Part shown: piece after piece, positions 1 through 64,000 of the stretch
Position numbering within the stretch: the first letter of the stretch is position 1
Layout: each line of letters starts with the position of its first letter
Assembly (NCBI RefSeq): GCF_014206975.1
Contig: NZ_JACHOU010000014.1
Span: 1 to 64,000 of the forward strand
DNA from: Aminobacter aganoensis
Lineage (GTDB): Bacteria > Pseudomonadota > Alphaproteobacteria > Rhizobiales > Rhizobiaceae
Reading direction: 5' to 3'
DNA: 64,000 nt
The notes under the pieces: generated by a model
Told to the model about the DNA's origin: nothing
Seen by the model: the letters and a program-made list of their open reading frames with translations, nothing else
Database searches by the model: none
Made by a program: the position numbers and the translations under genes

Positions 1-121
1 CCCCGCTCTCCACCACGACCTCGAAGCCAAGCCCGACAAGGCGTTTCACCGTCTCCGGCGAAGCCCCAACCCGGCTCTCAATCGCGTCAATCTCTTTCGA
101 TATGAAAATGGTTCCGGGCAT
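1..121 (-). CDS. pntA: NAD(P) transhydrogenase subunit alpha, N-terminal fragment (runs off the window)
   Basis: Reading leftwards from an ATG at 119-121, the frame stays open to the window edge (40 codons). It contains the motif ESRVGASPETVKRLVGLGFE followed by VVVESG. This is the typical start of the NAD-binding domain I subunit of proton-translocating transhydrogenase (and the related alanine dehydrogenase N-domain), where the Arg of the E-x-RVA/G-x-(S/T)P motif contacts nucleotide. A GGAGAG ribosome-binding site lies 5 bases upstream of the ATG. In that family the protein couples hydride transfer from NADH to NADP+ to proton flow at the inner membrane. Only the 5' end is visible, so alanine dehydrogenase cannot be fully excluded. 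Confidence 0.7.
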   Translation of the reverse strand, partial: MPGTIFISKEIDAIESRVGASPETVKRLVGLGFEVVVESG

Positions 122-247
122 CCGGGCTCTCCACGCAGAAGTTCGTCCGCCGGGACGCAATCCCGGCGGCGCTCAAGTCTTGCTTGCTGCTATTGGCATG
201 TTTGCAGATCGGCCGAACCGATGGGTGCGACCTGGAAGCGTCGCCCG

Positions 248-1048
248 CTAGTGGGCGACGAGGATGCCCTTGGCCTCGAAGATCGCGCGGATCTGGCGGA
301 CGTAGCCGTGATAATCCTTGTCTTCGTGGGTCTTGCTCCACTGCCGCGGACGCGGCAGGTCGATCTTCAGATCGAGATCGACGCGGCCGGGACGCGGCGA
401 CATCACCAGCACGCGGTCGGCCAGGAACACCGCCTCGTCGATACCGTGGGTGATGAACAGCACCGTATTGCCAAGCCTGAGCCACATCGACTGCAGGTCC
501 ATGATCATTTGCTCGCGGGTCAGCGCGTCGAGCGCGCCGAACGGCTCGTCCATCAACAGCAGGCCCGGCTCCTGGATCAGCGCCCGGCAGATCGCCACGC
601 GCTGGCGCATGCCGCCGGAAAGCTCGGAGGGATACTTGTTGCCGAAGCCTTCGAGCCCGACCTGGGCCAGCAGTTCCTCGGCGCGTGTCTTGTATTTGGC
701 AACGTCCAGCTTCTTGATCTCGATCGGCAGCAGGATGTTGTCGAGCACCGTGCGCCAGTAGAGCAAGAGGTCGGACTGGAACACGACACCGGTTTTCGGA
801 TGCGGCCTGCTGACGCCGTCGCCGTCGATGGCAATGCTGCCGGTAGAGGCGGGCGTCAGGCCGGCGAGAAGCGACAGCAGCGTGCTCTTGCCGCAACCGC
901 TCGGCCCGACGACGGCGACAAAGCTGCCTGGCTCGATCTTGAGGTCGATCTTGTCGAGCGCGAGGACGTCATCGTCCTCGCGTGTCTTGTAGATCTTGGA
1001 AAGCCGGGAAATGTCGACCGCCGCTCCAGTCTGGGTAGTGGCACTCAT
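248..1048 (-). CDS. ABC transporter ATP-binding protein, nitrate/sulfonate/taurine (SsuB/TauB) type
   Basis: This 266-residue ATPase powers the importer formed with the next two genes upstream. Walker A (GPSGCGKST) is at about residues 48-56, the signature LSGGMRQR at 143-150, Walker B with DEPFGALD at about 163-174, and the switch His in FITHGIDEA near 201. Length and motifs fit the SsuB/TauB/ThiY-associated ATPase family. It is the last gene of a three-gene operon ordered binding protein, permease, ATPase, with a gap of about 56 bases to the permease. The substrate is not readable from this subunit. The operon promoter carries a GntR-type operator shared with other catabolic genes in the window, which suggests uptake of that pathway's substrate. 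Confidence 0.93.
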   Translation of the reverse strand: MSATTQTGAAVDISRLSKIYKTREDDDVLALDKIDLKIEPGSFVAVVGPSGCGKSTLLSLLAGLTPASTGSIAIDGDGVSRPHPKTGVVFQSDLLLYWRTVLDNILLPIEIKKLDVAKYKTRAEELLAQVGLEGFGNKYPSELSGGMRQRVAICRALIQEPGLLLMDEPFGALDALTREQMIMDLQSMWLRLGNTVLFITHGIDEAVFLADRVLVMSPRPGRVDLDLKIDLPRPRQWSKTHEDKDYHGYVRQIRAIFEAKGILVAH

Positions 1049-1104
1049 GGGATTGCCTCACTGAACCTGTTTTAGATGTTGCCGGACCGTTTGAAGGGGC
1101 CGGG

Positions 1105-1938
1105 TTATTTGGCGGAGTCGCGCTTGTAGGTGACGCGTGCCTCGATGGTGTCGATGATGAAGTACAGCATCACGCCAAGTCCGGAGATCGCCACCACCGT
1201 GGCGAAATTGAGCGTCGTGTCGAATTGCGAGTTGGCCTGGAGCTGCAGGTAGCCAAGGCCGCGTTCGGCGGCGACATATTCGCCGATGACCGCACCGATG
1301 ACGGCGAGCGACACGGCAACCTTGAAGCCGCCGAAGATATTGGGCAGCGCTGCCGGCAGGCGCACCTTGAAGAAGGTCTGCCATTCTCCGGCACCCATCG
1401 AGCGGACGAGGTTGACCAGGTTCTTGTCCAGCGACTGCAGCCCGACCACGGTCGAGATGACGATCGGGAAGAACGAGATCAGGAAGGCCAGCGTGATCTT
1501 GGGCGCCCAGCCATAGCCGAGATAGAGCACCAGCAGCGGTGCCAGCGCCACCTTGGGCACCGTCTGCAGCGCCACGAGGATCGGATAGATGGCACGTTCG
1601 AAAGCCCTTGAATAGAAGATCGACAGCGCCAGGGGGATGCCGACCAGCACCCCCATGGCAAAGCCGACGACCACCTCAAAAAGCGTCACATAGCCATGCG
1701 TGGCGAGCAGTGGCAGTTCGTTGACGATCCGCGAGGCGATAGCCAGCGGGGTCGGCAGGACGAACTCCGACAGCCCCGACAGGGGAACCAGAATCTGCCA
1801 GGCGCCGAGCAGAACGATCGCGAGGATAAGAGCCGAATAACGCTCCAGCCAGGGTCCCCGCGATTTTTTCTTGCTGCTCATGTTGTTGCCTTGCTTTTTC
1901 TGCGCCTGACCGGCGCCGATTACATCCGTGCTCGCCAC
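1105..1938 (-). CDS. ABC transporter permease, SsuC/TauC-like
   Basis: An inner-membrane permease of 277 residues (258 if translation starts at the internal ATG at 1881). It has about six hydrophobic segments and a binding-protein-dependent transport domain with the EAA-type loop around SMGAGEWQTFFKVRLPAALP, where the ATPase docks. The longer form begins with GTG at 1938, eight bases after the stop of the binding-protein gene, and has a GAGG element. The ATG at 1881 (MSSKKK) has a weaker AAGG element, so the start is unresolved. It pairs with the flanking SBP and ATPase genes as a nitrate/sulfonate/pyrimidine-type importer. Confidence 0.92.
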   Translation of the reverse strand: MASTDVIGAGQAQKKQGNNMSSKKKSRGPWLERYSALILAIVLLGAWQILVPLSGLSEFVLPTPLAIASRIVNELPLLATHGYVTLFEVVVGFAMGVLVGIPLALSIFYSRAFERAIYPILVALQTVPKVALAPLLVLYLGYGWAPKITLAFLISFFPIVISTVVGLQSLDKNLVNLVRSMGAGEWQTFFKVRLPAALPNIFGGFKVAVSLAVIGAVIGEYVAAERGLGYLQLQANSQFDTTLNFATVVAISGLGVMLYFIIDTIEARVTYKRDSAK

Positions 1939-1945
1939 CGTAGCC

Positions 1946-2938
1946 TCACTGCGTCAGAAGGTCATTGGTATAAAAGGTCGAGATGGGCTTCGGTTCGCCG
2001 ATCTCATCGACGCTGCCGATCAGCTTGAGCGCATCGGCAATCGTCTTTTCTTCAACCCATCCCAGAGGCTTGCCCGTGGACGCCGGAATGGACTCGGACG
2101 TTGCCTCGACCTGCTCGCGGACGACCTTGTCGGATGGCCCGGCCTGCCATACCGCCTTCAAAGCGGCAGTCGCAGCGGCAGGATCGCTGCGCGACATTTC
2201 AATTGCCTTGCTGGTGACGGAAAGGAAACTGCGAAGCACCTCGCCCTTCTTCTCCACACCGTCGGCGCTGGCAACAACAGCCAGGCCAGGAACCGCGAGG
2301 CCGAACTTCTCCATGTCGAGGACGGCGAAATTGGTCGAGGTCTTGTCGATAAGAACAGGAAGATCGCTGGTGCGGTACACGCCGACGACGTCGACCTTCT
2401 TCTGCACGAACTGCGGAATGCGGGTCTGGCTGTCCATCTGGATCTTGTTGACCTTCTTACAGTCAATTTTGTTCAGGCCGCAGAACACATCCATATATGC
2501 CGTCGATGTTTCGCCGATCGAACTTGCGATCGACTTCCCTTCGAGGTCGCTGGGCTTGACCACCGGATTGTCAGGATGAGAAATCAAGACAACGGGTGCG
2601 GCCGGCTGGTAAAGAGAAATAATCTTGACCGGCATGCCCTTCTGGATGGCCGTGATCGCGAAAATTCCAGGGACCACTGCAAGGTCTTCCTGGCCCTGAA
2701 GAAGGGCCGCGAGGGCCGCCTGGGCGCCAGCACCTTCGCCCAGCGTGACGCTGAGGCCAGCGTCCTTGTAGAGGCCCTTTTCCTGCCCGAGATAGAAGAA
2801 GCCGTATTCGCCCTTCAGCTTCCAGCTGAAACGCAGATTGACGTCCTCGGCCATGGCGCCCTGAGATGCCAGAACGGTGGTGACGGTAGTCGCGGCGATC
2901 AGCGCCGCGCTGCGAATGAGACCTGTAGCGTACAACAT
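1946..2938 (-). CDS. ABC transporter substrate-binding protein, NMT1/THI5-like
   Basis: A periplasmic binding protein of 330 residues. A Sec signal peptide covers residues 1-30, with predicted cleavage after ASQGAMA. The mature N-terminus (FSWKLKGEYGFFYLGQEKGL) has the NMT1/THI5 family form W-x(6)-GF-x(3)-A/G-x-x-KG-x-(Y/F). Members of that family bind hydroxymethylpyrimidine, riboflavin, taurine, sulfonates or other small aromatic or heterocyclic molecules. A strong GGAGGAGAG site precedes the ATG. It is the first gene of the operon, and the promoter about 105 bases upstream carries operator site A (3042-3060). The ligand is unknown. From the co-regulated genes I infer a small N-containing compound. 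Confidence 0.9.
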   Translation of the reverse strand: MLYATGLIRSAALIAATTVTTVLASQGAMAEDVNLRFSWKLKGEYGFFYLGQEKGLYKDAGLSVTLGEGAGAQAALAALLQGQEDLAVVPGIFAITAIQKGMPVKIISLYQPAAPVVLISHPDNPVVKPSDLEGKSIASSIGETSTAYMDVFCGLNKIDCKKVNKIQMDSQTRIPQFVQKKVDVVGVYRTSDLPVLIDKTSTNFAVLDMEKFGLAVPGLAVVASADGVEKKGEVLRSFLSVTSKAIEMSRSDPAAATAALKAVWQAGPSDKVVREQVEATSESIPASTGKPLGWVEEKTIADALKLIGSVDEIGEPKPISTFYTNDLLTQ

Positions 2939-3292
2939 TTCTCTCCTCCCTATCGAGCACCGCCTGGCGCCCCTATGACCCGAAGGCCTGCCTCTCTCCC
3001 CCGAACAAGGCGCGACAGCTCACGCTCTCGATCCTCATTCTTGATCTCATAGTGTGATCACATTTGATCTTTGTCAAGCGACGAATCCGGGTTCGCTTCT
3101 AACAAATGTCGAGTGCCCGCTTTGATGAACCGATCGCATTCGGCATCGCGCGCAAGCATCGGAAATCGCTTCGGGATTCGCCACGCGTCGCAGTGCCTCG
3201 ATCTTGCCGCGGCAAGGCAATGGACGCGCTTGCCTCAAGGCACGCACGAAGAATGGCGGATTGTGGATCGGGAGGCGACGACGTGCAGCGCG
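2939..3292. other. Intergenic region with operator A; remainder shows no gene
   Basis: These 354 bases separate the importer operon from the end of the CobW gene. The part nearest the importer holds the 19-bp operator at 3042-3060. From 3071 to 3292 several short frames are open on both strands. None has a convincing start, a recognisable motif or consistent codon use, so I see nothing codable there. Confidence 0.6.
3042..3060. promoter_or_regulatory. GntR-type operator, site A (importer promoter)
   Basis: The site reads TGATCTCATAGTGTGATCA, a perfect 5-9-5 inverted repeat (TGATC ... GATCA). It lies about 105 bases upstream of the binding-protein start. It matches sites at 5648, 12519 and 21196, with identical half-sites and spacing. 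The regulator is probably the FCD-type GntR protein encoded at 4787-5530, because site B lies in that gene's own promoter. Confidence 0.75.
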
Positions 3293-4273
3293 TCAGTGCA
3301 CGCCGGCAAAGGTACTCGGCAGCGAGCGTTCGATCGCGGCCCGGGCCAGGTTGCGGGCGATGAAGACCAGCCATCCACGCGGCATGCCCTCCGGCCAGCG
3401 TTCCAGATATTCGGGCGGATAGACGACGTGCTGAACGCCGTGGATGACCACCGGCCGCGCATCGCCCCTGACCGGGAGTAACCCCTTTACCCGCAGGATC
3501 GATTGCCCGCGACCGGCCAGCAGCAGCTCGAGCCAGTCGACGAAGGCCGGCCAGTCCACCTCGCGTGTCACTTCAACCGTAAAGGTCTCGATGCCGTCGC
3601 TGTGCTTGCCCGGCATCGGCGTGTCGGCCATCTCGAAGTGGCGCGGCTGCCAGGTCTCTTCGTGGTCGAAGATGTCGGCGGCACCAGGCATGCTCGCACG
3701 GCTGGAGACAAGCTGCCGGACCTGTGGATTGACCTTGCCGACTTCCTGGCCAAGCGCGTCGAGCCGCCAGGGCTCAACGAGATCCGATTTGGTGATGACG
3801 ACACAGTCGGCAAGCGCGACCTGCTGCATCGCTTCGGCGAAGCTGCCGATGCTGTTGGCGCCGCTGACGCCGTCGACGGTGGCAACGATGCTGCCCGCCC
3901 GATAGCCGCGGCGCAGTTGAAGGTCGCTCATCACCGCCTGCATGATCGGTGCGGGATCGGCGAGGCCCGTGGTCTCAACCACGACCCGGCGGAAAGGCGC
4001 CACCTCGCCGCGGCGAACCATCGCCAGAAGGTCCGCCAATGTGGAAACGAGATCGTCGCGCACAGCGCAACAGAGGCAGCCCGAAGACAGCAGTACGGCG
4101 TCCTCGGACACTTCCCGGACCAACAGGTGGTCGAGCCCGACTTCCCCGAACTCATTGATGATCACCGCCGTGTCGGCAAGATCCGGCTCGCCAAGCAGAT
4201 GCCTCAGAAAAGTCGTCTTGCCGCTTCCGAGAAAGCCGGTCAGCACGTGGACCGGAATTCTGTCATCAATCAT
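3293..4273 (-). CDS. CobW/HypB-family GTP-binding metallochaperone-like protein
   Basis: From the ATG at 4273 (MIDDRIPVHVL) this is a 326-residue COG0523 GTPase. The P-loop GFLGSGKT is at residues 13-20, the metal-binding CxCC motif (GCLCC) at 65-69, and a C-terminal CobW_C domain includes the IHGVQHVV segment. Family members deliver zinc or other metals to client enzymes using GTP. The frame extends upstream to 4354, but that would overlap the preceding RidA gene and adds non-family sequence, so the shorter start is preferred. The gene sits 20 bases after ridA and two genes after the GntR regulator. A plausible client is one of the metal-dependent amidohydrolases nearby, which is inference. 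Confidence 0.88.
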   Translation of the reverse strand: MIDDRIPVHVLTGFLGSGKTTFLRHLLGEPDLADTAVIINEFGEVGLDHLLVREVSEDAVLLSSGCLCCAVRDDLVSTLADLLAMVRRGEVAPFRRVVVETTGLADPAPIMQAVMSDLQLRRGYRAGSIVATVDGVSGANSIGSFAEAMQQVALADCVVITKSDLVEPWRLDALGQEVGKVNPQVRQLVSSRASMPGAADIFDHEETWQPRHFEMADTPMPGKHSDGIETFTVEVTREVDWPAFVDWLELLLAGRGQSILRVKGLLPVRGDARPVVIHGVQHVVYPPEYLERWPEGMPRGWLVFIARNLARAAIERSLPSTFAGVH

Positions 4274-4293
4274 GGAAGCGGCAGGCTGCACGG

Positions 4294-4761
4294 TCAGTTG
4301 ACCTCGAAGATGGCATCGATTTCGACCGGCACGTTGCGTGGCAGCGAATAACATCCGACGGCAGCGCGGGCGTGGCGACCCGCCTCGCCGAACACGTCGA
4401 CCATCAGGTCGGATGCGCCGTTGATGACCTTGGGGTGATCCTTGAAATCGGGCTCGGCGTTGACGAAGCCGCCAAGGCGAATGACCCCGACGACGCGGTC
4501 GAGGTCGCCATCGAGCGCCTGCTTGAGCTGGGCCAGGATGTTGACGGCGCAGAGCCGGGCGGCCGCCTGGCCTTCCTCGACCGTATAGTCGGAACCGAGC
4601 TTGCCGGTGTATTTGTCCTTGCCGGCTTCACTCGGCACCTGGCCGGAAACATAGACCTGGTTGCCAAGGCGGCGGGCCGGCACGTAGTTGGCGGCAGGCG
4701 CCACTGTTGCCGGCAGGCTAATGCCCAGTCGGGCGAGGTTTTGTTCAAATTTCCCCGCCAT
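4294..4761 (-). CDS. RidA/YjgF-family protein (enamine/imine deaminase-like)
   Basis: This 155-residue protein begins at the ATG at 4761 (MAGKFEQNLARLGI), with GGGAG upstream. The frame runs back to 4923, but that part overlaps the GntR gene and is not family-like. Motifs include YVSGQVP and the C-terminal RHARAAVGCYSLPRNVPVEI, which contains the conserved Arg of Rid proteins. RidA proteins hydrolyse reactive enamines and imines from PLP or amine-oxidising enzymes, and some relatives act as dedicated deaminases in ring-degradation pathways. Its position between the GntR regulator and cobW, under operator B, suggests a role in the regulated pathway rather than general housekeeping. Confidence 0.9.
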   Translation of the reverse strand: MAGKFEQNLARLGISLPATVAPAANYVPARRLGNQVYVSGQVPSEAGKDKYTGKLGSDYTVEEGQAAARLCAVNILAQLKQALDGDLDRVVGVIRLGGFVNAEPDFKDHPKVINGASDLMVDVFGEAGRHARAAVGCYSLPRNVPVEIDAIFEVN

Positions 4762-4786
4762 GGCGAGACACTCCCAGATCGAGATT

Positions 4787-5530
4787 TCAGTAGTCGAATT
4801 GCAGTTCCGGCCCCTGCGCGAAGGGCAGCTCGATGCCCTGCGAGCCGGCGACGCTGAGCAGCGCCTTGCAGGTGGTGCGGATGTCGTGGACGATGCCCTT
4901 CTTGGCAGCGGCGGCGTTTCCATCCTTCAGCGCGGCAAGAATGTCTTCGTGATCGGAAGCATTCCACGGCATGGATGGGATCAGCAGCGACATGTACATG
5001 GTCGGCCCGAATTGCAGCCACAGGGATTCGATCAGCGGCATCAGCACTTCGGAATCCGCGGCCTCGTAGACCGTGAAGTGGAATTTCTGGTTGTAGGATA
5101 GGCAGTTCAGGATATCTCGCTTGTCGATGGCCACCAGCAGTTGCTTGTTGATGGCGGTTAGCTGGCTGATGAGGGCCGGCGTCGCCTTTTTGGCGGCCAA
5201 CTCCGTTGCCATGCCTTCGAGCATCTCGCGCACGGCGAAAAGATCGCTGAGCTTTTCCGGCCCCAGTCGCGGCACGCGCACCGAACCACCCTTGGTCTCC
5301 TCCAGGGCGTTGGCGGCAACCAGCCGGCTCAGCACTTCGCGAACCGGCATCGGACTGGTGCCGAAACCAGCCGCCAGCTTGCGCAGGCTCATCACCTGGC
5401 CGGGCAGGAACGCACCCACCATGAGCCCGCGGCGCATGTAGCTCAGGACGTGCTCATGGACGTGACCGCGCGCAGGCTTGGCAGCATCCGCGCTGCCATT
5501 CTTGGCCGTTTCGGCCTTGTCTATCCGCAT
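4787..5530 (-). CDS. GntR-family transcriptional regulator, FCD (FadR) subfamily
   Basis: A 247-residue regulator. The N-terminal winged helix (about residues 25-90) contains the recognition segment SLRKLAAGFGTSPMPVREVLSRL. The C-terminal all-helical FCD domain (about 95-235) has the N/H ligand pattern of FCD proteins (YNQKFHFTVYEAA and SDHEDILAAL), suggesting metal-assisted binding of a carboxylate-containing effector. The ATG at 5530 has GGAGAAACGGA upstream. The promoter 118 bases upstream contains operator B, equally spaced from the divergent amidohydrolase gene, so autoregulation is likely. The same 19-mer occurs upstream of three other transcription units, which makes this the best candidate for a local master regulator, probably a repressor released by a pathway intermediate. 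Confidence 0.9.
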   Translation of the reverse strand: MRIDKAETAKNGSADAAKPARGHVHEHVLSYMRRGLMVGAFLPGQVMSLRKLAAGFGTSPMPVREVLSRLVAANALEETKGGSVRVPRLGPEKLSDLFAVREMLEGMATELAAKKATPALISQLTAINKQLLVAIDKRDILNCLSYNQKFHFTVYEAADSEVLMPLIESLWLQFGPTMYMSLLIPSMPWNASDHEDILAALKDGNAAAAKKGIVHDIRTTCKALLSVAGSQGIELPFAQGPELQFDY

Positions 5531-5647
5531 TCCGTTTCTCCGCCTCTCGCCAATGTCCTCAAGATGTGCGCTGTACGAGGAACGACGTCGCTACGGCTTG
5601 CCGCAACAAACGCCGGCCGGGGGCAGAAGTTGACAGCCCGCAATCTG

Positions 5648-5666
5648 TGATCTCATATTGTGATCA
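5648..5666. promoter_or_regulatory. GntR-type operator, site B (divergent gntR / amidohydrolase promoter)
   Basis: The site reads TGATCTCATATTGTGATCA, with perfect TGATC/GATCA half-sites around nine bases. It lies 118 bases from both the gntR start (5530) and the amidohydrolase start (5784), in the middle of a 253-base divergent promoter region. It differs from site A at a single central position. Location next to the regulator gene supports autoregulation. Confidence 0.75.
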
Positions 5667-5783
5667 TAAATGAGTTTCGCCTGAACGGCAACCTTTTTAC
5701 TGCCGTTTCGGCTAGGCGGCATTTTCTGCCAGACCGCCGCACAGCCCAAAAGCAACGCCAGCTAGAGTCGCAAAGGAAAATCG

Positions 5784-7154
5784 ATGGCCATGCCTGTGCA
5801 AGAACAAGCAATCCTGCGCGAGAAGATCGCTGCCGCCGCGGCGCGCGGGAGGTACGTGCTGCACAATGTGCGTCCCAACAATGCAGTCACAAGAACAGGT
5901 GCCATCGATACCGCCGGTGCCGAGTTCTTTCTCGCTGACGTGACTGTAGAGCACGGCAAGATATTGGCAATAACCCCAGCCGGCACGCCAACAGCTTTGC
6001 GAGAGGCCGAGGCTGCGCACATGGATTGCGCCGGTAGGATCGTCCTGCCTTGCTTCGTCGACTGCCATACCCACCTCGACAAGGGTCACATCCTTCCGCG
6101 CACCCCTGCAGCCGACGGCACGTTTGCCGGGGCGCTGGCAGCGACAAGAGGCGATCGCACGGCCCACTGGTCGGCTGACGATGTCGCCCGGCGCATGGAT
6201 TTCGCGCTGCGCTCCGCCTTCCACTACGGCACGTCGGCCATCCGCACGCATCTCGACTCCCAACCGCCGCAAGACACCATCTCCTGGCCAGTTTTCGAGG
6301 AGATCCGGCAACACTGGCGTGGCCGCATCGAATTGCAGGCAGCCTGCCTGTTCCCGATCGATTTTGCCCGCGACGAGACGTTCCTGAAGAGCATCGCGCA
6401 GCGTGTCGCCGCAGCTGGCGGCATCCTGGGCGCGGTCGCCTATCCGGCGCCCGATCTCGACGAGCTCCTCGAGCGCATGTTCGCGGCAGCCACCAGGCAC
6501 GGTCTCGATCTTGATTTCCACACCGACGAGACCGCCGATCCTTCGGTCGACGGCTTACGCCGCATCGCCGCGGCGGCGCTGCGCACGCGTTTTGCCGGAA
6601 AGGTGTTGGCCGGCCATTGCTGTTCCCTGGCGATGCATGACAGCGCGACGATCGACGCAACGCTTGACCAGGTTGCGGCGGCTGGCATCTCCGTGGTGTC
6701 GCTGCCGACCTGCAATCTCTATCTTCAGGACCGGCGGCATGACGGCACGACGCCAAAATGGCGTGGCGTCACGCTGCTGCACGAGATGAAGCGGCACGGC
6801 ATCCCGGTGGCACTGGCCTCCGACAACACGCGAGACCCGTTCCATTCCTATGGCGATCTCGACATGCTCGACACCTATCGTCTCGGCACCAGAGTCCTGC
6901 ATCTCGACCACCCGGTCGGTGACTGGCCGAGAGCCGTCTCAGCCACGCCGGCCGCGATGATGGGCCTTCCCGACAAGGGCACGATCGCGGAAGGACAGGA
7001 GGCCGATTTCATCTTGTTCGAGGGTCGGTCCTGGTCGGAAGTGCTGTCGCGGGGAGAAAGCAGCCGCATCGTCATTCGCGACGGCGCACCGATTTCGACG
7101 GCTCTGCCCTCCTACTCCGAGCTTGACGGGCTGGAAGGCCCTGCACACGATTGA
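5784..7154 (+). CDS. Amidohydrolase-superfamily enzyme, cytosine deaminase (CodA)-like
   Basis: A 456-residue metal-dependent hydrolase. The HxH motif of strand 1 is in FVDCHTHLDKGH (His95, His97). The later ligands appear in DFHTDE, in GHCCSLA and in ASDNTRDPF, where the Asp is the catalytic residue; the last two resemble CodA. CodA relatives deaminate cytosine, isoguanine, creatinine or related cyclic amidines. The ATG at 5784 follows AAGGAAAA. It is transcribed divergently from gntR through operator B and ends just before a strong bidirectional terminator. The true substrate is not certain. In the context of a hydantoinase and a cysteine hydrolase, a ring deaminase or cyclic-amide hydrolase role is likely. 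Confidence 0.85.
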   Translation: MAMPVQEQAILREKIAAAAARGRYVLHNVRPNNAVTRTGAIDTAGAEFFLADVTVEHGKILAITPAGTPTALREAEAAHMDCAGRIVLPCFVDCHTHLDKGHILPRTPAADGTFAGALAATRGDRTAHWSADDVARRMDFALRSAFHYGTSAIRTHLDSQPPQDTISWPVFEEIRQHWRGRIELQAACLFPIDFARDETFLKSIAQRVAAAGGILGAVAYPAPDLDELLERMFAAATRHGLDLDFHTDETADPSVDGLRRIAAAALRTRFAGKVLAGHCCSLAMHDSATIDATLDQVAAAGISVVSLPTCNLYLQDRRHDGTTPKWRGVTLLHEMKRHGIPVALASDNTRDPFHSYGDLDMLDTYRLGTRVLHLDHPVGDWPRAVSATPAAMMGLPDKGTIAEGQEADFILFEGRSWSEVLSRGESSRIVIRDGAPISTALPSYSELDGLEGPAHD

Positions 7155-7160
7155 CCTGCA

Positions 7161-7196
7161 AAAAAGAGGCCGCCGGAATTCCGGCGACCTCTTTTT
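7161..7196. terminator. Bidirectional intrinsic terminator
   Basis: AAAAAGAGG-C-CGCCGG, loop AATT, CCGGCG-A-CCTCTTTTT forms a stem with one C/A mismatch, flanked by A and T runs on both sides. It sits between the convergent amidohydrolase (ends 7154) and isochorismatase-VOC gene (ends 7221) and can stop transcription from either direction. Confidence 0.9.
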
Positions 7197-7220
7197 GTCT
7201 GCCTCGTTTGCGTCTGGCGC

Positions 7221-8210
7221 TCAAACGGTCGCACCGATCTGATAGAGCTCGACCTTGGTGCCGTCGGGATCGGCGATGTAGATCGTCAGGCCATAGGGCC
7301 CGTCATGCAGATCGTTGAAGTATCGCACGCCGGCCTTCTTCAGCTTGGCGTCCAGGGCGCGGACGTCGTTGACCTCGAAGGCGATGTGATCGAGCTGCCG
7401 ATGGTCGCTCGCCTTGCCGTGGATCAAGGCGATCCCCTGGTGAAAAGCGGTGAATGGACGACCGTCGGCAAGCGGCTTGGCCTGCCGGATCGTGAAACCG
7501 AGCTGGTTGGTGTAGAACGCCACCGACGTGTCGATGTCGTTGACCATGATCAGCTGGTGGCCGTAGTTGGTGACGCGCGGCTTGACCTGTTCGCCGATCC
7601 AGTCAAGCACCTCCGACGAGGGCGCGATCTCGCAGAAATACTGCTTCCACACCTGTTTGGCGGTGGCTTCCCACTCGGCGTTGACGCCAGATACGCAGTC
7701 GTCGACGGCGATCACGTCGAGATCGCGCAGATAGGCCTCACGGATCGAGGTCTCGACGCAGGCGTTGGTGGTGGCACCGGTGACGAACAGATGCTGGGTA
7801 CCGAGCATCTTGAGCATCATTTCAAGACGGGTCTCGTAGAACGCGCCGAAGCGATGCTTGCGGATAACGAAGGCCGGATCGAAATCGGCCAGCGGCTTCA
7901 GCTCGTCGATGATCTGCTCGTCCCAGCTGCCCGCCAGTGCCGACACCTGCTTGCGCCGGGCGGTATGCCCGAGCAGCTTCTTCTTGGCGCGGTTCTGGTC
8001 TACGGCGAAGTGCTCCTGCATCGTCCAGATGACCGGGATGCCAGTGTCCTGGCAGCGCTTGATCAGCTTGGCCAGCGGCGGCACGATCGCCGACAGGCGC
8101 TTGGTGTCGACGCCCGAAACGCCGAGCGTGCCCTTCTCGTGGATGAAGGCGTTCTGCAGGTCGATGACCAGCAACGCCGACTTGCGGTAGTCGAGAACGT
8201 CGAGCGCCAT
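7221..8210 (-). CDS. Fusion protein: isochorismatase-family cysteine hydrolase + VOC (glyoxalase-fold) domain
   Basis: A 329-residue protein with two domains. Residues 8-205 are an isochorismatase-like hydrolase with the full catalytic triad: Asp17 (LLVIDLQN), Lys118 (VIRKHR) and Cys151 (TTNACVE). Residues 213-327 are a VOC domain with candidate metal ligands His218 (YGHQLIMV), His275 (LDHIAFEV) and Glu321 (KVELYQ). The ATG at 8210 overlaps the stop of the tautomerase gene by one base (TGATG), so translation is probably coupled. Cysteine hydrolases of this fold include N-carbamoylsarcosine amidase, biuret hydrolase and maleamate amidase. VOC enzymes perform dioxygenation, isomerisation or epimerisation. 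Having both in one chain suggests two consecutive steps. The specific reaction is unknown. Confidence 0.88.
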   Translation of the reverse strand: MALDVLDYRKSALLVIDLQNAFIHEKGTLGVSGVDTKRLSAIVPPLAKLIKRCQDTGIPVIWTMQEHFAVDQNRAKKKLLGHTARRKQVSALAGSWDEQIIDELKPLADFDPAFVIRKHRFGAFYETRLEMMLKMLGTQHLFVTGATTNACVETSIREAYLRDLDVIAVDDCVSGVNAEWEATAKQVWKQYFCEIAPSSEVLDWIGEQVKPRVTNYGHQLIMVNDIDTSVAFYTNQLGFTIRQAKPLADGRPFTAFHQGIALIHGKASDHRQLDHIAFEVNDVRALDAKLKKAGVRYFNDLHDGPYGLTIYIADPDGTKVELYQIGATV

Positions 8211-8407
8211 CACTTGTGCTCCACCATGTCGATACCAAGCACGCCGCCGCGGCCCCAGCTGTCCTTGGGCGTCTCGTGGATCACCACGTGCAGGTGATCG
8301 GGCTTGCAGGCGGCCTCTTCGACCATGGCCTTGGTGATCGCTTTCACGAGGTTGCGCTTCTGCTCGACAGTGCGCCCCTCCCACATCTCGACGACGACGA
8401 ACGGCAT
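8210..8407 (-). CDS. 4-oxalocrotonate tautomerase-family protein
   Basis: A 65-residue protein starting MPFVVVEMWEGRTVEQK. The Pro immediately after Met would be the catalytic N-terminal proline after Met removal, and length and helix pattern match single-domain 4-OT tautomerases, which form hexamers. Such enzymes interconvert enol and keto forms of ring-cleavage products or act as hydratases or dehalogenases. The frame continues upstream to 8569, but this overlaps the neighbouring gene, and the ATG at 8407 gives the canonical Met-Pro start. Its stop overlaps the start of the next gene by one base. The substrate is presumably an intermediate of the operon's pathway. Confidence 0.88.
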   Translation of the reverse strand: MPFVVVEMWEGRTVEQKRNLVKAITKAMVEEAACKPDHLHVVIHETPKDSWGRGGVLGIDMVEHK

Positions 8408-8408
8408 G

Positions 8409-9092
8409 CTATTTCTCCTCTCTTTCGCTGGGCATCGCGCCGGAGGCCCAGACGGGCACGGCGGGCGCAAAGCCCGAAACCAGATCGTTGTTTGCCCGGT
8501 CGGTGCCCGTGAGCAGCCACAGCGGGCGGTTCGAATAATTGACCAGCACCTGCTCTTCCATGCAGGCACGGTTGGCCGGATGGTTCGGGTCGCGGTCGAA
8601 CCAGCTCGTCGCCGGCATCAGCCGGACGACATAGAGCGGTTCCGACGCATCGAAACCGGCAAGCGCCTCGGGGTCCATTGCCTCAAGGCCGACTGCCTTG
8701 GCCTGCAGCTTCTCCCTGCCTACTGCCACAAGCACCACCGCGCCAACCAAGGGGGCCACCGGCCAGTAGCGGCCCTCGCGACCCTGATCGACAAATTCGC
8801 CGTAACGGCCAGCCTCGGCGAACAGCTCGCTGTCCCACAGGATGACGTCGGGCCCGATGATTTTCCGCGCGGCGTCGATGACGAGATCGCTTTCGCACAG
8901 GTCGAGAAAGCTCCAGGGGTCGGTCAGTCCGATGCAGTGTCCCCACGGATTGTGGATCCCCGACAGCCTCTCCTGGCGGATCGCATCCTTTCGGGCGACG
9001 ATCCTGGCAACCGCCTCGCGCACCGGCAGCCGTGCCGGTGTCAGCGAGATGCGGCCGGCCAGGTCGAGATGGTCGGAGACCTTTTGGGTCAT
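8409..9092 (-). CDS. PhyH (phytanoyl-CoA dioxygenase)-like protein lacking a clear HxD metal motif
   Basis: A 227-residue protein. The segment ARKIIGPDVILWDSELF strongly recalls the conserved GP-x-(I/V)-x-LW-x-S stretch of Fe(II)/2-oxoglutarate oxygenases of the PhyH family, and RYWPVAPLVGAVVLVAV recalls the YWP-x(2)-P strand that follows the HxD motif. The place where HxD should be reads YGEFVDQGREG, so I cannot find the usual metal facial triad. It may be a non-catalytic or repurposed member, or a family I am mis-recognising. It is tightly placed: its ATG overlaps the hydantoinase stop by four bases (9089-9092), and it ends just before the tautomerase start. Function unknown. Confidence 0.55.
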   Translation of the reverse strand: MTQKVSDHLDLAGRISLTPARLPVREAVARIVARKDAIRQERLSGIHNPWGHCIGLTDPWSFLDLCESDLVIDAARKIIGPDVILWDSELFAEAGRYGEFVDQGREGRYWPVAPLVGAVVLVAVGREKLQAKAVGLEAMDPEALAGFDASEPLYVVRLMPATSWFDRDPNHPANRACMEEQVLVNYSNRPLWLLTGTDRANNDLVSGFAPAVPVWASGAMPSEREEK

Positions 9093-10432
9093 GACGGCAG
9101 CGTCACGCAGCGGCCGCGGCCGTAGCTGTCGGCGACGACGCCATTTTCGTAGACCACGTCGCCGCGCGCCACCGTCATCACCGGCCAGCCCTTGAGCTTC
9201 CAGCCCTCATAGATGCAGGTGCCCTTGCCAGTGTGGGTAACCGTGCGCTCCTCGTCGAGGTCGACCAGCACCAGGTCGGCATCGAAGCCGACATCGATAT
9301 GGCCCTTGCGCGGCCACAGGCCGAAGCGCCGCGCCGGGTTGAACGAGTTGAGTTCGACCAGGCGGCTGAGCGGCATGCCGCGCTGATGGACGCCGAAATG
9401 CAGCATCAGCGACAGCTCCCACGGGAAGCTGACGACGCCGGGAAACTCGGTCCACAGATCCTCGAGCTTCTTGGGCAGGAACGGCACATGGTCGGTGCCC
9501 AGACTGTAGACCGAGCCGTTGAGCATGCCGGCCCACAGGCCTTCGAGCTCATTGCGGTCGCGCAGCGGCGGCGAGATCTTGGCGCGCATGTCGAGGTCTT
9601 CGTCGTAGCAGGTGCGCGTCAGGTAATGCGGGCAGGTCTCGACGGTGACGTGCACGCCCCGCGCCTGCGCTTCGGCGGCCAGCACCGGGCCCATGCCAAC
9701 CGAGGTGTGAACCAGATGCAGCGAACAGCCGGTCTTCTCGGCGAGGAAGATCATGCGCCGGATGGTCTCGACCTCGCAGAAGGCCGGGCGCGACTCCGTA
9801 TAGGCGCCAAGGTCCTGGCGTCCGGTCGCGGCGATCTCCTTCTTGATCCAGGAGGCGATCTGGGTGTTCTCGCAATGGACGTTGATGACGCCGCCCGGAA
9901 CCTTGGCGAGAATGCGCATCGCCGCATAGACCCAGCCGTCGGTCGCCGGAACGATGCCGATCGGATTGTCGGGCTCGTAGCCGAAATAGCACTTGAACGA
10001 CTTCACACCGGTCTTGGCAATGATCTCGGGGATCTCGGCAATATGCTCCTCGCGCTGGATACCGAAGTGAAAGCCGAAGTCGATGACCGAGTTCTCCTCG
10101 CCCAGCGCCTTCCGCTCCTCATAGAACGGCAGGTAGGATTCCTTGAGGTTACGGATGTAGAGCAGTGCGGTGGTCACGCCGCCCGATGCCGCGGCCGCCG
10201 TTTCGGTGCGCATGTCCTCTGCGAAGGGGAACTTGACGCCGAGGTGGCAGTGGGGATCGATCAGGCCCGGCATCAGCACCCGACCCTCGGCGTCGATGGT
10301 GCGGGTCGCGTCGGGCAGAGATTCATCCGATCCGGTCAGGACGATCTTGCCGTCCTTGACGGCCACGCCGCCGTGGAATTCGCCGTCGTGGCGAACCACC
10401 CGCGCGTTCTTGATGACCAGGTCCGCTTTCAT
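9089..10432 (-). CDS. Dihydropyrimidinase/hydantoinase/allantoinase-family cyclic amidohydrolase
   Basis: A 447-residue enzyme with all binuclear-metal ligands of the D-hydantoinase group: His61 and His63 (DPHCHLGV), carbamylated Lys147 (SFKCYFGYE), His186 (NVHCEN), His242 (LHLVHTS) and Asp314 (LGTDHVPF). Such enzymes open cyclic amides (hydantoins, dihydropyrimidines, allantoin) to N-carbamoyl amino acids. The ATG at 10432 overlaps the preceding stop by four bases (ATGA), and the frame's upstream extension to 10480 is rejected for that reason. It lies in the site-C operon with a cysteine hydrolase of a type able to act on N-carbamoyl products, so the pair would make a chemically sensible ring-opening and decarbamoylation sequence. 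Exact substrate unknown. Confidence 0.88.
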   Translation of the reverse strand: MKADLVIKNARVVRHDGEFHGGVAVKDGKIVLTGSDESLPDATRTIDAEGRVLMPGLIDPHCHLGVKFPFAEDMRTETAAAASGGVTTALLYIRNLKESYLPFYEERKALGEENSVIDFGFHFGIQREEHIAEIPEIIAKTGVKSFKCYFGYEPDNPIGIVPATDGWVYAAMRILAKVPGGVINVHCENTQIASWIKKEIAATGRQDLGAYTESRPAFCEVETIRRMIFLAEKTGCSLHLVHTSVGMGPVLAAEAQARGVHVTVETCPHYLTRTCYDEDLDMRAKISPPLRDRNELEGLWAGMLNGSVYSLGTDHVPFLPKKLEDLWTEFPGVVSFPWELSLMLHFGVHQRGMPLSRLVELNSFNPARRFGLWPRKGHIDVGFDADLVLVDLDEERTVTHTGKGTCIYEGWKLKGWPVMTVARGDVVYENGVVADSYGRGRCVTLPS

Positions 10433-11319
10433 GACTGCTGCTCCAAAATTCCTGCAATGCGCCTGACAATGCCGCTCCATTGGCTACGCCCGACGGTGAT
10501 CGGTGCCCGCGCGCCCATACCGCGCGCCCAGACCGTCTTCAAACCGAGTTCGGCTGCCGCATCCCTGTCGATCGTGCCGGGAGGGGCTGCGACATCGACC
10601 AGCAGCGCATGCTTGGGCAAGAGCTGGAGCTGCTCCCGCTCGAGCAGCCGCTTGGGCACGCTGCCGATGACGATGTCCATCTTCGGCAGGTATTCAGGCA
10701 ATTGTTCGAGCGTCAGCGATTCTGCACCGGCAGCGTAGGCTGCCGCGCGCTGCACCGGGTTGCGCGCCGCGACATGGACATGGGCGCCGAGCGCGACAAG
10801 CGTGTTGGTCAGCAGTGAGCCAATGGTGCCCTGCCCGACCAGGCAGATGTTTGATTTGTGGATGGTGATCTGGGTGTTCTCAATGATCACCTTGAGCACG
10901 CCCTCGACGATCGCCGGGCCGCGCAACAGCATCAGGTCGACGTCCCACTCATATTCGTGCAGCGTGATGCCGAGTGCTTCGCAATGGCCCTTCAGGTTGG
11001 CATCACCCCAGCCGAGGATAATGTGGCCGGGCTTGTTCATGCCGGCCAGCATCTCATGCGTCGGGATGATCTTTTCCGGACACTTCGGTGCGAACAGCGC
11101 GCCTTCGGCGGTGATGCCAGGGATCGGGAACAGCGCGATGTCGGCGCCCTTCAACGCGTCGGCCGCATCCTTGGCGTGATAGACGCCCTCGATACCCTCA
11201 TCCGGCCAAGGGAAACCGTAGGCACGAACGGCGGCGCCGGCGCGCACCGCGCAACGGGCGATTTCCTGTTCACGGGCGTCTCCGGCGACGACGGCGATAA
11301 CTGTGTTGTTCCAGCTCAT
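10429..11319 (-). CDS. Dipicolinate synthase subunit A (DpaA/SpoVFA)-like dehydrogenase
   Basis: A 296-residue protein with a central Rossmann motif GQGTIG at 162-167 followed by NTLVALGAHVHVAARNPVQR, and a C-terminal stretch HALLVDVAAPPGTID then TVWARGMGARAPITVG. This layout (N-terminal domain, then NAD(P) domain, ending in an A-P-x-T-A/V-G motif) is that of DpaA, which oxidises dihydrodipicolinate in spore formers. The organism is very unlikely to sporulate, so this is probably a paralogue used in catabolism of a cyclic imino acid or similar. It overlaps both neighbours by four bases, giving translational coupling with the opine dehydrogenase-like gene upstream and the hydantoinase downstream. 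Confidence 0.75.
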   Translation of the reverse strand: MSWNNTVIAVVAGDAREQEIARCAVRAGAAVRAYGFPWPDEGIEGVYHAKDAADALKGADIALFPIPGITAEGALFAPKCPEKIIPTHEMLAGMNKPGHIILGWGDANLKGHCEALGITLHEYEWDVDLMLLRGPAIVEGVLKVIIENTQITIHKSNICLVGQGTIGSLLTNTLVALGAHVHVAARNPVQRAAAYAAGAESLTLEQLPEYLPKMDIVIGSVPKRLLEREQLQLLPKHALLVDVAAPPGTIDRDAAAELGLKTVWARGMGARAPITVGRSQWSGIVRRIAGILEQQS

Positions 11320-12404
11320 TTCGCCCTGACCTTCTGAATGACCTGATCCCTGGACATGCCGGCGATGCCCATCGCCTCGGCGGTACGGCCGCCCTTGCGG
11401 TAGTCGGTACCGACGGCGATCTGCGCCAGGCTGTAGAGCGAATGCGCAACCGGTGTCTCGACGCCTGCGATCTTCGCGAATTCGAGGAAGGGCAACAGGC
11501 CGTGGCCGAAGTCTTCCTTGTAGTAGCGATATTCCAGCGAATCCGGCCCCTTGATGCGCTTGTTGGCCTCGCCGCCGGCAATCGCGGCGCGGAAATCGCT
11601 GGTGTCGACCACGTCGGCCTCGACTGTGCCGAGCAGTTTCATCTCCTCGACGAGGTTGGGCAGATCATGCCCGAAGGCCTTGGCAACCGCCAGCCGCTCG
11701 TCGTCGAGCTGCTTCATGACGCGGGCAACGCCAGGCGTCATGGCATCGACGTAGAAAGTGAAATTTCCGCCCGTTGCCTCGACCCAGGCCGCAGCTAAGA
11801 CAGCAGCCGGCGGATGCAGGACCATGTTGACGTTGGAGAGGTCGGACGCGATCACATCGGCGACCGGAGTGAGGCCCGGATAAAGCTTGCCGGCGATCTC
11901 CAGAACGTCCGAACCGCCCTTAAGCGCTGCCGCCTTAAGCTGCTTGGCCCGGCCGGAGACGGTGACGCCATCCGGGCGATATTTACGCGCGACATAGGTC
12001 AGCGTCGAGAATTCGACAACAGGAGGCGCCGCACGACCGGTACGTGAAAACGTCTCTGCAAACTCCAGTGCACCACCGGTATGGCCGGGATTGAGCACGA
12101 CCGGCTTGCTCGACGGCCAGCCGGCCGCAGCCAGCGCCGACGCGATCGCCGAATGCGAGAACGTCGGCAGGACGACGACGACGACGTCGACGCCTGATAT
12201 AGCCGCATTGAGGTCGGTGGTGATCAACGCCGGTCGGGCCACGCCCTCGCCGAGCTTGCCCTCATAGGCCACGCCGCCCAGCTTGACATGCGGATCGAGC
12301 GTCTCTCCCGACCGCGCCCAGAAATGCACGTCATGGCCGGCCTGGACCAACTCCGCGACCGATGCTGCGCCGCCCGCGCCTGCGCCTAATACTGCAACCT
12401 TCAT
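11316..12404 (-). CDS. Opine (octopine/nopaline) dehydrogenase-family protein
   Basis: A 362-residue dehydrogenase. The N-terminal Rossmann domain begins MKVAVLGAGAGG with the dinucleotide motif at 7-12. The C-terminal part contains SNVNMVLHPP, matching the conserved N-x-N-x-x-x-HP region of the octopine dehydrogenase domain. Family members reversibly join an amino acid to a 2-oxo acid by reductive amination or oxidise such N-carboxyalkyl amino acids. It is the first gene of a six-gene operon driven from the promoter containing operator C, about 115 bases upstream. In this setting oxidative cleavage of a secondary amine is more likely than opine synthesis, but that is inference. Confidence 0.85.
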   Translation of the reverse strand: MKVAVLGAGAGGAASVAELVQAGHDVHFWARSGETLDPHVKLGGVAYEGKLGEGVARPALITTDLNAAISGVDVVVVVLPTFSHSAIASALAAAGWPSSKPVVLNPGHTGGALEFAETFSRTGRAAPPVVEFSTLTYVARKYRPDGVTVSGRAKQLKAAALKGGSDVLEIAGKLYPGLTPVADVIASDLSNVNMVLHPPAAVLAAAWVEATGGNFTFYVDAMTPGVARVMKQLDDERLAVAKAFGHDLPNLVEEMKLLGTVEADVVDTSDFRAAIAGGEANKRIKGPDSLEYRYYKEDFGHGLLPFLEFAKIAGVETPVAHSLYSLAQIAVGTDYRKGGRTAEAMGIAGMSRDQVIQKVRAK

Positions 12405-12518
12405 ACTCTCCTCCGAGGATCGAAGCGCAGCGATTCTAGCCGCGCGCCCTCAAGCGCCATGGTGCTGCGGACTGGTTCCCCCCGAGCCCATGCGCCGAAT
12501 GATTGTCGTCAATCAGTT

Positions 12519-12537
12519 TGATCACACTTTATGATCA
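12519..12537. promoter_or_regulatory. GntR-type operator, site C (opine dehydrogenase operon promoter)
   Basis: The site reads TGATCACACTTTATGATCA. Its reverse complement, TGATCATAAAGTGTGATCA, is identical to site D read the same way. The 5-9-5 inverted repeat is perfect. It lies about 115 bases upstream of the start at 12404 and just beyond the end of the GlcG-like gene. Confidence 0.75.
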
Positions 12538-12566
12538 CACTAGAAATTGTCAAGCGGAAGAATGCG

Positions 12567-12998
12567 CTATCCGACCTGATGCCTCAGCCCGGCAGCCTCG
12601 ATGCCGGCGACGGCCGCGAGTTCGTCATTGTCCGAGGTGTCGCCGGTGATGCCGACGGCGCCCTGCAGATTGCCCGAAGCGTCGCGGATCAGGACGCCAC
12701 CCGGCACCGGAACGATCTTGCCGCCGGAGACGGCGTTGAGCCCTTCCATGAAATGCGGGCGCTCCCTGGCCGTCTCGTCGAGCCAGCGCGAGCCCATTCC
12801 GACAGCCAACGCGCCATAGGCCTTTCCGGCGGCGATCTCAAATCGCAGCATCGATGCGCCGTCCTGCTTCTGGAACGCCTTGAGGTGACCGCCGGCGTCA
12901 AGGACGGCGACCGTCAACGGCTTCATCCGGGCATCCGCGCCCTTGGCTAGGGCGGCGGCGATGATTGTGTTGGCGGCGGCGAGGGTAAGGTCGGTCAA
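12567..12998 (-). CDS. GlcG/HbpS-family (DUF336) protein
   Basis: A 143-residue protein of the GlcG/HbpS/PduO-C fold, with the motifs VAVLDAGGHLKAFQK and VPVPGGVLIRDASGNLQGAVGITGD split across its centre and end. The start is a TTG at 12998 with AAAGGAGA upstream. In Escherichia coli glcG lies beside glcB in the glycolate operon, and here the malate synthase G gene is the next gene upstream, about 420 bases away across a repeat cluster. The biochemical role of GlcG is not established; HbpS relatives bind haem. Whether it is co-transcribed with glcB across the repeats is unclear. Confidence 0.85.
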   Translation of the reverse strand: MTDLTLAAANTIIAAALAKGADARMKPLTVAVLDAGGHLKAFQKQDGASMLRFEIAAGKAYGALAVGMGSRWLDETARERPHFMEGLNAVSGGKIVPVPGGVLIRDASGNLQGAVGITGDTSDNDELAAVAGIEAAGLRHQVG

Positions 12999-13421
12999 GA
13001 TTTTTTCTCCTTTGGGGTTGGTGCGTGGAAGTCTGTGCCTACTCGTTGACGCAAGGACGCCAAGGCTGGAGCGGGCTTACCCCCACCCCTAGCCCCTCCC
13101 CACAAGCGAGAGGGAGACTTCCCGTTTCGCTTGCTGCGCCGGTCCTGATTGGTCGTGGCCGCCTCGGGACCGTCCTGGCAGGTAATCGCACTGGGCGGCC
13201 ATTCGCCTCCCCCTTGCGGGGAGGGATTAGGGGTGGGGGTATCCTTCGTGAGTTCGCGCCGCCCCTCATCCGCCTGCCGGCACCTTCTCCCCGTCATAAC
13301 GGGGAGAAGGGATAAGCGGCAGCGTCGATGCCACTGTTCAGCGGAAGGTCCGGCTCGACGTTGATGCCCCCTCTCCCCGTCCTTCACGGGGAGAGGGTAA
13401 GGGTGAGGGGCAATCGACTGA
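12999..13421. repeat. Mosaic of GC-rich palindromic repeats between glcG-like gene and glcB
   Basis: This 423-base intergenic stretch has no gene. It holds four related modules forming two inverted pairs: 13078-13115 (CCCCCACCCCTAGCCCCTCC) with 13201-13243 (GGGGAGGGATTAGGGGTGGG), and 13261-13312 (CACCTTCTCCCCGTCATAAC, then GGGGAGAAGG) with 13368-13412 (CTCTCCCCGTCCTTCACGGG, then GAGAGGGTAAGGGTGAGGGG). Each outer module is itself hairpin-forming. This is the style of rhizobial intergenic mosaic or RIME-type repeats, small non-autonomous elements transcribed into stable hairpins. They could act as a transcription attenuator between glcB and the GlcG-like gene. Confidence 0.8.
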
Positions 13422-15614
13422 TCAGCCGTGACAGCGCTTAGCCTTGAGCTCCAGCCTTCTCTTGTGGAGGACCGGTTCGGTGTAGCCGTTGGGTTGGGCG
13501 CGGCCTTCGAAGACGAGGTCGCAGGCGGCGCGGAAGGCGGTCGACTGGTCGAATTCGGGCGCCATCGGCCTGTAGAGCGGGTCGCCGACATTCTGGCGGT
13601 CGACGATGGCCGCCATGCGCTGCAGCGAATCCATCACCTGGATGTGCGAGCAGACGTCGTGGCGCAGCCAGTTGGCGATGTGCTGGGAGGAGATGCGCAG
13701 CGTGGCGCGGTCTTCCATCAGGCCGACGTCGTTGATGTCGGGCACCTTGGAGCAGCCGACGCCCTGGTCGATCCAGCGCACGACATAGCCCAGGATGCCC
13801 TGCGCGTTGTTGTCGAGCTCGCGCTGGATCTCGTCGGGTGTCCAGTTGGGGCGCACGACCACCGGCACCGACAGGATGTCGTCGAGCCGCGCCTTGGGGC
13901 GGGACTTGAGCTCTGCCTGAACGGCGTGCACGTCGACCTTGTGGTAGTGGGTGGCATGCAGCGTCGCTGCCGTCGGCGACGGCACCCAGGCGGTGTTGGC
14001 GCCGGCGCGTGGGTGGGCGATCTTCTGCTCCAGCATCGCCGCCATCAGATCCGGCATCGCCCACATGCCCTTGCCGATCTGGGCATGGCCCGACAGGCCG
14101 CATTCGAGGCCGGTGTCGACGTTCCAGGCCTCGTAGGCATTGATCCACGGCGCCTGCTTCATGTCGCCCTTGCGCACCATCGGGCCTGCTTCCATCGACG
14201 AATGGATCTCGTCGCCGGTGCGGTCGAGGAAGCCGGTGTTGATGAACACCACGCGTTCCTTGGCAGCACGGATGCACTCCTTGAGGTTGACGGTGGTACG
14301 CCGCTCCTCGTCCATGATGCCCATCTTGATGGTCTTGCGCGGCATGCCGACGAGGCGCTCGACGCGGTCGAAGATCTCGACGGCGAAGGCGACCTCCTCG
14401 GGGCCGTGCATCTTCGGCTTGACGACATACATCGAGCCTTTTCGCGAGTTGGCTTTGCGGCCGTTGGCGCCGACGTCGTGCAGGGCGATCAGCGCGGTGA
14501 TCGCCGCATCCATGATGCCCTCCGGCACCTCGTGGCCGTCGCGGTCATGGATCGCCGGGTTGGTCATCAGGTGGCCGACATTGCGCACCAGCATCAAGGA
14601 GCGGCCGGGCAGCGAGACAGCGCCGCCATCCGGGCCGGTGTATTCACGGTCGCCATTCAGCCTGCGCGTCACAGGCTTGCCGCCCTTGTCGAAGGTTTCC
14701 GACAGGTCGCCCTTCATCAGGCCGAGCCAGTTGCGGTAGACCACGACCTTGTCTTCGGCATCGACCGCGGCGACCGAATCCTCGCAATCCTGGATGGTGG
14801 TGAGCGCGGACTCGAGGATCATGTCGGAGATGCCGGCGGGATCGGTCTTGCCGATCGCACTGTCGCGGTCGACCACAACCTCGACATGCAGGCCGTTCCT
14901 GACCAGCACCACGGCATCGGGGCTGGCCGCCACGCCGCGGAAACCGGCGAACTGTTTTGGCTCGCGCAGCGCAACCGTGCCCGACGCGGTCGCAAGCTTC
15001 AGCGCGCCGCCTTCGACCGAAAGCCCGGTCACATCGCTCCAGCTGCCCTGGGCCAGCGGTGCGGACTCGTCCAGGAACGCCTTGGCCCAGGCGATCACCT
15101 TTTGGCCGCGCTTGGGGTTGTAGCCCTTGGTCTTCTCGGCGCCGTCGGCATCGGAAATCGCGTCGGTGCCGTAGAGCGCGTCGTAGAGCGAGCCCCAGCG
15201 GGCGTTCGCCGCGTTCAGCGCATACCGCGCGTTCATGACAGGCACCACCAGCTGCGGCCCGGCGACGGTGGCGATCTCGGGATCGACATTGTCGGTCGTC
15301 ACCGAAAACGCCGGGCCTTCAGGCACGAGATAACCGATCTCGCTCAGAAACGCCTTGTAGGCCGCCATGTCGTGCGGCGCGCCGTGCTTGCGGTACCAGG
15401 CGTCGAGCTTCAACTGGAAGTCGTCGCGCTTTTCCAGGAGCGCCCGGTTCTTCGGCCCGAGATCGTGCACGATGCCGGCAAACCCCTCCCAGAACGCATC
15501 CGCCGAAACACCCGTGCCGACCAGCGCCTCCGACACCACGAAGTCGTGCAACTCACGCGATATCGATAGGCCAAAGAGCGAAATCCTGTCGGTAACCCGG
15601 TTCATCATGTTCAT
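13422..15614 (-). CDS. glcB: Malate synthase G
   Basis: From the ATG at 15614 ([18 protein letters not shown]) this is a protein of about 730 residues, the usual length of the monomeric malate synthase G. Recognisable segments include [34 protein letters not shown], the catalytic-region [15 protein letters not shown], and the C-terminal [20 protein letters not shown]. The enzyme condenses glyoxylate with acetyl-CoA to malate in the cytoplasm. The longer frame up to 15731 overlaps the preceding dehydrogenase gene and is rejected. It follows that gene by 20 bases, so both are probably expressed from the promoter with the glycine riboswitch. This fits disposal of glyoxylate made from glycine. 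Confidence 0.97.
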
Positions 15615-15633
15615 CGTCCCAACTCCCCGGGGC

Positions 15634-16887
15634 TCAGGCCGCAATCGCGGCATCGGTGCGGAATTCGCCTGAAATGGTTTCGGCGACCATCTGGGCGGTG
15701 GCGGCCGACAGCGTCCAGCCGAGATGGCCATGGCCGGTGTTGTAGAAAACGCCCGGCTGCCGGCCCTTGCCGACCCTCGGCATCATGTTCGGCATCATCG
15801 GCCTGAGGCCGGCCCAAGGCACGACCCTGTTGGTGTCGACGCCGGGGAACAGCATGCGCGTCCAGTCGACCAGCGGCCTGACGCGGTCATCGCGGATGTC
15901 GCGGTTCATGCCATTGAACTCGGCGGTACCGGCAACGCGGAAACGCCCGGCACCGAGACGGCTGGTGACGATCTTGGCGCGGTCGTCGAGCAGGCTGACC
16001 CAGGGCGCCGCGTTCTGGCTGCGCTCGTCGTCGAGATGCACGGTGATCGAATAACCCTTGACTGGATAGACATTGACGCGGTCGCCCAGCATCGCCGCGA
16101 AATGCCGGCTTGCTGCACCAGCGCAGACGACGATGCCATCGGCCTCGACGATCCTGTCATCCCGCTGACCGTCGGCGCCGCCCGTCGTGTAGCCGATGCA
16201 GAACACGCCGTCGCGCGCGATACGATTGACCGTAGCGTCGAAAACGAGGCGCGCGCCGCGCCGCTCGCAGGCCTGGGCAAGGCCGTAGGTGAACTTGTGG
16301 ATGTCGCCGGTCGAATCCGACGGCGTGTAGAAGCCGCCGTGAAAATCGCCATGCAAGGCCGGTTCGATCGACTTCACTTCCGAAGCCGTCACCGGGCGCC
16401 GGTCGAGGCCGCCCTCGACCAGCATCGAATTGACCTTCAGCGCGTGCTGGAAGCTCGGCTTGTCCCAGTAGACATGCAAAATGCCGCGACGGACATGGTC
16501 GAAGTCGATGTTTTCCCGCTCGGCAATGGCAAACAGGTGCCTGCGCGCGGCAATTGCCAGACGCGTCGTCTCCACCGTGTTGTCGCGATAATTCATAATG
16601 TTGGAGACGAACTCGGCCAGCCAGGCATATTTGTGCCAGGTCGGGGCCGGGTTCATCAGCAGCGGCGCGTCGCTCCGCAGCATCCACTTCATACCCTTGA
16701 GCACGGTCGACCAGTGGTTCCAGACCTCGGCATTGCTGGCCGAAAGCTGGCCGCCATTGGCGAACGACGTCTCCATGCCGGCATAGCGCTGCCGGTCGAT
16801 GACGGTGACGGAGTAACCGCGCTCCAGGAGCGCGTAGGCGGTGGTGACGCCGGTGATACCGGCGCCGATAACGGCAATATGGGGCAC
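15634..16887 (-). CDS. D-amino-acid dehydrogenase (DadA)-like FAD oxidoreductase
   Basis: A DAO-family flavoenzyme of about 417 residues. The FAD motif [21 protein letters not shown] is split over the first strand and helix, [11 protein letters not shown] is the DadA signature, and the C-terminus has [14 protein letters not shown] and [12 protein letters not shown]. The likely start is GTG at 16887 with GGAGAG upstream. The ORF's first ATG at 16941 lies inside the riboswitch. DadA oxidises D-amino acids to 2-oxo acids, passing electrons to the respiratory chain. Behind a glycine riboswitch and in front of malate synthase, glycine oxidation to glyoxylate is the most coherent role. It could also serve D-alanine or sarcosine. 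Confidence 0.9.
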
Positions 16888-16939
16888 TTCACTCTCCGCG
16901 ATCAAAGTTGGGGGCGGGCCGCAGCCCGCTGTTTTCCCC

Positions 16940-17125
16940 AATCTGTCGCTGTACCTGAGAGCTTAACCGCGGCGTTCTTGCCGGCGCGGCTTTCCCCTTC
17001 GGTGGGCACTCGGGGTGCCTCTCTCCAGATCGTTCAGCTGCATGGTCACTTTTGCCTGAGAGTTTCCTGGGGGGTTGCTCCGTCGGCGCCGGCCGGACCC
17101 TTGGGTTCGGCCGATCTCTCCCATG
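16940..17125 (-). ncRNA. Tandem glycine riboswitch upstream of dadA-like and glcB
   Basis: Read on the minus strand, two aptamers follow each other. Aptamer 1 (about 17122-17045) runs from GGGAGAGATC through GACGGAGCAACC to AACTCTCAGGCAAAAGTGAC. Aptamer 2 (about 17035-16942) runs from CTGGAGAGAGGC through CACCGAAGGGG to AAGCTCTCAGGTACAGCGAC. These match the conserved GAGA, CCGAAGG/GACGGAG and CTCTCAGG core segments of glycine riboswitch aptamers. The element ends about 50 bases before the dadA-like start, so it would control translation or early termination of the dadA-glcB transcript in response to glycine, most likely turning it on. It explains most of the 308-base gap between the genes. 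Confidence 0.92.
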
Positions 17126-17195
17126 CAGCCTCTGAACGCATTGCTTCTACAGGCTGGTCAGCGCTTCCGCAACGTCAGATGCGAACGGGCGCGCG

Positions 17196-18635
17196 TCAAT
17201 TGCCCTCGTCGTAAAGCGTCGTGGTCGTCTCGACCCCGTGTTCATGCAGGCCGGCGCGGACCACCGCCGCGGCAGCCAGTTCGCGCGCCTTGCGGCGGAT
17301 GCCGGGCTCGTCGACGCCCTGCACCTTGCCGTCGGCATAAAGCACCTTGCCGTCGACCCAGGTCTGGGTGATCGAAGCGGTCGAAGCCGAAAACACCAGC
17401 GCCTGCAACGGATCGTAGAACGGGGTCCATTCGACATGGTCGAGATCGAACAGGATGAAGTCGGCTTTCTTGCCGATCTCCAGAGAGCCGATCTCGTCGT
17501 CCCACATCAGGGCGCGTGCGCCCTCGATGGTGGCGGCGCGCAACGCCTGGCGCGCGGTGAAGACGTCGGGCTGCATGCGGGCATCCTTGAACATGCCGGC
17601 GACGACAAGCATCTGCCGCATCAGGTTCATGTTGCCCGCGGCCGACACGCCGTCGGTGCCGAGGCCAACCTTGACGCCTGCCTTGACCATCTCGGGATAC
17701 TTGCCGATGGCTGTCGCGCCCTTGCCGAGCTTGAACGACGAGCACGGGCAGAAGGCGACGCTGGCGCCGCGTTCGGCCAAAAGCTTGACCTCCTCGTCCG
17801 ACACGGCCGCACCATGGGCGATGACCAGGTTCTTGCCGATGCCGCCGGCGCGGTCGATGCGGGTGATCGGCCAGCAGCCGTACTTGCTCTCGCAGACCTT
17901 GGCTTCCTCGATAGAGGTGGCGAGGTGATAGGTCGTACCGACGCCAAGCTTCTCGGCGAGCTTCACCGCGCCGACATGCAGCTCAAGGCTGCAGGGCTCC
18001 TTGCCCTCGATGTTGACCCAGCAACGGGCGCGTCCGTCGAGCGTGTTGTTGTAGCGCAGCACGTTCTCCTCGAGCACCTTCAGCGCCGACTGCGCGTCGG
18101 GGAAGAAGTGGTGCTCGGCCATCTCCTCGGTCCATCCGCGCGGCAGCTCGGCCGGGCGGTTGTCCGCAGCGTGGCGGCCGGTGATGCCGCGGATGCCGGT
18201 CTGGCCCATGGCGCGGATGACGATGCCGGGATCGTATTGCGAGCCCATGTCGAGGAAGCAGGTGGTGCCGCAACGGAGCATCTCGGTGATGCCGAGCAGC
18301 GCACCCCAATATTCGTCTTCCTCTGAAATGTGGGCGTAGAAAGGCTTGGCCCAGTGGAACACCCAGGCACGGGTGTTGAGATTGTCGGGGAAGACTGCAC
18401 GCGACAGGGTTTCGGACAGGTGGACATGGCTGTCGACGAAGCCCGGGCAGATGCCCAGCATGGTGCCGTCGATCACCTTGTCGAAGCTCTTGGCATCGTG
18501 ACGCGCCGCCACCTCCTCGGCCCCGCCGATATCGGCGATGCGGTCGTTTTCCACCACCATGCTGGCGTTGCGCAGCACGGTGTCGTTCTTGTCGACCGTG
18601 AAGGCGAAATTCAAATTCTCGATCAGCGTGCGCAT
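17196..18635 (-). CDS. Atz/Trz-family amidohydrolase (aminohydrolase/deaminase)
   Basis: A 479-residue enzyme of the chlorohydrolase/8-oxoguanine and S-adenosylhomocysteine deaminase group. The HxH motif is in FVDSHVHLSETL, further ligands in GTTYHLATSIEEAK and VIAHGAAVS, and the catalytic Asp in GLGTDGVSAAGNMNL. The start is the ATG at 18635 (MRTLIENLNFAF). These mononuclear-metal enzymes hydrolyse an amino or halogen group from purines, triazines or related rings. It lies 130 bases downstream of the creatinase-like M24 gene, perhaps in the same operator-D unit. A GC-rich hairpin (18678-18699) lies between. The substrate is not deducible. Confidence 0.88.
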   Translation of the reverse strand: MRTLIENLNFAFTVDKNDTVLRNASMVVENDRIADIGGAEEVAARHDAKSFDKVIDGTMLGICPGFVDSHVHLSETLSRAVFPDNLNTRAWVFHWAKPFYAHISEEDEYWGALLGITEMLRCGTTCFLDMGSQYDPGIVIRAMGQTGIRGITGRHAADNRPAELPRGWTEEMAEHHFFPDAQSALKVLEENVLRYNNTLDGRARCWVNIEGKEPCSLELHVGAVKLAEKLGVGTTYHLATSIEEAKVCESKYGCWPITRIDRAGGIGKNLVIAHGAAVSDEEVKLLAERGASVAFCPCSSFKLGKGATAIGKYPEMVKAGVKVGLGTDGVSAAGNMNLMRQMLVVAGMFKDARMQPDVFTARQALRAATIEGARALMWDDEIGSLEIGKKADFILFDLDHVEWTPFYDPLQALVFSASTASITQTWVDGKVLYADGKVQGVDEPGIRRKARELAAAAVVRAGLHEHGVETTTTLYDEGN

Positions 18636-18764
18636 GTGTCTCCACCCCATACTTCAGTCACGGACCTTCATTCTCGTCCCGCCGGTCCGTGACGGCGGGC
18701 GACATGTCGCTGTGCAGCCGGGCCACAAAGCACCCCGGCTGCCAATTTCACAAGCAGCGTTCGC

Positions 18765-19937
18765 TCAGGCGACCGCCTTGACCTTTCCGCCCTGCTTGGC
18801 GGTGCCGCAAAGGATCAGCTTGTCGGTGTCGGCATAGTCGGACAGAAGCTCCGAACCCTTCGACGTCACCAGAAGCATGTCCTTGTTCTGCATGCCGTAG
18901 CCGTAGCCGGTGTCGTAGCAAAGCGGCTCGAAGCCGAGCACCATGTTCTCCTCCAGCGGGGCGTCGCTGCCCGGCTTGCCGAGCACCGGCGTCAAGCCGA
19001 GATAGGGATCCTCATGCAGGTGCAGGCCGATGCCATGGCCGACGAACGAGATCGGCGGCAGGTTGAGCTTGGCGAGCTTGGCTATGAAGGCATCATAGAT
19101 TTCGCGGCAGCTGGCGCCCGGCTTCACCTTTTCCATGATCTCGTATTTGCACTCGACCAGGTGAGCCCAGATCTTGTCGGCCATGGGCGGCGCCTCGCCG
19201 ACGATGGCGGTGCGGCAGACGCCGGCCTGGTAGCCGTTGATGACCGAGAAGATCTCGACGCGGCAGACGTCGCCGCGTTTCAGGGTGCGTTCCGAGGGGC
19301 CGACATTGGGCAGCACGCTGCGCTCGCCGGTGGCGACGATCAGCAGCTTGAAGTGCTCGGCGCCGAGCGAATAGACGTTGCGGGTCAGATGGCCGGCAAT
19401 GTCCATTTCGGAGTCGCCGGCGTCGACAACGGCCAGCGTATCGGTGATCGCCTGGTCGGCGATGCGCGACAGCTTGCGCAGCAGGGCCACTTCCTCCGAC
19501 GTCTTGATCTGGCGCAGCCGCGCCAGGATCGGCTCGGCATGCTCGAAGCGCGCACCTGGCATCGCCGCGATCAGGCGGGCCAGATCGCCAGCCGGCAAAT
19601 AGTCCATTTCGAGGCCGATACGGGCCCCAGCTAAACCGAGTTCGGAAAGCTGGTCGGCAAGCACCAGCATCGGATCGTCGGAGAACTCGGCCCAGATGCG
19701 GGTCGCCACGTTTGGCTGCTTCCGCTTGATGGTCGACGCCTCCATGTCGACGCCGAAGATCGCGGTGCGGCCGTCAGCGGTGACGATGGTCATGGCATGG
19801 CGATGACGGATTAGCGGCTGCGACGGAACGACGAAGCCGGTGGTGTAGGCGAAATTTTCAGGCGACGAGCAGATCATGGCATCGAGCCCGTGCTCGGCCA
19901 TTGCCTTGACCTGCTTTGCGACGATTTCGGTCCGCAT
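18765..19937 (-). CDS. M24-family (creatinase/aminopeptidase P fold) protein with altered metal site
   Basis: A 390-residue pita-bread-fold protein with an N-terminal creatinase_N domain and C-terminal M24 domain. The start is ATG at 19937 with GGGGAGAACC upstream; the extension to a TTG at 19976 is unlikely. The usual two Asp ligands of metallo-M24 enzymes are replaced: the strand reads VCRVEIFSVINGYQAGVCRT rather than V-x-(I/V)-D-x-G...D-x-x-RT. The His (FVGHGIGLHLHEDP) and the first Glu (LGFEPLCYD) are kept. Loss of these Asp residues is typical of metal-independent creatinase-like members, so C-N amidine or amide hydrolysis is plausible. It follows the enolase-superfamily gene by 35 bases. 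Confidence 0.85.
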   Translation of the reverse strand: MRTEIVAKQVKAMAEHGLDAMICSSPENFAYTTGFVVPSQPLIRHRHAMTIVTADGRTAIFGVDMEASTIKRKQPNVATRIWAEFSDDPMLVLADQLSELGLAGARIGLEMDYLPAGDLARLIAAMPGARFEHAEPILARLRQIKTSEEVALLRKLSRIADQAITDTLAVVDAGDSEMDIAGHLTRNVYSLGAEHFKLLIVATGERSVLPNVGPSERTLKRGDVCRVEIFSVINGYQAGVCRTAIVGEAPPMADKIWAHLVECKYEIMEKVKPGASCREIYDAFIAKLAKLNLPPISFVGHGIGLHLHEDPYLGLTPVLGKPGSDAPLEENMVLGFEPLCYDTGYGYGMQNKDMLLVTSKGSELLSDYADTDKLILCGTAKQGGKVKAVA

Positions 19938-19972
19938 GTTGATGGTTCTCCCCTGGATGGCTGGCGTCAGGC

Positions 19973-21133
19973 TCAATCGCGGACGCGGTATTTTTCGATC
20001 TTCTTGATGTCGACGTCGATGCCCATGCCGGGCCCGGTCGGCACTGCGATGGCGCCTTCGGAGAAGCGCATCGGTTCGACCAGAAGGTCATCCTTGTAGT
20101 AGATGCCGCCGACCTGGCCGTGCTGCGCTTCGGCCGGCGTCGAGATCGGGATGACGCAGGACAACGTCACCGCCGGCGATGCTGCCGCCACCTGGACATT
20201 GGCGAGATTGCCGATGCCGGTCTCGATCGAACCGTTGACGTTGCAGATGATGCCGGCGGCGCGGCAGACAGCGCCAACCTCCATCGCCTTGTAGAGGCCG
20301 CCCGCCTTGGTGGTGTAGATCGAGACGATCTGCACCTGGCCGGCAGCGATGATCTGGATCGCATCATGGGCGTTCCACGCCGACTCGTCGGCCATGACAG
20401 GCGCATCGATACGGCGTGCTACCTCCGAGATGCGCTCGATGCCCATCACCGGCTGCTCGACATATTTGAGCCGGTACTTTTCCATCTGGCGAACCGTCTG
20501 CACCGCCTCGCCCGGAGTCTTGTAGCCCTCGTTGGCGTCGACGCAGATTTCCATCGCCTCGCCGGCAGCCTCGCGAACGGCAGCGACCATCTTGACGTCG
20601 CGTGCGGGGTCGACGCCGATCTTGACCTTGATCGTCTTGATGCCTTCCGCCACCAGCTTGGCCGCCTCGACCTTGGCCTCGTCGATCGAGATCAGGCCGA
20701 TCGAATGGGTGATACCGACCTTGTCTCGCGCCTTGCCGCCGAGCAGGGTATGGACCGGAACGTTCAGCCAGCGGCCAGTAAGATCGTAGGCGGCGAATTC
20801 GACTGCCGCCTTGGAATAGGGATAACCGCGGATGATGGCATCCATGCGGGCATGCAGTTCGGCGAAATTGCCGAGCTCCAGGCCGATGATCGCGGGCGCC
20901 AGGTAGGTTTCGATGACGCTGCGGGTGATCATGGCGGATTCGCCGAAGTAGCGGCCGAACTCACCGCCCCAGTCCTTGAGCGCCGGCGCCTCGCCCCAGC
21001 CGACCCGGCCGTCGCTGTCGGTCATCTTGACCATGACATAGCGGCCGATGACTTCGGTCAGGCCCGCCCACTTGTGCTCGCGCCGTGTCGGCAGTTGGAC
21101 AATCAGCGTTTCAATGGACTTGATCGTAGGCAA
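19973..21133 (-). CDS. Enolase-superfamily enzyme, muconate lactonizing (MLE) subgroup
   Basis: A 386-residue barrel enzyme with a complete MLE-type active site: Lys169-x-Lys171 (TIKVKIG), metal ligands Asp199 (CVDANEGY), Glu226 (YVEQPV) and Asp249 (MADES), and Lys276 (YTTKAGG). MLE-subgroup members abstract a proton next to a carboxylate and catalyse cycloisomerisation, racemisation (including N-acyl amino acids and dipeptides) or dehydration. The gene starts at 21133, downstream of operator D, and is followed by the creatinase-like gene. In a pathway with a hydantoinase, epimerisation of an N-substituted amino acid would make sense, but this is inference. Confidence 0.9.
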   Translation of the reverse strand: MPTIKSIETLIVQLPTRREHKWAGLTEVIGRYVMVKMTDSDGRVGWGEAPALKDWGGEFGRYFGESAMITRSVIETYLAPAIIGLELGNFAELHARMDAIIRGYPYSKAAVEFAAYDLTGRWLNVPVHTLLGGKARDKVGITHSIGLISIDEAKVEAAKLVAEGIKTIKVKIGVDPARDVKMVAAVREAAGEAMEICVDANEGYKTPGEAVQTVRQMEKYRLKYVEQPVMGIERISEVARRIDAPVMADESAWNAHDAIQIIAAGQVQIVSIYTTKAGGLYKAMEVGAVCRAAGIICNVNGSIETGIGNLANVQVAAASPAVTLSCVIPISTPAEAQHGQVGGIYYKDDLLVEPMRFSEGAIAVPTGPGMGIDVDIKKIEKYRVRD

Positions 21134-21182
21134 CGTTTTTCACCTTCTTCATTGTCACCGGCGATGCGTCGCGCTACATTTG

Positions 21183-21201
21183 CGATCATCTAGTGTGATC
21201 A
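21183..21201. promoter_or_regulatory. GntR-type operator, second overlapping site D2
   Basis: CGATCATCTAGTGTGATCA fits the 5-9-5 pattern with one mismatch in the left half-site (CGATC). It shares the central TGTGATCACA with the perfect site D that follows at 21196, so two regulator dimers could bind overlapping or opposite faces here. Confidence 0.55.
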
Positions 21202-21214
21202 CACTTTATGATCA
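21196..21214. promoter_or_regulatory. GntR-type operator, site D (divergent promoter)
   Basis: TGATCACACTTTATGATCA is identical over all 19 bases to site C. It lies between the divergent enolase-superfamily gene (starts 21133) and the small monooxygenase-like gene (starts 21299), 63 and 85 bases from their starts, so it can control both. Confidence 0.75.
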
Positions 21215-21298
21215 TAATTTTGGAGCGTCAAGCACCCAGCTGCAGCGAATTTTCCGGGGCATCGTCAACTCCGGAAATCGCCATCGAGAGGAGAACGC

Positions 21299-21595
21299 AT
21301 GATCGTCGAAGCAACCAACTACTTCGCCAGGGAAGGACAGGCGGCGGCCGTGCTGGAGCAGCGCCGCAAGGCGACCGAGATCAGGACGCAGATGGGACTC
21401 GATCCCGGCCGCATCCTCATCAGGATCGAGGGCGACGGACCTGACGTGCGCTGGGAATGCAGCTTTGCCTCGCGTGAGGCATATGACGCCGATATGGCGG
21501 CCAGGGGCGGTTCGCAAGCTTTCGCCGACGCCCGCAAGACCATGCACACGCTGCTCGAACGTTTCGAGCGCCATGTCTACCAGGGCGACGACTGA
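21299..21595 (+). CDS. Small ABM-like (antibiotic biosynthesis monooxygenase fold) protein
   Basis: A 98-residue protein (MIVEATNYFAREGQAAAVLEQRRK...). The pattern of a first strand, a helix with charged residues, then CSFASREAYDADMAAR and a final helix resembles the dimeric alpha-beta ABM/NIPSNAP ferredoxin-like fold. No catalytic residue can be assigned. It begins with ATG after GAGAGGAGAACGC and is divergent from the enolase-superfamily gene across operators D and D2, so it is probably co-induced with the pathway. It could be a cofactor-less monooxygenase, a tautomerase-like helper or a dehydratase. Confidence 0.6.
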   Translation: MIVEATNYFAREGQAAAVLEQRRKATEIRTQMGLDPGRILIRIEGDGPDVRWECSFASREAYDADMAARGGSQAFADARKTMHTLLERFERHVYQGDD

Positions 21596-21703
21596 CAGCG
21601 CCCGCGCATTTTTCCGGGAACATTCGTCGCTGCGCGGCATCCAATGGGCGTCAACTCAAATCAAGTCCCGGCGCAAATTGCGCGCTCCGGGCAGGAGGCT
21701 CCC

Positions 21704-22231
21704 ATGCGTATTCGCCCGACTGCAGCCCTGGCCGCGCTTTCCCTGCTGTTTGCCGCTCCCCTAGCCGCCAGCGCCGCCGACAAGCCGACCGATCCCCAGA
21801 TCGCCCACATCGCCTACACGGCCGGCGTCATCGACGTCGAGGCAGCGAAACTCGCCATCTCGAAATCCAAAAACAAGGACGTCGTGGCATTTGCCGAGGA
21901 CATGGTGCGCGACCACGAGGCGGTGAACACCCAGGCGCTGGACCTGGTCAAGAAGCTCAATGTCACGCCCGAGGACAATGACACCAGCCGGGCCCTGACC
22001 CAGGCCGCAGCCGACGAACGCGCCAAGCTCGAGAAGCTGGACGGCGCGGCTTTCGACAAGGCCTATGTCGACAATGAGGTCGCCTACCACAAGCAGGTCA
22101 ACGGGGCACTTGAGAGCCTGCTGATCCCGTCGGCCAGCAACGCCGACCTCAAGGCCTTACTCGAAACGGGCCTGAAGATCTTCCAGGGCCACCAGCAACA
22201 TGCCGAACATGTCGCGGCCACCGTCAAGTAA
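21704..22231 (+). CDS. Periplasmic DUF4142 protein
   Basis: From the ATG at 21704, preceded by GGAGGCT, this is a 175-residue exported protein. The signal peptide is residues 1-24 (...LAASAA). The mature part is helical with the DUF4142 pattern: HIAYTAGVIDVEAAKLAISKS near the start, VVAFAEDMVRDHEAVN in the middle and a C-terminal FQGHQQHAEHVAATVK. The fold resembles ferritin-like four-helix bundles. Function is unknown. It precedes a type-1 copper protein gene by ten bases, so the two are co-transcribed and may share an envelope or metal-related role. The longer frame from 21644 has no ribosome-binding site. Confidence 0.88.
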   Translation: MRIRPTAALAALSLLFAAPLAASAADKPTDPQIAHIAYTAGVIDVEAAKLAISKSKNKDVVAFAEDMVRDHEAVNTQALDLVKKLNVTPEDNDTSRALTQAAADERAKLEKLDGAAFDKAYVDNEVAYHKQVNGALESLLIPSASNADLKALLETGLKIFQGHQQHAEHVAATVK

Positions 22232-22240
22232 GGGTTCCCG

Positions 22241-22552
22241 ATGTTGTCGAAACGGCATCTGTGGATTGCTGCCGCGCTTGTTGCGGCGGCATTTCCCGCA
22301 CAAGCGGAGACCATCCAGGTCACTATCGAGAAGCTGGTATTCTCCCCCGCGGAGGTCAATGCGAAAGTGGGCGACACGATCGAGTGGATCAACAAGGATG
22401 TCTTCGTCCACACCGCAACCGTGAAGGGCGGCTGGGAAGTCATGATCCCCTCCAAGAAGTCGGCAAGCACGGTCATGGAGACGGCAGGGCCGGTTGAATA
22501 TTACTGCCGCTTCCACCCCAACATGAAAGGCCGCCTGACCGTCTCGCCCTGA
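22241..22552 (+). CDS. Cupredoxin (amicyanin/pseudoazurin-like type-1 copper protein)
   Basis: A 103-residue periplasmic protein with a signal peptide of about 22 residues (...AFPAQA). The type-1 copper ligands are all visible: His57 (VFVHTA), Cys89, His92 and Met95 (YYCRFHPNMKG). The small beta-sandwich carries electrons in the periplasm to or from oxidases, nitrite reductase or amine dehydrogenases. No partner redox enzyme is adjacent. It lies ten bases after the DUF4142 gene and is followed by a strong hairpin at 22569-22598. Confidence 0.92.
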   Translation: MLSKRHLWIAAALVAAAFPAQAETIQVTIEKLVFSPAEVNAKVGDTIEWINKDVFVHTATVKGGWEVMIPSKKSASTVMETAGPVEYYCRFHPNMKGRLTVSP

Positions 22553-22568
22553 CAGCCAACCGGCATCC

Positions 22569-22598
22569 GGGACCGCGGAGCATGTGCTGCGCGGTCCC
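22569..22598 (+). terminator. Strong hairpin after the cupredoxin gene (no U tract)
   Basis: GGGACCGCG pairs perfectly with CGCGGTCCC, and the loop can add an inner AGCA/TGCT stem. It lies between the cupredoxin stop (22552) and the patatin-like start (22619). With no T run it may stabilise the upstream mRNA or act as a weak terminator. Confidence 0.55.
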
Positions 22599-22618
22599 CG
22601 ACGCTTGGAGCGCTCGAT

Positions 22619-23506
22619 ATGCCCAACGAGGCCATCCCCCCGAAAACAGCCTTCGTCTTTGCAGGCGGTGGCAGCTTCGGCGCCATTCAAGTCGGCATGT
22701 TGCGGTCTCTGGCGAGACGCGGGATCACCGCCGACATGGTCGTCGGTTCGAGCGTAGGAGCATTGAATGGAGCCTACTACGCAGGCGATCCAACGGTCGA
22801 CGGCGTCGATCGGCTGGCGACGATCTGGCGCGGGCTACGCCGCAGCGACGTATTTCCATTGAGCCTGAGAACAATGTTGGGATTTCTCTACAGGCGGGAT
22901 TTCCTGATCAAGTCGGATGCTCTCTACCAACTCGTCGAGCGCCACCTTGCCTACCGCAACCTCGAAGAGGCAACTGTACCGATCCACATCGTCACGACGG
23001 ATATCCTGTCGGGCGGGACCGTCGTGCTTTCAAAAGGCTCGGCTGCGCGAGCCATCATCGCAAGCGCAGCGATACCGGCAGCCTTCGCTCCCGTGCGTTG
23101 CAACGATTTCTATCTGGCCGACGGCGCCGTCTCCAGCAACACGCCTGTCAAGATTGCCGTTGCCCGTGGTGCCCGGCGACTGATTGTGCTTCCCACCGGC
23201 TACGCCTCCGCCCTGCACGAGCCGCCCGTGGGTGCGGTCGCCAACGCGCTGCACGCACTGACGCTGCTCATCGCACGGCAACTGGTCAGTGATCTGGAGA
23301 GCCTGGGCGACGACATCGCGTTTCTTGTCGTCCCCCCGCTCTGCCCACTCGTCGGCTCCCCCTATGACTTTTCCCAGACGAGCACATTGATCGAACGCGC
23401 GGCCAAAAGCACCGATGCATGGATTTCCAAGGGTGGCCTGGAGCGCCCGCGTGCCCTTGCGCAACTGAGCATCCACAAGCACGCAAATCAGGACCGGCTA
23501 CCCTAG
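22619..23506 (+). CDS. Patatin-like phospholipase
   Basis: A 295-residue alpha/beta hydrolase of the patatin family. The oxyanion loop GGGSFG is at 16-21, the nucleophile motif GSSVG at 43-47 (Ser45), and the catalytic Asp in LADGAVS, giving the Ser-Asp dyad. No signal peptide is seen. Family members hydrolyse acyl chains from membrane lipids; soluble bacterial forms often serve lipid turnover or toxicity. It is 67 bases after the cupredoxin gene but separated by a hairpin. Its 3' end overlaps the convergent hydrolase gene by four bases. Confidence 0.92.
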   Translation: MPNEAIPPKTAFVFAGGGSFGAIQVGMLRSLARRGITADMVVGSSVGALNGAYYAGDPTVDGVDRLATIWRGLRRSDVFPLSLRTMLGFLYRRDFLIKSDALYQLVERHLAYRNLEEATVPIHIVTTDILSGGTVVLSKGSAARAIIASAAIPAAFAPVRCNDFYLADGAVSSNTPVKIAVARGARRLIVLPTGYASALHEPPVGAVANALHALTLLIARQLVSDLESLGDDIAFLVVPPLCPLVGSPYDFSQTSTLIERAAKSTDAWISKGGLERPRALAQLSIHKHANQDRLP

Positions 23507-24420
23507 AGATGCTGCCGGAAAAAATCGAGCACGGCGCTGCGCATGGTCGGTGTCTCGCGGTGGCCGATGCCTTCTTCCGTCAGCAGCATCAAGCCACCCT
23601 TGGGCCCGTATGCGGCGCTGGTTTGCGCGAAAGCCCGCTCCACCGCAAGCGGCGGTGTGAGCGGATCGTCCAGGCCGACACAAATCAATTGAGGGCGCGG
23701 GGCGACGAGCCCGGCAATCGCCCCGGATGAGGTTTCGGCCAGCAGGCCGGGCACGGTCATGTAATGGCCATGCAGGTCATGGGCACCGGTCTCGATGAGC
23801 GTCGCCAGATCGGCGTAGCAGCAGAGATGGGCGACCGCCGAGACCCGCGGGTCGATCGCGGCGAGGAAATAGGCAAGCGTCGCGCCCATCGAAATGCCTG
23901 TCATGCCTATCCGTCGCGAATCGACATCGCCGCGCGAAGCGAGCCAAGTCAGCGCGGCCGCCTGCTCGGCAAGCATCTGGCCGAACAGCGTCCGGCCATG
24001 CCACAGCGCCACTTTCGCAGCCGAGCTTTCGGTCGTGCCTGAACGCTCGCCGAAGACCGGCATGTCGATGCAGAGCGAAACATAGCCTTCCCGCGCCAAT
24101 GCAGGACCGGGCGCGTCGAGCAGCGCCGGCCGGCCGTCGACGAGTTCGCTGGCGCCGATGTCGTATCGGCCGCCATGGGCGTGGACATGGAGGATCGCCG
24201 GCTGCGGTTCGACGTTTGTGGCAGGTCGCGTCAGCAGGCCGCGAACCGCCGTGCCGTCGTCAAGCCGAAAGCGAAGGCGTTCGACCACATGGCTGCCGAA
24301 ATCCTCGGCCGCCACATCCACCACTCCAGCCGAGCCTCCCTGATGCCAAGGAGCGACCTCAGCCTTTCCACGGAAATGGCCATGGCTTGTCCGGGCTCTA
24401 CCTGACCAGCCAGCCGCCAT
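23503..24420 (-). CDS. Alpha/beta hydrolase, dienelactone hydrolase/acetyl-xylan esterase-like
   Basis: A hydrolase of up to 305 residues. The nucleophile motif is GISMG, the acid is probably in CVGLDDPLTPP, and the His in GIGHRE; HVHAHGGRYDIG looks like the oxyanion-hole region. The frame opens at 24420, overlapping the SDR gene's end (24398). No clear ribosome-binding site is seen and the first 30 residues look non-conserved, so the true start may be an internal GTG near 24320. It is the last gene of the operon for pectin-type oligosaccharides, where removal of acetyl or methyl esters would be useful. Substrate unknown. Confidence 0.8.
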   Translation of the reverse strand: MAAGWSGRARTSHGHFRGKAEVAPWHQGGSAGVVDVAAEDFGSHVVERLRFRLDDGTAVRGLLTRPATNVEPQPAILHVHAHGGRYDIGASELVDGRPALLDAPGPALAREGYVSLCIDMPVFGERSGTTESSAAKVALWHGRTLFGQMLAEQAAALTWLASRGDVDSRRIGMTGISMGATLAYFLAAIDPRVSAVAHLCCYADLATLIETGAHDLHGHYMTVPGLLAETSSGAIAGLVAPRPQLICVGLDDPLTPPLAVERAFAQTSAAYGPKGGLMLLTEEGIGHRETPTMRSAVLDFFRQHL

Positions 24421-25156
24421 CGACCGGGACCACAGTGCCGGTCACATAGCCGGACCCCGGCGCCGCCAGGAACAGAACCACCGTGTCGAGATCCTCCGGC
24501 GTGCCCCAGCGCCCGATCGGAATGCGGGCAGAAATCTGCGCCTTGCGGTCGGCATCGTTGCGCAACGCCTCGGTGTTGTCGGTGGCCATGTAGCCCGGAG
24601 CGATCGCGTTGACGGTGATGCCATGCGGCGCAAGCTCATTGGCCATCGCTTTGGTCAGGCCGGCGATGCCGTGCTTGGAGGCGGCATATGCGGGCACGCG
24701 CACGCCACCTTGGAAGGTCAGCATCGACGCCACGTTGATGATGCGTCCGCCGCGGTTCGCCTCGACCATGCTTCTGGCGACGGCCTGCGAGAGCAGGAAT
24801 GCCGCCTTCAGGTTGACGTCGATGACGCTGTCCCAATCCGCTTCGGTATAGTCGAGCAGGTCGGCGCGCCGAATGATGCCGGCGTTGTTGACGAGGATGT
24901 CGACCCGGCCCATCTCCGCCACTACTTCATCGGTGACGGCGGTGGCGTCGAACGGCCTGGACAGGTCGACCTCGAGCGCGTGGAAGCGCCGGCCGGCCTG
25001 CTTCACCAGTTCGGCGGTGTCCGGCATCGGCGAGGACCCAAGGGCCGCGATGTCGGCGCCGGCCCTGGCCAATGCCAGGGCCATGGCCCTGCCGAGCCCG
25101 GTCCGGGCTCCGGTCACCAGCGCGACCTTTCCCGATAGATCAAACAGCGTGCCCAA
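24398..25156 (-). CDS. SDR-family dehydrogenase, 2-deoxy-D-gluconate 3-dehydrogenase (KduD)-like
   Basis: From a probable TTG start at 25156 ([16 protein letters not shown]) this is about 252 residues. The cofactor motif is [12 protein letters not shown] follows strand 4, and the catalytic set Ser-Tyr-Lys appears as NVASML and YAASKHG. The family includes KduD, which reduces 2,5-diketo-3-deoxygluconate in pectin catabolism. The TTG overlaps the end of the upstream ATPase gene by 17 bases. The frame extends to 25237 but only by running into that gene. Presence of kduI in the same operon supports the KduD assignment, though gluconate-type SDRs look similar. Confidence 0.85.
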
Positions 25157-26222
25157 GGCGAAGCCCCTTCTCGTTGAACATGTGGAGCGGTGCAGCGGAC
25201 AGCGACAGGCGAACGTCCGCGCCCGGCGCGAGGTCATGCTGCCCCGGCGCTACGACCAGCACCTTCTGGCCGGAGACGTCGGCATGCAGAACGGTTTCCG
25301 AGCCGAGCGCCTCAACCAGCCTGATGGTGGCCGGCAGCCCCTGTTCGCCGCCGATCGAGATGTGATGGGGACGCACGCCCACCGTGACCTTCGCGCCGTT
25401 GGCGATGCCGGCATTGTCGAGCGGGACTTCCAGGCGGTGCCCGCCGGCCAAAGTCGCCACCGTCTTGCCAGGTCCGTTCGTTTCGACAGTGCCTTCGAGA
25501 AAGTTCATGTGCGGCGAGCCGATAAAGCCGGCGACGAAACGGTTCGCCGGCGCATTGTAGAGCTCCAGCGGGGTGCCGACCTGTTCGATGCGGCCGGCAC
25601 GCAGCACCACGATGCGGTCGGCAAGCGTCATCGCCTCGATCTGGTCGTGCGTCACATAAATCATCGTCGCCGACAGCCGCGCATGCAACGCGGCAAGCTC
25701 GGCGCGCGTCGAGCCGCGCAGTTCGGCATCGAGGTTGGACAGCGGCTCGTCGAGAAGGAAGGCGACGGGCCGGCGCACGATCGCACGGCCGATCGCCACG
25801 CGTTGGCGCTGACCGCCGGACAGTTGGCCCGGGCGGCGGTCGAGATACGGCTCGATCTCAAGCATGCGCGCCGCTTCGGCGATGCGTTCCCTGATCTCCG
25901 GCTTCGGCATCCTGGTGTTCTCCAGGCCGAAGGCGAGGTTCTGGCGAACGCTCATATGCGGATAGAGCGCATAGGACTGGAACACCATGGCCAACCCGCG
26001 ATCGGCGGCCGGAACGTTGTTGACCACCGCGCCATCGATGGCGAGTTCCCCGCCGGTCGGCTTTTCCAGCCCGGCGATGATGCGCAGCAACGTGGATTTG
26101 CCGCAACCGGAAGGCCCGACGAAGACGACGAACTCGCCGTCCCCGATCTCGAGATCGATGCCGTGCAGCACATCGACGTTGCCGAACGACTTCGCGACAT
26201 TGGTGAGCTTGATGTGGCCCAT
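25140..26222 (-). CDS. Sugar ABC transporter ATP-binding protein (MalK/UgpC type)
   Basis: A 360-residue ATPase. Walker A GPSGCGKS is at 36-43, Q-loop [10 protein letters not shown] at 81-90, signature LSGGQ at 134-138, and Walker [16 protein letters not shown] from 155. The C-terminal part (from about 240) is a TOBE/OB regulatory domain, for example [12 protein letters not shown]. It energises the importer encoded by the three preceding genes. It starts ten bases after the second permease. MalK-type ATPases serve oligosaccharide importers; the pectin-related neighbours suggest an oligogalacturonide or rhamnogalacturonan substrate. Confidence 0.95.
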
Positions 26223-26232
26223 GAATATCCCT

Positions 26233-27285
26233 CTATTTCAGTCCGGTGCCGGCGATGCCGGTGGTGATGAAGCGCTGCAGGAAGATGAACACGAGCACGA
26301 CCGGGATCATGGTCACGACGGTCATCGCCAGGATGAAGTGCCACTGCACGTTCAACTCGCCCGAGTAGATGCTCAATCCGACCTGCAGCGTGTAGAGCTC
26401 TTTGCGCGACAGCACGATCAACGGCCACAGGAAGTCGTTCCAGCGCCAGACCACCGAAAAGATGGCAAGCACGGCAAGCGCCGGCGCCGTCAGCGGCAGG
26501 ATGATGCGCCAGTAGATCTGCCATTCCGACGCCTTGTCCATACGCGCGGCATCGACCAGCTCGTCGGGAATGGTCAGCATGTATTGCCTGAGGATGAAGA
26601 CGCCGGTCGGCGTGGCGACCGTCGGCAGGATCACCCCCCACAGGCTGTTGAACAGGCCAAGCGCCGAGACGATCGAGTAGAGCGGCACCATGATTACCGA
26701 CAATGGCACCATCAGCGTCGCCAGGATCACCAGCATCGCTGCCGTCCGGCCCCGGAACTCATACTTGCTCAGTGCGAACGCGGCCATCGAGTTGACCACC
26801 AGCGTGATCAGCGTGGCCACCACCGTCACGAAGACCGAGTTCCAGAGGTAGCGGAAGAAATCGAAATGGGTGAACGGTTCCGTGTAGTTTTCGGTGGCGA
26901 ACGACATCTCGCGCACCGGCGTGCGTTGCGCGATGTTCACCTTGATGATCTCTCCCGGCGCCTTGGGGTCGACCATCTGGCTGACGATGCCGATACGCCG
27001 CACCTCGGCCAGTGTCGCCTTGCTGCCGTCGTCGAGCGTCACCTCGTAGAGGTCGAACGGCTTGTCGAAGCCTTCGACGCTGACCTTCTGGGTCACGTAT
27101 GGCAGGATGGTCGGTGGAAATTCGGCAAGTGCCGCCGGCGTCTTCAGCGACGAGCCGACAAGCCACACGGCCGGGCCGAACATGATGAACAGGCCGCCGA
27201 CGAGCCACACCCAGGTGACTATATCCGTCCAATGCCAGCCCTTGCCGCCCTTGCGGCGGAAGACGAACGCAGCAACGCGGCTCAT
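26233..27285 (-). CDS. Sugar ABC transporter permease (MalG type)
   Basis: From the ATG at 27285 ([16 protein letters not shown]) this is a 350-residue permease with six predicted membrane segments and a long periplasmic loop of about 100 residues between the first two, as in some oligosaccharide importers. The cytoplasmic EAA loop reads [20 protein letters not shown]. The start overlaps the stop of the preceding permease by four bases (ATGA). The open frame continues upstream to 28023, but that portion lies antisense-free over the MalF gene in another frame and is not real. Confidence 0.95.
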
Positions 27286-28310
27286 TTGCGGCCTCCGTTC
27301 TTGTCGCTGGAACGGCCGAGGCCGAGTTGCACCAAGGTCAGTACGACCAGCACGACGCCCATCAGGATCGAGGCGGCTGCGGCAAGGCCCGGGTTGCGCA
27401 GTTGCGTCGCAAAACCGGTCTCGTAGATGTACTGGGTCAGGAACAAGGTGCTGGTACCCGGCCCACCGCCGGTCAGCACGTAGACTTCGTCGAAAATCTG
27501 CACGGCGCGTATCAGCACCAGCACGATGACGACGAGAAGATTGGGCATCAGCAGCGGCAAGGTGATGCGCATGAACACGCGCATCGACCGCGTCCCGTCC
27601 ATCTCCGCCGCTTCGTAAAGGTCCTTCGGGATCGCCTGCAAACCGGCAAGCAGGATCAGCGTGTAGAAGCCCATATGCGCCCAGATCGATACGGCAACCG
27701 CCGCTGCGAACGACCATGTCCGATCGTTCAGCCAGGCATAGGGATCGAAGCCGAAGCCGTAGAGCCCGAAATTGAGCAGGCCCTGGCGCTGCAGGATCCA
27801 TTTCCAGATCAATCCGACGACCACCGGAGACAACAGCACCGGAAAGAAGAACATCGCGCGCCAGAAGCTGCGGGCCTTGAGGTCGCGGTTGAGGATCAAC
27901 GCCGTCACCAGCGAGAAGGCTATCATCAGCGTGACCTGCAGGACGACGAACCATCCCGTGTTGCCGACAGCCGTCCAGAACGTGTCTTCGGCGCAGCTGT
28001 TGGGGTCGAGATAGTTGGAGCAATCGAAGAGCCGCGCGTATTGATCGACGCCCACGAAGCTGCGATCCGACAGGAACAGGGCCGACCCGCCGGTCATCGA
28101 GTATGCGAAATTGATGAAGAACGGCAACAATACGAAAATGCCGAAGATCAGCATGTTCGGCAGCAGGAAGAAGGTGGCCATGCCGCCGAGGCCGGCGACC
28201 TTCTGCAGCTTGCGCAGCGGGGCGTCGACGAGCCCCATGGCAAAGCGGACCGGCGCCATTGCGATCTCGCCGACCCGGGGGCCGGTCTTGCCTGAACCAT
28301 CAATCGTCAT
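27282..28310 (-). CDS. Sugar ABC transporter permease (MalF type)
   Basis: A 342-residue inner-membrane permease with about six membrane helices. The EAA loop reads DLYEAAEMDGTRSMRVFMRITLPLL. It starts with ATG at 28310, downstream of a 179-base gap that contains a long perfect hairpin (28437-28475) after the binding-protein gene. It forms the transmembrane pore with the next gene's product. Confidence 0.95.
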   Translation of the reverse strand: MTIDGSGKTGPRVGEIAMAPVRFAMGLVDAPLRKLQKVAGLGGMATFFLLPNMLIFGIFVLLPFFINFAYSMTGGSALFLSDRSFVGVDQYARLFDCSNYLDPNSCAEDTFWTAVGNTGWFVVLQVTLMIAFSLVTALILNRDLKARSFWRAMFFFPVLLSPVVVGLIWKWILQRQGLLNFGLYGFGFDPYAWLNDRTWSFAAAVAVSIWAHMGFYTLILLAGLQAIPKDLYEAAEMDGTRSMRVFMRITLPLLMPNLLVVIVLVLIRAVQIFDEVYVLTGGGPGTSTLFLTQYIYETGFATQLRNPGLAAAASILMGVVLVVLTLVQLGLGRSSDKNGGRK

Positions 28311-28436
28311 CGCACGCCTCCCTCCGCCACGCTGGCTCTGCCCATATCCCGCAGTTCGTTACGATCGCCGCCTGCCGACAGCGGCCATCTGAAAGCAGGC
28401 TCGGCCGGGTGGCGGTGCTCGCTTCATATGCGAGCG

Positions 28437-28475
28437 CCACGGCAGCCGCCCGCTCGAACCTGGCGGCTGCCGTGG
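28437..28475 (-). promoter_or_regulatory. Perfect 14-bp hairpin between binding-protein and permease genes
   Basis: CCACGGCAGCCGCC and GGCGGCTGCCGTGG pair perfectly around an 11-base loop. It lies just after the binding-protein stop (28490) on the transcribed minus strand and has no U tract. Such structures stabilise the upstream mRNA and reduce downstream permease expression, as known for the malE-malF gap. Confidence 0.7.
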
Positions 28476-28489
28476 TTTGTGCTATGCGG

Positions 28490-29758
28490 CTAAAGGCCAG
28501 AATCCTTGACCTTGGCTGCAACGTCGGCATCGATGCGCGAGAACGCTTCCTCGAGCGTCAGCTCGCCGGCTGCCGCTTGGCTTACGCGCGTGACGAGCGC
28601 ACCGTAATAGGCATCCGACCAAAACCAGCCAGGCAATTTCTGCGCAACGTCCGACAGGCCAGCCGTCGCTGCGACGAACGTATTCAGGGCGGCCTTCGCC
28701 TGGGCGTCATCCGTCTTGAATTCCAGGCCCTTGGCAACCAGGCCCTTGTGCGCCGGCAGGAACAGCGTGCGTTCGGAGAACTCCTTCACGACGTCCTCGC
28801 GCGCCAGATAGTCCATCACCTTGGCCACTTCCTGCGGGTTCTTCGTGTATTTGATTGCGACGAGGCCGGCACCGCCCGGCATGCCGGTGCAGTTGACCGT
28901 GCCGCATGGGCTTGCGGTTGCGACCCAGTCGAAATTGGAGCCGATCTTGGTGGAGAAGTTCGGCACCTGCCACGAACCCGAATAATAATAAGCGAGCTGG
29001 CCGTTGATGAAGTCGTCCGCGCCGGCGCGATAGGTCGAGCCTGCCGCCGAAACCCAGACGTCCTTGCTCATGGTTCCATCCGCCACCCAGCCGACGAACT
29101 TGCCGATGAAAGCCTTGGCGCCATCGTCGAGGGGTGCCGGCTTGCCGTCGGCGCCGATGTAGTTCGCGCCATAGGAGACGTTCGGGCCGGTGAGCCGGTG
29201 TCCGGAGCGGTCAAGCGCCATGGCAAACGGCACCTGCTGGCTTTCCGCCACCTGCTTCGCAGCTTTCGCCCAATCGTCCCAGGTCGCCTCTTTCGAGGGA
29301 ATGGCTACACCGGCCTGCTCGAACAGCGTCTTGTTGGCGAAGCCGCCGGCCAAGGTGATCTGTGTCATGAAGCCCGAAATCTGGTTCGAGCCGTCGGGGC
29401 GCATCCAATCGGCCTGGCCGCCAAAGTTCTCGTCCCAGTACGCGGCGTCGGCCACCAGCGGACGCAGGTCGAGCCAGTGCGGGCTCAGCGCCTTCAGGTT
29501 GGTGACACGGGCGATGTCCGGCCCGGCGCCAGCTTCGAGCTGCACCGGCAGCTGCTCGCGCACGACGCTGTAGGAAACATTGTCGAGAATGACGTTGATG
29601 CCGGGATTGTCCTTCATGAACCGGCCGAGCAGATCCTGCAGGACCTCTCCCTCGACACCGTCGGAATACCACATGATGCGGACTTCGCCAGCAAACGCAG
29701 CCGTCGACGACAACAGGCCGACGGCGAATGCCGCGAGCATCGTATTGATCTTGTTCAT
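28490..29758 (-). CDS. Sugar ABC transporter substrate-binding protein (family 1 extracellular solute-binding)
   Basis: From the ATG at 29758 (MNKINTMLAAFAVG) this is a 422-residue periplasmic protein with a signal peptide of about 22 residues (...STAAFA). The mature start VRIMWYSDGVEGEVLQDLL and the segment VQLEAGAGPDIARV are typical of MalE-like cluster-B binding proteins. There is a pair of Cys residues in SPCGTVNCTG that could form a disulfide. The ribosome-binding site is GGAGGAGAAGA. It follows the 827-residue protein gene and precedes the permeases. The ligand is probably an oligosaccharide released from pectin, inferred from context. Confidence 0.93.
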   Translation of the reverse strand: MNKINTMLAAFAVGLLSSTAAFAGEVRIMWYSDGVEGEVLQDLLGRFMKDNPGINVILDNVSYSVVREQLPVQLEAGAGPDIARVTNLKALSPHWLDLRPLVADAAYWDENFGGQADWMRPDGSNQISGFMTQITLAGGFANKTLFEQAGVAIPSKEATWDDWAKAAKQVAESQQVPFAMALDRSGHRLTGPNVSYGANYIGADGKPAPLDDGAKAFIGKFVGWVADGTMSKDVWVSAAGSTYRAGADDFINGQLAYYYSGSWQVPNFSTKIGSNFDWVATASPCGTVNCTGMPGGAGLVAIKYTKNPQEVAKVMDYLAREDVVKEFSERTLFLPAHKGLVAKGLEFKTDDAQAKAALNTFVAATAGLSDVAQKLPGWFWSDAYYGALVTRVSQAAAGELTLEEAFSRIDADVAAKVKDSGL

Positions 29759-29811
29759 CTTCTTCTCCTCCTCCACCTTTGACGAGCCCTCACCGCCCGC
29801 CCCAAGACGCG

Positions 29812-29833
29812 GCACCGGCACGAAAGCCGGTGC
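29812..29833 (-). promoter_or_regulatory. Hairpin between the 827-residue gene and the binding-protein gene
   Basis: GCACCGGC and GCCGGTGC pair around a six-base loop ACGAAA. It lies eight bases after the stop of the upstream gene, without a T run, so it is more likely an mRNA-processing or stabilising element than a full terminator. Confidence 0.5.
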
Positions 29834-29841
29834 TGCGCCAA

Positions 29842-32325
29842 TCATGTCGTCGCCAGCGTGGCGACCTCGCCGGCCACCGTGTAGCTGCCTGGCGAAATGG
29901 TCCGGCCTTCGGCCTGTACCGAGCCGTCGGAATGGAACCTCACTGTTCCGTAGTCCGGGTCCTCGACGACGAAGGTGCCGTCGGCATCTTCGCTGACCGC
30001 AAGCGCCGAATACCTGGATTCGACCGCACTCAATTCGCCGGCGGTGCATACACGCACGATCCAGCGCGTCTTGCGGCCATATTGGCGCAGTTCCGCATGG
30101 GCCGAGGGGCCATCCTCGACGGCCACGAATTCCGTGCTGCCGCGCAGCAGAACCGCGCCCCGCCCGCTGCGGGCCATGGCGAGACTGCCGCCAACCTTAC
30201 TCTCGTCGAATTCGGCGGTCGGGAACCAGGCATGGGTAAAGTCGGGCTGCTCGTCGAAGGTCGAGAAGTCGAGCACCGCCAGGCCACGATACTGCTGCGC
30301 CCGGGGCAGCGTACCGCAGCCGCCCCAGAAAGACGGCCGGCCGTAGCCGAACTGGATTGTCTCGCCGGGATGATTGATCCAGACCGCAGCCTCCGGACGT
30401 TCACCGATCCGCAGGTGCAGCACAGTCTCCTGATAGCCCCACTCGTTCCAGCGATAGTGGGCCGCCGAGCCCATCGCGAAATCGCGGCTCTTGTAATGGT
30501 AGAGCTTGGCGAAACTGTTCTCACCCTGGGCAAAGCGCCATTCCTGATGTGCGTCGTCCTGATGGCCGGCAACCGCGTGCAGGGCTTCAGGTACGCTCAG
30601 GCCGTGGTCGCGCAGACAGACCGCAAGTTGCGGCAGCGCATGGACGCGGCGCCCGTACCAGCCCTTGCCCCAGAGCAGGCGTGCCACGCCGGAGAGTTCG
30701 AGCGAACGGCCGGCGCAGAGCGTGTGTTCGTATGACCGGCCCTGCGCTGCCGTAACGGCGCCATTGTGCGCCGAGCGGGCAATGATTTCGCAAAGCCGCA
30801 CGATGCCGCGCTTGGCACGCTCGGCGATGTCGTGATCAGGCGACAGGGCGGCCAGCGCGGTCAGGCCCTTGAGGTCGATCGGGAAATATGGCGCCGAGTT
30901 GAACTCGGCCATTTCCCACGCCTCGAAATGATCGAGCCAGGCCCGCACCCGGGCGGCACCGATCGCACTCTGCTCGGCGCCTTTGCGACCGGAGCGAACG
31001 AAAATGCTGTCCGGCAGCAGGTGGCCGGCAAGATAGGCCGAGGTGTGGAAGAGCAATGCGTGGTTTTCGGAAAAGTACCACTGCACGTCGTTGCCTGGCT
31101 CGTCCATCCAGTAGCGGTAGTTGAGGATGGCCCTGTCGATGCGCGCGCGTGTGCCTGCACCGATATCCGCACCCCAGACGGTGCGCGACCAGATCAGCGG
31201 GACAAGCGAGAAATCGGCGCAGTCGTGGCAGTCCATAATCGACGGCAGGATCTCCTCGATCATGGCGTCCGTGTCGGCGCCCGCGCGTCCGCTTGCCAGC
31301 CGCGCGAAAGCGCGCACCGTGTCGCGCTCTGAGTATTCGGAGACCTCGTCCAGCGTCGCTGTGATCCTGTCGGCAAGCGCCAGGGGCGCCTCACCCTGGC
31401 GGCCGGCATGACAGATCTCGACGCCGAGGGAGCGCGAGGCGACGAAGCCGCCTGCATCCAGCGTGATGCGAAAATGGCGGAAATCGGCCGGTGCCTTCTC
31501 CGACGGGCCTGTGTTTAGGCACGTTTCGCCTGCCTTGAGGACAAAGTCGTGGTCGAAGCGTTCGGTCGACATGAAGTCGCCCTCGACGGCGACGTTGACC
31601 TTGACGTCGATCGGAAGCGGCCTGGCGAACAGCAGGTTGATGTCGCCTTCAAAATAGGCTGTGCGGTCAAGGTGCATGCCGTCGAGCGCTGCTTCGACGC
31701 TTGCCGCGGTGTCATCGCTTACCGGTACCGGCACGGCAACGCTCGCCTTGGGCCCGGAGAGATAGTCCAGTTGGAAAAAGTAGCGCGCGTCGCGCTCGGC
31801 CAGGTCGTCGAAAAAGACGACGATCTCGTTCAAGCCAGCCTCGAGCGGCAGCTCGAACTCCGACTTCGCCTCGAGATTGCGGCTGTAGGGTGCCGTCCAG
31901 CCGGCTTCGGCTCCGTTTAGCCACAGGACGGCACCGCCACAAGTGCCGAGCCTAACCTTGGCGAGGCCGGCAACGTCCGCGGCGATGTATGTACGAGCCC
32001 AGGTCGCCAGCCGCGTCGGGCGGAACCAGAAACCGGAGAGGTCGAGACGCGGCGATCCGAATGGCAACCACCAGCGGACGGCCTCGAACGCGCCGCGCAC
32101 GTCCGGCCGCTTGCCGCGGTAACGTCCGGCAAAGATCGTCCGGCACGGATATTCGTGCGGAATGAAATTCTTGTGCTTGGTCAGGAAGAAGAAGGGATCC
32201 ATCTCTCCCTTCATCGGCGCGTCGGGCACATCGAAACGCTCCTCGGCGACGGTGCCGAACTGCCAGTAGCGAATGGCTTCGCCGGAGCCCAGGGCCTTCT
32301 TCATGTGCGACAACGCTTCGGTCAT
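29842..32325 (-). CDS. Large uncharacterised protein, probable polysaccharide-degrading enzyme
   Basis: From the ATG at 32325 (MTEALSHMKK), which overlaps the kduI stop by four bases, this is an 827-residue cytoplasmic protein without signal peptide. Residues about 90-210 resemble a galactose-binding-like beta-sandwich (LGTCGGAVLWLNGAEAGWTA; then ELPLEAGLNEIVVFFDDL). The central part (about 360-640) is helix-rich with aromatic and acidic residues (WYFSENHALLFHTSAYLAG, FEAWEMAEFNSAPYFPID), the look of an alpha/alpha-barrel glycosidase or lyase. The C-terminus is beta-rich. I cannot place it in a named CAZy family. Its position between kduI and the importer argues for action on imported pectin-type oligosaccharides. 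Confidence 0.8.
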   Translation of the reverse strand: MTEALSHMKKALGSGEAIRYWQFGTVAEERFDVPDAPMKGEMDPFFFLTKHKNFIPHEYPCRTIFAGRYRGKRPDVRGAFEAVRWWLPFGSPRLDLSGFWFRPTRLATWARTYIAADVAGLAKVRLGTCGGAVLWLNGAEAGWTAPYSRNLEAKSEFELPLEAGLNEIVVFFDDLAERDARYFFQLDYLSGPKASVAVPVPVSDDTAASVEAALDGMHLDRTAYFEGDINLLFARPLPIDVKVNVAVEGDFMSTERFDHDFVLKAGETCLNTGPSEKAPADFRHFRITLDAGGFVASRSLGVEICHAGRQGEAPLALADRITATLDEVSEYSERDTVRAFARLASGRAGADTDAMIEEILPSIMDCHDCADFSLVPLIWSRTVWGADIGAGTRARIDRAILNYRYWMDEPGNDVQWYFSENHALLFHTSAYLAGHLLPDSIFVRSGRKGAEQSAIGAARVRAWLDHFEAWEMAEFNSAPYFPIDLKGLTALAALSPDHDIAERAKRGIVRLCEIIARSAHNGAVTAAQGRSYEHTLCAGRSLELSGVARLLWGKGWYGRRVHALPQLAVCLRDHGLSVPEALHAVAGHQDDAHQEWRFAQGENSFAKLYHYKSRDFAMGSAAHYRWNEWGYQETVLHLRIGERPEAAVWINHPGETIQFGYGRPSFWGGCGTLPRAQQYRGLAVLDFSTFDEQPDFTHAWFPTAEFDESKVGGSLAMARSGRGAVLLRGSTEFVAVEDGPSAHAELRQYGRKTRWIVRVCTAGELSAVESRYSALAVSEDADGTFVVEDPDYGTVRFHSDGSVQAEGRTISPGSYTVAGEVATLATT

Positions 32326-33152
32326 TTCAGTTCCGTCAGGGCCACTGGCGCTACGTCGTTGTATTCCTGGTTTTCGCCGGTCATGCCCCAGACGAAGGCG
32401 TAGGGACCGGTGCCGGCGCCCATGTGGATCGACCATGCCGGGGACAGCACTGCATCGCCGTTGGCGACAACCAGATGACGGGTTTCCTGCGGCTGCCCCA
32501 TCAGGTGCACGACCCGGTCCTGTTCGGCGAGGTCGAAATAGCAGTAGGCCTCCATCCGCCGTTCGTGCACATGCGGCGGCATGGTGTTCCAGACGCTACC
32601 TTCGGCAAGATCGGTGATACCCATCAGAAGCAGGCAGGACGGTGCCACTTCCGGATGGATGTACATGGCAAGCCGGCGCTTGTTGGACCGGCTGATGTCG
32701 CCTAGGTCGAGCGCCTTGGACTGCTCCTTGGTGATCAGCCGATGCGGATGGTCAGTCCCGGCGGGGACGGAGTTCATGTAGAACCGCGCCGGCGATCCCG
32801 CCGAAGCGCTCGCCATGGTGATCTCCCTTGCGCCGCGGCCGACATAAAGCACGTCGCGGTTCTGGAGGGTAAAAAGCTGGCCGTCGACGCTGATCGTGCC
32901 GGCGCCGCCGAGGTTGGCGATGCCCATTTCGCGCGCCGACAGCAGATACTCCGTGCCGATCTCCTTGCCGGATCCGAAGGAGACGCTGTTCGCCACCGGC
33001 ATGGCGCCGCCGAGAATGAGCCGATCGACATGGGTATAGGTTAAGCTGACCGCGTCGGCGGCAAACAGGTCGCTGATCAGAAACGCATCGCGCAGGCGCT
33101 GCGTGTCGTAGCTCTTGATGTCCTCGGGCGCTGCCCCGTACAAAACTTTCAT
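32322..33152 (-). CDS. kduI: 5-dehydro-4-deoxy-D-glucuronate isomerase
   Basis: A 276-residue enzyme beginning MKVLYGAAPEDIKSYDTQRL. It shows the KduI zinc site: His residues and Glu in MPPHVHERRMEAYCYFDL and a further His in WSIHMGAGTG. It converts 4-deoxy-L-threo-5-hexosulose uronate (from unsaturated uronates) to 3-deoxy-D-glycero-2,5-hexodiulosonate, the substrate of KduD. It overlaps the GH105-type gene upstream and the 827-residue gene downstream by four bases each. This gene is the firmest evidence that the operon handles pectin-derived uronates. Confidence 0.96.
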   Translation of the reverse strand: MKVLYGAAPEDIKSYDTQRLRDAFLISDLFAADAVSLTYTHVDRLILGGAMPVANSVSFGSGKEIGTEYLLSAREMGIANLGGAGTISVDGQLFTLQNRDVLYVGRGAREITMASASAGSPARFYMNSVPAGTDHPHRLITKEQSKALDLGDISRSNKRRLAMYIHPEVAPSCLLLMGITDLAEGSVWNTMPPHVHERRMEAYCYFDLAEQDRVVHLMGQPQETRHLVVANGDAVLSPAWSIHMGAGTGPYAFVWGMTGENQEYNDVAPVALTELK

Positions 33153-34249
33153 GCTGCCTGTCCTTCTGCGCCGACATGATGCAAGGCTTCGGACAGGCAC
33201 AGGATCGCCAGTGCCTGGCCGTAGCCGGTCGGTTGAATTGGAATGTCCTTGTAGAACTGGAGATCGTGGCCCATGCGCGTGCCGTAGGAGACGTTGAGCA
33301 CGGTGCCGGTCTCGTCGATATTCTCCATCACCGCCTGGAGCGCCCTCAGTCCGGCAGCCTGCCAGGCCGGCGTTCCGAGGCCGAGGCGATAGCCCTTGAG
33401 CAGCCCGTAGCCGATGCCGGCAGTAGCGGAGATTTCCTCGTAAGAGGTGTTGTCGTCGAGCAGCGTGCGCCACGCGCCAGACGACGCCTGCAATGGCAGC
33501 AGCGCATCGACCTGCGCAACCAGCACGCCCAGGAGATAGTCCTTCACCGGCTTCGCCATCTCGGCGAGATCGAAGAGATCGAGGATACCGGCCGTGACCC
33601 AGGCATTGCCGCGCGCCCAGCGCGCTTCGGCAAAGTTGTGCCGTCCATCGAAGGTCCAGCCATGGAACCACAAGCCGGTATGGGTGTCGGCGAGATAGCG
33701 CGCGTGAACAAGAAACTGCCGGGACGCCTCGTCGATCAGCTCGCGCCGCCCGCTCGCCTGGCCATAGGAGGCCAAAAACAGCGCGACCATGTAGAGCGTG
33801 TCGTCCCACAGTTCGTTGTCGTTGACCTTGTCGGAGACATGATGCTCGAAGCCGCCTTCCGGTGTCCGCCCCATCTCGGAGATGACACGGTCCGCCCATT
33901 GGTCGAGCAGCGGCTGCCAGCGCGGATCCCTCGTCTTCGCCCACAGCACGGAAAGGCCGAGCATCGGTGCGGTGGTGTTGACGTTGAGCTGTGGCAGCCC
34001 GGAATCGAGCCGCGCGGCATACCAGTTTTCGACGAGCAGGCGCAGATCGTCGCGCCCGGTGAACAGCCACAACCGGATCAGCCCGTAGAGGCCTACGCCT
34101 TGCGGCCATTCCCAGCTGTCGAAGCTGATGTAGTCCCCGGCGGACCCGTCGAGATTCGGCTCATGGAATCGACCTTCGTGCTTGAGGCCGGTCATTCCGG
34201 CGACAAGACGATCGAGACCGACACGAATATCGCGGCCGTTCGGGGCCAT
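33149..34249 (-). CDS. Glycoside hydrolase family 88/105, unsaturated rhamnogalacturonyl hydrolase-like
   Basis: From the ATG at 34249 with GGAGAGGAG upstream, this is a 366-residue alpha/alpha-barrel protein without signal peptide. Family motifs include NDNELWDDTLYMVALFLA with the catalytic Asp region, HGWTFDGRHNFAEARWARGNAW, and GYGQALAILCLSEAL at the end. GH105 enzymes remove the unsaturated galacturonic acid left by lyases at the end of rhamnogalacturonan or glucuronan oligomers, making the KduI substrate. The cytoplasmic location fits oligomers brought in by the downstream importer. It is the first gene of the operon, divergent from lacI. The frame extends upstream to 34312 but with no better start. 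Confidence 0.92.
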   Translation of the reverse strand: MAPNGRDIRVGLDRLVAGMTGLKHEGRFHEPNLDGSAGDYISFDSWEWPQGVGLYGLIRLWLFTGRDDLRLLVENWYAARLDSGLPQLNVNTTAPMLGLSVLWAKTRDPRWQPLLDQWADRVISEMGRTPEGGFEHHVSDKVNDNELWDDTLYMVALFLASYGQASGRRELIDEASRQFLVHARYLADTHTGLWFHGWTFDGRHNFAEARWARGNAWVTAGILDLFDLAEMAKPVKDYLLGVLVAQVDALLPLQASSGAWRTLLDDNTSYEEISATAGIGYGLLKGYRLGLGTPAWQAAGLRALQAVMENIDETGTVLNVSYGTRMGHDLQFYKDIPIQPTGYGQALAILCLSEALHHVGAEGQAA

Positions 34250-34326
34250 GGCGCGCTCCTCTCCAAGACCGCTTTGGCGGGCGGCACCGCGTCCGGATAA
34301 AGCCATCGCCAAATCTCTTGCGCAAT

Positions 34327-34343
34327 ATGAAAATTTTTCTCAT
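34327..34343. promoter_or_regulatory. Probable LacI-family operator between the pectin operon and its regulator
   Basis: ATGAAAATTTTTCTCAT is a near-perfect inverted repeat (one mismatch) and AT-rich in a high-GC background. It lies 24 bases before the lacI-type start and 78 bases before the GH105 start, where it could control both directions. Confidence 0.5.
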
Positions 34344-34366
34344 CATGTCAGCATGGAGGCGACGAC

Positions 34367-35422
34367 ATGAAAGCCAAGCCACTGCCCGGCAAGCGCGGAA
34401 AGAAGAGCCGGCGCGTGCGCCTGGAGGATATTGCCGAGCTCTGCGGGGTCTCGCTGAGCACGGCATCGCGCGCCCTCGCCGGCGAAAAAGGCGTGCGGCC
34501 GGAGATCCGTCAGCAAATCCTGGAAGCTGCGAAAGCGGCAAACTACGTCATTGCGACGGCTGTCGCCGGACAGAAGGTCATCGTCGCGGCGTCGAGCGCC
34601 GCAATGATCGACTATGTGCGCAACCAGTTCACGCTCTATGTGCTCGAAGGGCTGAAGGAGCGGGCCCAGGTGCTGGGGCTCGAGATCGTCACGCGCCCGA
34701 TCGCCGACAAGAGCGAGGAACTGGCGGTGCTGCAGGAGGCGCGGGACGATCCCAGCGTTGCCGGGCTGCTTTTCCTCACCGTCGACGACGAGGGCATGCT
34801 TGCCGCCACGCGCGGGTTCGACAAGCCGGTGGTCCTGCTCAATGGCGACGACCCGTTCATGCGGCTGTCGAGCGTCACGCCGTGCAATCGCTCAAGCGCC
34901 AGGCTCGCGGCCGATCATCTGATCGGCCTAGGGCACAGGCGCATCCTGTTCCTGATGCGGCCGGGCCGGCGCACGATCGAACGACGCTTCGAAGGCTGGC
35001 AGGATGCCTTGCAACATCGCGGCCTCCCTATGGACGCAGATCTCGTGGTTCCCGTCGATGATTGGCTGCCGGAACTCGCGGCCCAGGCCATCGCTTCGCG
35101 CATCGGCGCACGCCGCCTTGATTTCACGGCAGTCCTTGCCGCCGGCGACAGCCTTGCAGTCGGTGCCATGATGGGCGTGCAACAGATGGGGTTTTCAGTT
35201 CCGGGCGATGTCTCGGTGGTCGGCATGGACGACCTGCCCCAGGCAGCCTTCCTGAACCCGCCATTGACGACAATGCACATCCCGATGCGCGAGATCGGCT
35301 CGGTCGCGCTCGACCTGCTGCGCGACAATCTATCGGGGCTTCCCATGCCTCCGCGACGAGTCGAACTCGCCTGTCACCTCGTTGAGCGGTCTTCGACCGG
35401 GCCTGCCCGCTTGTCGACCTGA
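34367..35422 (+). CDS. LacI-family transcriptional regulator
   Basis: A 351-residue repressor. The helix-turn-helix is at about residues 17-45 (LEDIAELCGVSLSTASRALAG), the hinge follows (ILEAAKAANY), and the periplasmic-binding-like effector domain runs from about 70, with VSVVGMDDLPQAAFLNPPLTT near the end. A GGAGGCGACGAC site precedes the ATG. It is divergent from the nine-gene oligosaccharide operon and very likely controls it, with an imported sugar or uronate intermediate as inducer. The basic N-terminal extension (MKAKPLPGKRGKKSRR) is slightly longer than usual. Confidence 0.93.
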   Translation: MKAKPLPGKRGKKSRRVRLEDIAELCGVSLSTASRALAGEKGVRPEIRQQILEAAKAANYVIATAVAGQKVIVAASSAAMIDYVRNQFTLYVLEGLKERAQVLGLEIVTRPIADKSEELAVLQEARDDPSVAGLLFLTVDDEGMLAATRGFDKPVVLLNGDDPFMRLSSVTPCNRSSARLAADHLIGLGHRRILFLMRPGRRTIERRFEGWQDALQHRGLPMDADLVVPVDDWLPELAAQAIASRIGARRLDFTAVLAAGDSLAVGAMMGVQQMGFSVPGDVSVVGMDDLPQAAFLNPPLTTMHIPMREIGSVALDLLRDNLSGLPMPPRRVELACHLVERSSTGPARLST

Positions 35423-35450
35423 AGATCAATCGGTTCAGGCAGAGACGCGC

Positions 35451-36329
35451 CTAGCCCCAGGCGGCACCGTCGAGGGCGCCGAGGGGGAATTTCAGGTACC
35501 GCGTGCCATTGGCTTCGGGCTCCGGAAGCCGGCCGCCATTGATGTTGATCTGCAGCGCATGCAGGATCAGCTTCGGCATCGGCAGCGTGCTGTCGCGCTC
35601 GGTGCGGAAAGCCACGAATTCATCTTCCCGGCCATAGCGGGTCAGGTGAATGTTCTCGGCTTTCTGCCGGGCGACCGTGGTCTCCCAGCGCGGCTCGCGG
35701 CCGCCCGGCTGGTAGTCGTGGCCGACGAAAATGCGTGTATCACCGGGCAGGGCGACGATGTCCTGGATCGTCGACCACAATGCCCTGGCGCTGCCACCGG
35801 GGAAATCTGCCCGCGCGGTACCGCCATCCGGCATGAAGACGGTGTCATGCACGAAGGCCGCGTCGCCCACGACATAGGTGATGGAAGCCAAGGTATGGCC
35901 AGGCGAAAACATCACGCCGGACTTGATGCCGCCGATGTCGAAGCCGTCGCCTTGCTCGAACAGCCTGTCCCATTGCGAGCCGTCGGTACGCAGGCTTGGC
36001 CAGTTGTAAATGCCAGCCCAGAGTTTCTGCACGTCGACGATGCGCGCGCCGATGGCAGTCGGTGCGCCAGTCCTGGCCTTCAGATAGGAGGCCGCCGAAA
36101 AATGGTCGGCATGCGGGTGGGTGTCGAGGATCCACTGCACCTCAAGGTTTTGGTCGCGCACGAAATCGAGCAATCGGTCGGCATTGGCGGTCGCCGTGGA
36201 GCCGGACTTTTCGTCGAAATCGAGAACCGGATCGATGATGGCGCACAGCTTCGTCTGCGGATCGCTGACCACATATTGCACCGACCAGGTACGCGGGTCG
36301 AAGAAGGCGGCAACGTCGGGTCTTGCCAT
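35451..36329 (-). CDS. Metallo-beta-lactamase-fold persulfide dioxygenase (ETHE1/Blh-like)
   Basis: A 292-residue MBL-fold enzyme. The metal motif is THPHADHFSAA (HxHxDH), with the later His in FSPGHTLASI and FVGHDYQPGG, and an Asp in FVHDTVFMPD, which gives the mononuclear iron site of ETHE1-type enzymes. These oxidise glutathione persulfide to sulfite. It lies four bases after the cysteine-desulfurase-like gene, so persulfide made there could be oxidised here, giving a cysteine or sulfide detoxification pair. Confidence 0.9.
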   Translation of the reverse strand: MARPDVAAFFDPRTWSVQYVVSDPQTKLCAIIDPVLDFDEKSGSTATANADRLLDFVRDQNLEVQWILDTHPHADHFSAASYLKARTGAPTAIGARIVDVQKLWAGIYNWPSLRTDGSQWDRLFEQGDGFDIGGIKSGVMFSPGHTLASITYVVGDAAFVHDTVFMPDGGTARADFPGGSARALWSTIQDIVALPGDTRIFVGHDYQPGGREPRWETTVARQKAENIHLTRYGREDEFVAFRTERDSTLPMPKLILHALQININGGRLPEPEANGTRYLKFPLGALDGAAWG

Positions 36330-36332
36330 GAC

Positions 36333-37790
36333 TTATGCCTCCGCCAGTTCGGCAACGCGGGGGAAAAAGATCGCCCGACTGGCGTCGAAGTCATACTGCG
36401 GCACGTACTGGGCCGCGTCGGCTGCGATGCGTGCCACCGAATCCAGGATGAACTTCACCTTCTCCTCGGTCAGCAGGACGCTGAAATTGAGCCTGATGAA
36501 GCCGGGCTTCTTCATTTCCTCGCCGGCCTTGATCGCCGCCCGCATCTGCTCGGACTCCTGCTCGCCGATGCCGAGCAGCCGGTGGACATAGGGCCCGGCA
36601 CAAGCACAGCCGCCGCGGGCTTGAATGCCAAAGCGGTCGCTCAGCATGCGTGTAACGAGTTGCTGGTGAACATGCCCTCCCTTGCCGTCCTTGATACGGA
36701 ACGAGAAGATCGGCAGCCGCTGCGCCTCGAGCGAACCCAGGAGCTCCATCCGGTCGACGCCGCGCCAGGCAGCCATCGCCCGTCGGGTGAGTTCGGCATT
36801 GCGCGCCTGCATGGCCTCGGCACCCAGCGCATCCTTGGCCAGGAAGGCAAGTGCGGCACGGATGTCGCCGACGACGTTGGGCGTTCCCGCCTCTTCCCGC
36901 GCCTCGATGTTGTCGCTGTAGTCGTGACCGGTGGGCGAGACGAACTTGACCGTGCCACCGCCCGGCCATGATGGCTTCGATGTCACCACTGCGTCGCGGC
37001 GAACGATCAGCACGCCGGAGGCGCCCGGACCGCCGATGAACTTGTGCGGCGAAACCACCAGCGCGTCGATCTCGGCTCCCCTGCCCGGCGTCATGGCGAT
37101 GGGCAGGTATGGGCCGGCGCCGGCGTAGTCCCAGACGGCCCTTGCGCCCGCTGCCTTGATACGGCGGGTGATCGAAGCAACATCGGTGATGATGCCGGTG
37201 ACGTTGGAGGCTGCTGAGAAGGCACAGACTATGAGATCGGCCGGGACGGCCAACGCGGCATCAAGTGCCGCGAGGTCGGGACCGCCTGCAGCACTTTCGG
37301 CGATCTCGACCATCTCTGCGCCGCTCTCGCGCCAGGGCAGGATATTGGAATGATGCTCATAAGGGCCGATGATGACGCGGACGCGCTTGCCGGCGGCGAC
37401 GGCGTCGGTGACGCCGAGCAGCTTGACCAGCCGGTTGAGGCCGGCAGTGGCGCCCGAGCCGGCGAAGATCACCGCATGGTCACGGGTCGCGCCACAGCAT
37501 TCGGCGATCGCCGCGCGCGCCTCGCGACGCAGCCGGGTCATGAAGCCGCCGCAGTAGGAGGCCTCGGTGTGGCTGTTTGCGTAGTAGGGAAGCACCTCTT
37601 CGAGGATGAACCGTTCTATCTGCATCAGCGCGCGGCCGGAAGCGACGTAATCGGCGTAGACCAGCGTCTTGGTGCCGAACGGACCCTCGATCCTGGCGTT
37701 CTGGCCAACCAGCCCAGCCTGGAGTGCGGCGACCGTGTCGACGGCGAGGTCCTGCCTGAAACCCTGCAGCAAACCGGCATTGGCGGACAT
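36333..37790 (-). CDS. Class V aminotransferase, cysteine desulfurase-like
   Basis: From the ATG at 37790 (MSANAGLLQGF) this is a 485-residue PLP enzyme. The PLP Lys is in VVSPHKFIGGPGASG, the stacking His in GPYEHHSNILPWRE, and a possible catalytic Cys in RGGCACAGPYVHRLLGI. It is longer than IscS/SufS (about 400), with an extended C-terminus. The neighbouring persulfide dioxygenase and the divergent Lrp/AsnC regulator suggest cysteine or another thiol amino acid as substrate. The frame extends upstream to 37895, but this is not supported by family length. Confidence 0.9.
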   Translation of the reverse strand: MSANAGLLQGFRQDLAVDTVAALQAGLVGQNARIEGPFGTKTLVYADYVASGRALMQIERFILEEVLPYYANSHTEASYCGGFMTRLRREARAAIAECCGATRDHAVIFAGSGATAGLNRLVKLLGVTDAVAAGKRVRVIIGPYEHHSNILPWRESGAEMVEIAESAAGGPDLAALDAALAVPADLIVCAFSAASNVTGIITDVASITRRIKAAGARAVWDYAGAGPYLPIAMTPGRGAEIDALVVSPHKFIGGPGASGVLIVRRDAVVTSKPSWPGGGTVKFVSPTGHDYSDNIEAREEAGTPNVVGDIRAALAFLAKDALGAEAMQARNAELTRRAMAAWRGVDRMELLGSLEAQRLPIFSFRIKDGKGGHVHQQLVTRMLSDRFGIQARGGCACAGPYVHRLLGIGEQESEQMRAAIKAGEEMKKPGFIRLNFSVLLTEEKVKFILDSVARIAADAAQYVPQYDFDASRAIFFPRVAELAEA

Positions 37791-37918
37791 CTTCGCGCTC
37801 CTCTGACAGCGAAACTCTTCCAGATCGGAATAAGCGAGGATTCTAATCGCGCTTGAGCGAAGAAACTTTATCGTTTTCTCACGACAGCAGCGCAAAAATG
37901 GGTCATATGATCTCGATC

Positions 37919-38389
37919 ATGGAAAAAATCGATGAAATTGATCGCAAGATCTTGGCATGCTTGCAGAAGGACGGCTCGATCTCGCAGCGTGATTTGGCCG
38001 AACGCGTCGGGCTGTCGCAGAATGCATGCTGGCGCAGGCTGCAGCGGCTGAACGCCACCGGGCTGATCCGCGGCACCCACGCCGACATCGACGTGGCCGC
38101 GCTTGGCTACGACCTGACCGTCTTCGTGATGATCCGCACCCGCCACCACTCCAAGGAATGGGCCGACGATTTCCGCAAGCATGTCGACCGCCTGCCCGAG
38201 GTGATCGATTTCTACCGCATCGGCGGCGACTGGGACTACCTGATCAAGGTCGTGACCAGGGGCATGTCCGGCTACGACGCCTTCTACCAGAAGCTCATCA
38301 CCAGTTTCGACCTGGCCACGGTGACCGGCTTCTTCTCGATGGAGGCGATCATCGACAACCGCGCCGCCGACCTGAACCGCCTGAAGTAA
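37919..38389 (+). CDS. Lrp/AsnC-family transcriptional regulator
   Basis: From the ATG at 37919 (MEKIDEIDRKIL) this is a 156-residue regulator with an N-terminal helix-turn-helix (QRDLAERVGLSQNACWRRLQRL) and a C-terminal RAM effector domain (about 70-150). The open frame starts at 37853, but family alignment favours the later Met. It is divergent from the desulfurase-like and persulfide dioxygenase genes across about 130 bases and probably activates them in response to an amino acid, as Lrp-type DecR/CyuR regulators do for cysteine. No clear operator was recognised. Confidence 0.92.
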   Translation: MEKIDEIDRKILACLQKDGSISQRDLAERVGLSQNACWRRLQRLNATGLIRGTHADIDVAALGYDLTVFVMIRTRHHSKEWADDFRKHVDRLPEVIDFYRIGGDWDYLIKVVTRGMSGYDAFYQKLITSFDLATVTGFFSMEAIIDNRAADLNRLK

Positions 38390-38416
38390 GTCGCGTTCAT
38401 TTGCCACGAGCTTCGG

Positions 38417-39565
38417 TCAGGCCAGGCCGAGATAGCCTGCCAGTTCCCTTGCCGCAGCCCCGCCGGCCCGGTTGGCTCCAACCGTGGAAGCGGATGGGCC
38501 ATAGCCGACCAGATGGATGCGCGGGTCCCTGGCAACCTGTGTCGCCAGCCTGCCGGACATGACGATGCCGCCATTGTCCTCGCGGATCTGCAGCGGCGCG
38601 AGATGGTCGAGCGAACTGCGAAAGCCGGTGTTCCACAGGATCACATCGGCCGTCTGTTCGGTGCCATCGGCCCAACGGACGCCATGCGCGGTGATTTCGC
38701 TGAACATCGGCAGGCGATTGAGCACACCGCGTGCACGTGCTGCCTCGAGCGCGGGCGTGATCGGAATGCCGGTTACCGAGACGACGGATCCCGGAATGAG
38801 CCCGCGCCTGACCCTGTCCTCGACGAGGGCAACGGCGGCCCGCCCGTCCTCGGGGGTGAACGGGCCTTCGCGAAACTGCGGTTCTCGGCGGGTCACCCAG
38901 GTCGTGCTGGTGACTTTCGAGACTTCGTCGAGCAGTTGCAAGGCGGAGACGCCGCCACCGACGACGATGACATGCTTGCCGGCAAATTCGTCGGCCGTGC
39001 GATAGTCGCGGGTATGCAACTGCCGGCCTTCAAAGCGTTCGGCGCCGGGATATTCTGGAACAAAAGGCGTTTCCCAAGTTCCCGTCGCGTTGATGATGCC
39101 GCGCGCTGAGAAGGTTTCCCTGTCGGTTTCTATGCGAAATCGCTCATTGCGCTCGCAGACCACCTTGACCGTTACCGGACGGTAGACCGGCAACCCGAAC
39201 TTTTGCTCGTAGGCCGCATAATATTGCGGCACGGCCGAAGACGCCTTCACTTCCGGGGTACTGGTATCGACCGCCTCGGCAAACTGCATGCCGGGCAGGT
39301 CATGGATACGATTGACCGTACTCAATGTCAGGGACGGCCAGCGATGTTGCCATGCACCTCCTGCTCCCGGGTTCTTGTCGAGGACGAGATAGTTCCTGCC
39401 GGGCGTCAGGCCGAGCTTGTGCAGATGATAGGCTGAGGAGAGCCCCGCCTGGCCGCCGCCGATGACCACGATGTCGACCTTGTAGGCAGCGCGCACATCA
39501 CTCCTGCTGGCAGGATTTTCAGCCTGTGACGCAGGCGAGTCAGGGAGCGTGTTTTCAGCAGTCAT
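38417..39565 (-). CDS. Flavin-containing monooxygenase-like NAD(P)/FAD oxidoreductase
   Basis: A 382-residue flavoprotein. The FAD motif is IVVIGGGQAGLSSAYHL, the second dinucleotide motif is VIVVGGGVSALQLL, and an ATG/TW motif occurs in INATGTWETPF. This arrangement fits Trk-type/flavin monooxygenases and thioredoxin-reductase-like oxidoreductases. The preferred start is the ATG at 39565 (MTAENTLP) two codons into the frame. It stands alone, divergent from the MetF-like gene and convergent with the Lrp gene. Substrate unknown. Confidence 0.85.
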   Translation of the reverse strand: MTAENTLPDSPASQAENPASRSDVRAAYKVDIVVIGGGQAGLSSAYHLHKLGLTPGRNYLVLDKNPGAGGAWQHRWPSLTLSTVNRIHDLPGMQFAEAVDTSTPEVKASSAVPQYYAAYEQKFGLPVYRPVTVKVVCERNERFRIETDRETFSARGIINATGTWETPFVPEYPGAERFEGRQLHTRDYRTADEFAGKHVIVVGGGVSALQLLDEVSKVTSTTWVTRREPQFREGPFTPEDGRAAVALVEDRVRRGLIPGSVVSVTGIPITPALEAARARGVLNRLPMFSEITAHGVRWADGTEQTADVILWNTGFRSSLDHLAPLQIREDNGGIVMSGRLATQVARDPRIHLVGYGPSASTVGANRAGGAAARELAGYLGLA

Positions 39566-39741
39566 TTCCAAGCCTGAGATATCGAACGGCTGAATTCAAG
39601 TCGAGTCGTCGGTCCCAATGTGCAAGCTCGCCGCGCCACCGCGCCGGGCCGCGATGATCCAAGACGGTACTACTGGCAGTGCATGGCGGGTGTTAGCCCG
39701 GACGGAGTGCCGTCCAACCCCAACACAACGAATGCGAGACC

Positions 39742-40611
39742 ATGCCTCACCAGAACGCCGCTCTTGCCCCGTCCAACCTTCGCCCCCCCAGCCTCGCCTT
39801 CGGCGATGTCTCGGTCGAACTGTCGCCGCAGCAGGCGCTGAAATTCACTCCCGATGTCAAAGTACTGCCTCTCGGCACGCGCATATTCCTGACCCATCTG
39901 TCGAGTGCCGCCCTGCCGGTCCAGGTCGAGGCCGCTGCTCGCCTCCAGGCGATGGGCTACAGCCCGGTGCCGCATCTTGCGGCGCGCAATTTCGTCTCGG
40001 TTGCCGAGTTTGTCGAACACCTCGCGGCCCATGGCCGCAACGGCATCTCGCAAGCCCTGTTCCTCGGCGGCAACCCGTTGATCTCGACCGGCCCACTCAC
40101 CGAGGCGGCAATGCTGCTGTCGCATCCTGCGATGGCGCAAAGCTCGATCCGCACCGCCTTCATCGGCGGTTATCCGGAAGGCCATTCGGCGATTGCGCCC
40201 GACGTGCTCGGCGATGCGCTCAAACGCAAGCTGGCACGTTGCGCGGAACTCGGCATCAAGCCCCACATCGTCTCGCAATTCGCCTTCGACGGCGAGGTCA
40301 TGGCCGCATGGGCCCGGCGCCTGCAGAGCGAACATCCAGGTCTTGCCGTCCGCATCGGACTTGCCGGCGTCACGTCGCTGCCGCAACTGATCAAGTTCGC
40401 GGCGATGTGCGGCGTGGGGCCTTCGCTCGCAGCCTTGAAGCGGTCGGGAACTGGCTTGTTCAACGTGCTGTCGGACCGCGATCCGGCCGACCTGATCGAG
40501 ACGATCGAGGCTGCCTATCCCAAGCCGGCAGGACCATTGGACATCCACTTCTTTCCATTTGGTGGCTGGCAAAAGACGTCGGACTGGCTTGCAGGCTACC
40601 GCAGCAGATAG
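39742..40611 (+). CDS. Methylenetetrahydrofolate reductase (MetF)-family protein
   Basis: A 289-residue TIM-barrel flavoprotein-like sequence. Segments such as FSVAEFVEHLAAHGRNGISQALFLGG, GGYPEGHSAIAPDV and KPHIVSQFAFDGEVMAAW recall the MetF motifs that bind folate and FAD (GD-x-P, YPE-x-H, QFF). MTHFR reduces methylene-THF to methyl-THF; divergent members work in C1 and demethylation pathways in the oxidative direction. Nearby genes for a corrinoid protein and PurU fit a methyl-group-handling role. It is divergent from the monooxygenase, and two hairpins follow it. Confidence 0.82.
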   Translation: MPHQNAALAPSNLRPPSLAFGDVSVELSPQQALKFTPDVKVLPLGTRIFLTHLSSAALPVQVEAAARLQAMGYSPVPHLAARNFVSVAEFVEHLAAHGRNGISQALFLGGNPLISTGPLTEAAMLLSHPAMAQSSIRTAFIGGYPEGHSAIAPDVLGDALKRKLARCAELGIKPHIVSQFAFDGEVMAAWARRLQSEHPGLAVRIGLAGVTSLPQLIKFAAMCGVGPSLAALKRSGTGLFNVLSDRDPADLIETIEAAYPKPAGPLDIHFFPFGGWQKTSDWLAGYRSR

Positions 40612-40620
40612 CGCCTCGAC

Positions 40621-40687
40621 TGGCACGCGTCGTCGATGCGCGCGTGCCAGGAAAGCAGTTCGCGCCCGGCAGTGAACCGCCGGGCGC
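40621..40687. terminator. Double hairpin between convergent genes
   Basis: TGGCACGCG/CGCGTGCCA (40621-40649) and GCGCCCGGC/GCCGGGCGC (40662-40687) are two perfect nine-base stems in the 111-base gap between the MetF-like gene (ends 40611) and the DUF2218 gene (ends 40723). They lack long T runs but probably separate the two convergent transcripts. Confidence 0.55.
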
Positions 40688-40722
40688 ATCGTAATCTTGA
40701 AATCAGCCCTGGGGAATCCGGC

Positions 40723-41010
40723 CTAACGCCAGTTCCAGACCAGTGCCGGCGTTTCGCGGAAGGCGAACCGGTCGATGTGCTCCTGGAATGCCCCCTTGGC
40801 CGCGCCCAGCGCCGCATCGTCGGCAGCAGTGATCCGCGCAACCAGCGCATCGGCCCTCGACTCGACGATGTAGGTCGTCGCGCCGAAGGTCATCGATGTC
40901 CATTGCGGCCCGGCCGCGATATCAGGGTTTCGGTGGCTCCAGTGCTTCAAAAGCTGGGCCGCGTACTTCGCCGCATGCGGCGTCGCTATGACTATATTGG
41001 CCTCGGACAT
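40723..41010 (-). CDS. DUF2218 family protein
   Basis: A 95-residue protein (MSEANIVIATPHAAKYAAQLLKHWSHR...) whose paired helix and strand pattern with KHWSH near residue 22 and a final TPALVWNW match DUF2218, a small family often found near siderophore, haem or one-carbon genes. No function is known. It starts 27 bases after purU and ends the putative operon led by the corrinoid protein gene. Confidence 0.8.
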   Translation of the reverse strand: MSEANIVIATPHAAKYAAQLLKHWSHRNPDIAAGPQWTSMTFGATTYIVESRADALVARITAADDAALGAAKGAFQEHIDRFAFRETPALVWNWR

Positions 41011-41036
41011 CTCTCGCCTCCTCTGGCAAACCGGGA

Positions 41037-41960
41037 TCAGTCCTGCAGCACCACGGTCGTCTTGCCATTCAGGAAGACGCGGTGCTCGACATGGTTGCGG
41101 ATGGCGCGGGCAAGCACCCAGCGCTCGATGTCGCGGCCCTTGCGCACCAGTTCGTCGGCGGTGTCGATGTGGCTGATGCGCTCTACGCCCTGTTCGATGA
41201 TCGGCCCTTCGTCGAGATCGCCGGTGACGTAATGGGCGGTCGCGCCGATCAGCTTGACGCCGCGCTCATGCGCCTGGTGATAGGGCTTGGCGCCTTTGAA
41301 GCCGGGCAGGAACGAATGATGGATGTTGATGCAGCGGCCAGAAAGCGCTGCAGACATCTCGTCGGAAAACACCTGCATGTAGCGAGCCAGGACAACGAGT
41401 TGCGTTGACGTCTGGTCGATGAGCTCGCGCAAGCCTTCTTCCTGCGCCGCCTTCGTCGCCGCCGTCACCGGCAGGTGGTGAAAGGGGATGCCGGCGAGTT
41501 CGAGATGGGCGAAGGTCTGCAGCGGATGGTTGGAGACGATCGCCGTGATCTCGACCGGCAACTCACCCGTGCGCCAGCGATAGAGCAGGTCGACAAGGCA
41601 ATGGTCGAACTTCGACACCAGCAGCATCACCCGGTGTTTATGCCTGCGGTCGTCGACCGTCCACTCCATGCCGAAGCGTCCGGCCACGTCGGCAAGTCGT
41701 TGCTTCAGCCGCTCCAGCTTGGCTGCATGGTCGTCGAAGCTGAAGACGATGCGCATGAAGAAGCGGTCGGTCTGCTCGTCGCCATACTGGTGCGCCTCGG
41801 TGATGTCGCCCTCGTCCTCGCACAGGATGGCAGTGATGGCGGCAACGATGCCGCGCCGGTTGGGGCTCGACAGGGCAAGGATGAAAGACGGCCTGGTGTC
41901 GGGTCGCATAGGCGTGGCCCGGGTCGCGGCGGTCGGATGCTCGGCAAAGGTCATATTCAT
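41037..41960 (-). CDS. purU: Formyltetrahydrofolate deformylase
   Basis: A 307-residue enzyme. An N-terminal ACT domain (about 25-105; SSPNRRGIVAAIT) is followed by a formyltransferase-fold domain with the catalytic Asn-His-Asp set: INIHHSFLPGFKGAKPY and ATAHYVTGDLDEGPII. It releases formate from 10-formyl-THF, regenerating THF. Linkage to sarcosine or glycine-betaine demethylation genes is common in proteobacteria, and here it follows a corrinoid protein and a monooxygenase gene, which suggests balancing of C1-folate made during demethylation. Confidence 0.96.
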   Translation of the reverse strand: MNMTFAEHPTAATRATPMRPDTRPSFILALSSPNRRGIVAAITAILCEDEGDITEAHQYGDEQTDRFFMRIVFSFDDHAAKLERLKQRLADVAGRFGMEWTVDDRRHKHRVMLLVSKFDHCLVDLLYRWRTGELPVEITAIVSNHPLQTFAHLELAGIPFHHLPVTAATKAAQEEGLRELIDQTSTQLVVLARYMQVFSDEMSAALSGRCINIHHSFLPGFKGAKPYHQAHERGVKLIGATAHYVTGDLDEGPIIEQGVERISHIDTADELVRKGRDIERWVLARAIRNHVEHRVFLNGKTTVVLQD

Positions 41961-41992
41961 GAACGCAACGAAGTCCTGTTTTGGCTGTCGGG

Positions 41993-43267
41993 TCAGCGCG
42001 GGTCGACGTCGACCCTAGGGTCGAGGGCGTTGACATCGGTGGGGTAGAAGCCGGCGGCGCGCTTGTAGTCGTCGGCGATACGCTGAAGCTCGTCGGCCGG
42101 AATGACGTCGCGGATGTGCTTGAAGCCGTTCGGCGCACGCTCTTCGGCCATCACCATCACCCATTCAGGGCCCATCTTGTCGCGGTTGAGCGAGACCAGT
42201 GAGTAGACCTCCTCGAGACGCAGTTTCTCGTAGAGTGCGATTGCCCTGACCGGGTCGGCCTCCGTGACGAAGGAGACGGCAAGGGCACGGACGTCGACGA
42301 TCGCCTGCGACGCGCCGCTGGAGCCTGCCGGATGCATGGCGTGTGCGGCGTCGCCGATCATTGTCACGCGGCCGAAGGTCCACTGCGGAATGCGGTCCCG
42401 GTCGACCTTCGGGAAGACATAGATTTCCTTGGCGCCGCGGATGATGCCCGGCACGTCGCACCAGTCGTAGGCCCAGTTCTCGAAGCGCGGTGCAACCTCG
42501 TCGATCGAACAGACGCGGTTCCATTCCTCGCGCGGCATCGGCTTGTCGGGGTCGACCGAATCCTCGGCGACAAAGTTGATCTCGGCGGAACCGTTGCGCA
42601 TCGCCTCTCCGCTCATCGGGTAGAAGACGACCTTCTGCTGCTTGTGGCCGGCCATGAACATCGTCTGGCCATCAAGGAAGCTGCTGGCGTCGGTGACGCC
42701 ACGCCACATGATCTGGCCGGCAAAGCGCGGCTGGGCCTCCTCGGGATAGAAGAACCGTCGCACCGCCGAATGGATGCCATCGGCGCCGATCAGGATGTCG
42801 CCGCGATAGCTGCCGATCGGCTTGCCGCCCTTGGCATCGAGGAACTCGGCGGTCACGCCGGTGGCATCCTGGGTCAGCCGGTCAAAATAGTGCGAGGAAT
42901 GGACCCTGTCATCACCAAGCCGCTCGCGCACCGCTTGCAGCAGAAGCCCCTGGAAACGCCCGCGATTGATACCGAACTGCGGCCAGAGATAACCAGCCTT
43001 CAGGCCGCGCGGCTCGGTCCAGATCTGCTGGCCGTGCTTGTTGTAGTAGGCAAGTTCATGCATCGGCACGCCGATCCCGGCGAGCCGTTCGCCAAGGCCG
43101 AGATTGGTCAGTTCCTTGACGGCATTCGGTTGCAGGTTGATGCCGACGCCAAGTTCGCGAATCTCGGCCGCTGCCTCGAACACCTCGACATCGATGCCGA
43201 GCGCGTGAAGCCTGAGAGCTGCGGTCAGGCCAGCGATGCCGCCGCCGACGATGAGTGCCTTGGTCAT
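41993..43267 (-). CDS. FAD-dependent aromatic monooxygenase (PhzS/salicylate hydroxylase-like)
   Basis: A 424-residue group-A flavin monooxygenase. Motifs are GGGIAGLTAALRL (FAD), DILIGADGIHSAVR (FAD/NADPH DG motif) and RVTMIGDAAHAMHPAGSSG (second FAD motif). The C-terminal end after GAGFYPTDV is typical of the flavin-dependent oxidoreductases related to PhzS. It would hydroxylate, and perhaps decarboxylate, a small aromatic or heterocyclic substrate. It lies between the corrinoid protein gene (42 bases upstream) and purU, which links ring oxidation with C1 handling, for example removal of an N- or O-methyl group. Confidence 0.88.
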   Translation of the reverse strand: MTKALIVGGGIAGLTAALRLHALGIDVEVFEAAAEIRELGVGINLQPNAVKELTNLGLGERLAGIGVPMHELAYYNKHGQQIWTEPRGLKAGYLWPQFGINRGRFQGLLLQAVRERLGDDRVHSSHYFDRLTQDATGVTAEFLDAKGGKPIGSYRGDILIGADGIHSAVRRFFYPEEAQPRFAGQIMWRGVTDASSFLDGQTMFMAGHKQQKVVFYPMSGEAMRNGSAEINFVAEDSVDPDKPMPREEWNRVCSIDEVAPRFENWAYDWCDVPGIIRGAKEIYVFPKVDRDRIPQWTFGRVTMIGDAAHAMHPAGSSGASQAIVDVRALAVSFVTEADPVRAIALYEKLRLEEVYSLVSLNRDKMGPEWVMVMAEERAPNGFKHIRDVIPADELQRIADDYKRAAGFYPTDVNALDPRVDVDPR

Positions 43268-43308
43268 GTCTTACTGTCCTGAAATCAGTGGAGGGCGCAT
43301 GTCGCGGC

Positions 43309-44016
43309 CTACATGGCGACCGAATTGATGCGGTACTTCTGGGCGAGGTAGTGCTTGGCCATGTCGACGGCGGCAGCCGCGTCACGGCAATAGGCGTCGG
43401 CACCGACCGCAGCACTGAATTCCTCGTTGAGCGGCGCACCGCCGACGAGCACGATGTAGTCCTCGCGCACGCCCTTCTCTTTCATGGTGTCGATGACGAC
43501 CTTCATGTAGGGCATGGTGGTGGTCAAAAGCGCCGACAGGCCGAGGATGTCGGGCTGGTGCTCTTCGAGCGCCCGCATGTAGACGTCGGCATCGACGTTG
43601 ATGCCGAGATCGACCACCTCGAGGCCGGCACCTTCCCACATCATGATGACAAGGTTCTTGCCGATGTCGTGGATGTCACCCTTGACCGTGCCGATAACCG
43701 CCTTGCCGACCGGCTTCGCGCCGGTATTGGCGAGCAACGGCTTGAGCAGGTTCATGCCTGCCTTCATGGCATTCGCCGAAAGCAGCACCTCAGGCACGAA
43801 CAGGATACCGTCGCGGAAGTCGACACCGACGATGGTCATGCCGTCAACCAGCGCCTTTTGCAGCACCTCGGTTGCAGGCCAGCCGCGGTCGAGCAGGATC
43901 TGCGTGCCCTCGGCGACCTCTTCCAGCAGGCCGTCATACATGTCGGCGTGCATCTGGCCGACCAGCTCGTCGTCCGACAATTCCGATAGGACGATCTCGT
44001 CCATGTTACCACTCAT
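43309..44016 (-). CDS. Corrinoid (B12-binding) methyltransferase protein, MtbC/MttC-like
   Basis: From the ATG at 44016 (MSGNMDEIVL) this is a 235-residue protein. Residues 1-95 are the helical cap (B12-binding_2) and 100-230 the Rossmann-like cobalamin-binding domain with the DxHxxG signature VKGDIHDIGKN, in which His116 would ligate cobalt. Later landmarks are GLSALLTTTM and VLVGGAPLNEEF. It shuttles methyl groups between a substrate methyltransferase such as an MttB-family enzyme and folate. No methyltransferase is adjacent, but an MttB-family gene lies 17 kb away in this window. The longer frame to 44112 is rejected. Confidence 0.93.
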   Translation of the reverse strand: MSGNMDEIVLSELSDDELVGQMHADMYDGLLEEVAEGTQILLDRGWPATEVLQKALVDGMTIVGVDFRDGILFVPEVLLSANAMKAGMNLLKPLLANTGAKPVGKAVIGTVKGDIHDIGKNLVIMMWEGAGLEVVDLGINVDADVYMRALEEHQPDILGLSALLTTTMPYMKVVIDTMKEKGVREDYIVLVGGAPLNEEFSAAVGADAYCRDAAAAVDMAKHYLAQKYRINSVAM

Positions 44017-44217
44017 AGCCTGCTCCCGAATACTGCTGACGGTCCAAGGCGACCGTCTACAGCTCGTTGTTAGGCATTGAGATCGTGTCGGCGAAGTCCC
44101 GAATGAGACCATCGCAACCGTGGCAAAAGAAGCGGCAAATTCAGCGGGATAGACGCACGGAAACGACCGAAGGCGCCCCTCGGGCGAGGCCCGTCGGCGC
44201 GCATGCTGGCGTGCGGT

Positions 44218-45264
44218 TCAGGCGTTCTCGTTCAGCGAGCTCAGAAACATCGAAAACAGGTCGCGTTCAGCCGAAATGTAGAGCTTGTCGTAGATGCGCT
44301 TGCGATGGTTGCGGATGGTGCCGATGCCGATCGACAGCTTCTCGGCCATGCGCTCGTTGGAATTGCCGAGCAGCATCAGCCGCACCATCTCCCGCTCGCG
44401 CGGCGTGAAATCGGTTGGCTCGAAATCGTCGATCGCCTTGTCGATGTCGAGCGACGACCGCACCTTGCCATTGACCTCGTACGTTACGACGCTGAGCTCG
44501 CGCCCCCACAGCTCCGGAAAATCCATCCGGTCGACATGGAACATGCCGACATCCGTCTTGATCGACTTGCCGTCGCCCTTGCCGCGAACGGATTCGACGG
44601 CACGGGCAAAACCCTGGTTCTGCTTGCGCGCGGCCAGCCAGGATTCGGACTCGTAGACGACGCGGCCGGCACCGTCGCGGATTTGCACCGCCGAAGGGAG
44701 CTGGAGTGCCGCACTGCGCTCGGCCGGTGCGCCGAGCCAGGTCTGCGTCATCAGGTTCTGGATGTGGACCTTGTGCAACGCCAGCATGGCAGGAAACAGC
44801 GACAGGAACTTCGTGCGTTCGTCCATGTCGAAGGGCGTTTCGCGCTCGAGGAACAGGGCGACGCAATTGCCACCGAAAGCCGGCAGGAACATTACCATGA
44901 CGTCCATGTCGCCGAGAAACGGCTTCAGCGCCGAATAGAAATCGTCCTTGGCGAAATGGCCGGGCAGCGTGTCGGGCGTGACCAGCCCGGCAGTCTTGTA
45001 GCTGGTCCAGTAACGCAGCCAGGGGTCAAGACGGTAAAAGCCCTCGTCGTAGAGCTTGTTGACCATGTCGAAATCGACGGAGACGGGAGTCTGCGGGCGC
45101 TTGCCGCAGTGGATCAATGCCGGCGGCACATGCGGCGAATAGCGCACGACCCACTCGACGTCGGCCTCGACCTCGCGTTTAGCGATGTCGATGAGCGGGC
45201 GATAGAATTCCGAGGTGCCGATAGACTGGATCGCACCGATCAGATTGTCGTACATGCTGTCCAA
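44218..45264 (-). CDS. LuxR-family (LuxR/FixJ HTH) transcriptional regulator
   Basis: A 348-residue regulator. The C-terminal HTH is FTPREREMVRLMLLGNSNERMAEKLSIGIGTIRNHRKRIYDKL (split over about residues 285-330). The N-terminal 200 residues form a GAF/PAS-like sensor with no receiver Asp pocket, seen in solitary LuxR regulators of catabolic operons. It starts at 45264 or at the Met three codons later. It precedes the corrinoid/monooxygenase/purU operon on the same strand by 200 bases, so it may regulate it. No operator was recognised. Confidence 0.88.
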   Translation of the reverse strand: MDSMYDNLIGAIQSIGTSEFYRPLIDIAKREVEADVEWVVRYSPHVPPALIHCGKRPQTPVSVDFDMVNKLYDEGFYRLDPWLRYWTSYKTAGLVTPDTLPGHFAKDDFYSALKPFLGDMDVMVMFLPAFGGNCVALFLERETPFDMDERTKFLSLFPAMLALHKVHIQNLMTQTWLGAPAERSAALQLPSAVQIRDGAGRVVYESESWLAARKQNQGFARAVESVRGKGDGKSIKTDVGMFHVDRMDFPELWGRELSVVTYEVNGKVRSSLDIDKAIDDFEPTDFTPREREMVRLMLLGNSNERMAEKLSIGIGTIRNHRKRIYDKLYISAERDLFSMFLSSLNENA

Positions 45265-45394
45265 ATTCCCAACCGAGGTACAAGACGGAAAGCAAGGCCA
45301 AGTTCTTCCTACGCCTTCACAGCAGCATAATGCGCAGTTCGCGAAAGCTTGGAAGTGTCATCTCATACAAATGCAAACAAATCGGCGTCGCTGG

Positions 45395-46111
45395 CTAGCT
45401 ATCCCTTCCGACACGCCACTGCTCGAACTCCTTGAGCGACCCTTCGCTTGCCGGATAGAGCCCGATGATGCTGCGGCCCTCGCCGACCTTTTCAGCGGCA
45501 AAGCCTTCGTATTCCGTCATCGCCTGCGCCTTTTCGGCAATCTCGTTCGCCAACTGCGCCGGAATGACAACGATACCGTCGCCATCCCCGACGATGATGT
45601 CGCCAGGATAGACCGCCACGCCGCCGCAGCCGATCGGCTGCTGCAGGTCGACCGGGCTCAGCGCCACCGGCGTCGAACGTGGCGCCGGCGCCTGGTGAAA
45701 GACCGGGAAGTCGAGCTTGCGGATGTCAGGCGTGTCGCGGAAGCCGCCATCGCTGACCGCGCCGGCAACGCCGCGCGCCTTGAGCCTGGCGATCATGATG
45801 TCGCCGGCCGAGCCGGCCTCGGCCTTGCCGCCGCTGTCGATCACCAGAACGTGCCCCTCCGGACATTCCTCGATTGCTCGCCGATGCAGGAAGTCGGGCC
45901 TGGCATAGTTGGCCATGGTGTCGAGGTCTTCGCGTGACGGGATGAAGCGCAGCGTGAAAGCCTCGCCGACTACGCGTTCGGCGCGCGCATTGAGCGGCAG
46001 CACGCCCCCCATCACCCGGTTGCGGAAGCCCTTCTGCAACAGGCAGCTGGCAAGGGTCGACACGCTGATCGACCGCAGCCGCTCGCGATTGAGCGCGGTC
46101 AGGGCATCCAT
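45395..46111 (-). CDS. RraA/HMG-aldolase-family protein
   Basis: A 238-residue protein from the ATG at 46111, which overlaps the RidA stop by one base. The family motif region GDIMIARLKARGVAGAVSDGGFRDTPDI includes the conserved Arg and Asp of class II HMG/CHA aldolases (RraA fold), and GDIIVGDGDGIVVIP follows. Such enzymes cleave 4-hydroxy-4-methyl-2-oxoglutarate or decarboxylate oxaloacetate, the final step of ring-cleavage pathways. Its place in an operon with an extradiol-type dioxygenase, cupin and RidA supports a catabolic role. Confidence 0.88.
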   Translation of the reverse strand: MDALTALNRERLRSISVSTLASCLLQKGFRNRVMGGVLPLNARAERVVGEAFTLRFIPSREDLDTMANYARPDFLHRRAIEECPEGHVLVIDSGGKAEAGSAGDIMIARLKARGVAGAVSDGGFRDTPDIRKLDFPVFHQAPAPRSTPVALSPVDLQQPIGCGGVAVYPGDIIVGDGDGIVVIPAQLANEIAEKAQAMTEYEGFAAEKVGEGRSIIGLYPASEGSLKEFEQWRVGRDS

Positions 46112-46515
46112 CAGGCTGACTTTCCGCCGAGATGGGCCACGCCCTCGATCTCGAGATAGATGTCGGGCTTGGCCAGCGAGCGCACCTCGACCAGCGAACA
46201 AGCCGGGAAGTCGCCGCTGAAGAACTCTTGCCGCGCCTTCCAGATCTGGTCACGGTTGGCGATGCGGGTAACGAATATCGTCAGCTTGACGATGTCCGAC
46301 ATGGTGCCGCCGGCGGCTTCGACGAGCCCGCGGATCTTGCCGAACACCAGCCTGGCCTGCTCATATTCATTGTCGCCCGAAACCTGCTCGGCATTGGCGG
46401 CCGACCGCGCGGTCATGCCCGAGATGTAGGCGACATTGCCCGCCACCAGGCAATTCGACCACATGCCGGGGGCCGGCTCGGGGGCGAGTGGCGACGTCAC
46501 ACGGCGAAAGCTCAT
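46111..46515 (-). CDS. RidA-family protein (possible 2-aminomuconate deaminase-like)
   Basis: A 134-residue Rid protein, clearly distinct from the one at 4294. It shows AGNVAYISGMTA and the C-terminal PACSLVEVRSLAKPDIYLEIEGVA, where the conserved Arg is present. General Rid proteins hydrolyse imines; the 2-aminomuconate deaminases of aminophenol pathways belong to the same family. Neighbouring ring-cleavage-type genes make the latter a reasonable guess, not a proof. It overlaps the RraA-like gene by one base. Confidence 0.88.
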   Translation of the reverse strand: MSFRRVTSPLAPEPAPGMWSNCLVAGNVAYISGMTARSAANAEQVSGDNEYEQARLVFGKIRGLVEAAGGTMSDIVKLTIFVTRIANRDQIWKARQEFFSGDFPACSLVEVRSLAKPDIYLEIEGVAHLGGKSA

Positions 46516-46565
46516 TGGTATCCTCCCAATGCAAGATGCAACTTTTCCTCGGCGGGCGGGCGCCG

Positions 46566-46988
46566 TCAGCTCCGGCTTTCCGGCTGCTTGGCCAGCATGC
46601 CGCCGATGGTCTCGTCAGTGTGGAACACCGGCTTCTCGTAATAGTGCGGACCGTCATAGATCTCGATCAGCGTCGACTTCTTGCGCGCCACGGTCGGGCC
46701 ATGCGGATGGTCCTTGGGGTTCATGTAGAAGTCGCCCGGACGCAACGTGAGGCTGCCGCCGCCATATTCGTATTCGCCCTCGAGGCAGTACATGAACTGG
46801 TTCGAGGCATGAGAATGCGCCACCGGCACGCCACCGCCCTCGTTGAACTCGAGCAGGGCGATCGATGCGCCCGTGGCGGTGTTCTTGTGAAGGAAGTACT
46901 GGCGGAAGCCGTATTCGGGGAAGTCGATCCAGTTATCGGGATCGAGTTTCGCGGTATGGATGAGGACTTCTAGCGTCACTGCCGGCAT
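46566..46988 (-). CDS. Cupin-domain protein
   Basis: A 140-residue single-domain cupin. Motif 1 is GGGVPVAHSHASNQFMYCLEGEYEYGGG, read in two parts (HxH, then a Gln/Glu-region), and motif 2 is GDFYMNPKDHPHGPT with the third His. Metal binding is therefore likely. Cupins of this type act as dioxygenases, isomerases or lactonases, or as sensory domains. It lies 69 bases downstream of the extradiol-type dioxygenase gene and 50 bases upstream of the RidA gene, in the same orientation. Confidence 0.85.
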   Translation of the reverse strand: MPAVTLEVLIHTAKLDPDNWIDFPEYGFRQYFLHKNTATGASIALLEFNEGGGVPVAHSHASNQFMYCLEGEYEYGGGSLTLRPGDFYMNPKDHPHGPTVARKKSTLIEIYDGPHYYEKPVFHTDETIGGMLAKQPESRS

Positions 46989-47057
46989 GCTCCTGCAAGG
47001 CGGTTCTGGTCTCGTGCGGGAAGGGCTCGCCTCCCCGCTTCGATGTCTGCGCTCTGA

Positions 47058-47999
47058 TCAGGCAAAGAACTCCGGCGGCGGGGCCATGCCCCACTGGGTC
47101 GTTTCTTCGGCGCCACCGACAAAGCGGGTCGGCACGTACTCATGATTGACGATATCGGAGTCGGTGTAGTGCTCGATCCGGTTGCCGAACGGATCGGTCC
47201 AGTAGTCGTAGATCAGGCTGCCGAGATAGTGGCGGCCGATGCCGGCGTCGAGCGACCAGTCCTGGGCCTTGAGGTGCTCGTGGGCGGCAAACACCGCATC
47301 GAGGTCGAGTACCTCGAACGACGCATGGTGGCAGCCCGAGTGGATCGACTCGTTGATCAGGATGCAGTGGTGCTCGACGAAGTCTACGCCACGGTCGAGG
47401 CGCAGGAAAGCGCCGATCACCTTGGGCTCGGGCTCGCCCGGAATGCAAATGTAGTCGGAAGCAACGAGTTCGAGATGCTTGAGGAACCAGGCAAGCTCGG
47501 CCTCGCCGTCCTTGACCCAGAGCGCGCAATGACCCAGGCGCAGGATCGGCGTCGCCTCCGCGCGCTGCCTGACCGGGCGGTTCTTGCGCGGCTGGCGGTC
47601 AGAGATGTTGAGGGGAAAGGTCTCGCGCACGGGCAGCGGCGCCAACTCGGCAATGCCGTGGACGAGGTCGATGCGCTGGCCACCCGGGCTGGTCAGACGC
47701 ACGCGCGTTCCACCGCCCGGCCCCTTCAGCTTCTCCAGCGGAGAGGCGCCGGGAACCATGGACGCGACCTCGAGATCCTGCCGCGACTGCACTTCGAAGG
47801 CGAGCGAGATGTACTCGGCCTTGGCGGACTTTTCGGCGACGTAGAGATACTGCTCCGAACCTGTGCCGCGCATGTAGAGCACTTCGTCGGTACGCAGGTT
47901 CCGCGCCAGGCCGAAATCGCCAAGGAAACGCTCGATGAGGTCGAGATCCGGAACCGCGTAAGTGACGTAAGCGAGCTGTTTCAGCCTGATGCGCGCCAT
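47058..47999 (-). CDS. VOC-family extradiol ring-cleavage dioxygenase
   Basis: A 313-residue two-module VOC protein of catechol 2,3-dioxygenase size. In the C-terminal module the iron ligands are His157 (LRLGHCALWV), His225 (GCHHASFEV) and Glu276 (GNRIEHYTD). GRHYLGSLIYDYWTDPFG carries the usual His and Tyr near the active site. The ATG at 47999 has GGGAGG at seven bases; the ATG at 48005 is too close. It is the first gene of an operon with cupin, RidA and RraA genes, and its promoter holds the TCTGATATTTCAGA palindrome. A catechol-, aminophenol- or homoprotocatechuate-type substrate is likely. Confidence 0.9.
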   Translation of the reverse strand: MARIRLKQLAYVTYAVPDLDLIERFLGDFGLARNLRTDEVLYMRGTGSEQYLYVAEKSAKAEYISLAFEVQSRQDLEVASMVPGASPLEKLKGPGGGTRVRLTSPGGQRIDLVHGIAELAPLPVRETFPLNISDRQPRKNRPVRQRAEATPILRLGHCALWVKDGEAELAWFLKHLELVASDYICIPGEPEPKVIGAFLRLDRGVDFVEHHCILINESIHSGCHHASFEVLDLDAVFAAHEHLKAQDWSLDAGIGRHYLGSLIYDYWTDPFGNRIEHYTDSDIVNHEYVPTRFVGGAEETTQWGMAPPPEFFA

Positions 48000-48050
48000 G
48001 AACATACCTCCCTTGGATGCTGACCGCCAATTGCCGTCATAATTAATGCA

Positions 48051-48064
48051 TCTGATATTTCAGA
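48051..48064. promoter_or_regulatory. Palindrome TCTGATATTTCAGA, second regulon motif (site 1)
   Basis: TCTGA-TATT-TCAGA is a perfect five-base inverted repeat around TATT, 52 bases upstream of the dioxygenase start and 193 before the divergent oxidoreductase. It is followed by GTA, as in the sister site at 56280. Confidence 0.6.
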
Positions 48065-48256
48065 GTACCATTCAATTTTCAAACCTGTCAACGCCCGGCG
48101 ATCCTGTTGGCTACCGCGTGGCGTCGGTAGGGCGATTTATAGGTCGGAGCGGATTCGTCGACTTGTCGAAATTGAGACTATCGGCGCGGCGGGGAGATGC
48201 GATTCTGCCATCCCATGCATGTTTTCGCGGGGCCGGACCCTGCGTCGGAGTGAAGA

Positions 48257-49810
48257 ATGTCGGATTTTGATGTCATCGTCGCGGGCGGAAGCCACAACGG
48301 CCTCGCCTGCGCCAGCCTGCTCGCCGTCAAGGGCCTGAAGGTCCTGGTGCTCGAGCGCAACCCTTGGGTCGGTGGCGGCGCCGTTACCCAGGAGATCGTG
48401 GCCCCCGGTTTCAAACACGACCTGTTCAGCTCGTCGCATATCTTCATTCACATGAACCCTGACTTCAACCAGCACCTGCGCGGTGAGCTGGAGGCAAATG
48501 GGCTGAAATATTTGTGGGCCGAGGACAAGATCACCGGCCACCCGTTCGACGACGGTTCCGGCGTGGTGCTCTACAAGGATGTCGACAAGACCTGCGACAG
48601 CATCGCCCGGCACAGCAAGGCCGACGCCGCAACCTACCGGCGCATCGTCGACGAATTCGGCGAGATCCGCGACGGCGTCATCCGCGGCGTATTCTCGCCG
48701 CCCAACCAGCCCAGCCTGCAGGCCGCGGCGATGGAAAAAAGCCCCGAAGGCATGCGCCGGCTGCGCGAGTTCAACCTCAGCGCCCGCGCCTTCGTCGAAG
48801 AGAAATTCGAGAGCGAAGCAATTCGAGCGATGATCCTCGGCTGGTCACTGGCACCGCACACGCGGCCAGATCAGGAGGGCATGGGCGCAGGCTTCTACGT
48901 CATGGTGCCGTCGGTGCACCATTACGGCCAGGCGATCCCGCAGGGCGGCAGCCAGCAGCTGCCACTGTCGATGATGCGGCTGATCGAGGCACGAGGCGGC
49001 ATGGTTCTGACCGGGGCCGACATCGCCCAGTTCATCATCGCCGATGGCCAGTGCAAGGGCGTCAGGACAGTTGACGGCACCGAATATCTCGCCCGTCACG
49101 GAGTGGTCACAGCTCTCGACCCGAAGCAGACGTTCCTGCGCTTGATCGACGAGAAGTACCTCGGCGGCGATTTCCTGCGCACGGTCAGCAATTTCAAGTA
49201 CTCCGACCATGGCATCTCGCGCATCCACCTGGCTCTCAACGAGCAGCCGCGCTTCCGCAACGAGGCGCTCGACGGTATTCCCTTCCATCGCTTCTTCGGC
49301 TCGGTGGACAAGATCCGTCACCAGTTCGCCGAGGTGGAACTCGGCAACCTGCCGAGCGAGCCTTGCCTGATCTACGTCAACTGGACGCTGCGCGACCCGA
49401 GCCGCGCGCCGGAAGGCAAGCACACGCTGTCGCTCGACACTGTGGTGCCCTCGAAGCTGCGCTCCGGCGAACGCTGGGACGACGTCAAGGAGGCGTTCGG
49501 CGAGACCATGCTCGACGAGGTGCGCAAGCATGTCGTCAACCTCGACGCCGGCAACATCATCGGCTCGGTGGTGCACACGCCGGAGGACCTGTTCCGCTAC
49601 AACCGCTCCTTCGTCAATGGTTGCCCGACGGGCGGCGAGCGCACGCTGGCGCAGTGGGGCGCGTTCCGGCCTTTTGCCGGCTATTCGCAATACAAGTCGC
49701 CGATCCGCCGGCTCTACATGACCGGACCACATTGCCACCCCGGCAACGGCATCTCCGCCATGGGCACGATCGCCGCCAACGTCATCCTGCGCGACGTCGG
49801 CGCAGCCTGA
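48257..49810 (+). CDS. Phytoene desaturase (CrtI)-like FAD oxidoreductase
   Basis: A 517-residue flavoprotein. The N-terminal FAD motif is VIVAGGSHNGLACASLLAVKG then LVLERN, and the C-terminus has GNGISAMGTIAAN, the second FAD contact. It belongs to the NAD(P)/FAD-dependent, CrtI-related oxidoreductases that are widespread outside carotenoid synthesis. No carotenoid genes are present. It is divergent from the dioxygenase operon and shares its promoter region, so a step in the same pathway is plausible. Substrate unknown. Confidence 0.85.
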   Translation: MSDFDVIVAGGSHNGLACASLLAVKGLKVLVLERNPWVGGGAVTQEIVAPGFKHDLFSSSHIFIHMNPDFNQHLRGELEANGLKYLWAEDKITGHPFDDGSGVVLYKDVDKTCDSIARHSKADAATYRRIVDEFGEIRDGVIRGVFSPPNQPSLQAAAMEKSPEGMRRLREFNLSARAFVEEKFESEAIRAMILGWSLAPHTRPDQEGMGAGFYVMVPSVHHYGQAIPQGGSQQLPLSMMRLIEARGGMVLTGADIAQFIIADGQCKGVRTVDGTEYLARHGVVTALDPKQTFLRLIDEKYLGGDFLRTVSNFKYSDHGISRIHLALNEQPRFRNEALDGIPFHRFFGSVDKIRHQFAEVELGNLPSEPCLIYVNWTLRDPSRAPEGKHTLSLDTVVPSKLRSGERWDDVKEAFGETMLDEVRKHVVNLDAGNIIGSVVHTPEDLFRYNRSFVNGCPTGGERTLAQWGAFRPFAGYSQYKSPIRRLYMTGPHCHPGNGISAMGTIAANVILRDVGAA

Positions 49811-49820
49811 CAGGTCTTCC

Positions 49821-49837
49821 GGCCGGCCAAGCCGGCC
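49821..49837 (+). terminator. Short hairpin after the CrtI-like gene
   Basis: GGCCGGC-CAA-GCCGGCC is a seven-base perfect stem ten bases after the stop, without a T run. It may mark the 3' end or stabilise the message; the next gene starts 70 bases on. Confidence 0.4.
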
Positions 49838-49906
49838 AGGCAAAGCTCGCAGCCTCAGGCCAGGGCCCGGGCTGCCTTCCTCCCGCCGGCAAAAGGATCA
49901 CCTCAC

Positions 49907-50467
49907 ATGCCCCGCAACATCGCCGTGCTTGTTGGCAGCCTGCGCAAGCGCTCCTACTGCCGCATGCTGGCGCACGCGCTCGAGCCGCTGGCAGCCGAAA
50001 AGCTGCACCTGTCGATCGTCGAGATCGGAGGGCTGCCGCTCTACAACCAGGACATCGACGGCGATGGCGCGCCGGCGACGTGGACGATGTTTCGCGACAA
50101 GATCAGGCAGGTGGAGGGTGTGCTGTTCATCACCCCCGAGTTCAACCGCTCGGTTCCGGCGGTGCTGAAGAACGCCATCGACGTCGGCTCGCGGCCCTAC
50201 GGCCTGAGCGTCTGGGACAAGAAGCCGGCCGCCGTCATCAGCGTTTCACCGGGCGCCCTCGGCGGCTTCGGCGCCAACCATCACCTTCGGCAATCGCTGG
50301 TCTTCCTCAACATGCCGACGGTCCAGCAGCCCGAGGCCTATGTCGGCGGTGCGGCGGAGCTGTTCGACGAATCGGGCAGGCTGACGAAGGACGTCACCAC
50401 AAAATTCCTGCGCAGCATGCTCGACGAATTCAGCAGATGGATCGAACGGCACGCACCCGGCCGGTAG
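49907..50467 (+). CDS. NADPH-dependent FMN reductase
   Basis: A 186-residue flavodoxin-fold reductase. The phosphate-binding loop is VGSLRKRSYC, TPEFNRSVPAVLKNAID is the family's flavin contact, and VISVSPGALGGFGANHHLRQ the C-terminal contact. Such proteins supply reduced FMN to two-component monooxygenases or reduce quinones and azo compounds. It follows the CrtI-like gene by 96 bases on the same strand and converges with the FAH gene across a terminator. Confidence 0.92.
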   Translation: MPRNIAVLVGSLRKRSYCRMLAHALEPLAAEKLHLSIVEIGGLPLYNQDIDGDGAPATWTMFRDKIRQVEGVLFITPEFNRSVPAVLKNAIDVGSRPYGLSVWDKKPAAVISVSPGALGGFGANHHLRQSLVFLNMPTVQQPEAYVGGAAELFDESGRLTKDVTTKFLRSMLDEFSRWIERHAPGR

Positions 50468-50491
50468 CAGCCGGAAACCGATCACGCAGCG

Positions 50492-50512
50492 AAAACGCCT
50501 CCCTTCGAGGCG
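50492..50512 (-). terminator. Intrinsic terminator of the Liv/FAH operon
   Basis: On the minus strand CGCCTC-GAAGG-GAGGCG is followed directly by TTTTC. It lies 11 bases after the FAH-family gene's stop (50523), opposite the convergent FMN reductase gene. Confidence 0.7.
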
Positions 50513-50522
50513 ACGTTCTTCG

Positions 50523-51368
50523 TCAGCCCTGGACGATGGGATTGCGCAAGACGCCGATGCGGTCGACCTCGATCTCGACGACGTCGCCCGGCTTCATCCA
50601 CAGCTGCGGGGTGCGGAAGGCGCCGACGCCGCCGGTGGTGCCGGTGACGATCACGTCTCCAGGCGAAAGCGTGGCGAAGGACGACAGATACGCGATCAGC
50701 GTCGGGATGTCGAAGACGAGATCCGAAAGTGGCGCTTGCTGCATCACTTCGCCGTTGAGCCGGGTCCAGATGTTGAGCGTCGAGGGATCGCCGATCTCAT
50801 CCGATGTCACCAGCCAGGGTCCGAATGCGCCGGTGCGGTCGAAGTTCTTGCCCGGGGCGAACTGGGTGGTGTGCTTCTGCCAGTCGCGGATGCTGCCGTC
50901 ATTGTAGCAGGCATAACCAGCGACATGGTCAAGCGCATCGGCCTTGGCGATGCGTCGCCCACCCTTGCCTATGACGACGGCGAGCTCACCCTCGAAGTCG
51001 AGCTGTTCGGACTCGTCCGGCCTGACCATCGGCTGGAGATGGCCGAGCTGGCTCGACGCCACGCGCAGGAACACCATTGGATGATCGGGCTTGGGCCGCC
51101 CGGTCTCGATCAGGTGCGACATGTAGTTGACGCCGATGCAGAAGATATTCTGCGGATCGGGGACGACAGGCAGCAATTCGACCGATGCCAGGGCCACGTC
51201 CTGCGAGGCGCCGGCCAGCGCGGCCAGCACCTTCAGGCCGTTCGGGTCGAGCAGGCTGCGCAAGGTCGGATGGTCGCCGCCGAAGCGGGCATGCGCGTCG
51301 ACGATGCCTTCGCCCTCGACGATCCCGTAGGCCGAACGGCCATCCTTGCGAAAGCTGACAAGCTTCAT
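50523..51368 (-). CDS. Fumarylacetoacetate hydrolase (FAH)-family protein
   Basis: A 281-residue enzyme with a short N-terminal domain and the FAH barrel. Metal ligands are in QLDFEGELAVVIGKGGRRI (Glu pair) and a later Asp in GRNFDRTGAFGPW-like context. The conserved GDVIVTGTTGGVGAFRTP and KPGDVVEIEVDRIGVLRNP close the fold. Members hydrolyse acylpyruvates or decarboxylate 4-oxalocrotonate and hydrate its products in meta-cleavage pathways. It starts 40 bases after the Liv-type permease, apparently as the last gene of the importer operon, which links uptake with ring-product breakdown. Confidence 0.92.
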   Translation of the reverse strand: MKLVSFRKDGRSAYGIVEGEGIVDAHARFGGDHPTLRSLLDPNGLKVLAALAGASQDVALASVELLPVVPDPQNIFCIGVNYMSHLIETGRPKPDHPMVFLRVASSQLGHLQPMVRPDESEQLDFEGELAVVIGKGGRRIAKADALDHVAGYACYNDGSIRDWQKHTTQFAPGKNFDRTGAFGPWLVTSDEIGDPSTLNIWTRLNGEVMQQAPLSDLVFDIPTLIAYLSSFATLSPGDVIVTGTTGGVGAFRTPQLWMKPGDVVEIEVDRIGVLRNPIVQG

Positions 51369-51408
51369 CGGTAGTCTCCTGTTCCTGGAATCGGAGCCCT
51401 GCGACGCC

Positions 51409-52422
51409 CTATGCGGCCGGCGGCTTCGGGGCCTCGGCCGGGCGATCGAGCGCCCAGCGGTCGCGTTTCGGCATCAGCTTGCCGCCATAGCGGGCGACGA
51501 GTCCAATCACGCCATCACGGGCGAACAGCATCGCGGCCAGCATCAGTGCGGCAAAGATCAGGCTGGTGTATTCGCCACCATAGCCACTGGTCCAATAGTC
51601 GATGACGCGGAAGATGAAGGTGCCGAAGATCGGCCCCAGCATCGAGCCCATGCCGCCGACGACGGTCATCGCCATGACAAGGCCCATATTGGTGAACGAG
51701 CCCATCGCCGGCGTCACCAGGCTGACATAGGAGGCATAGAAGCCGCCGGCGATCCCGGCCCAGAAGGCGGTGAAGGCAAAGAAGGTCACCTTGACCAGCG
51801 TGGTACGCACGCCGAGCCCCTGTGCGACGGCCTCGCGGTCGCGCACCGCCATCGCCATGAACCCCCAGCGGCTCGACAGGATCGCCCATTGCGCCGCGAA
51901 GAACGCGACGTTGAGCCCGAGCGCCAGCCACAGTGCGTAGCGGGCAAGGTTATCGCCGTCGGCAAACAGCGGCATCACCTCCATGCCGCGGCTGCCACCG
52001 GTGATGTCGCCTGCCGCCAGCGCCCAGCTCGCAAACATGCCGCCGAAGGCATAGGTCGCAAGGCCGAGATAGATCTCGCGGAAGCGCAACGTGACGATGC
52101 CCATCACGAGACCGAAGGCGGCCGTCACCAGACCGGCCAGCACCATGCTGACCAGCGGGCTCATGCCGGTGCTGTTGGAGATGCCGGCGGTCGCATAGCC
52201 GCCGGCAAGCGCCAGCGCCATCTGGGCAAAGGACAATTGCCCGGCATAACCGGCGAGCAGGTTCCACGACGCGCTGAGCAGCAGGAAGTAGAAGAACGAC
52301 ACCCCGTAGTCGATGAAGACCGGGTCCTCGACTGTCAGGACGAAGACCAGCCCGAGAGCCAGCAAGGCGAGCAGCACATAGGCGTTTGTACGTTTAGACC
52401 CGAGCGACACCTGAAGCTCCAT
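51409..52422 (-). CDS. Branched-chain amino acid-type ABC permease (LivM)
   Basis: A 337-residue permease with about nine to ten hydrophobic helices. Signature stretches are LAGYAGQLSFAQMALALAGGY near the start and GGMGSMLGPIFGTFIFRVIDYW near the end. It overlaps the ATPase gene upstream by 29 bases if the first ATG (52422) is used; a later start is possible. It works with the LivH-type permease as a HAAT-family importer for amino acids, amides, urea or aromatic acids. Confidence 0.93.
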   Translation of the reverse strand: MELQVSLGSKRTNAYVLLALLALGLVFVLTVEDPVFIDYGVSFFYFLLLSASWNLLAGYAGQLSFAQMALALAGGYATAGISNSTGMSPLVSMVLAGLVTAAFGLVMGIVTLRFREIYLGLATYAFGGMFASWALAAGDITGGSRGMEVMPLFADGDNLARYALWLALGLNVAFFAAQWAILSSRWGFMAMAVRDREAVAQGLGVRTTLVKVTFFAFTAFWAGIAGGFYASYVSLVTPAMGSFTNMGLVMAMTVVGGMGSMLGPIFGTFIFRVIDYWTSGYGGEYTSLIFAALMLAAMLFARDGVIGLVARYGGKLMPKRDRWALDRPAEAPKPPAA

Positions 52423-53188
52423 CCTTCATCCAGCCTGCGATGATTTCTTCGAGGCGGCTTTCGATTTCCTTGGCCGGGCCGCTGGCATTGTTGCGTCCCA
52501 TGGCCAGCACATAGACCATGTCGGCAATGGCAAGCGCCTGCCGCACGTTCTGGTCGACCAGCACCACCGTCAACCGGTCCTCCGTGGACAGCTTGCGGAT
52601 GCGTTCATAGACCTGGTCCATCATCTTGGGCGACAGTCCAGCGGTCGGCTCGTCGAGCAGCAGCACCGACGGCGACAGCATGATACCGCGGGCGATCTCG
52701 AGCAGCTTCTGCTGGCCGCCCGACAGGTCGCCGGCGCGGCGCGCCAGGAATTCCGACGACATCTGGAAGGTCGAGGCGATCTCACCGACGCGCGCGGCAA
52801 GCCAGTCCTTTTCCCTGCGCCGCAGCCAGCCGCCCATGACCAGGTTCTCGCGCACCGTCATGTCGCGAAACAGCGTGCCCTCCTGCGGCACGAAGGCCAT
52901 GCCCAGCCCGAGCAGGCGCCGGGGCGCCCAACCGGTGACCGGCTGGTTTGCCAGCCGGATCGTGCCGCCGGTGATCGGCGCCAATCCACCGATCGCCTTC
53001 AAGCAGGTCGACTTGCCGGCGCCGTTGGGGCCGATGACGACAGTGATCTGGCCGCCGGCCGCATTCAGCTCGACGCCGCGCAGGATTTCGATATCGCGCT
53101 GGTAGGCGACACGAAGTTCGCTGACAAAAAGCCCCGGCGGATCACCGGCAGCTTTCGTGGCGCTTGGGCGCTCCTCAACAAATGACAA
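52394..53188 (-). CDS. Branched-chain amino acid-type ABC ATPase (LivF)
   Basis: From a TTG at 53188 preceded by GGAGAG, this is about 264 residues. Walker A is GPNGAGKST, the signature LSGGQQK, and Walker B LLLDEPTAGLSP. The open frame reaches a GTG at 53224, but it would overlap the LivG stop at 53202. The protein is one of two ATPases of the Liv-type importer. It overlaps the LivM gene at its 3' end. Confidence 0.93.
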   Translation of the reverse strand: MSFVEERPSATKAAGDPPGLFVSELRVAYQRDIEILRGVELNAAGGQITVVIGPNGAGKSTCLKAIGGLAPITGGTIRLANQPVTGWAPRRLLGLGMAFVPQEGTLFRDMTVRENLVMGGWLRRREKDWLAARVGEIASTFQMSSEFLARRAGDLSGGQQKLLEIARGIMLSPSVLLLDEPTAGLSPKMMDQVYERIRKLSTEDRLTVVLVDQNVRQALAIADMVYVLAMGRNNASGPAKEIESRLEEIIAGWMKDGASGVARV

Positions 53189-53201
53189 CTGAACTCTCCA
53201 C

Positions 53202-53960
53202 TTAGAGGTAGGCCGCGTGGACACGCGGGTCGGCGCCGACGACCTCGGGCAAGCCCTCGGTCATCTTTTCGCCTGCCACCATCACCACCACGCGTGAGCA
53301 CAAGGAGAAGATCCAGGGCAGGTCGTGGCTGATGATCACGCAGGCCACGCCGTTGCGCTGCCGTTCCCTGATGACCTCGGCCATCGTCGTTGCGATGCTC
53401 GGGTGAACGCCATTGGTCGGCTCGTCCAGCAGCACCAGGCTCGCTTCCGAAACCGCGCAGCGAGCGAAATCGATCAGCTTGCGCTGCCCCCCGGACAGAC
53501 GCTCGGCCAGATCGTTCACGACGGGTGCGAGGCCAAGCCGCCCAAGCGCCTTGCGCGCCAATTCGTCGGCCTGGCGCGGCTTCAACCCGCGGGCCAGCAT
53601 CGGCACCATGACGTTTTCGGCTGCGGTCAGTTTGCCGAAGATGCCGCCGTCCTGGTAGGATCGCATGATGCCGCGCCGCTTGGCCGCCGACGGCGCGAGA
53701 GCGGTGACATCGACACTGTCGAACAACACGCTGCCGCGGTCGGGCTTCAACTGGCCGCAGACGAGGTTGAACATCGTCGTCTTGCCGGCGCCGTTCGGGC
53801 CGATCAGCCCAACCACTTCGCCGGGTCCGACCTCGAAGCCGACATCGTTGACCGCATGCAGGCCGCCGAAGCTCTTGCCGACACCCGTTACCGATAGCAC
53901 TGGCGGCAGGATAACAGTGGGGGTTTCTTGAATCTGGGTCACATCGGTTCTCGCAAGCAT
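53202..53960 (-). CDS. Branched-chain amino acid-type ABC ATPase (LivG)
   Basis: A 252-residue ATPase. Walker A is GPNGAGKTTMFNLV, the signature LSGGQRKLIDFARC, and Walker B VLLDEPTNGVHP. The insertion after the Q-loop (SYQDGGIFGKLTAAENVMVPML) is characteristic of LivG. It starts five bases before the LivH stop region, so all five importer genes form one operon. Confidence 0.95.
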   Translation of the reverse strand: MLARTDVTQIQETPTVILPPVLSVTGVGKSFGGLHAVNDVGFEVGPGEVVGLIGPNGAGKTTMFNLVCGQLKPDRGSVLFDSVDVTALAPSAAKRRGIMRSYQDGGIFGKLTAAENVMVPMLARGLKPRQADELARKALGRLGLAPVVNDLAERLSGGQRKLIDFARCAVSEASLVLLDEPTNGVHPSIATTMAEVIRERQRNGVACVIISHDLPWIFSLCSRVVVMVAGEKMTEGLPEVVGADPRVHAAYL

Positions 53961-53964
53961 GCCG

Positions 53965-54852
53965 TCACACCGCCCTGTCCATGCGGGATCCGAACAGGCC
54001 CTGGGGCCGCCGCAGCAGGATCAGCAGCATCGCGGCAAAGCCGTAGACCTCGGTAAAGTTCGGGTCGATGTAAACCGCTCCGAAGACTTCGGCCAAAGCA
54101 AGCGCGAACCCGCCAACGAGCCCGCCGCCGATCGAGCCGAGGCCGCCGATGACGACGATGATCAGGCTCTTGGACAGCACCCAGCTACCCATGCCGGGAT
54201 AGGCAAGATAGATCGGCACGAGCAGCGAGCCGGCGGCGGCCGCCAGCATGCCGGAGGTGGCAAAGGCCAGATTGGCGAGCCGGAAGACATCGAGGCCCAC
54301 GACCTCGGCCCCGGTCAGGCTCTGGGTCAGCGCCCGCCAACCGCGGCCGATGTCAGTACGCTTGACGACCCACAGCAGGAGCCCGATCAGCGCCAGCGCG
54401 CCGACGAAGGCAACGATGCGATTGCCCGACATCTGCACCGACGAGAACAGGTGGACGTTCTCGTTCCACAGGCCGGGAACGCGCTTGTAGCCGGAACCGA
54501 CGGTAGCTATGGCGGCCGATCCCAGGAACATCGACAGCGCGAAGGTGACGATGAAGGCGAAGTCGATGGGACGTTCGACGCGGGTCTTGTAGAGCTGGCG
54601 GAGGAAGACGGCGTTGACCAGGTAGCCCGAGGCACCACCGACAGCTATCGCCAGAAGCATTGCGACTGCGATTGGCAGGCCGGTTCCGGTGAAGGCGTAG
54701 AACGCCGCGTAGCCGCCGATCATGTATAGCGCGCCATGGGCGAAGTTGGCGATGCGCATGACGCCGAAGATCAGGTTAAGACCAACGCCCATCAAGGCAT
54801 ATGTGCCGCCGATGGCGATCCCTAGCGAGAGCGCCTGAAGTAAAGTTTCCAA
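53965..54852 (-). CDS. Branched-chain amino acid-type ABC permease (LivH)
   Basis: A 295-residue integral membrane protein with about eight helices. The typical starts of LivH (ALSLGIAIGGTYALMGVGLNLIFGVMRIANFAHGALYM, given in part) and the cytoplasmic loop GRGWRALTQSLTGAEVVGLDV are visible. It pairs with LivM. It follows the binding-protein gene after a gap holding a perfect ten-base hairpin. Confidence 0.95.
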   Translation of the reverse strand: METLLQALSLGIAIGGTYALMGVGLNLIFGVMRIANFAHGALYMIGGYAAFYAFTGTGLPIAVAMLLAIAVGGASGYLVNAVFLRQLYKTRVERPIDFAFIVTFALSMFLGSAAIATVGSGYKRVPGLWNENVHLFSSVQMSGNRIVAFVGALALIGLLLWVVKRTDIGRGWRALTQSLTGAEVVGLDVFRLANLAFATSGMLAAAAGSLLVPIYLAYPGMGSWVLSKSLIIVVIGGLGSIGGGLVGGFALALAEVFGAVYIDPNFTEVYGFAAMLLILLRRPQGLFGSRMDRAV

Positions 54853-54903
54853 CGAATTCCTCCCATCGTCCCAGGCAGCCGGCGCAACACCGGTCGCATG
54901 ACT

Positions 54904-54929
54904 GGCGCCCGCCTTTGCAGGCGGGCGCC
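54904..54929 (-). promoter_or_regulatory. Perfect 10-bp hairpin between binding-protein and LivH genes
   Basis: GGCGCCCGCC-TTTGCA-GGCGGGCGCC lies 47 bases after the binding-protein stop on the transcribed strand, without a T run. Like the hairpin at 28437, it probably protects the binding-protein mRNA and lowers permease expression. Confidence 0.7.
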
Positions 54930-54976
54930 GATATCAAATTGCAAGTTCTGAAAAAGCAAATGCAGTAATGTTTAGG

Positions 54977-56149
54977 TTATCGAATTTCCTCGACGATTTC
55001 GCCCTTTGGCAGACCCGACTTGCCCATCTGGAGCATGAACATCGTGCCGGCCTTCGAGCTGTTCCAGGCACCGGGCGCCGGGTCCTGCTTGAAGGAGATC
55101 TCGCCGCTGGTGCCTTCGAATGTCAGGTCACCGAAGGCCTTAGACACCGTCTCGCGATCGATGCTGCCGGTCTTCTCGACGGCCTTGGTGAAGGCGGTCA
55201 GGCAATCCCATTCGTTGTAGTCGTAGAACACCGGCTCGCGGCCGAACTTGTCGGTGAACAGCTTGCGGAACTCCTTGCCACCAGCCGTCAGCGTCGCCTC
55301 GGAGATGCCGAAGGTCGAGTACATGATGCCGACACCGGCATCGCCAGCAGCCGACCAGAATTCCGGCATCTCGGGGAACTCCCAGGTACCGATGATCTGG
55401 CTCTTGATGCCGGCTTCGCGAATGCGCGCGGCCGAGGTGTAGATTGCCGGACCGTAGCCGACGACGACGACGGCGTCGGGCTGGACTTCCTGCCGCGCCA
55501 CCGGAACCAGCATCGGGCTCAGGTCGACCGCCTGCGGATCGTAGGACACGACGTCGACCTTGAAGTCATCATTGCCGAGAGCCTGCAGGGCATCGGCGAA
55601 GTCGGTACCGAAGGCCGACCGCTCGGCCAGCACCACGACGTTCTTCCACTCCTTCTTCTGCAGGTAGTTCGCCATCAGCTTGGCGACCTGGCCATTATAC
55701 GGCCCGATGCGGAACACCGAAGGCAGGTCGGGCCCGACATTCTTGTTGCCCATCGTGTAGCTCAGGCAGATCGGCACCGAGGTGTTCTTCACCGCCTTCT
55801 CGAAGGCCAGCATTTCGCCCGAGCCGGCCGTGCCGGTGAAGCCCATGACGTTGCGCTGCTGCATGAAGCGCTTGCCGAGCGAGATGAACTTGTCGGGATT
55901 GTTTTCATTGTCGCCGACCACCAGCTCGAACTTCCGGCCGTCGACGCCGCCCTTCGCGTTGATGTGCTCGACATAGAGTTCGGCAAGGCCGACGGCTTCC
56001 GTACCGAGCTTGCTTTCGGGTCCGCTCAGATTCGAGATGACCCCGACAACGACAGGCTCCTTTTCCTGGGCCATTGCGCCCTGGGCTGCCATCAACGCAC
56101 TGACCAGCATCATCGCGGTGCCGGTCGAAAAAACTGCTGCTTTCTTCAC
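54977..56149 (-). CDS. Branched-chain amino acid-type ABC substrate-binding protein
   Basis: A 390-residue periplasmic protein with a signal peptide of about 27 residues (...QGAMA). The start is GTG at 56149 (VKKAAVFSTG) with GGAGGAGAG upstream. The Peripla_BP_6 pattern includes VVVGVISNLSGPESKLG, then GFTGTAGSGEMLAFEKA and VFRIGPYNGQ. It should bind amino acids, amides or aromatic acids. It heads the five-gene importer operon plus the FAH gene, and its promoter has the TGTGATATTTCACA palindrome shared with the dioxygenase operon, so an aromatic or amino-aromatic substrate is plausible. Confidence 0.93.
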   Translation of the reverse strand: MKKAAVFSTGTAMMLVSALMAAQGAMAQEKEPVVVGVISNLSGPESKLGTEAVGLAELYVEHINAKGGVDGRKFELVVGDNENNPDKFISLGKRFMQQRNVMGFTGTAGSGEMLAFEKAVKNTSVPICLSYTMGNKNVGPDLPSVFRIGPYNGQVAKLMANYLQKKEWKNVVVLAERSAFGTDFADALQALGNDDFKVDVVSYDPQAVDLSPMLVPVARQEVQPDAVVVVGYGPAIYTSAARIREAGIKSQIIGTWEFPEMPEFWSAAGDAGVGIMYSTFGISEATLTAGGKEFRKLFTDKFGREPVFYDYNEWDCLTAFTKAVEKTGSIDRETVSKAFGDLTFEGTSGEISFKQDPAPGAWNSSKAGTMFMLQMGKSGLPKGEIVEEIR

Positions 56150-56279
56150 GATCTCTCTCCTCCAGAATTGTTCGTGTCGAGGACTGCCCGCTCAGCCAAG
56201 CGCCTGCGGCATGTCTCTTGTTCTTGATCTCAGGGTGACGGGCCGAGCCCTTTCCTTGGATATGCAATATTTCAAATCT

Positions 56280-56293
56280 TGTGATATTTCACA
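56280..56293. promoter_or_regulatory. Palindrome TGTGATATTTCACA, second regulon motif (site 2)
   Basis: TGTGA-TATT-TCACA is a perfect inverted repeat with the same TATT centre and spacing as site 1 at 48051, followed by GTA in both. A partial copy (AATATTTCAAA) at 56265-56275 may be a second half-site. It lies about 130 bases upstream of the Liv-type binding-protein start. Confidence 0.6.
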
Positions 56294-56417
56294 GTAACTA
56301 TTTATGCGCGCACATGTCAATGCCGGCTGCGCAGGAAACGTTCCCACAGCCGCACAAAATATCGCATTCAACGCCGCTCCGACCGTCACTTGAGGGCGTC
56401 CGGCAGCGTTTGCATGC

Positions 56418-56449
56418 GAAAAGACGCGCGCCACAAGGGACGCGCGTCT
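56418..56449 (-). terminator. Intrinsic terminator after the ALDH/DAO operon
   Basis: On the minus strand AGACGCGCG pairs with CGCGCGTCT around a ten-base loop, followed by TTTTCG. It lies about 120 bases after the DAO-family gene's stop at 56568. Confidence 0.7.
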
Positions 56450-56567
56450 GCAGACTGGAATATCGCAATGGCAGCCCCCTCGCCGAGGTGGGGCCGCGCT
56501 CGCGAACCGGTGGCTCGCGGAGCCTAGGGGACGGCGCTGGCTTCGAGCTTGCACCATCGCTTGGTGC

Positions 56568-57689
56568 CTAACTCAGCAATCGTGCCGGCGCCAGCGCACC
56601 GGCCAGATGGAGCACGCGGTCATAGACCGGCGGGATCTTTTCGCCGGTCACGAGGCCACATGTCAGGTGGGCCAAGGCGGGAGCGGTACCGACGCCGAAG
56701 CCGCCCTGCCCTGCCAGCCAGAAGAAACCGCTGCTGCGCGGATCATAGCCGACGACCGGATTGCGATCGGGTGCGAAGCAGCGGAAGCCAGCCCATTTGT
56801 GCGGAACGTTGCGCACCTCGACGGAAGTGTTGTTGATCAGGCGGTCGACGGCGACAGCGACGTCATACTCGTCGGGCTGGACGTCGCTGGGCAGGTCTTC
56901 GGTTTCGTCCATCGGCGAGACCAGGATCATGCCGGCGTCGGGCTTGAAGTAGAGCTCGCCCGAGAGGTGGACGACCATCGGCCAGTCGCCAACTTCGGTG
57001 TCCTCCGGGGGTGGAACGAGAATGGCCGTCCGGCGCAGCGGCTTGATACCGAGCGGGGTGAGCCCGGCCAACTCGGCGACCTGGTCAGCCCACGCGCCTG
57101 CAGCATTGATGACGATCGGTGCCCGATGGCAATCGCCGCGTTCGGTCGTCACCGTCCACAGTCCATCCAGATAGCTCAGTCCGCTGACCCTGGCATTGCC
57201 AACGAAGCTGCCGCCACGCTGTTTCAGCAGCCTAACATAGCCCCCCAGGATCGCACCGGCGTCGAGCTCGCCGCCGGTACGGTCAACGAATGCGCCTGCG
57301 ACCTCACCGGCATTGAGCACCGAGACGCGTTCGAGCGCCTCATGGGCTGAGATCGCCACGACATCGCCTGCGATCGATTGCTGCATCGCCTGCAGGCGGT
57401 CGAGCCCGTCGGCATTGGCAACCACGATCTGGTCGCGCGGATGCAGCAGCGGGCTTTCCGAGAATTCTTCGGGCGGATTGCGAAAGAAAGGTTCGCTGAT
57501 CCGCCCCAGTGCCTGGGAGGCGCTATTTCCATAGGTCGTGGTGAAGAAGGCGGCCGAACGGCCCGTCGAATGGTAGCCGGGCTGGTCCTCGGCCTCGAGC
57601 ACCAGTACGGTGGCGTGCGCCGCGATCTCGGCCGCCGCCGAAGCGCCCGCCACGCCGCCGCCGATCACGATGACATCATGATAATCCAT
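56568..57689 (-). CDS. DAO-family FAD oxidase (glycine/sarcosine/pipecolate oxidase-like)
   Basis: A 373-residue flavoenzyme. The FAD motif is VIVIGGGVAGASAAAEIA, YHSTGRSAAFF and the GKWAGFRCFAPDRNPVVGYDPR-like C-terminal motif (HKWAGFRCFAPDR) are typical of the D-amino-acid oxidase group. It lies four bases after an alpha-aminoadipic-semialdehyde-type dehydrogenase gene. In pseudomonads an oxidase of this family (AmaA) and such an ALDH (AmaB) together degrade pipecolate to aminoadipate. That route is a reasonable model, but sarcosine or another cyclic amine cannot be excluded. Confidence 0.85.
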   Translation of the reverse strand: MDYHDVIVIGGGVAGASAAAEIAAHATVLVLEAEDQPGYHSTGRSAAFFTTTYGNSASQALGRISEPFFRNPPEEFSESPLLHPRDQIVVANADGLDRLQAMQQSIAGDVVAISAHEALERVSVLNAGEVAGAFVDRTGGELDAGAILGGYVRLLKQRGGSFVGNARVSGLSYLDGLWTVTTERGDCHRAPIVINAAGAWADQVAELAGLTPLGIKPLRRTAILVPPPEDTEVGDWPMVVHLSGELYFKPDAGMILVSPMDETEDLPSDVQPDEYDVAVAVDRLINNTSVEVRNVPHKWAGFRCFAPDRNPVVGYDPRSSGFFWLAGQGGFGVGTAPALAHLTCGLVTGEKIPPVYDRVLHLAGALAPARLLS

Positions 57690-57693
57690 CGGC

Positions 57694-59226
57694 TCAAGCC
57701 TCGACCAGGCGCCGCCACGGCGTTTCGCGACTCCAGTTCACGCACACGCTCTGGCGGCGCATATAGCCCTTCCACGCGTCCGAACCCGCGGTCCGGCCGC
57801 CACCGGTTTCCTTCTCGCCGCCGAACGCAGCACCGACATCGGCACCCGTCGTGCCCATGTTGACCTTGGCAATGCCGCAGTCGCTGCCTTCGGCCGAGAG
57901 GAAAGACTCGATGTTGGTGATGTTGGTGCTGTGCAGTCCCGAGGCCAGCCCCTGGGCGACATCGTTGTGCATCGCCAGCGCTTCGTCCCAGTGCTCATAA
58001 TCGATGACGAACAGGATCGGTGCGAAGGTCTCGTCCTGCACGCAAGGCCATTCGTTCAACGCGTCGATGATTATGGTCGGCTCGACGAAATAGCCGGCGC
58101 GCGGCATGCGACTGCCGCCTGCGACGACCTTGCCGCCAAGCGCGGTCGCCGCTGCCACGGTCTGCTGGAACTTCTCGACCGCGCCCTTGTCGACCAGCGG
58201 GCCGACGAGGGTATCCTTGTCGCTCGGATCGCCGACCTTGATGCGGGAGAACGCCTTGCCGAGAAGCTCGACCAGTCGGCTCGACACGCTCTTGTGAACA
58301 ATGACACGCCGCGTGCTGGTGCAGCGCTGGCCGGTGGTGCCGACGGCGCCGAAAGCGATGGCGGCAGCCGCGAGTTCCAAGTCGGCGGTCTCGTCGACGA
58401 TGCAGCCATTGTTGCCGGAGCATTCGAGCATGTAGCGGCGGCCGAGAGTCGAGCCGACAATGTTCGCCACCTTGTGGCCGACGCCCGAGGAACCGGTGAA
58501 GGAAACGAGTGCGACCCGAGGGTCGGCGACCATCTTTTCGGCAACCGAATTGTCCTCGGTTACGAACATCGAGAACACGCCCTCATGACCCATCTCGGTC
58601 ATGGCGCGGTTGGCGAGATGCTGCAGGCCGATCGCCGTCAGTGGCACCTTCGGGCTCGGCTTCCAGATCACCGTATTGCCGCCAATGGCGGCGAGGAACC
58701 CGTTCTGGGCCCATACGGCAGCCGGGAAGTTGTAAGCGGTGACGATGCCGGCGACGCCGAGCGGCAGCCACTGGTCATACATGCGATGGCGTTCGCGCTG
58801 CGACTGCTGGGTGAAGCCATAGAGCATGCGCGACTGGCCGGCGGCCATGGTCGCCATGTCGATCACTTCCTTGACCTCGGCCTTCCCCTCCATGATCGAC
58901 TTGCCGGTGTCGAGCGAGACAAGCGCGCCAAGCGCGTCGTGATGCTCCGACACCAACTGGCCGATGCGATTGACCAGTTCGCCGCGCACCGGCGCGGGCA
59001 CCATGCGCCAGCGGCGCTGGGCAGCCATGGCGCCTTCAATGATGCGGCAATAGTCAGCCCTGGTCGCGTTGGTCACCCGCGCTAGCTCGGTCTCGTTCGC
59101 CGGGTTGATTGCGGCAAATGCGTCCTCCCTGTTCGGCGCCGACCAGCCGCCGGCGCTGCAATAGGCGCCCGAATTGACCTGCTCGATCCCCAGCTTCCGG
59201 AAAGCTTGCCCTGCATCAAACATCAT
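57694..59226 (-). CDS. Aldehyde dehydrogenase, alpha-aminoadipic semialdehyde (ALDH7A1/AmaB) type
   Basis: A 510-residue ALDH. Active-site residues are Asn166 (TAYNFPAA), Glu268 (LECSGNNG) and Cys302 (GQRCTSTRR). The motifs VNMGTTGADVGAAFGGEKETGGGR, given as landmarks, and SGNNG in place of the usual GGK/SP are typical of the ALDH7 branch (antiquitin, AmaB/Pcd) that oxidises alpha-aminoadipate semialdehyde or piperideine-6-carboxylate. The start is ATG at 59226 or 59223. It sits between a SnoaL-like gene and the DAO-family gene, spaced for one operon. Confidence 0.92.
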   Translation of the reverse strand: MMFDAGQAFRKLGIEQVNSGAYCSAGGWSAPNREDAFAAINPANETELARVTNATRADYCRIIEGAMAAQRRWRMVPAPVRGELVNRIGQLVSEHHDALGALVSLDTGKSIMEGKAEVKEVIDMATMAAGQSRMLYGFTQQSQRERHRMYDQWLPLGVAGIVTAYNFPAAVWAQNGFLAAIGGNTVIWKPSPKVPLTAIGLQHLANRAMTEMGHEGVFSMFVTEDNSVAEKMVADPRVALVSFTGSSGVGHKVANIVGSTLGRRYMLECSGNNGCIVDETADLELAAAAIAFGAVGTTGQRCTSTRRVIVHKSVSSRLVELLGKAFSRIKVGDPSDKDTLVGPLVDKGAVEKFQQTVAAATALGGKVVAGGSRMPRAGYFVEPTIIIDALNEWPCVQDETFAPILFVIDYEHWDEALAMHNDVAQGLASGLHSTNITNIESFLSAEGSDCGIAKVNMGTTGADVGAAFGGEKETGGGRTAGSDAWKGYMRRQSVCVNWSRETPWRRLVEA

Positions 59227-59256
59227 GATCGAAATCCTCCCGCTGCCAGTCGATCG

Positions 59257-59631
59257 TCACGCCGCGATACGCGTCGCCTGATGCAGCACGACCCGCCAGC
59301 CATCGGCCTCGCGGCGAAAATTGTTGGCGCCGACGAGCGCGGTCCTCTTGTCGCTCTCGACGAGGGTGACGTTCTCGCGGTTTACCCGTACGGCAAGCGC
59401 ATCGGTGCCGAAGTCGACCGAGCGCACGAGATCGAAGCGGACCAGCGGTGCCGTAGCAAACGCCTGCGCCAGCGTTTCGAGCACGGCCACGCGACCGACA
59501 GAAGCCTGGCCGTCCGGACCCACATAGATGATATCGTCGGCCTGCGCCCAGATCCCCTTCATGGCCTCGAGATCATGATCCTCGATCGCCTTGTAGAAAG
59601 CCTTCTCCACCGCCTCGACAGTCGCAAACAT
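59257..59631 (-). CDS. SnoaL/NTF2-like (DUF4440-type) protein
   Basis: A 124-residue cone-shaped NTF2-fold protein. The segments FYKAIEDHDLEAMKGIWAQADDIIYVGPDG and FRREADGWRVVLHQATRI fit the family, whose members act as cyclases, isomerases or small-molecule carriers, or have no known role. It is 30 bases upstream of the ALDH gene on the same strand and is probably the first gene of that operon. Confidence 0.88.
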   Translation of the reverse strand: MFATVEAVEKAFYKAIEDHDLEAMKGIWAQADDIIYVGPDGQASVGRVAVLETLAQAFATAPLVRFDLVRSVDFGTDALAVRVNRENVTLVESDKRTALVGANNFRREADGWRVVLHQATRIAA

Positions 59632-59859
59632 GCTCGAATTCCCGATACTTGAAATGGGGGACGCCCGCCGACCGGACGGACGCGTCCTGAATGATGACCT
59701 GATAGGGCGGAGGACCGGCTCATGCTTGTCCCATTCGTGACTAGGCCGTCGTGCGGGTGGCGCTTATTGAGCGACCCATGGCGTGGCCCGACCGCATTTC
59801 GGTCGATGGCAATCCGCCGGGCCTTCGCCCCGCGCGCGCCGCAATTCTGGAGGGCCAAG

Positions 59860-60153
59860 ATGAGAGTGACCAGCAAGCTTGCGGACGTCGAATTCCGCTT
59901 CGGGCGCATCGAACGGGACGGCAGCACGCTGTTGATCAACAGCCACCCGTCCCAGGCGATGCAGACGACCGTCCACATGTCGCCCGACGATTTCCTGGCC
60001 TTCCTCAAGGCCATGGCCACCAGTCCGTCCGCCCTGTTTTTCCTGCTGACTTTCCCCGTGCTCTGGTTCAAGCACCGCAACAGCCGAGGGACGGAGCGTG
60101 CAGCCGTGACCGCAAGCAATCATCCGCAATCGGGCATGGGAGAGCCCTGGTAG
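59860..60153 (+). CDS. Small hypothetical protein with one hydrophobic segment
   Basis: A 97-residue protein from the ATG at 59860 with GGAGGGCC upstream; the frame opens earlier at 59722, but that part looks non-coding. The N-terminal half (MRVTSKLADVEFRFGRIERDG) is beta-like, a segment SALFFLLTFPVLWF at about 57-70 could insert in a membrane, and the C-terminus is polar. I recognise no family. It stands alone on the plus strand, followed by a strong bidirectional terminator. Confidence 0.5.
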   Translation: MRVTSKLADVEFRFGRIERDGSTLLINSHPSQAMQTTVHMSPDDFLAFLKAMATSPSALFFLLTFPVLWFKHRNSRGTERAAVTASNHPQSGMGEPW

Positions 60154-60198
60154 CCGGCAACCCCGTGCCACGCTTCAATAGGCGTGACACCGCATCAA

Positions 60199-60234
60199 AA
60201 AGGCCCCGCACTCCATTGGGATTGCGGGGCCTTT
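60199..60234. terminator. Bidirectional intrinsic terminator
   Basis: AAAGGCCCCGCA and TGCGGGGCCTTT form a perfect 12-base stem around a 12-base loop, flanked by AAAA and CTCG. It lies between the small hypothetical gene (ends 60153) and the convergent M24 gene (ends 60256). Confidence 0.9.
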
Positions 60235-60255
60235 CTCGTTGGGTATCGCTTGGGC

Positions 60256-61479
60256 TCAGCGCGAGTTCAACAGCTCGATCGGATATTTGGACAGCAGCTC
60301 GTAACCGCCTTCGGTCACCAGGATCTGCTGTTCGACCTTGATGCCTTCGCGGCCGCCGACTTCGCCGACATAACTCTCGACGCAGATCGTCATGCCGGCT
60401 TCGAGCACGCCGTCAAAGCCGAAATTCTTATAGTCCCGCCAGTAGAGGATTTGCGGATACTCGTCGCACATGCCGATGCCGTGGGCGGCGCAGACATATT
60501 GCTGGCGACGGAATTTCTCCGGCAGGTTTTCAGACCGCTCGGCAAATTCGCCGAAGGTCAGTCCAGCCTTGACCATCTCCATGTTGACGTCGAGATGTTC
60601 GATCGCCGTCTTGTAGAGATAATCCTGCTCGGCGGTCGGCTTGGCATCGCCGCAGATCCAGCTGCGCGAGATGTCGGCACAATAGCCGTAGTTGCCGATC
60701 AGGTCGGTATCGAAGGCGACGATGTCGCCGTTCTCGATGCGCCTGTCGCTGGCCTCCTTGAACCACGGATTGGTGCGCGGGCCCGAGCAGAACAGCGCGC
60801 CTTCCAGCCACTCGCCGCCAAGCTCGATATTGCGCTTGTGCAGGATCGACCAGACCTCGCGCTCGCTCGCACCCGGCTGCAGCCCCTCGCGCATGCGCTC
60901 CATGCCGTCTTCCGCGGTGGCAATGGCGCAGCGCATGGCGCAGAGCTCGTCATGCGACTTGATCACCCGGGCATGCTCGATGATACCCTGGCCTTCGACG
61001 ACCTGGATGCCCTGGCGTTCCAGAGCCCAGACGCCGAACGGATTGATACGGTCGACGGCAAGGCGATTGTTGCCGCCGCCATGGGCGCGCACCAGGTCGG
61101 CGATGGTGCCGGCCCAGGCCTTGGCATTTTCCTCGAACCGAGGGCCGGCGGTGAAATAGGTCCAAGGGATGCACGGCCTCAGTTCGTCTATCAGGTCGAA
61201 ACCTTCGTAGAGATGCAGCATGGTGGTGGCATCGAACACGATGACCGGACCTTCGGTGGCAACGAAGGCGTAGCGTACAGGATTGTGGTGACCCCACACC
61301 TGCATGTTTGTGGTGTCGGTGGCGTAGCGCAGGTTGACGCTGTCGAACAGCACCACGCCGGCGACGTCGTTCAGCTTCATCTGCTCGCGCAACCGCGCCA
61401 GGCGATATTCGCGCAGGGCATGGAGGCTCCAGTTCGGCTGTTCGGGGCTCACGACGGCGGAGGTGTCAAAACTGGTCAT
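60256..61479 (-). CDS. M24-family metallohydrolase with DddP-like (DMSP lyase) metal site
   Basis: A 407-residue pita-bread-fold protein (N-terminal creatinase-like domain to about 175, M24 domain after). Candidate metal ligands are Asp257 and Asp259 (VAFDTDLIG), Asp269 (YCADISRS), His333 (CAAHGIGMC), Glu368 (CVESYVG) and Glu383 (KVEQQI). Their spacing (2, 10, 64, 35, 15 residues) equals that of the DMSP lyase DddP as I recall it (295, 297, 307, 371, 406, 421). Unlike true proline peptidases it also has SGPRTNPWFKEA before the metal site. The ATG overlaps the MttB-family stop by four bases. DMSP cleavage, or action on a related onium compound, is plausible; the product cannot be read from sequence. 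Confidence 0.85.
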   Translation of the reverse strand: MTSFDTSAVVSPEQPNWSLHALREYRLARLREQMKLNDVAGVVLFDSVNLRYATDTTNMQVWGHHNPVRYAFVATEGPVIVFDATTMLHLYEGFDLIDELRPCIPWTYFTAGPRFEENAKAWAGTIADLVRAHGGGNNRLAVDRINPFGVWALERQGIQVVEGQGIIEHARVIKSHDELCAMRCAIATAEDGMERMREGLQPGASEREVWSILHKRNIELGGEWLEGALFCSGPRTNPWFKEASDRRIENGDIVAFDTDLIGNYGYCADISRSWICGDAKPTAEQDYLYKTAIEHLDVNMEMVKAGLTFGEFAERSENLPEKFRRQQYVCAAHGIGMCDEYPQILYWRDYKNFGFDGVLEAGMTICVESYVGEVGGREGIKVEQQILVTEGGYELLSKYPIELLNSR

Positions 61480-63002
61480 TGCTCAAAGTCTCCGCTGAGA
61501 ATTTCCCTGGACCGCCTGGCCATGAAATCACCGATGCTGTCCCTCAGCCCGTCGTCGATCGGTGGCGCCTGATATTCGTCCAGTTGCTTGCGCGCGCGGT
61601 CGAGGCCGACCTGGTGGGCGTCGCGACGGCCTTCGTCGCGCCATTGCTCGTAGCTGTTGGCATCCGACAATTCAGGAATGTAGAAGGCGTTCTTGCGCGT
61701 ATGCGCCTCACCCAGGAAGTGTCCGCCCGGGCCGACCTTGATCAGCGTTTCCAGAACCTCGTCGAGGTCGTCGAATTTCGGCTGCTTGAAGATCTCGTAG
61801 AGGATGTCGATCTGCTCGACGTCCTGCACGAACTTGGAGTAGCTGATGGCAAGTCCGCCCTCCACCATGCCGGCCGAATGGATGATCCAGTTGGCCTGGG
61901 CCAGCATGTAACCCCAGGTCGACATGATCGATTCGTAACCGGCCTGCATGTCGGGCACCTTGGCCGTCGACCACAGGCCGGAGGCCCGCCAGACGAGGCC
62001 GAGCTTGCGCACGATCTGGCCGACGATCAGGTTCATCAGCACCGGTTCCGGGCTGCCCTGAAGTGGAGCGCCCGACTTCATCGAGATTGTCTGGGCGACG
62101 CAGCCGAAGATCGCCGGTGCTCCCTTTCGGATGATCTGCGAATAGGCCATGCCGGTCAGCGCCTCGGCGATGATCATGGCGCAGGCGCCGACCGTCGAGA
62201 CCGGCGAACTCGCTCCACCCATGATGAAGGGAGTGCAGATCACCGCCTGGTTGGCACGCGAATAGATCTCAAGCGCGTTGACCATCGTCTCGTCCCAGAC
62301 GAGCGGCGTGTTGCAGTTGACCAGCGAGCCGACGACCGTGTTGGTGTCGACGAATTCCTCGCCGAACACCAGTTGCGACAGCTTCACCGTGTCGTTGGCC
62401 GCGGTCCGCGAGGTGACCGCGCCCATATAGGGCTTATCGGACAGCAGCAGCGGCTCGCCGACCAGATACAGATGGCGCAGGCGCACATCGACATCCTGCG
62501 GCTCTGCCAGTACACCGCCATTGATCTGGATCGTCTTGGCCTGATGCGCCAGCTTGGCGAAGTTCCGCAGGTGCTCGAGCGTGCTCGACTTCCTGACATT
62601 GTCGAAGTCGAGCACGTGCGGCGCGCCATAGGAGCCGCTGAAAGCGGTGCGTGGCCCGCCAAGCGTCACCGTGCGTTCAGGGTTGCGGGCATTGAGCGTG
62701 ATCTCGGACGGCACGGTCTCGATCAGCTTGAGCAACAGGTCGCGCTTGATGCGGACGCGCGCGCCATCGACGTCGGCGCCGACACCGCGCCAGATCCTGG
62801 GCGCCTCGGGGTGACGGAACTCGATACCGATCTTCTCCAGGATGGTGAAGGCCAACTCGAGCACGCGCTCGCTGCGTTCGTCATTGAGGATCGAATAGGC
62901 CGGCAACTCGTTTTGGAGCGCCGGGCGCTGCACGTTGCCCCGCCTGGCCAATGCCTCGCGACGATTTGCAGCGCCGCCGCGCCTGCTGGTTGGACTGTCC
63001 AT
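61476..63002 (-). CDS. MttB-family (trimethylamine/quaternary amine) corrinoid methyltransferase, non-pyrrolysine
   Basis: From the ATG at 63002 (MDSPTSRRGG) this is a 508-residue protein. Family landmarks include YSILNDERSERVLELAFTILEKIG near the start and the barrel segments GGVLAEPQDVDVRLRHLYL, VGSLVNCNTPLVWDE, FIMGGASSPVSTVGACAMI and GGHFLGEAHTRKN near the end. There is no in-frame amber codon, so it is a non-pyrrolysine member like the glycine-betaine, proline-betaine and carnitine methyltransferases. Such enzymes move a methyl group to a cob(I)alamin protein. It is co-translated with the DddP-like M24 gene, which points to an onium substrate such as a betaine or DMSP. The longer frame to 63149 lacks family support. 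Confidence 0.92.
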   Translation of the reverse strand: MDSPTSRRGGAANRREALARRGNVQRPALQNELPAYSILNDERSERVLELAFTILEKIGIEFRHPEAPRIWRGVGADVDGARVRIKRDLLLKLIETVPSEITLNARNPERTVTLGGPRTAFSGSYGAPHVLDFDNVRKSSTLEHLRNFAKLAHQAKTIQINGGVLAEPQDVDVRLRHLYLVGEPLLLSDKPYMGAVTSRTAANDTVKLSQLVFGEEFVDTNTVVGSLVNCNTPLVWDETMVNALEIYSRANQAVICTPFIMGGASSPVSTVGACAMIIAEALTGMAYSQIIRKGAPAIFGCVAQTISMKSGAPLQGSPEPVLMNLIVGQIVRKLGLVWRASGLWSTAKVPDMQAGYESIMSTWGYMLAQANWIIHSAGMVEGGLAISYSKFVQDVEQIDILYEIFKQPKFDDLDEVLETLIKVGPGGHFLGEAHTRKNAFYIPELSDANSYEQWRDEGRRDAHQVGLDRARKQLDEYQAPPIDDGLRDSIGDFMARRSREILSGDFEQ

Positions 63003-63218
63003 CTTTGCTTCCCGCCATTGCTGCGGCTCCTGGATGCGGAGCACTGGATGACTGCAGCGGCAGGCGAGCAAATGTACCCGATATATGCCGCGCAGTTTCA
63101 AGCGCGACATTGCGAGAGCGAGGCCGCTCTCAATAGTCCAATTTGGCACCGGGCTGAGCCCGTCAGCGCCTTGCTCTCTTCAGGTTGAAGAAGCAGCCGA
63201 CTTCGCTGCCGGAGAGCG

Positions 63219-63968
63219 TCAGCCGCGGCTCGACGACAGGAGACGGTCGTGCAGCGAGCGGATGTGCTCGCGCATGGCGGCACTCGCACGCTCGGGGTCG
63301 CGCGCCAGCAAGGCATCGTAGATCGCCTCGTGCTCGCCCTCGGTCAGGGCGAAATCCTGCGGCGACCATTGCGGCTGGAACCATAGGCGGTTCAGGCGCT
63401 CGTGCACGGGCTGCAGGAAATCGGCGATCAGCGGGTTGCCGGCGGCACCGGTGACGATGGAATGGAAACGCCGGTCACGAACCATCAGCGCGTCCTTCGA
63501 AGCGGTTTTCGTGGCCTTGATCGTTTCGTCGAGGATCTGGCGCAGTTCGGCGAGTTCCGCAGGCGTTAGCCGGGCGGCTGCTTTCGCCGCGCAATGCGGT
63601 TCGAGCACGCTGCGGATTTCCAGCGCCATCATGATCTCATTGAGCGAATCCAACCGGATCAATATGCCCTTGCGCGGGATGACTTCGAGCAGGTCTTCCT
63701 GCATCAGGCGCTGCAACGCCTGGTGCACCGGCGTCCGGCCGATGCCGATGTCGTCGCAAATCGCATTCTCTTGCAGGAACTGGCCCGGCTCGTATTGCGC
63801 AGTCAGGATGCGGCTCTTGATCTCCTGGTAGGCGCGCTCGGTCAGCGAGTTCTTGCGGGCACCTATCTTCGGATGATTCCCTGCATCCGAACCCGCCTGG
63901 TCCGGGGCCTGGCTGGCCGGCGCAGCCGACCGTTTCCCGGCCTTGAGGCCACGCTTTGCATCAGTCAT
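63219..63968 (-). CDS. GntR-family transcriptional regulator, FCD subfamily (second)
   Basis: A 249-residue regulator with a basic, low-complexity N-terminal 35 residues, a winged helix (about 40-105; ENAICDDIGIGRTPVHQALQRLMQED) and an FCD domain (about 115-240) with RDRRFHSIVTGAAGN and EGEHEAIYDAL ligand regions. It starts at 63968 and lies 216 bases upstream of the MttB-family gene on the same strand, so it probably controls that unit. No repeated operator was recognised in the intervening DNA. It is a candidate, among others, for the TGATATTTCA palindromes. Confidence 0.88.
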   Translation of the reverse strand: MTDAKRGLKAGKRSAAPASQAPDQAGSDAGNHPKIGARKNSLTERAYQEIKSRILTAQYEPGQFLQENAICDDIGIGRTPVHQALQRLMQEDLLEVIPRKGILIRLDSLNEIMMALEIRSVLEPHCAAKAAARLTPAELAELRQILDETIKATKTASKDALMVRDRRFHSIVTGAAGNPLIADFLQPVHERLNRLWFQPQWSPQDFALTEGEHEAIYDALLARDPERASAAMREHIRSLHDRLLSSSRG

Positions 63969-64000
63969 CGATGATAGGGCCCATATTGATCCGGTTCGAG

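Follow-up and report, generated by a model that had tools for sequence, protein, structure and literature searches.

Do the roughly 20 adjacent genes at one contig end of Aminobacter aganoensis form a single catabolic system and, if so, for which kind of compound? The contig end is position 1 of the window (i.e., the whole stretch of 64,000 nucleotides analysed here), and the block is common to many distantly related bacteria. The earlier note had proposed one catabolic system, under shared control, that acts on a cyclic amide or N-heterocycle; judged from sequence, this proposal is supported by co-occurring neighbourhoods and kept catalytic residues. The best explanation of the whole, which we regard as rather probable, is one repressor-controlled inducible catabolic regulon for an N-heterocycle, with the steps proposed below. 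Gene identities come from HMM scans of the cluster proteins (Pfam, NCBIfam). All the enzymes named beforehand were recovered in these scans, save a PhyH-like protein with a weak fold match; beyond that list, the block also encodes a GntR/FCD regulator, RidA, a CobW-type GTPase, an HbpS-like protein, an ATZ-like amidohydrolase, malate synthase G and DadA.

The pattern GATC-N8-TGATCA is common to four intergenic regions of the window, and the shared operator that had been proposed is borne out by exact matches: (i) at 3043-3060 (operator 1, 3036..3068; core GATCTCATAGTGTGATCA), upstream of the importer; (ii) at 5649-5666 (operator 2, 5642..5674), between gntR and the codA-like gene, with a promoter match at 5630-5659; (iii) at 12519-12537 (operator 3, 12513..12545), upstream of the opine dehydrogenase operon, with a promoter match at 12553-12526; and (iv) at 21184-21214 (operator 4, 21177..21214), where three boxes lie between the MLE operon and a 98-aa gene, with a promoter match at 21231-21203. 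When one mismatch is allowed, the window contains 16 matches (shuffled window: mean 5.87, maximum 15), of which 12 fall in the four regions, some of these being a single site read on both strands. A promoter scan of the window gave seven sigma-70-like matches, where shuffled sequences average 3.2 (sd 2.1). Three of the seven share positions with the operators at 5649, 12519 and 21184, each on the strand of the gene that follows, and none was reported at the operator that starts at 3043. The operator is present in 34 of the 35 loci that carry the GntR gene, and the strict pattern in 35 of 37 genome entries, the reversed control giving 0 in all 37. The local GntR/FCD protein (4787..5530, minus strand; FCD 7.9e-22, GntR 1.9e-11) is presumed to be the repressor of the regulon and, from position and conservation, we infer that it acts on 13-bp-spaced TGATC boxes before four units.

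The operator is also found elsewhere. In the same genome, a fifth copy stands before genes for a binding protein and for an enzyme of the molybdenum-hydroxylase family; in other genomes it precedes extra NMT1-type binding-protein paralogues and, in Cucumibacter, a transporter/TPP-enzyme operon. A tricarboxylate-type transporter is among the genes that join the regulon. Other matches off the contig are pieces of the cluster, namely MLE operons (G381 C6, G382 C61, G357 C1) and importer operons (G308 C4, G385 C61). With a looser pattern, the A. aganoensis genome has 21 matches: seven in the cluster, C26:47782, C13:23536 and 12 others, the reading of neighbourhoods being confined to the first nine. 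The match at C13:23536, which fits the stricter pattern too, appears chance-like, since the 13 kb read there contain no homologue of a cluster gene. The same applies to two matches on C2 of A. niigataensis G381 and to the ones on its C8 and on C6 of G357, where no cluster homologue occurs; the ORFs tested there encode a pseudouridine synthase, a TPR protein, DUF2165 and a lactamase fold, some being without a Pfam match.

The block is one conserved unit. Using the same identity thresholds, 67 loci with an orthologous hydantoinase were compared with 13 control loci that have other hydantoinases. DpsA was found in 63 of the 67, the opine dehydrogenase in 60, the isochorismatase-VOC fusion in 58 and 4-OT in 56; all four accompany the hydantoinase in 54 loci, and none of them occurs in any of the 13 controls. 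The CodA-like gene is a less steady member than the opine dehydrogenase, DpsA and 4-OT, being present in 38 loci and not found in the other 29 as fetched. The importer ATPase occurs at at least 50% identity in 36. Orthologous loci belong to Alpha- and Betaproteobacteria and Actinobacteria (Pseudomonadota, Actinomycetota), and a partial set to an Opitutales MAG. The identity matrices of eight members track that of the hydantoinase (r 0.69-0.89, 0/999 permutations, 32-57 sequences each), a correlation to which shared host ancestry contributes. The neighbourhoods recur together in other genomes, and with this the doubt raised beforehand, that they might never co-occur, falls away. One locus (L065) has within 21 kb only the importer, hydantoinase, PhyH-like protein and isochorismatase-VOC, and another (L067) has the same reduced set on a short contig, which suggests that these four work one after another. 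Four further genomes within the order (G139, G190, G030, G073) have DpsA homologues of about 33% identity; in the first three, neighbourhoods of 25-28 kb each contain, besides DpsA, only an ATPase at 29-30%.

Uptake would be due to the NMT1 importer (248-2938, minus strand), which consists of an ATPase (248..1048; ABC_tran 1.7e-33), a permease (1105..1938; BPD_transp_1 8.6e-35) and a substrate-binding protein (1946..2938; NMT1 4.1e-32). Next to it, also on the minus strand, there are a CobW/COG0523 GTPase, possibly a metal chaperone (3293..4291; cobW 1.9e-41; start inferred, longest ORF 3293-4354), and a RidA/YjgF-type protein (4294..4770; YjgF_endoribonc 4.9e-33 on a longer ORF; start inferred). 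The CodA-like deaminase (5784..7154, plus strand) scores 602 bits with the cytosine deaminase family PRK07583 and so passes its cut-off (403), and HxxE is kept in all 32 aligned proteins, distant CodA-like ones included.

The ring-opening and decarbamoylating types of enzyme retain their catalytic residues. The hydantoinase/allantoinase-type cyclic amidohydrolase (9089..10438, minus strand; HMM scan, start inferred) is of the Amidohydro_1 type, and the HxH, carboxylated Lys, H, H and D of its metal centre, together with the Tyr, are conserved in 60/60 aligned sequences, that of the window included. Orthologues have 63-99% identity, and the next hydantoinases at most 41% among the matches listed. 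The protein belongs to the superfamily of hydantoinase-type cyclic amidohydrolases and lies outside the characterised equivalog families, since it scores below the NCBIfam cut-offs for D-hydantoinase (279 vs 393 bits), allantoinase AllB (277 vs 358), PRK06189 (293 vs 631) and ErtD (212 vs 600); by its sequence, it is a new subfamily of hydantoinase/allantoinase-type cyclic amidohydrolases. The fusion of an isochorismatase-type amidase with a VOC domain (7221..8210, minus strand; domain scan) keeps the isochorismatase D/K/C and the VOC H/H/E in 52/52 aligned sequences. The closest PDB entries to the isochorismatase domain are 6xix, a "cysteine hydrolase" (3.7e-19), and RutB (2.1e-18); 3eef, an N-carbamoylsarcosine amidase "related protein", follows at 1.1e-13, and N-carbamoylsarcosine amidase 1nba comes last among the matches listed (5.2e-7).

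The remaining constant members include the 4-oxalocrotonate tautomerase-type protein 4-OT (8210..8398; Tautomerase 2.8e-16), the DpsA/DpaA-like NAD(P) dehydrogenase (10429..11319; DpaA_N 1.8e-19) and the CENDH-type opine dehydrogenase (11316..12404; Octopine_DH 3.8e-37), all on the minus strand. The last has CENDH 1bg6 as closest solved structure (1.8e-53) and, besides the Octopine_DH domain, it has the catalytic H/R/D positions of the CENDH type in 54/54 aligned sequences. Dipicolinate synthase subunit A was rejected as the identity of the DpaA-like protein, which is below the cut-offs (175 vs 320 bits; PRK08306, 195 vs 261) and has no DpaB-like partner among the scanned cluster genes. The gene of the presumed PhyH-like protein (8409..9092, minus strand) is there, and it is the family assignment that fared less well: Pfam and NCBIfam scans gave no match, and the predicted model (pLDDT 87.7) found none in the PDB with E <= 0.001. 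PhyH-type oxygenases take its seven top PDB places (E 5e-3 to 2.8e-2, prob 0.90-0.98, TM 0.34-0.43), and the invariant columns of 21 sequences show one His and no HxD of the HxD...H iron site of PhyH Fe(II)/2-oxoglutarate oxygenases. The model points weakly to a degenerate PhyH-fold-like protein.

Two other hydrolases have altered catalytic residues. In the TRZ/ATZ-type amidohydrolase (17196..18650, minus strand; Amidohydro_1 6e-55), the metal ligands are kept in 46/46 sequences, and the position of the deaminase Glu is Thr in 39 and Ser in seven of the 46, with Glu in none; Glu stands there in 3/3 aligned solved relatives, and the protein lacks the HxxE glutamate of amidohydrolase-superfamily aminohydrolases. 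In the M24 creatinase-like hydrolase (18765..19976, minus strand), an E/G/H/E/K pattern replaces the D/D/H/E/E ligands of M24 metallopeptidases in 38 of 42 sequences, that of the window included; the four exceptions (L074, L075, L085, L098), with 31-35% identity to the window's protein, read D/D/H/E/E. Creatinase is likewise an M24-type protein without metal ligands, which is a point of likeness to creatinine clusters. Ectoine hydrolase DoeA was discarded as the identity of the M24 protein (88 bits, NCBIfam cut-off 613). The MLE-type enolase-superfamily enzyme (19973..21133, minus strand; domain scan) keeps KxK, D, E, D, K, E in 41/41 aligned sequences. Accessory members, all on the minus strand, are an HbpS/GlcG-like protein (12567..12998; HbpS-like 2.5e-29; 9/67 loci), malate synthase G (13422..15617; 1281 bits, cut-off 565; 6/67 loci) and a DadA-type D-amino acid dehydrogenase (15634..16941; 728 bits, cut-off 494; 12/67 loci). 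The 98-aa protein, divergent from the MLE gene (21299..21595, plus strand; 14/67 loci), gave no match in HMM scans.

From the observed gene content, conservation as a unit, operators and intact or altered catalytic motifs, we infer a substrate class, each reaction and the order of the steps. An inducer would relieve the GntR/FCD repressor bound to the TGATC boxes before the four units, and the N-heterocycle would enter through the NMT1-type importer, served in some strains by several binding proteins. The ring might then be (i) hydroxylated, in some strains, by the Mo-hydroxylase-family enzyme; (ii) deaminated by the CodA-like enzyme; (iii) opened at an imide or ureide bond by the hydantoinase; and (iv) relieved of a carbamoyl group by the isochorismatase domain. 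RidA and 4-OT could handle enamine/enol intermediates, and the opine dehydrogenase, with DpsA, would cleave a secondary-amine diacid by oxidation, which would yield an amino acid plus a 2-oxo acid that passes to a TPP enzyme or dehydrogenase or, alternatively, as glyoxylate to malate synthase. Mo-hydroxylase-family relatives lie beside the cluster in four loci, as do TPP-enzyme homologues in four. The Mo enzyme may adjoin some clusters by chance, since it scores under every NCBIfam cut-off and the A. aganoensis genome has six further matches to the family; as this family also includes aldehyde and CO dehydrogenases, the enzyme does no more than hint at an aromatic heterocycle. A relative of it is encoded on a Variovorax SRS16 plasmid near a HyuA/B pair, in an annotated stretch with none of the cluster's distinctive genes.

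Several points count against the single regulon: its steps leave out the MLE, M24, PhyH-like and VOC parts; they also give no role to the ATZ-like enzyme, from which the deaminase Glu is missing; 29 loci are without a CodA-like gene as fetched; and several distinct substrates under one regulator would give the same picture. At least two unrelated modules (ureide; MLE-M24-ATZ; opine) might share a regulator by chance. This is unlikely, even if it would fit the reshuffled gene order between lineages, the variable presence of DadA/malate synthase and CodA, the partial sets of L065 and L067, and the several binding proteins and the tricarboxylate-type transporter in the regulon: distances between members correlate, and much of the set stays together in Actinobacteria without this GntR orthologue and operator, though one of them has a different GntR/FCD gene nearby. 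Far less probable is a biosynthetic locus for an opine or dipicolinate-like compound, very doubtful despite the opine dehydrogenase and DpaA-like enzyme, because breakdown is what an importer, amidohydrolase-type enzymes, operators of the repressor type and enzymes that dispose of 2-oxo acids would serve, and a DpaB-like partner is missing from the scanned genes. Removal of a man-made heterocycle, or mere nitrogen scavenging, recently assembled on catabolic plasmids, is quite improbable as well: the locus is on 14 plasmid records (Aminobacter, Shinella, Phyllobacterium), some from polluted sites, but the hydantoinases have diverged deeply and much of the set has been retained, which speaks for a natural substrate of long standing.

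A creatinine/N-methylhydantoin route with additions would have the CodA-like enzyme form N-methylhydantoin, the hydantoinase open it, the isochorismatase free sarcosine, and DadA and malate synthase finish. We consider it improbable, although HxxE in the CodA-like enzyme, the hydantoinase, a carbamoyl-type amidase fold (with the 3eef match), the M24 enzyme without metal ligands, and the presence of DadA and malate synthase G speak for it. The route leaves the constant opine dehydrogenase, DpsA, 4-OT and MLE enzyme unexplained, DadA and malate synthase occur in few loci, and 1nba scores far below 6xix. Creatinine clusters, in the available portion of PMC8864220, contain creatininase and a HyuA/HyuB pair, whereas neither was found among the scanned cluster proteins here and a cyclic amidohydrolase stands instead of the pair. 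The earlier note had seen a mirror of the creatinine to N-methylhydantoin to N-carbamoylsarcosine route, and this is not upheld, the opine dehydrogenase, DpsA and 4-OT being more constant than the CodA-like enzyme and the isochorismatase domain closest to 6xix and RutB. The likeness to utilisation clusters with creatinine deaminase, HyuA/HyuB and N-carbamoylsarcosine amidase may be one of logic (deaminate, open the hydantoin ring, decarbamoylate); the opine dehydrogenase, DpsA, 4-OT and MLE core sets the present cluster apart.

Within the preferred single regulon, a tentative and rather unlikely guess at the substrate is a pterin-type fused pyrimidine or a 2-aminoimidazole relative, for which this would be the first genetically defined total-breakdown pathway. 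The Mo hydroxylase and deaminase would give a dione; the pyrimidinedione ring would be opened by the hydantoinase and decarbamoylated by the RutB-like domain; DpsA and lactam-type hydrolases might dismantle the pyrazine-carboxylate-like ring; and the opine dehydrogenase would split an imino diacid to give an amino acid together with either glyoxylate or a different 2-oxo acid. If so, the Glu-less ATZ-like protein would represent a new kind of amidohydrolase chemistry. Other substrates were set aside: the thiamine pyrimidine by reasoning, since acetamido, not ureido, intermediates would be expected; ergothioneine on the ErtD score; and purines via uricase, as no such genes are among those scanned. 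For advanced glycation hydroimidazolones, the literature search gave no relevant match among the papers listed.

Known systems resemble the cluster in part. The Rut uracil pathway (RutB, RutC) also combines a RutB-like isochorismatase fold with a RidA/RutC-type protein; here, in contrast, no RutA monooxygenase is among the scanned genes, a hydantoinase-type enzyme would open the ring, and the isochorismatase protein reaches 80 bits against the RutB cut-off of 378. ErtD of ergothioneine utilisation (hydantoin-5-propionate amidohydrolase) shares the superfamily, and the cluster hydantoinase falls short of its cut-off, as given above. CENDH (1bg6) has the fold and the His/Arg/Asp positions in common, whereas the sequence match is partial and the gene here lies within a proposed heterocycle regulon. 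In Hyu hydantoin utilisation, a hydantoinase-fold enzyme occurs in Aminobacter, in one strain beside ABC genes (PMC3546935, in its available portion). The dihydropyrimidinases described there have 483-485 aa and resemble the Sinorhizobium enzyme; the cluster hydantoinase is set apart from them by description only, and a term search of the paper's text finds opine, isochorismatase and NMT1 nowhere. In their accessible parts, PMC3546935 and PMC8864220 describe clusters other than this one, of which no description was found in the full-text literature searched, subscription papers being mostly outside its scope.

That distant lineages have kept so large a set together, and that plasmids carry it, implies a nitrogen heterocycle common in the environment, for which no breakdown route was found in the literature searched. 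If the single regulon is real, it would offer a biosensor made from the repressor and its 18-bp operator, a new hydantoinase subfamily, a route that couples a hydantoinase to an opine dehydrogenase, and two subfamilies of hydrolases whose catalytic residues have changed. As for the plasmids, transhydrogenase genes follow the importer ATPase in all five of the regions opened.

The window is the beginning of contig 14 in a genome of 5.76 Mb, and HMM scans of its ORFs assigned 20 genes to positions 248 to 21595: (i) an importer set (ABC ATPase, permease and NMT1 binding protein); (ii) a CobW-type GTPase, RidA and a GntR/FCD regulator, with a CodA-like deaminase on the strand opposite to this group; (iii) an opine dehydrogenase, a DpsA-like protein, a hydantoinase, a PhyH-like protein, 4-OT and an isochorismatase-VOC protein; and (iv) MLE, M24, an ATZ-like amidohydrolase, DadA, malate synthase G and an HbpS-like protein, plus a 98-aa protein divergent from MLE. 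Together with a repeat finder, these scans confirmed the genes and the shared operator named by the earlier note. Judged from sequence, the set is probably a regulon for the import, ring opening, decarbamoylation and opine-type split of an N-heterocycle. The catabolic kind of system proposed earlier holds, and the suggested analogy with the route from creatinine through N-methylhydantoin to N-carbamoylsarcosine fails on its defining features. Searches of open full-text papers yielded no description of the cluster. Two side observations concern the same stretch: a C/G-rich inverted repeat with 36-nt arms in the gap between the malate synthase and HbpS-like genes (13078-13241) is like a dispersed palindromic element, and the neighbouring sugar-acid locus (24001-35413; glycoside hydrolase 88, kduI, kduD, a sugar ABC importer and LacI) recurs at ~80% identity on plasmids of Shinella, Rhizobium and Phyllobacterium.

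The operator is present as four 33-nt repeat copies, one in each of four intergenic regions. Two of these regions lie upstream of the importer and of the opine dehydrogenase gene, the third separates gntR from the CodA-like gene, and the fourth separates the MLE and 98-aa genes. Their common core is GATC-N8-TGATCA, with TGATC boxes spaced 13 bp. When one mismatch was allowed, the window held 16 core matches (12 inside the four regions), and shuffled windows gave a mean of 5.87 and a maximum of 15. A promoter scan returned 7 sigma-70-like matches in the window versus 3.2 (sd 2.1) expected; three of the seven, oriented toward transcription of the CodA-like, opine dehydrogenase and MLE genes, overlap operator sites, a geometry like that of a repressor site. 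A looser operator pattern matched the own genome 21 times, 7 in the cluster and 14 elsewhere.

A stricter pattern, GATCWYNNNNTGTGATCA, was searched in 37 hydantoinase-bearing genome entries (35 distinct genomes, owing to two duplicate pairs) and was found in 15 of 15 entries of a first set (60 matches) and 20 of 22 of a second (87 matches); it was absent from G361 and from the genome of locus L065, and a reversed control pattern had no match in the 37 entries. Only two matches of the first set lay off the cluster contig: one upstream of a binding protein-permease-ATPase-pntA set, which is a missing cluster piece, and one, in Cucumibacter, upstream of a TctCBA/split TPP enzyme/CodA-like operon. 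Off-contig matches of the second set preceded cluster pieces or an extra binding protein, or were apparent chance sites.

The hydantoinase alignment scan (one genome per species) confirmed 380 relatives, and the best 80 of these comprised 67 orthologous loci at 63-99% identity (L097 and L108 partial) and 13 at <=41%, taken as controls. With member identity thresholds chosen after seeing the data, and as lower bounds since many loci end at contig ends or at the 10-kb flank, the 67 loci contained DpsA (63), opine dehydrogenase (60), isochorismatase-VOC (58), 4-OT (56), ATZ-like (49), MLE (44), PhyH-like (42), M24 (41), CodA-like (38), permease and ATPase (36 each), binding protein, GntR and CobW (35 each), RidA (28), the 98-aa protein (14), DadA (12), HbpS (9), pntA (7) and malate synthase (6). 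At the same thresholds, the controls had GntR in 6, MLE and CobW in 1 each, and no other member. The looser operator pattern occurred in 34 and the stricter in 33 of the 35 GntR-bearing loci, the pattern occurred in 4 of the 32 loci lacking a GntR gene, and it occurred in none of the 13 controls. Among those four, L068 has its GntR gene farther along the same contig, and L069, L072 and L102 are on contigs of 9-13 kb. Sub-threshold proteins in the controls were an isochorismatase (31%) in L101 and an opine dehydrogenase-like protein (29%) in L100; the latter locus, from a Thaumarchaeota MAG, has this protein and an MLE homologue (46%) near its hydantoinase (39%) and may represent a related system in archaea.

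Distances of eight members tracked those of the hydantoinase in 59 of the 67 loci (L042-L099, L102) plus the window (r 0.69 to 0.89; 0 of 999 permutations as high), host kinship contributing part of this correlation. The distribution is patchy: among 61 genomes in the host's family, 3 carry the hydantoinase, and among 297 in its order, 8 have a DpsA match (four at >=49%, four at 32-34%), with the own genome included in both counts. A DpsA search of plasmids gave 14 records at 91.8-97.6% identity (Aminobacter 10, Shinella 3, Phyllobacterium 1), and core gene order was identical in the five plasmid regions opened. DadA, malate synthase and HbpS are absent from both Shinella copies opened and are fragmented and unannotated beside an intact core on the Phyllobacterium zundukense plasmid (L018:10468-13730), which indicates that this module is dispensable. 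Public plasmid annotation labels the PhyH-like protein 'resolvase' (L017:17231-17914; equivalents in L018, L019 and L021), a label for which this analysis found no support.

Against the reading as one catabolic regulon count the gene order, which differs between loci, and four members (MLE, M24, PhyH-like and VOC) to which it gives no step. No CodA-like gene was found in 29 of the 67 loci as fetched (up to a 10-kb flank or the end of the contig). Where distant clusters do have CodA-like proteins, these share ~24-36% identity with that of the window and may not act on the same substrate. The 21-kb Opitutales locus L073 holds the hydantoinase, ATZ-like and M24 genes only.

Residues with roles known from the families are kept throughout the alignments, which likewise drew on those 59 loci plus the window, of (i) the hydantoinase (metal centre and Tyr, 60/60); (ii) the opine dehydrogenase (H/R/D, 54/54); (iii) the isochorismatase (D/K/C) and VOC (H/H/E) domains (52/52); (iv) MLE (41/41); and (v) CodA (HxxE, 32/32). 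The ATZ-like enzyme has every metal ligand, and Thr (39/46) or Ser (7/46) at a position that is Glu in the three solved relatives shown. The M24 enzyme has E/G/H/E/K instead of D/D/H/E/E in 38 of 42 sequences (the other four being 31-35% relatives), and in this it resembles creatinase, which likewise lacks metal. No conserved HxD was seen in the PhyH-like protein.

The proposed chemistry follows what is known of the families. Ring opening of imides or ureides is typical of enzymes with the hydantoinase fold, and RutB- and biuret hydrolase-like enzymes, which are among the listed relatives of the isochorismatase domain along with 6xix (titled cysteine hydrolase; a triuret hydrolase), remove carbamoyl-type amides. 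CENDH, a listed relative of the opine dehydrogenase, represents enzymes that interconvert an N-(1-carboxyalkyl) amino acid with an amino acid and a 2-oxo acid, and DpaA uses a cyclic imine, six-membered and bearing an adjacent carboxylate. A substrate of the 2-aminoimidazolone/hydantoin type is a tentative candidate, a fused pyrimidine such as a pterin is an unlikelier one, and in our view no single class rates above the former. An operator, GATCTCAGTATGTGATCA, in the own genome (contig C26, position 47782) precedes a binding protein 60% identical to the window's, behind which lies a xanthine dehydrogenase/CO dehydrogenase-type enzyme (FAD, 2Fe-2S and Mo subunits); if a heterocycle hydroxylase, this enzyme argues for an aromatic N-heterocycle. 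It falls under every NCBIfam cut-off (best models, CO and glyceraldehyde dehydrogenases), and the own genome has six further matches to its family. Relatives of its subunits adjoin the cluster in 4 of the 67 loci (Mo subunit, 54%, in L061; 36-37% in L063 and L090; FAD subunit, 46%, in L102).

Other genes may extend the regulon beyond the window. Split TPP enzyme homologues (52-64%) adjoin the cluster in L068, L070, L071 and L099, and Arthrobacter sp. 35W has genes for a two-subunit E1 2-oxo acid dehydrogenase, SDRs and another GntR/FCD regulator near it; the end products therefore probably include a 2-oxo acid. Two Bradyrhizobium genomes, a Xanthobacteraceae MAG, the Hyphomicrobiales MAG PRO1 and MSH1 (here with an amidase, both inside the cluster) have extra operator-preceded binding proteins, so that the importer probably takes up a number of related compounds. 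On contig C26 (L123:16396-17460), a second paralogue of the NMT1 binding protein (51%) has no exact operator match adjoining. Finally, a Variovorax sp. SRS16 plasmid (L158) encodes a Mo-hydroxylase-family enzyme ~50% identical to that of the regulon, with binding proteins, an ABC importer and HyuA/HyuB nearby, and is perhaps another heterocycle pathway.
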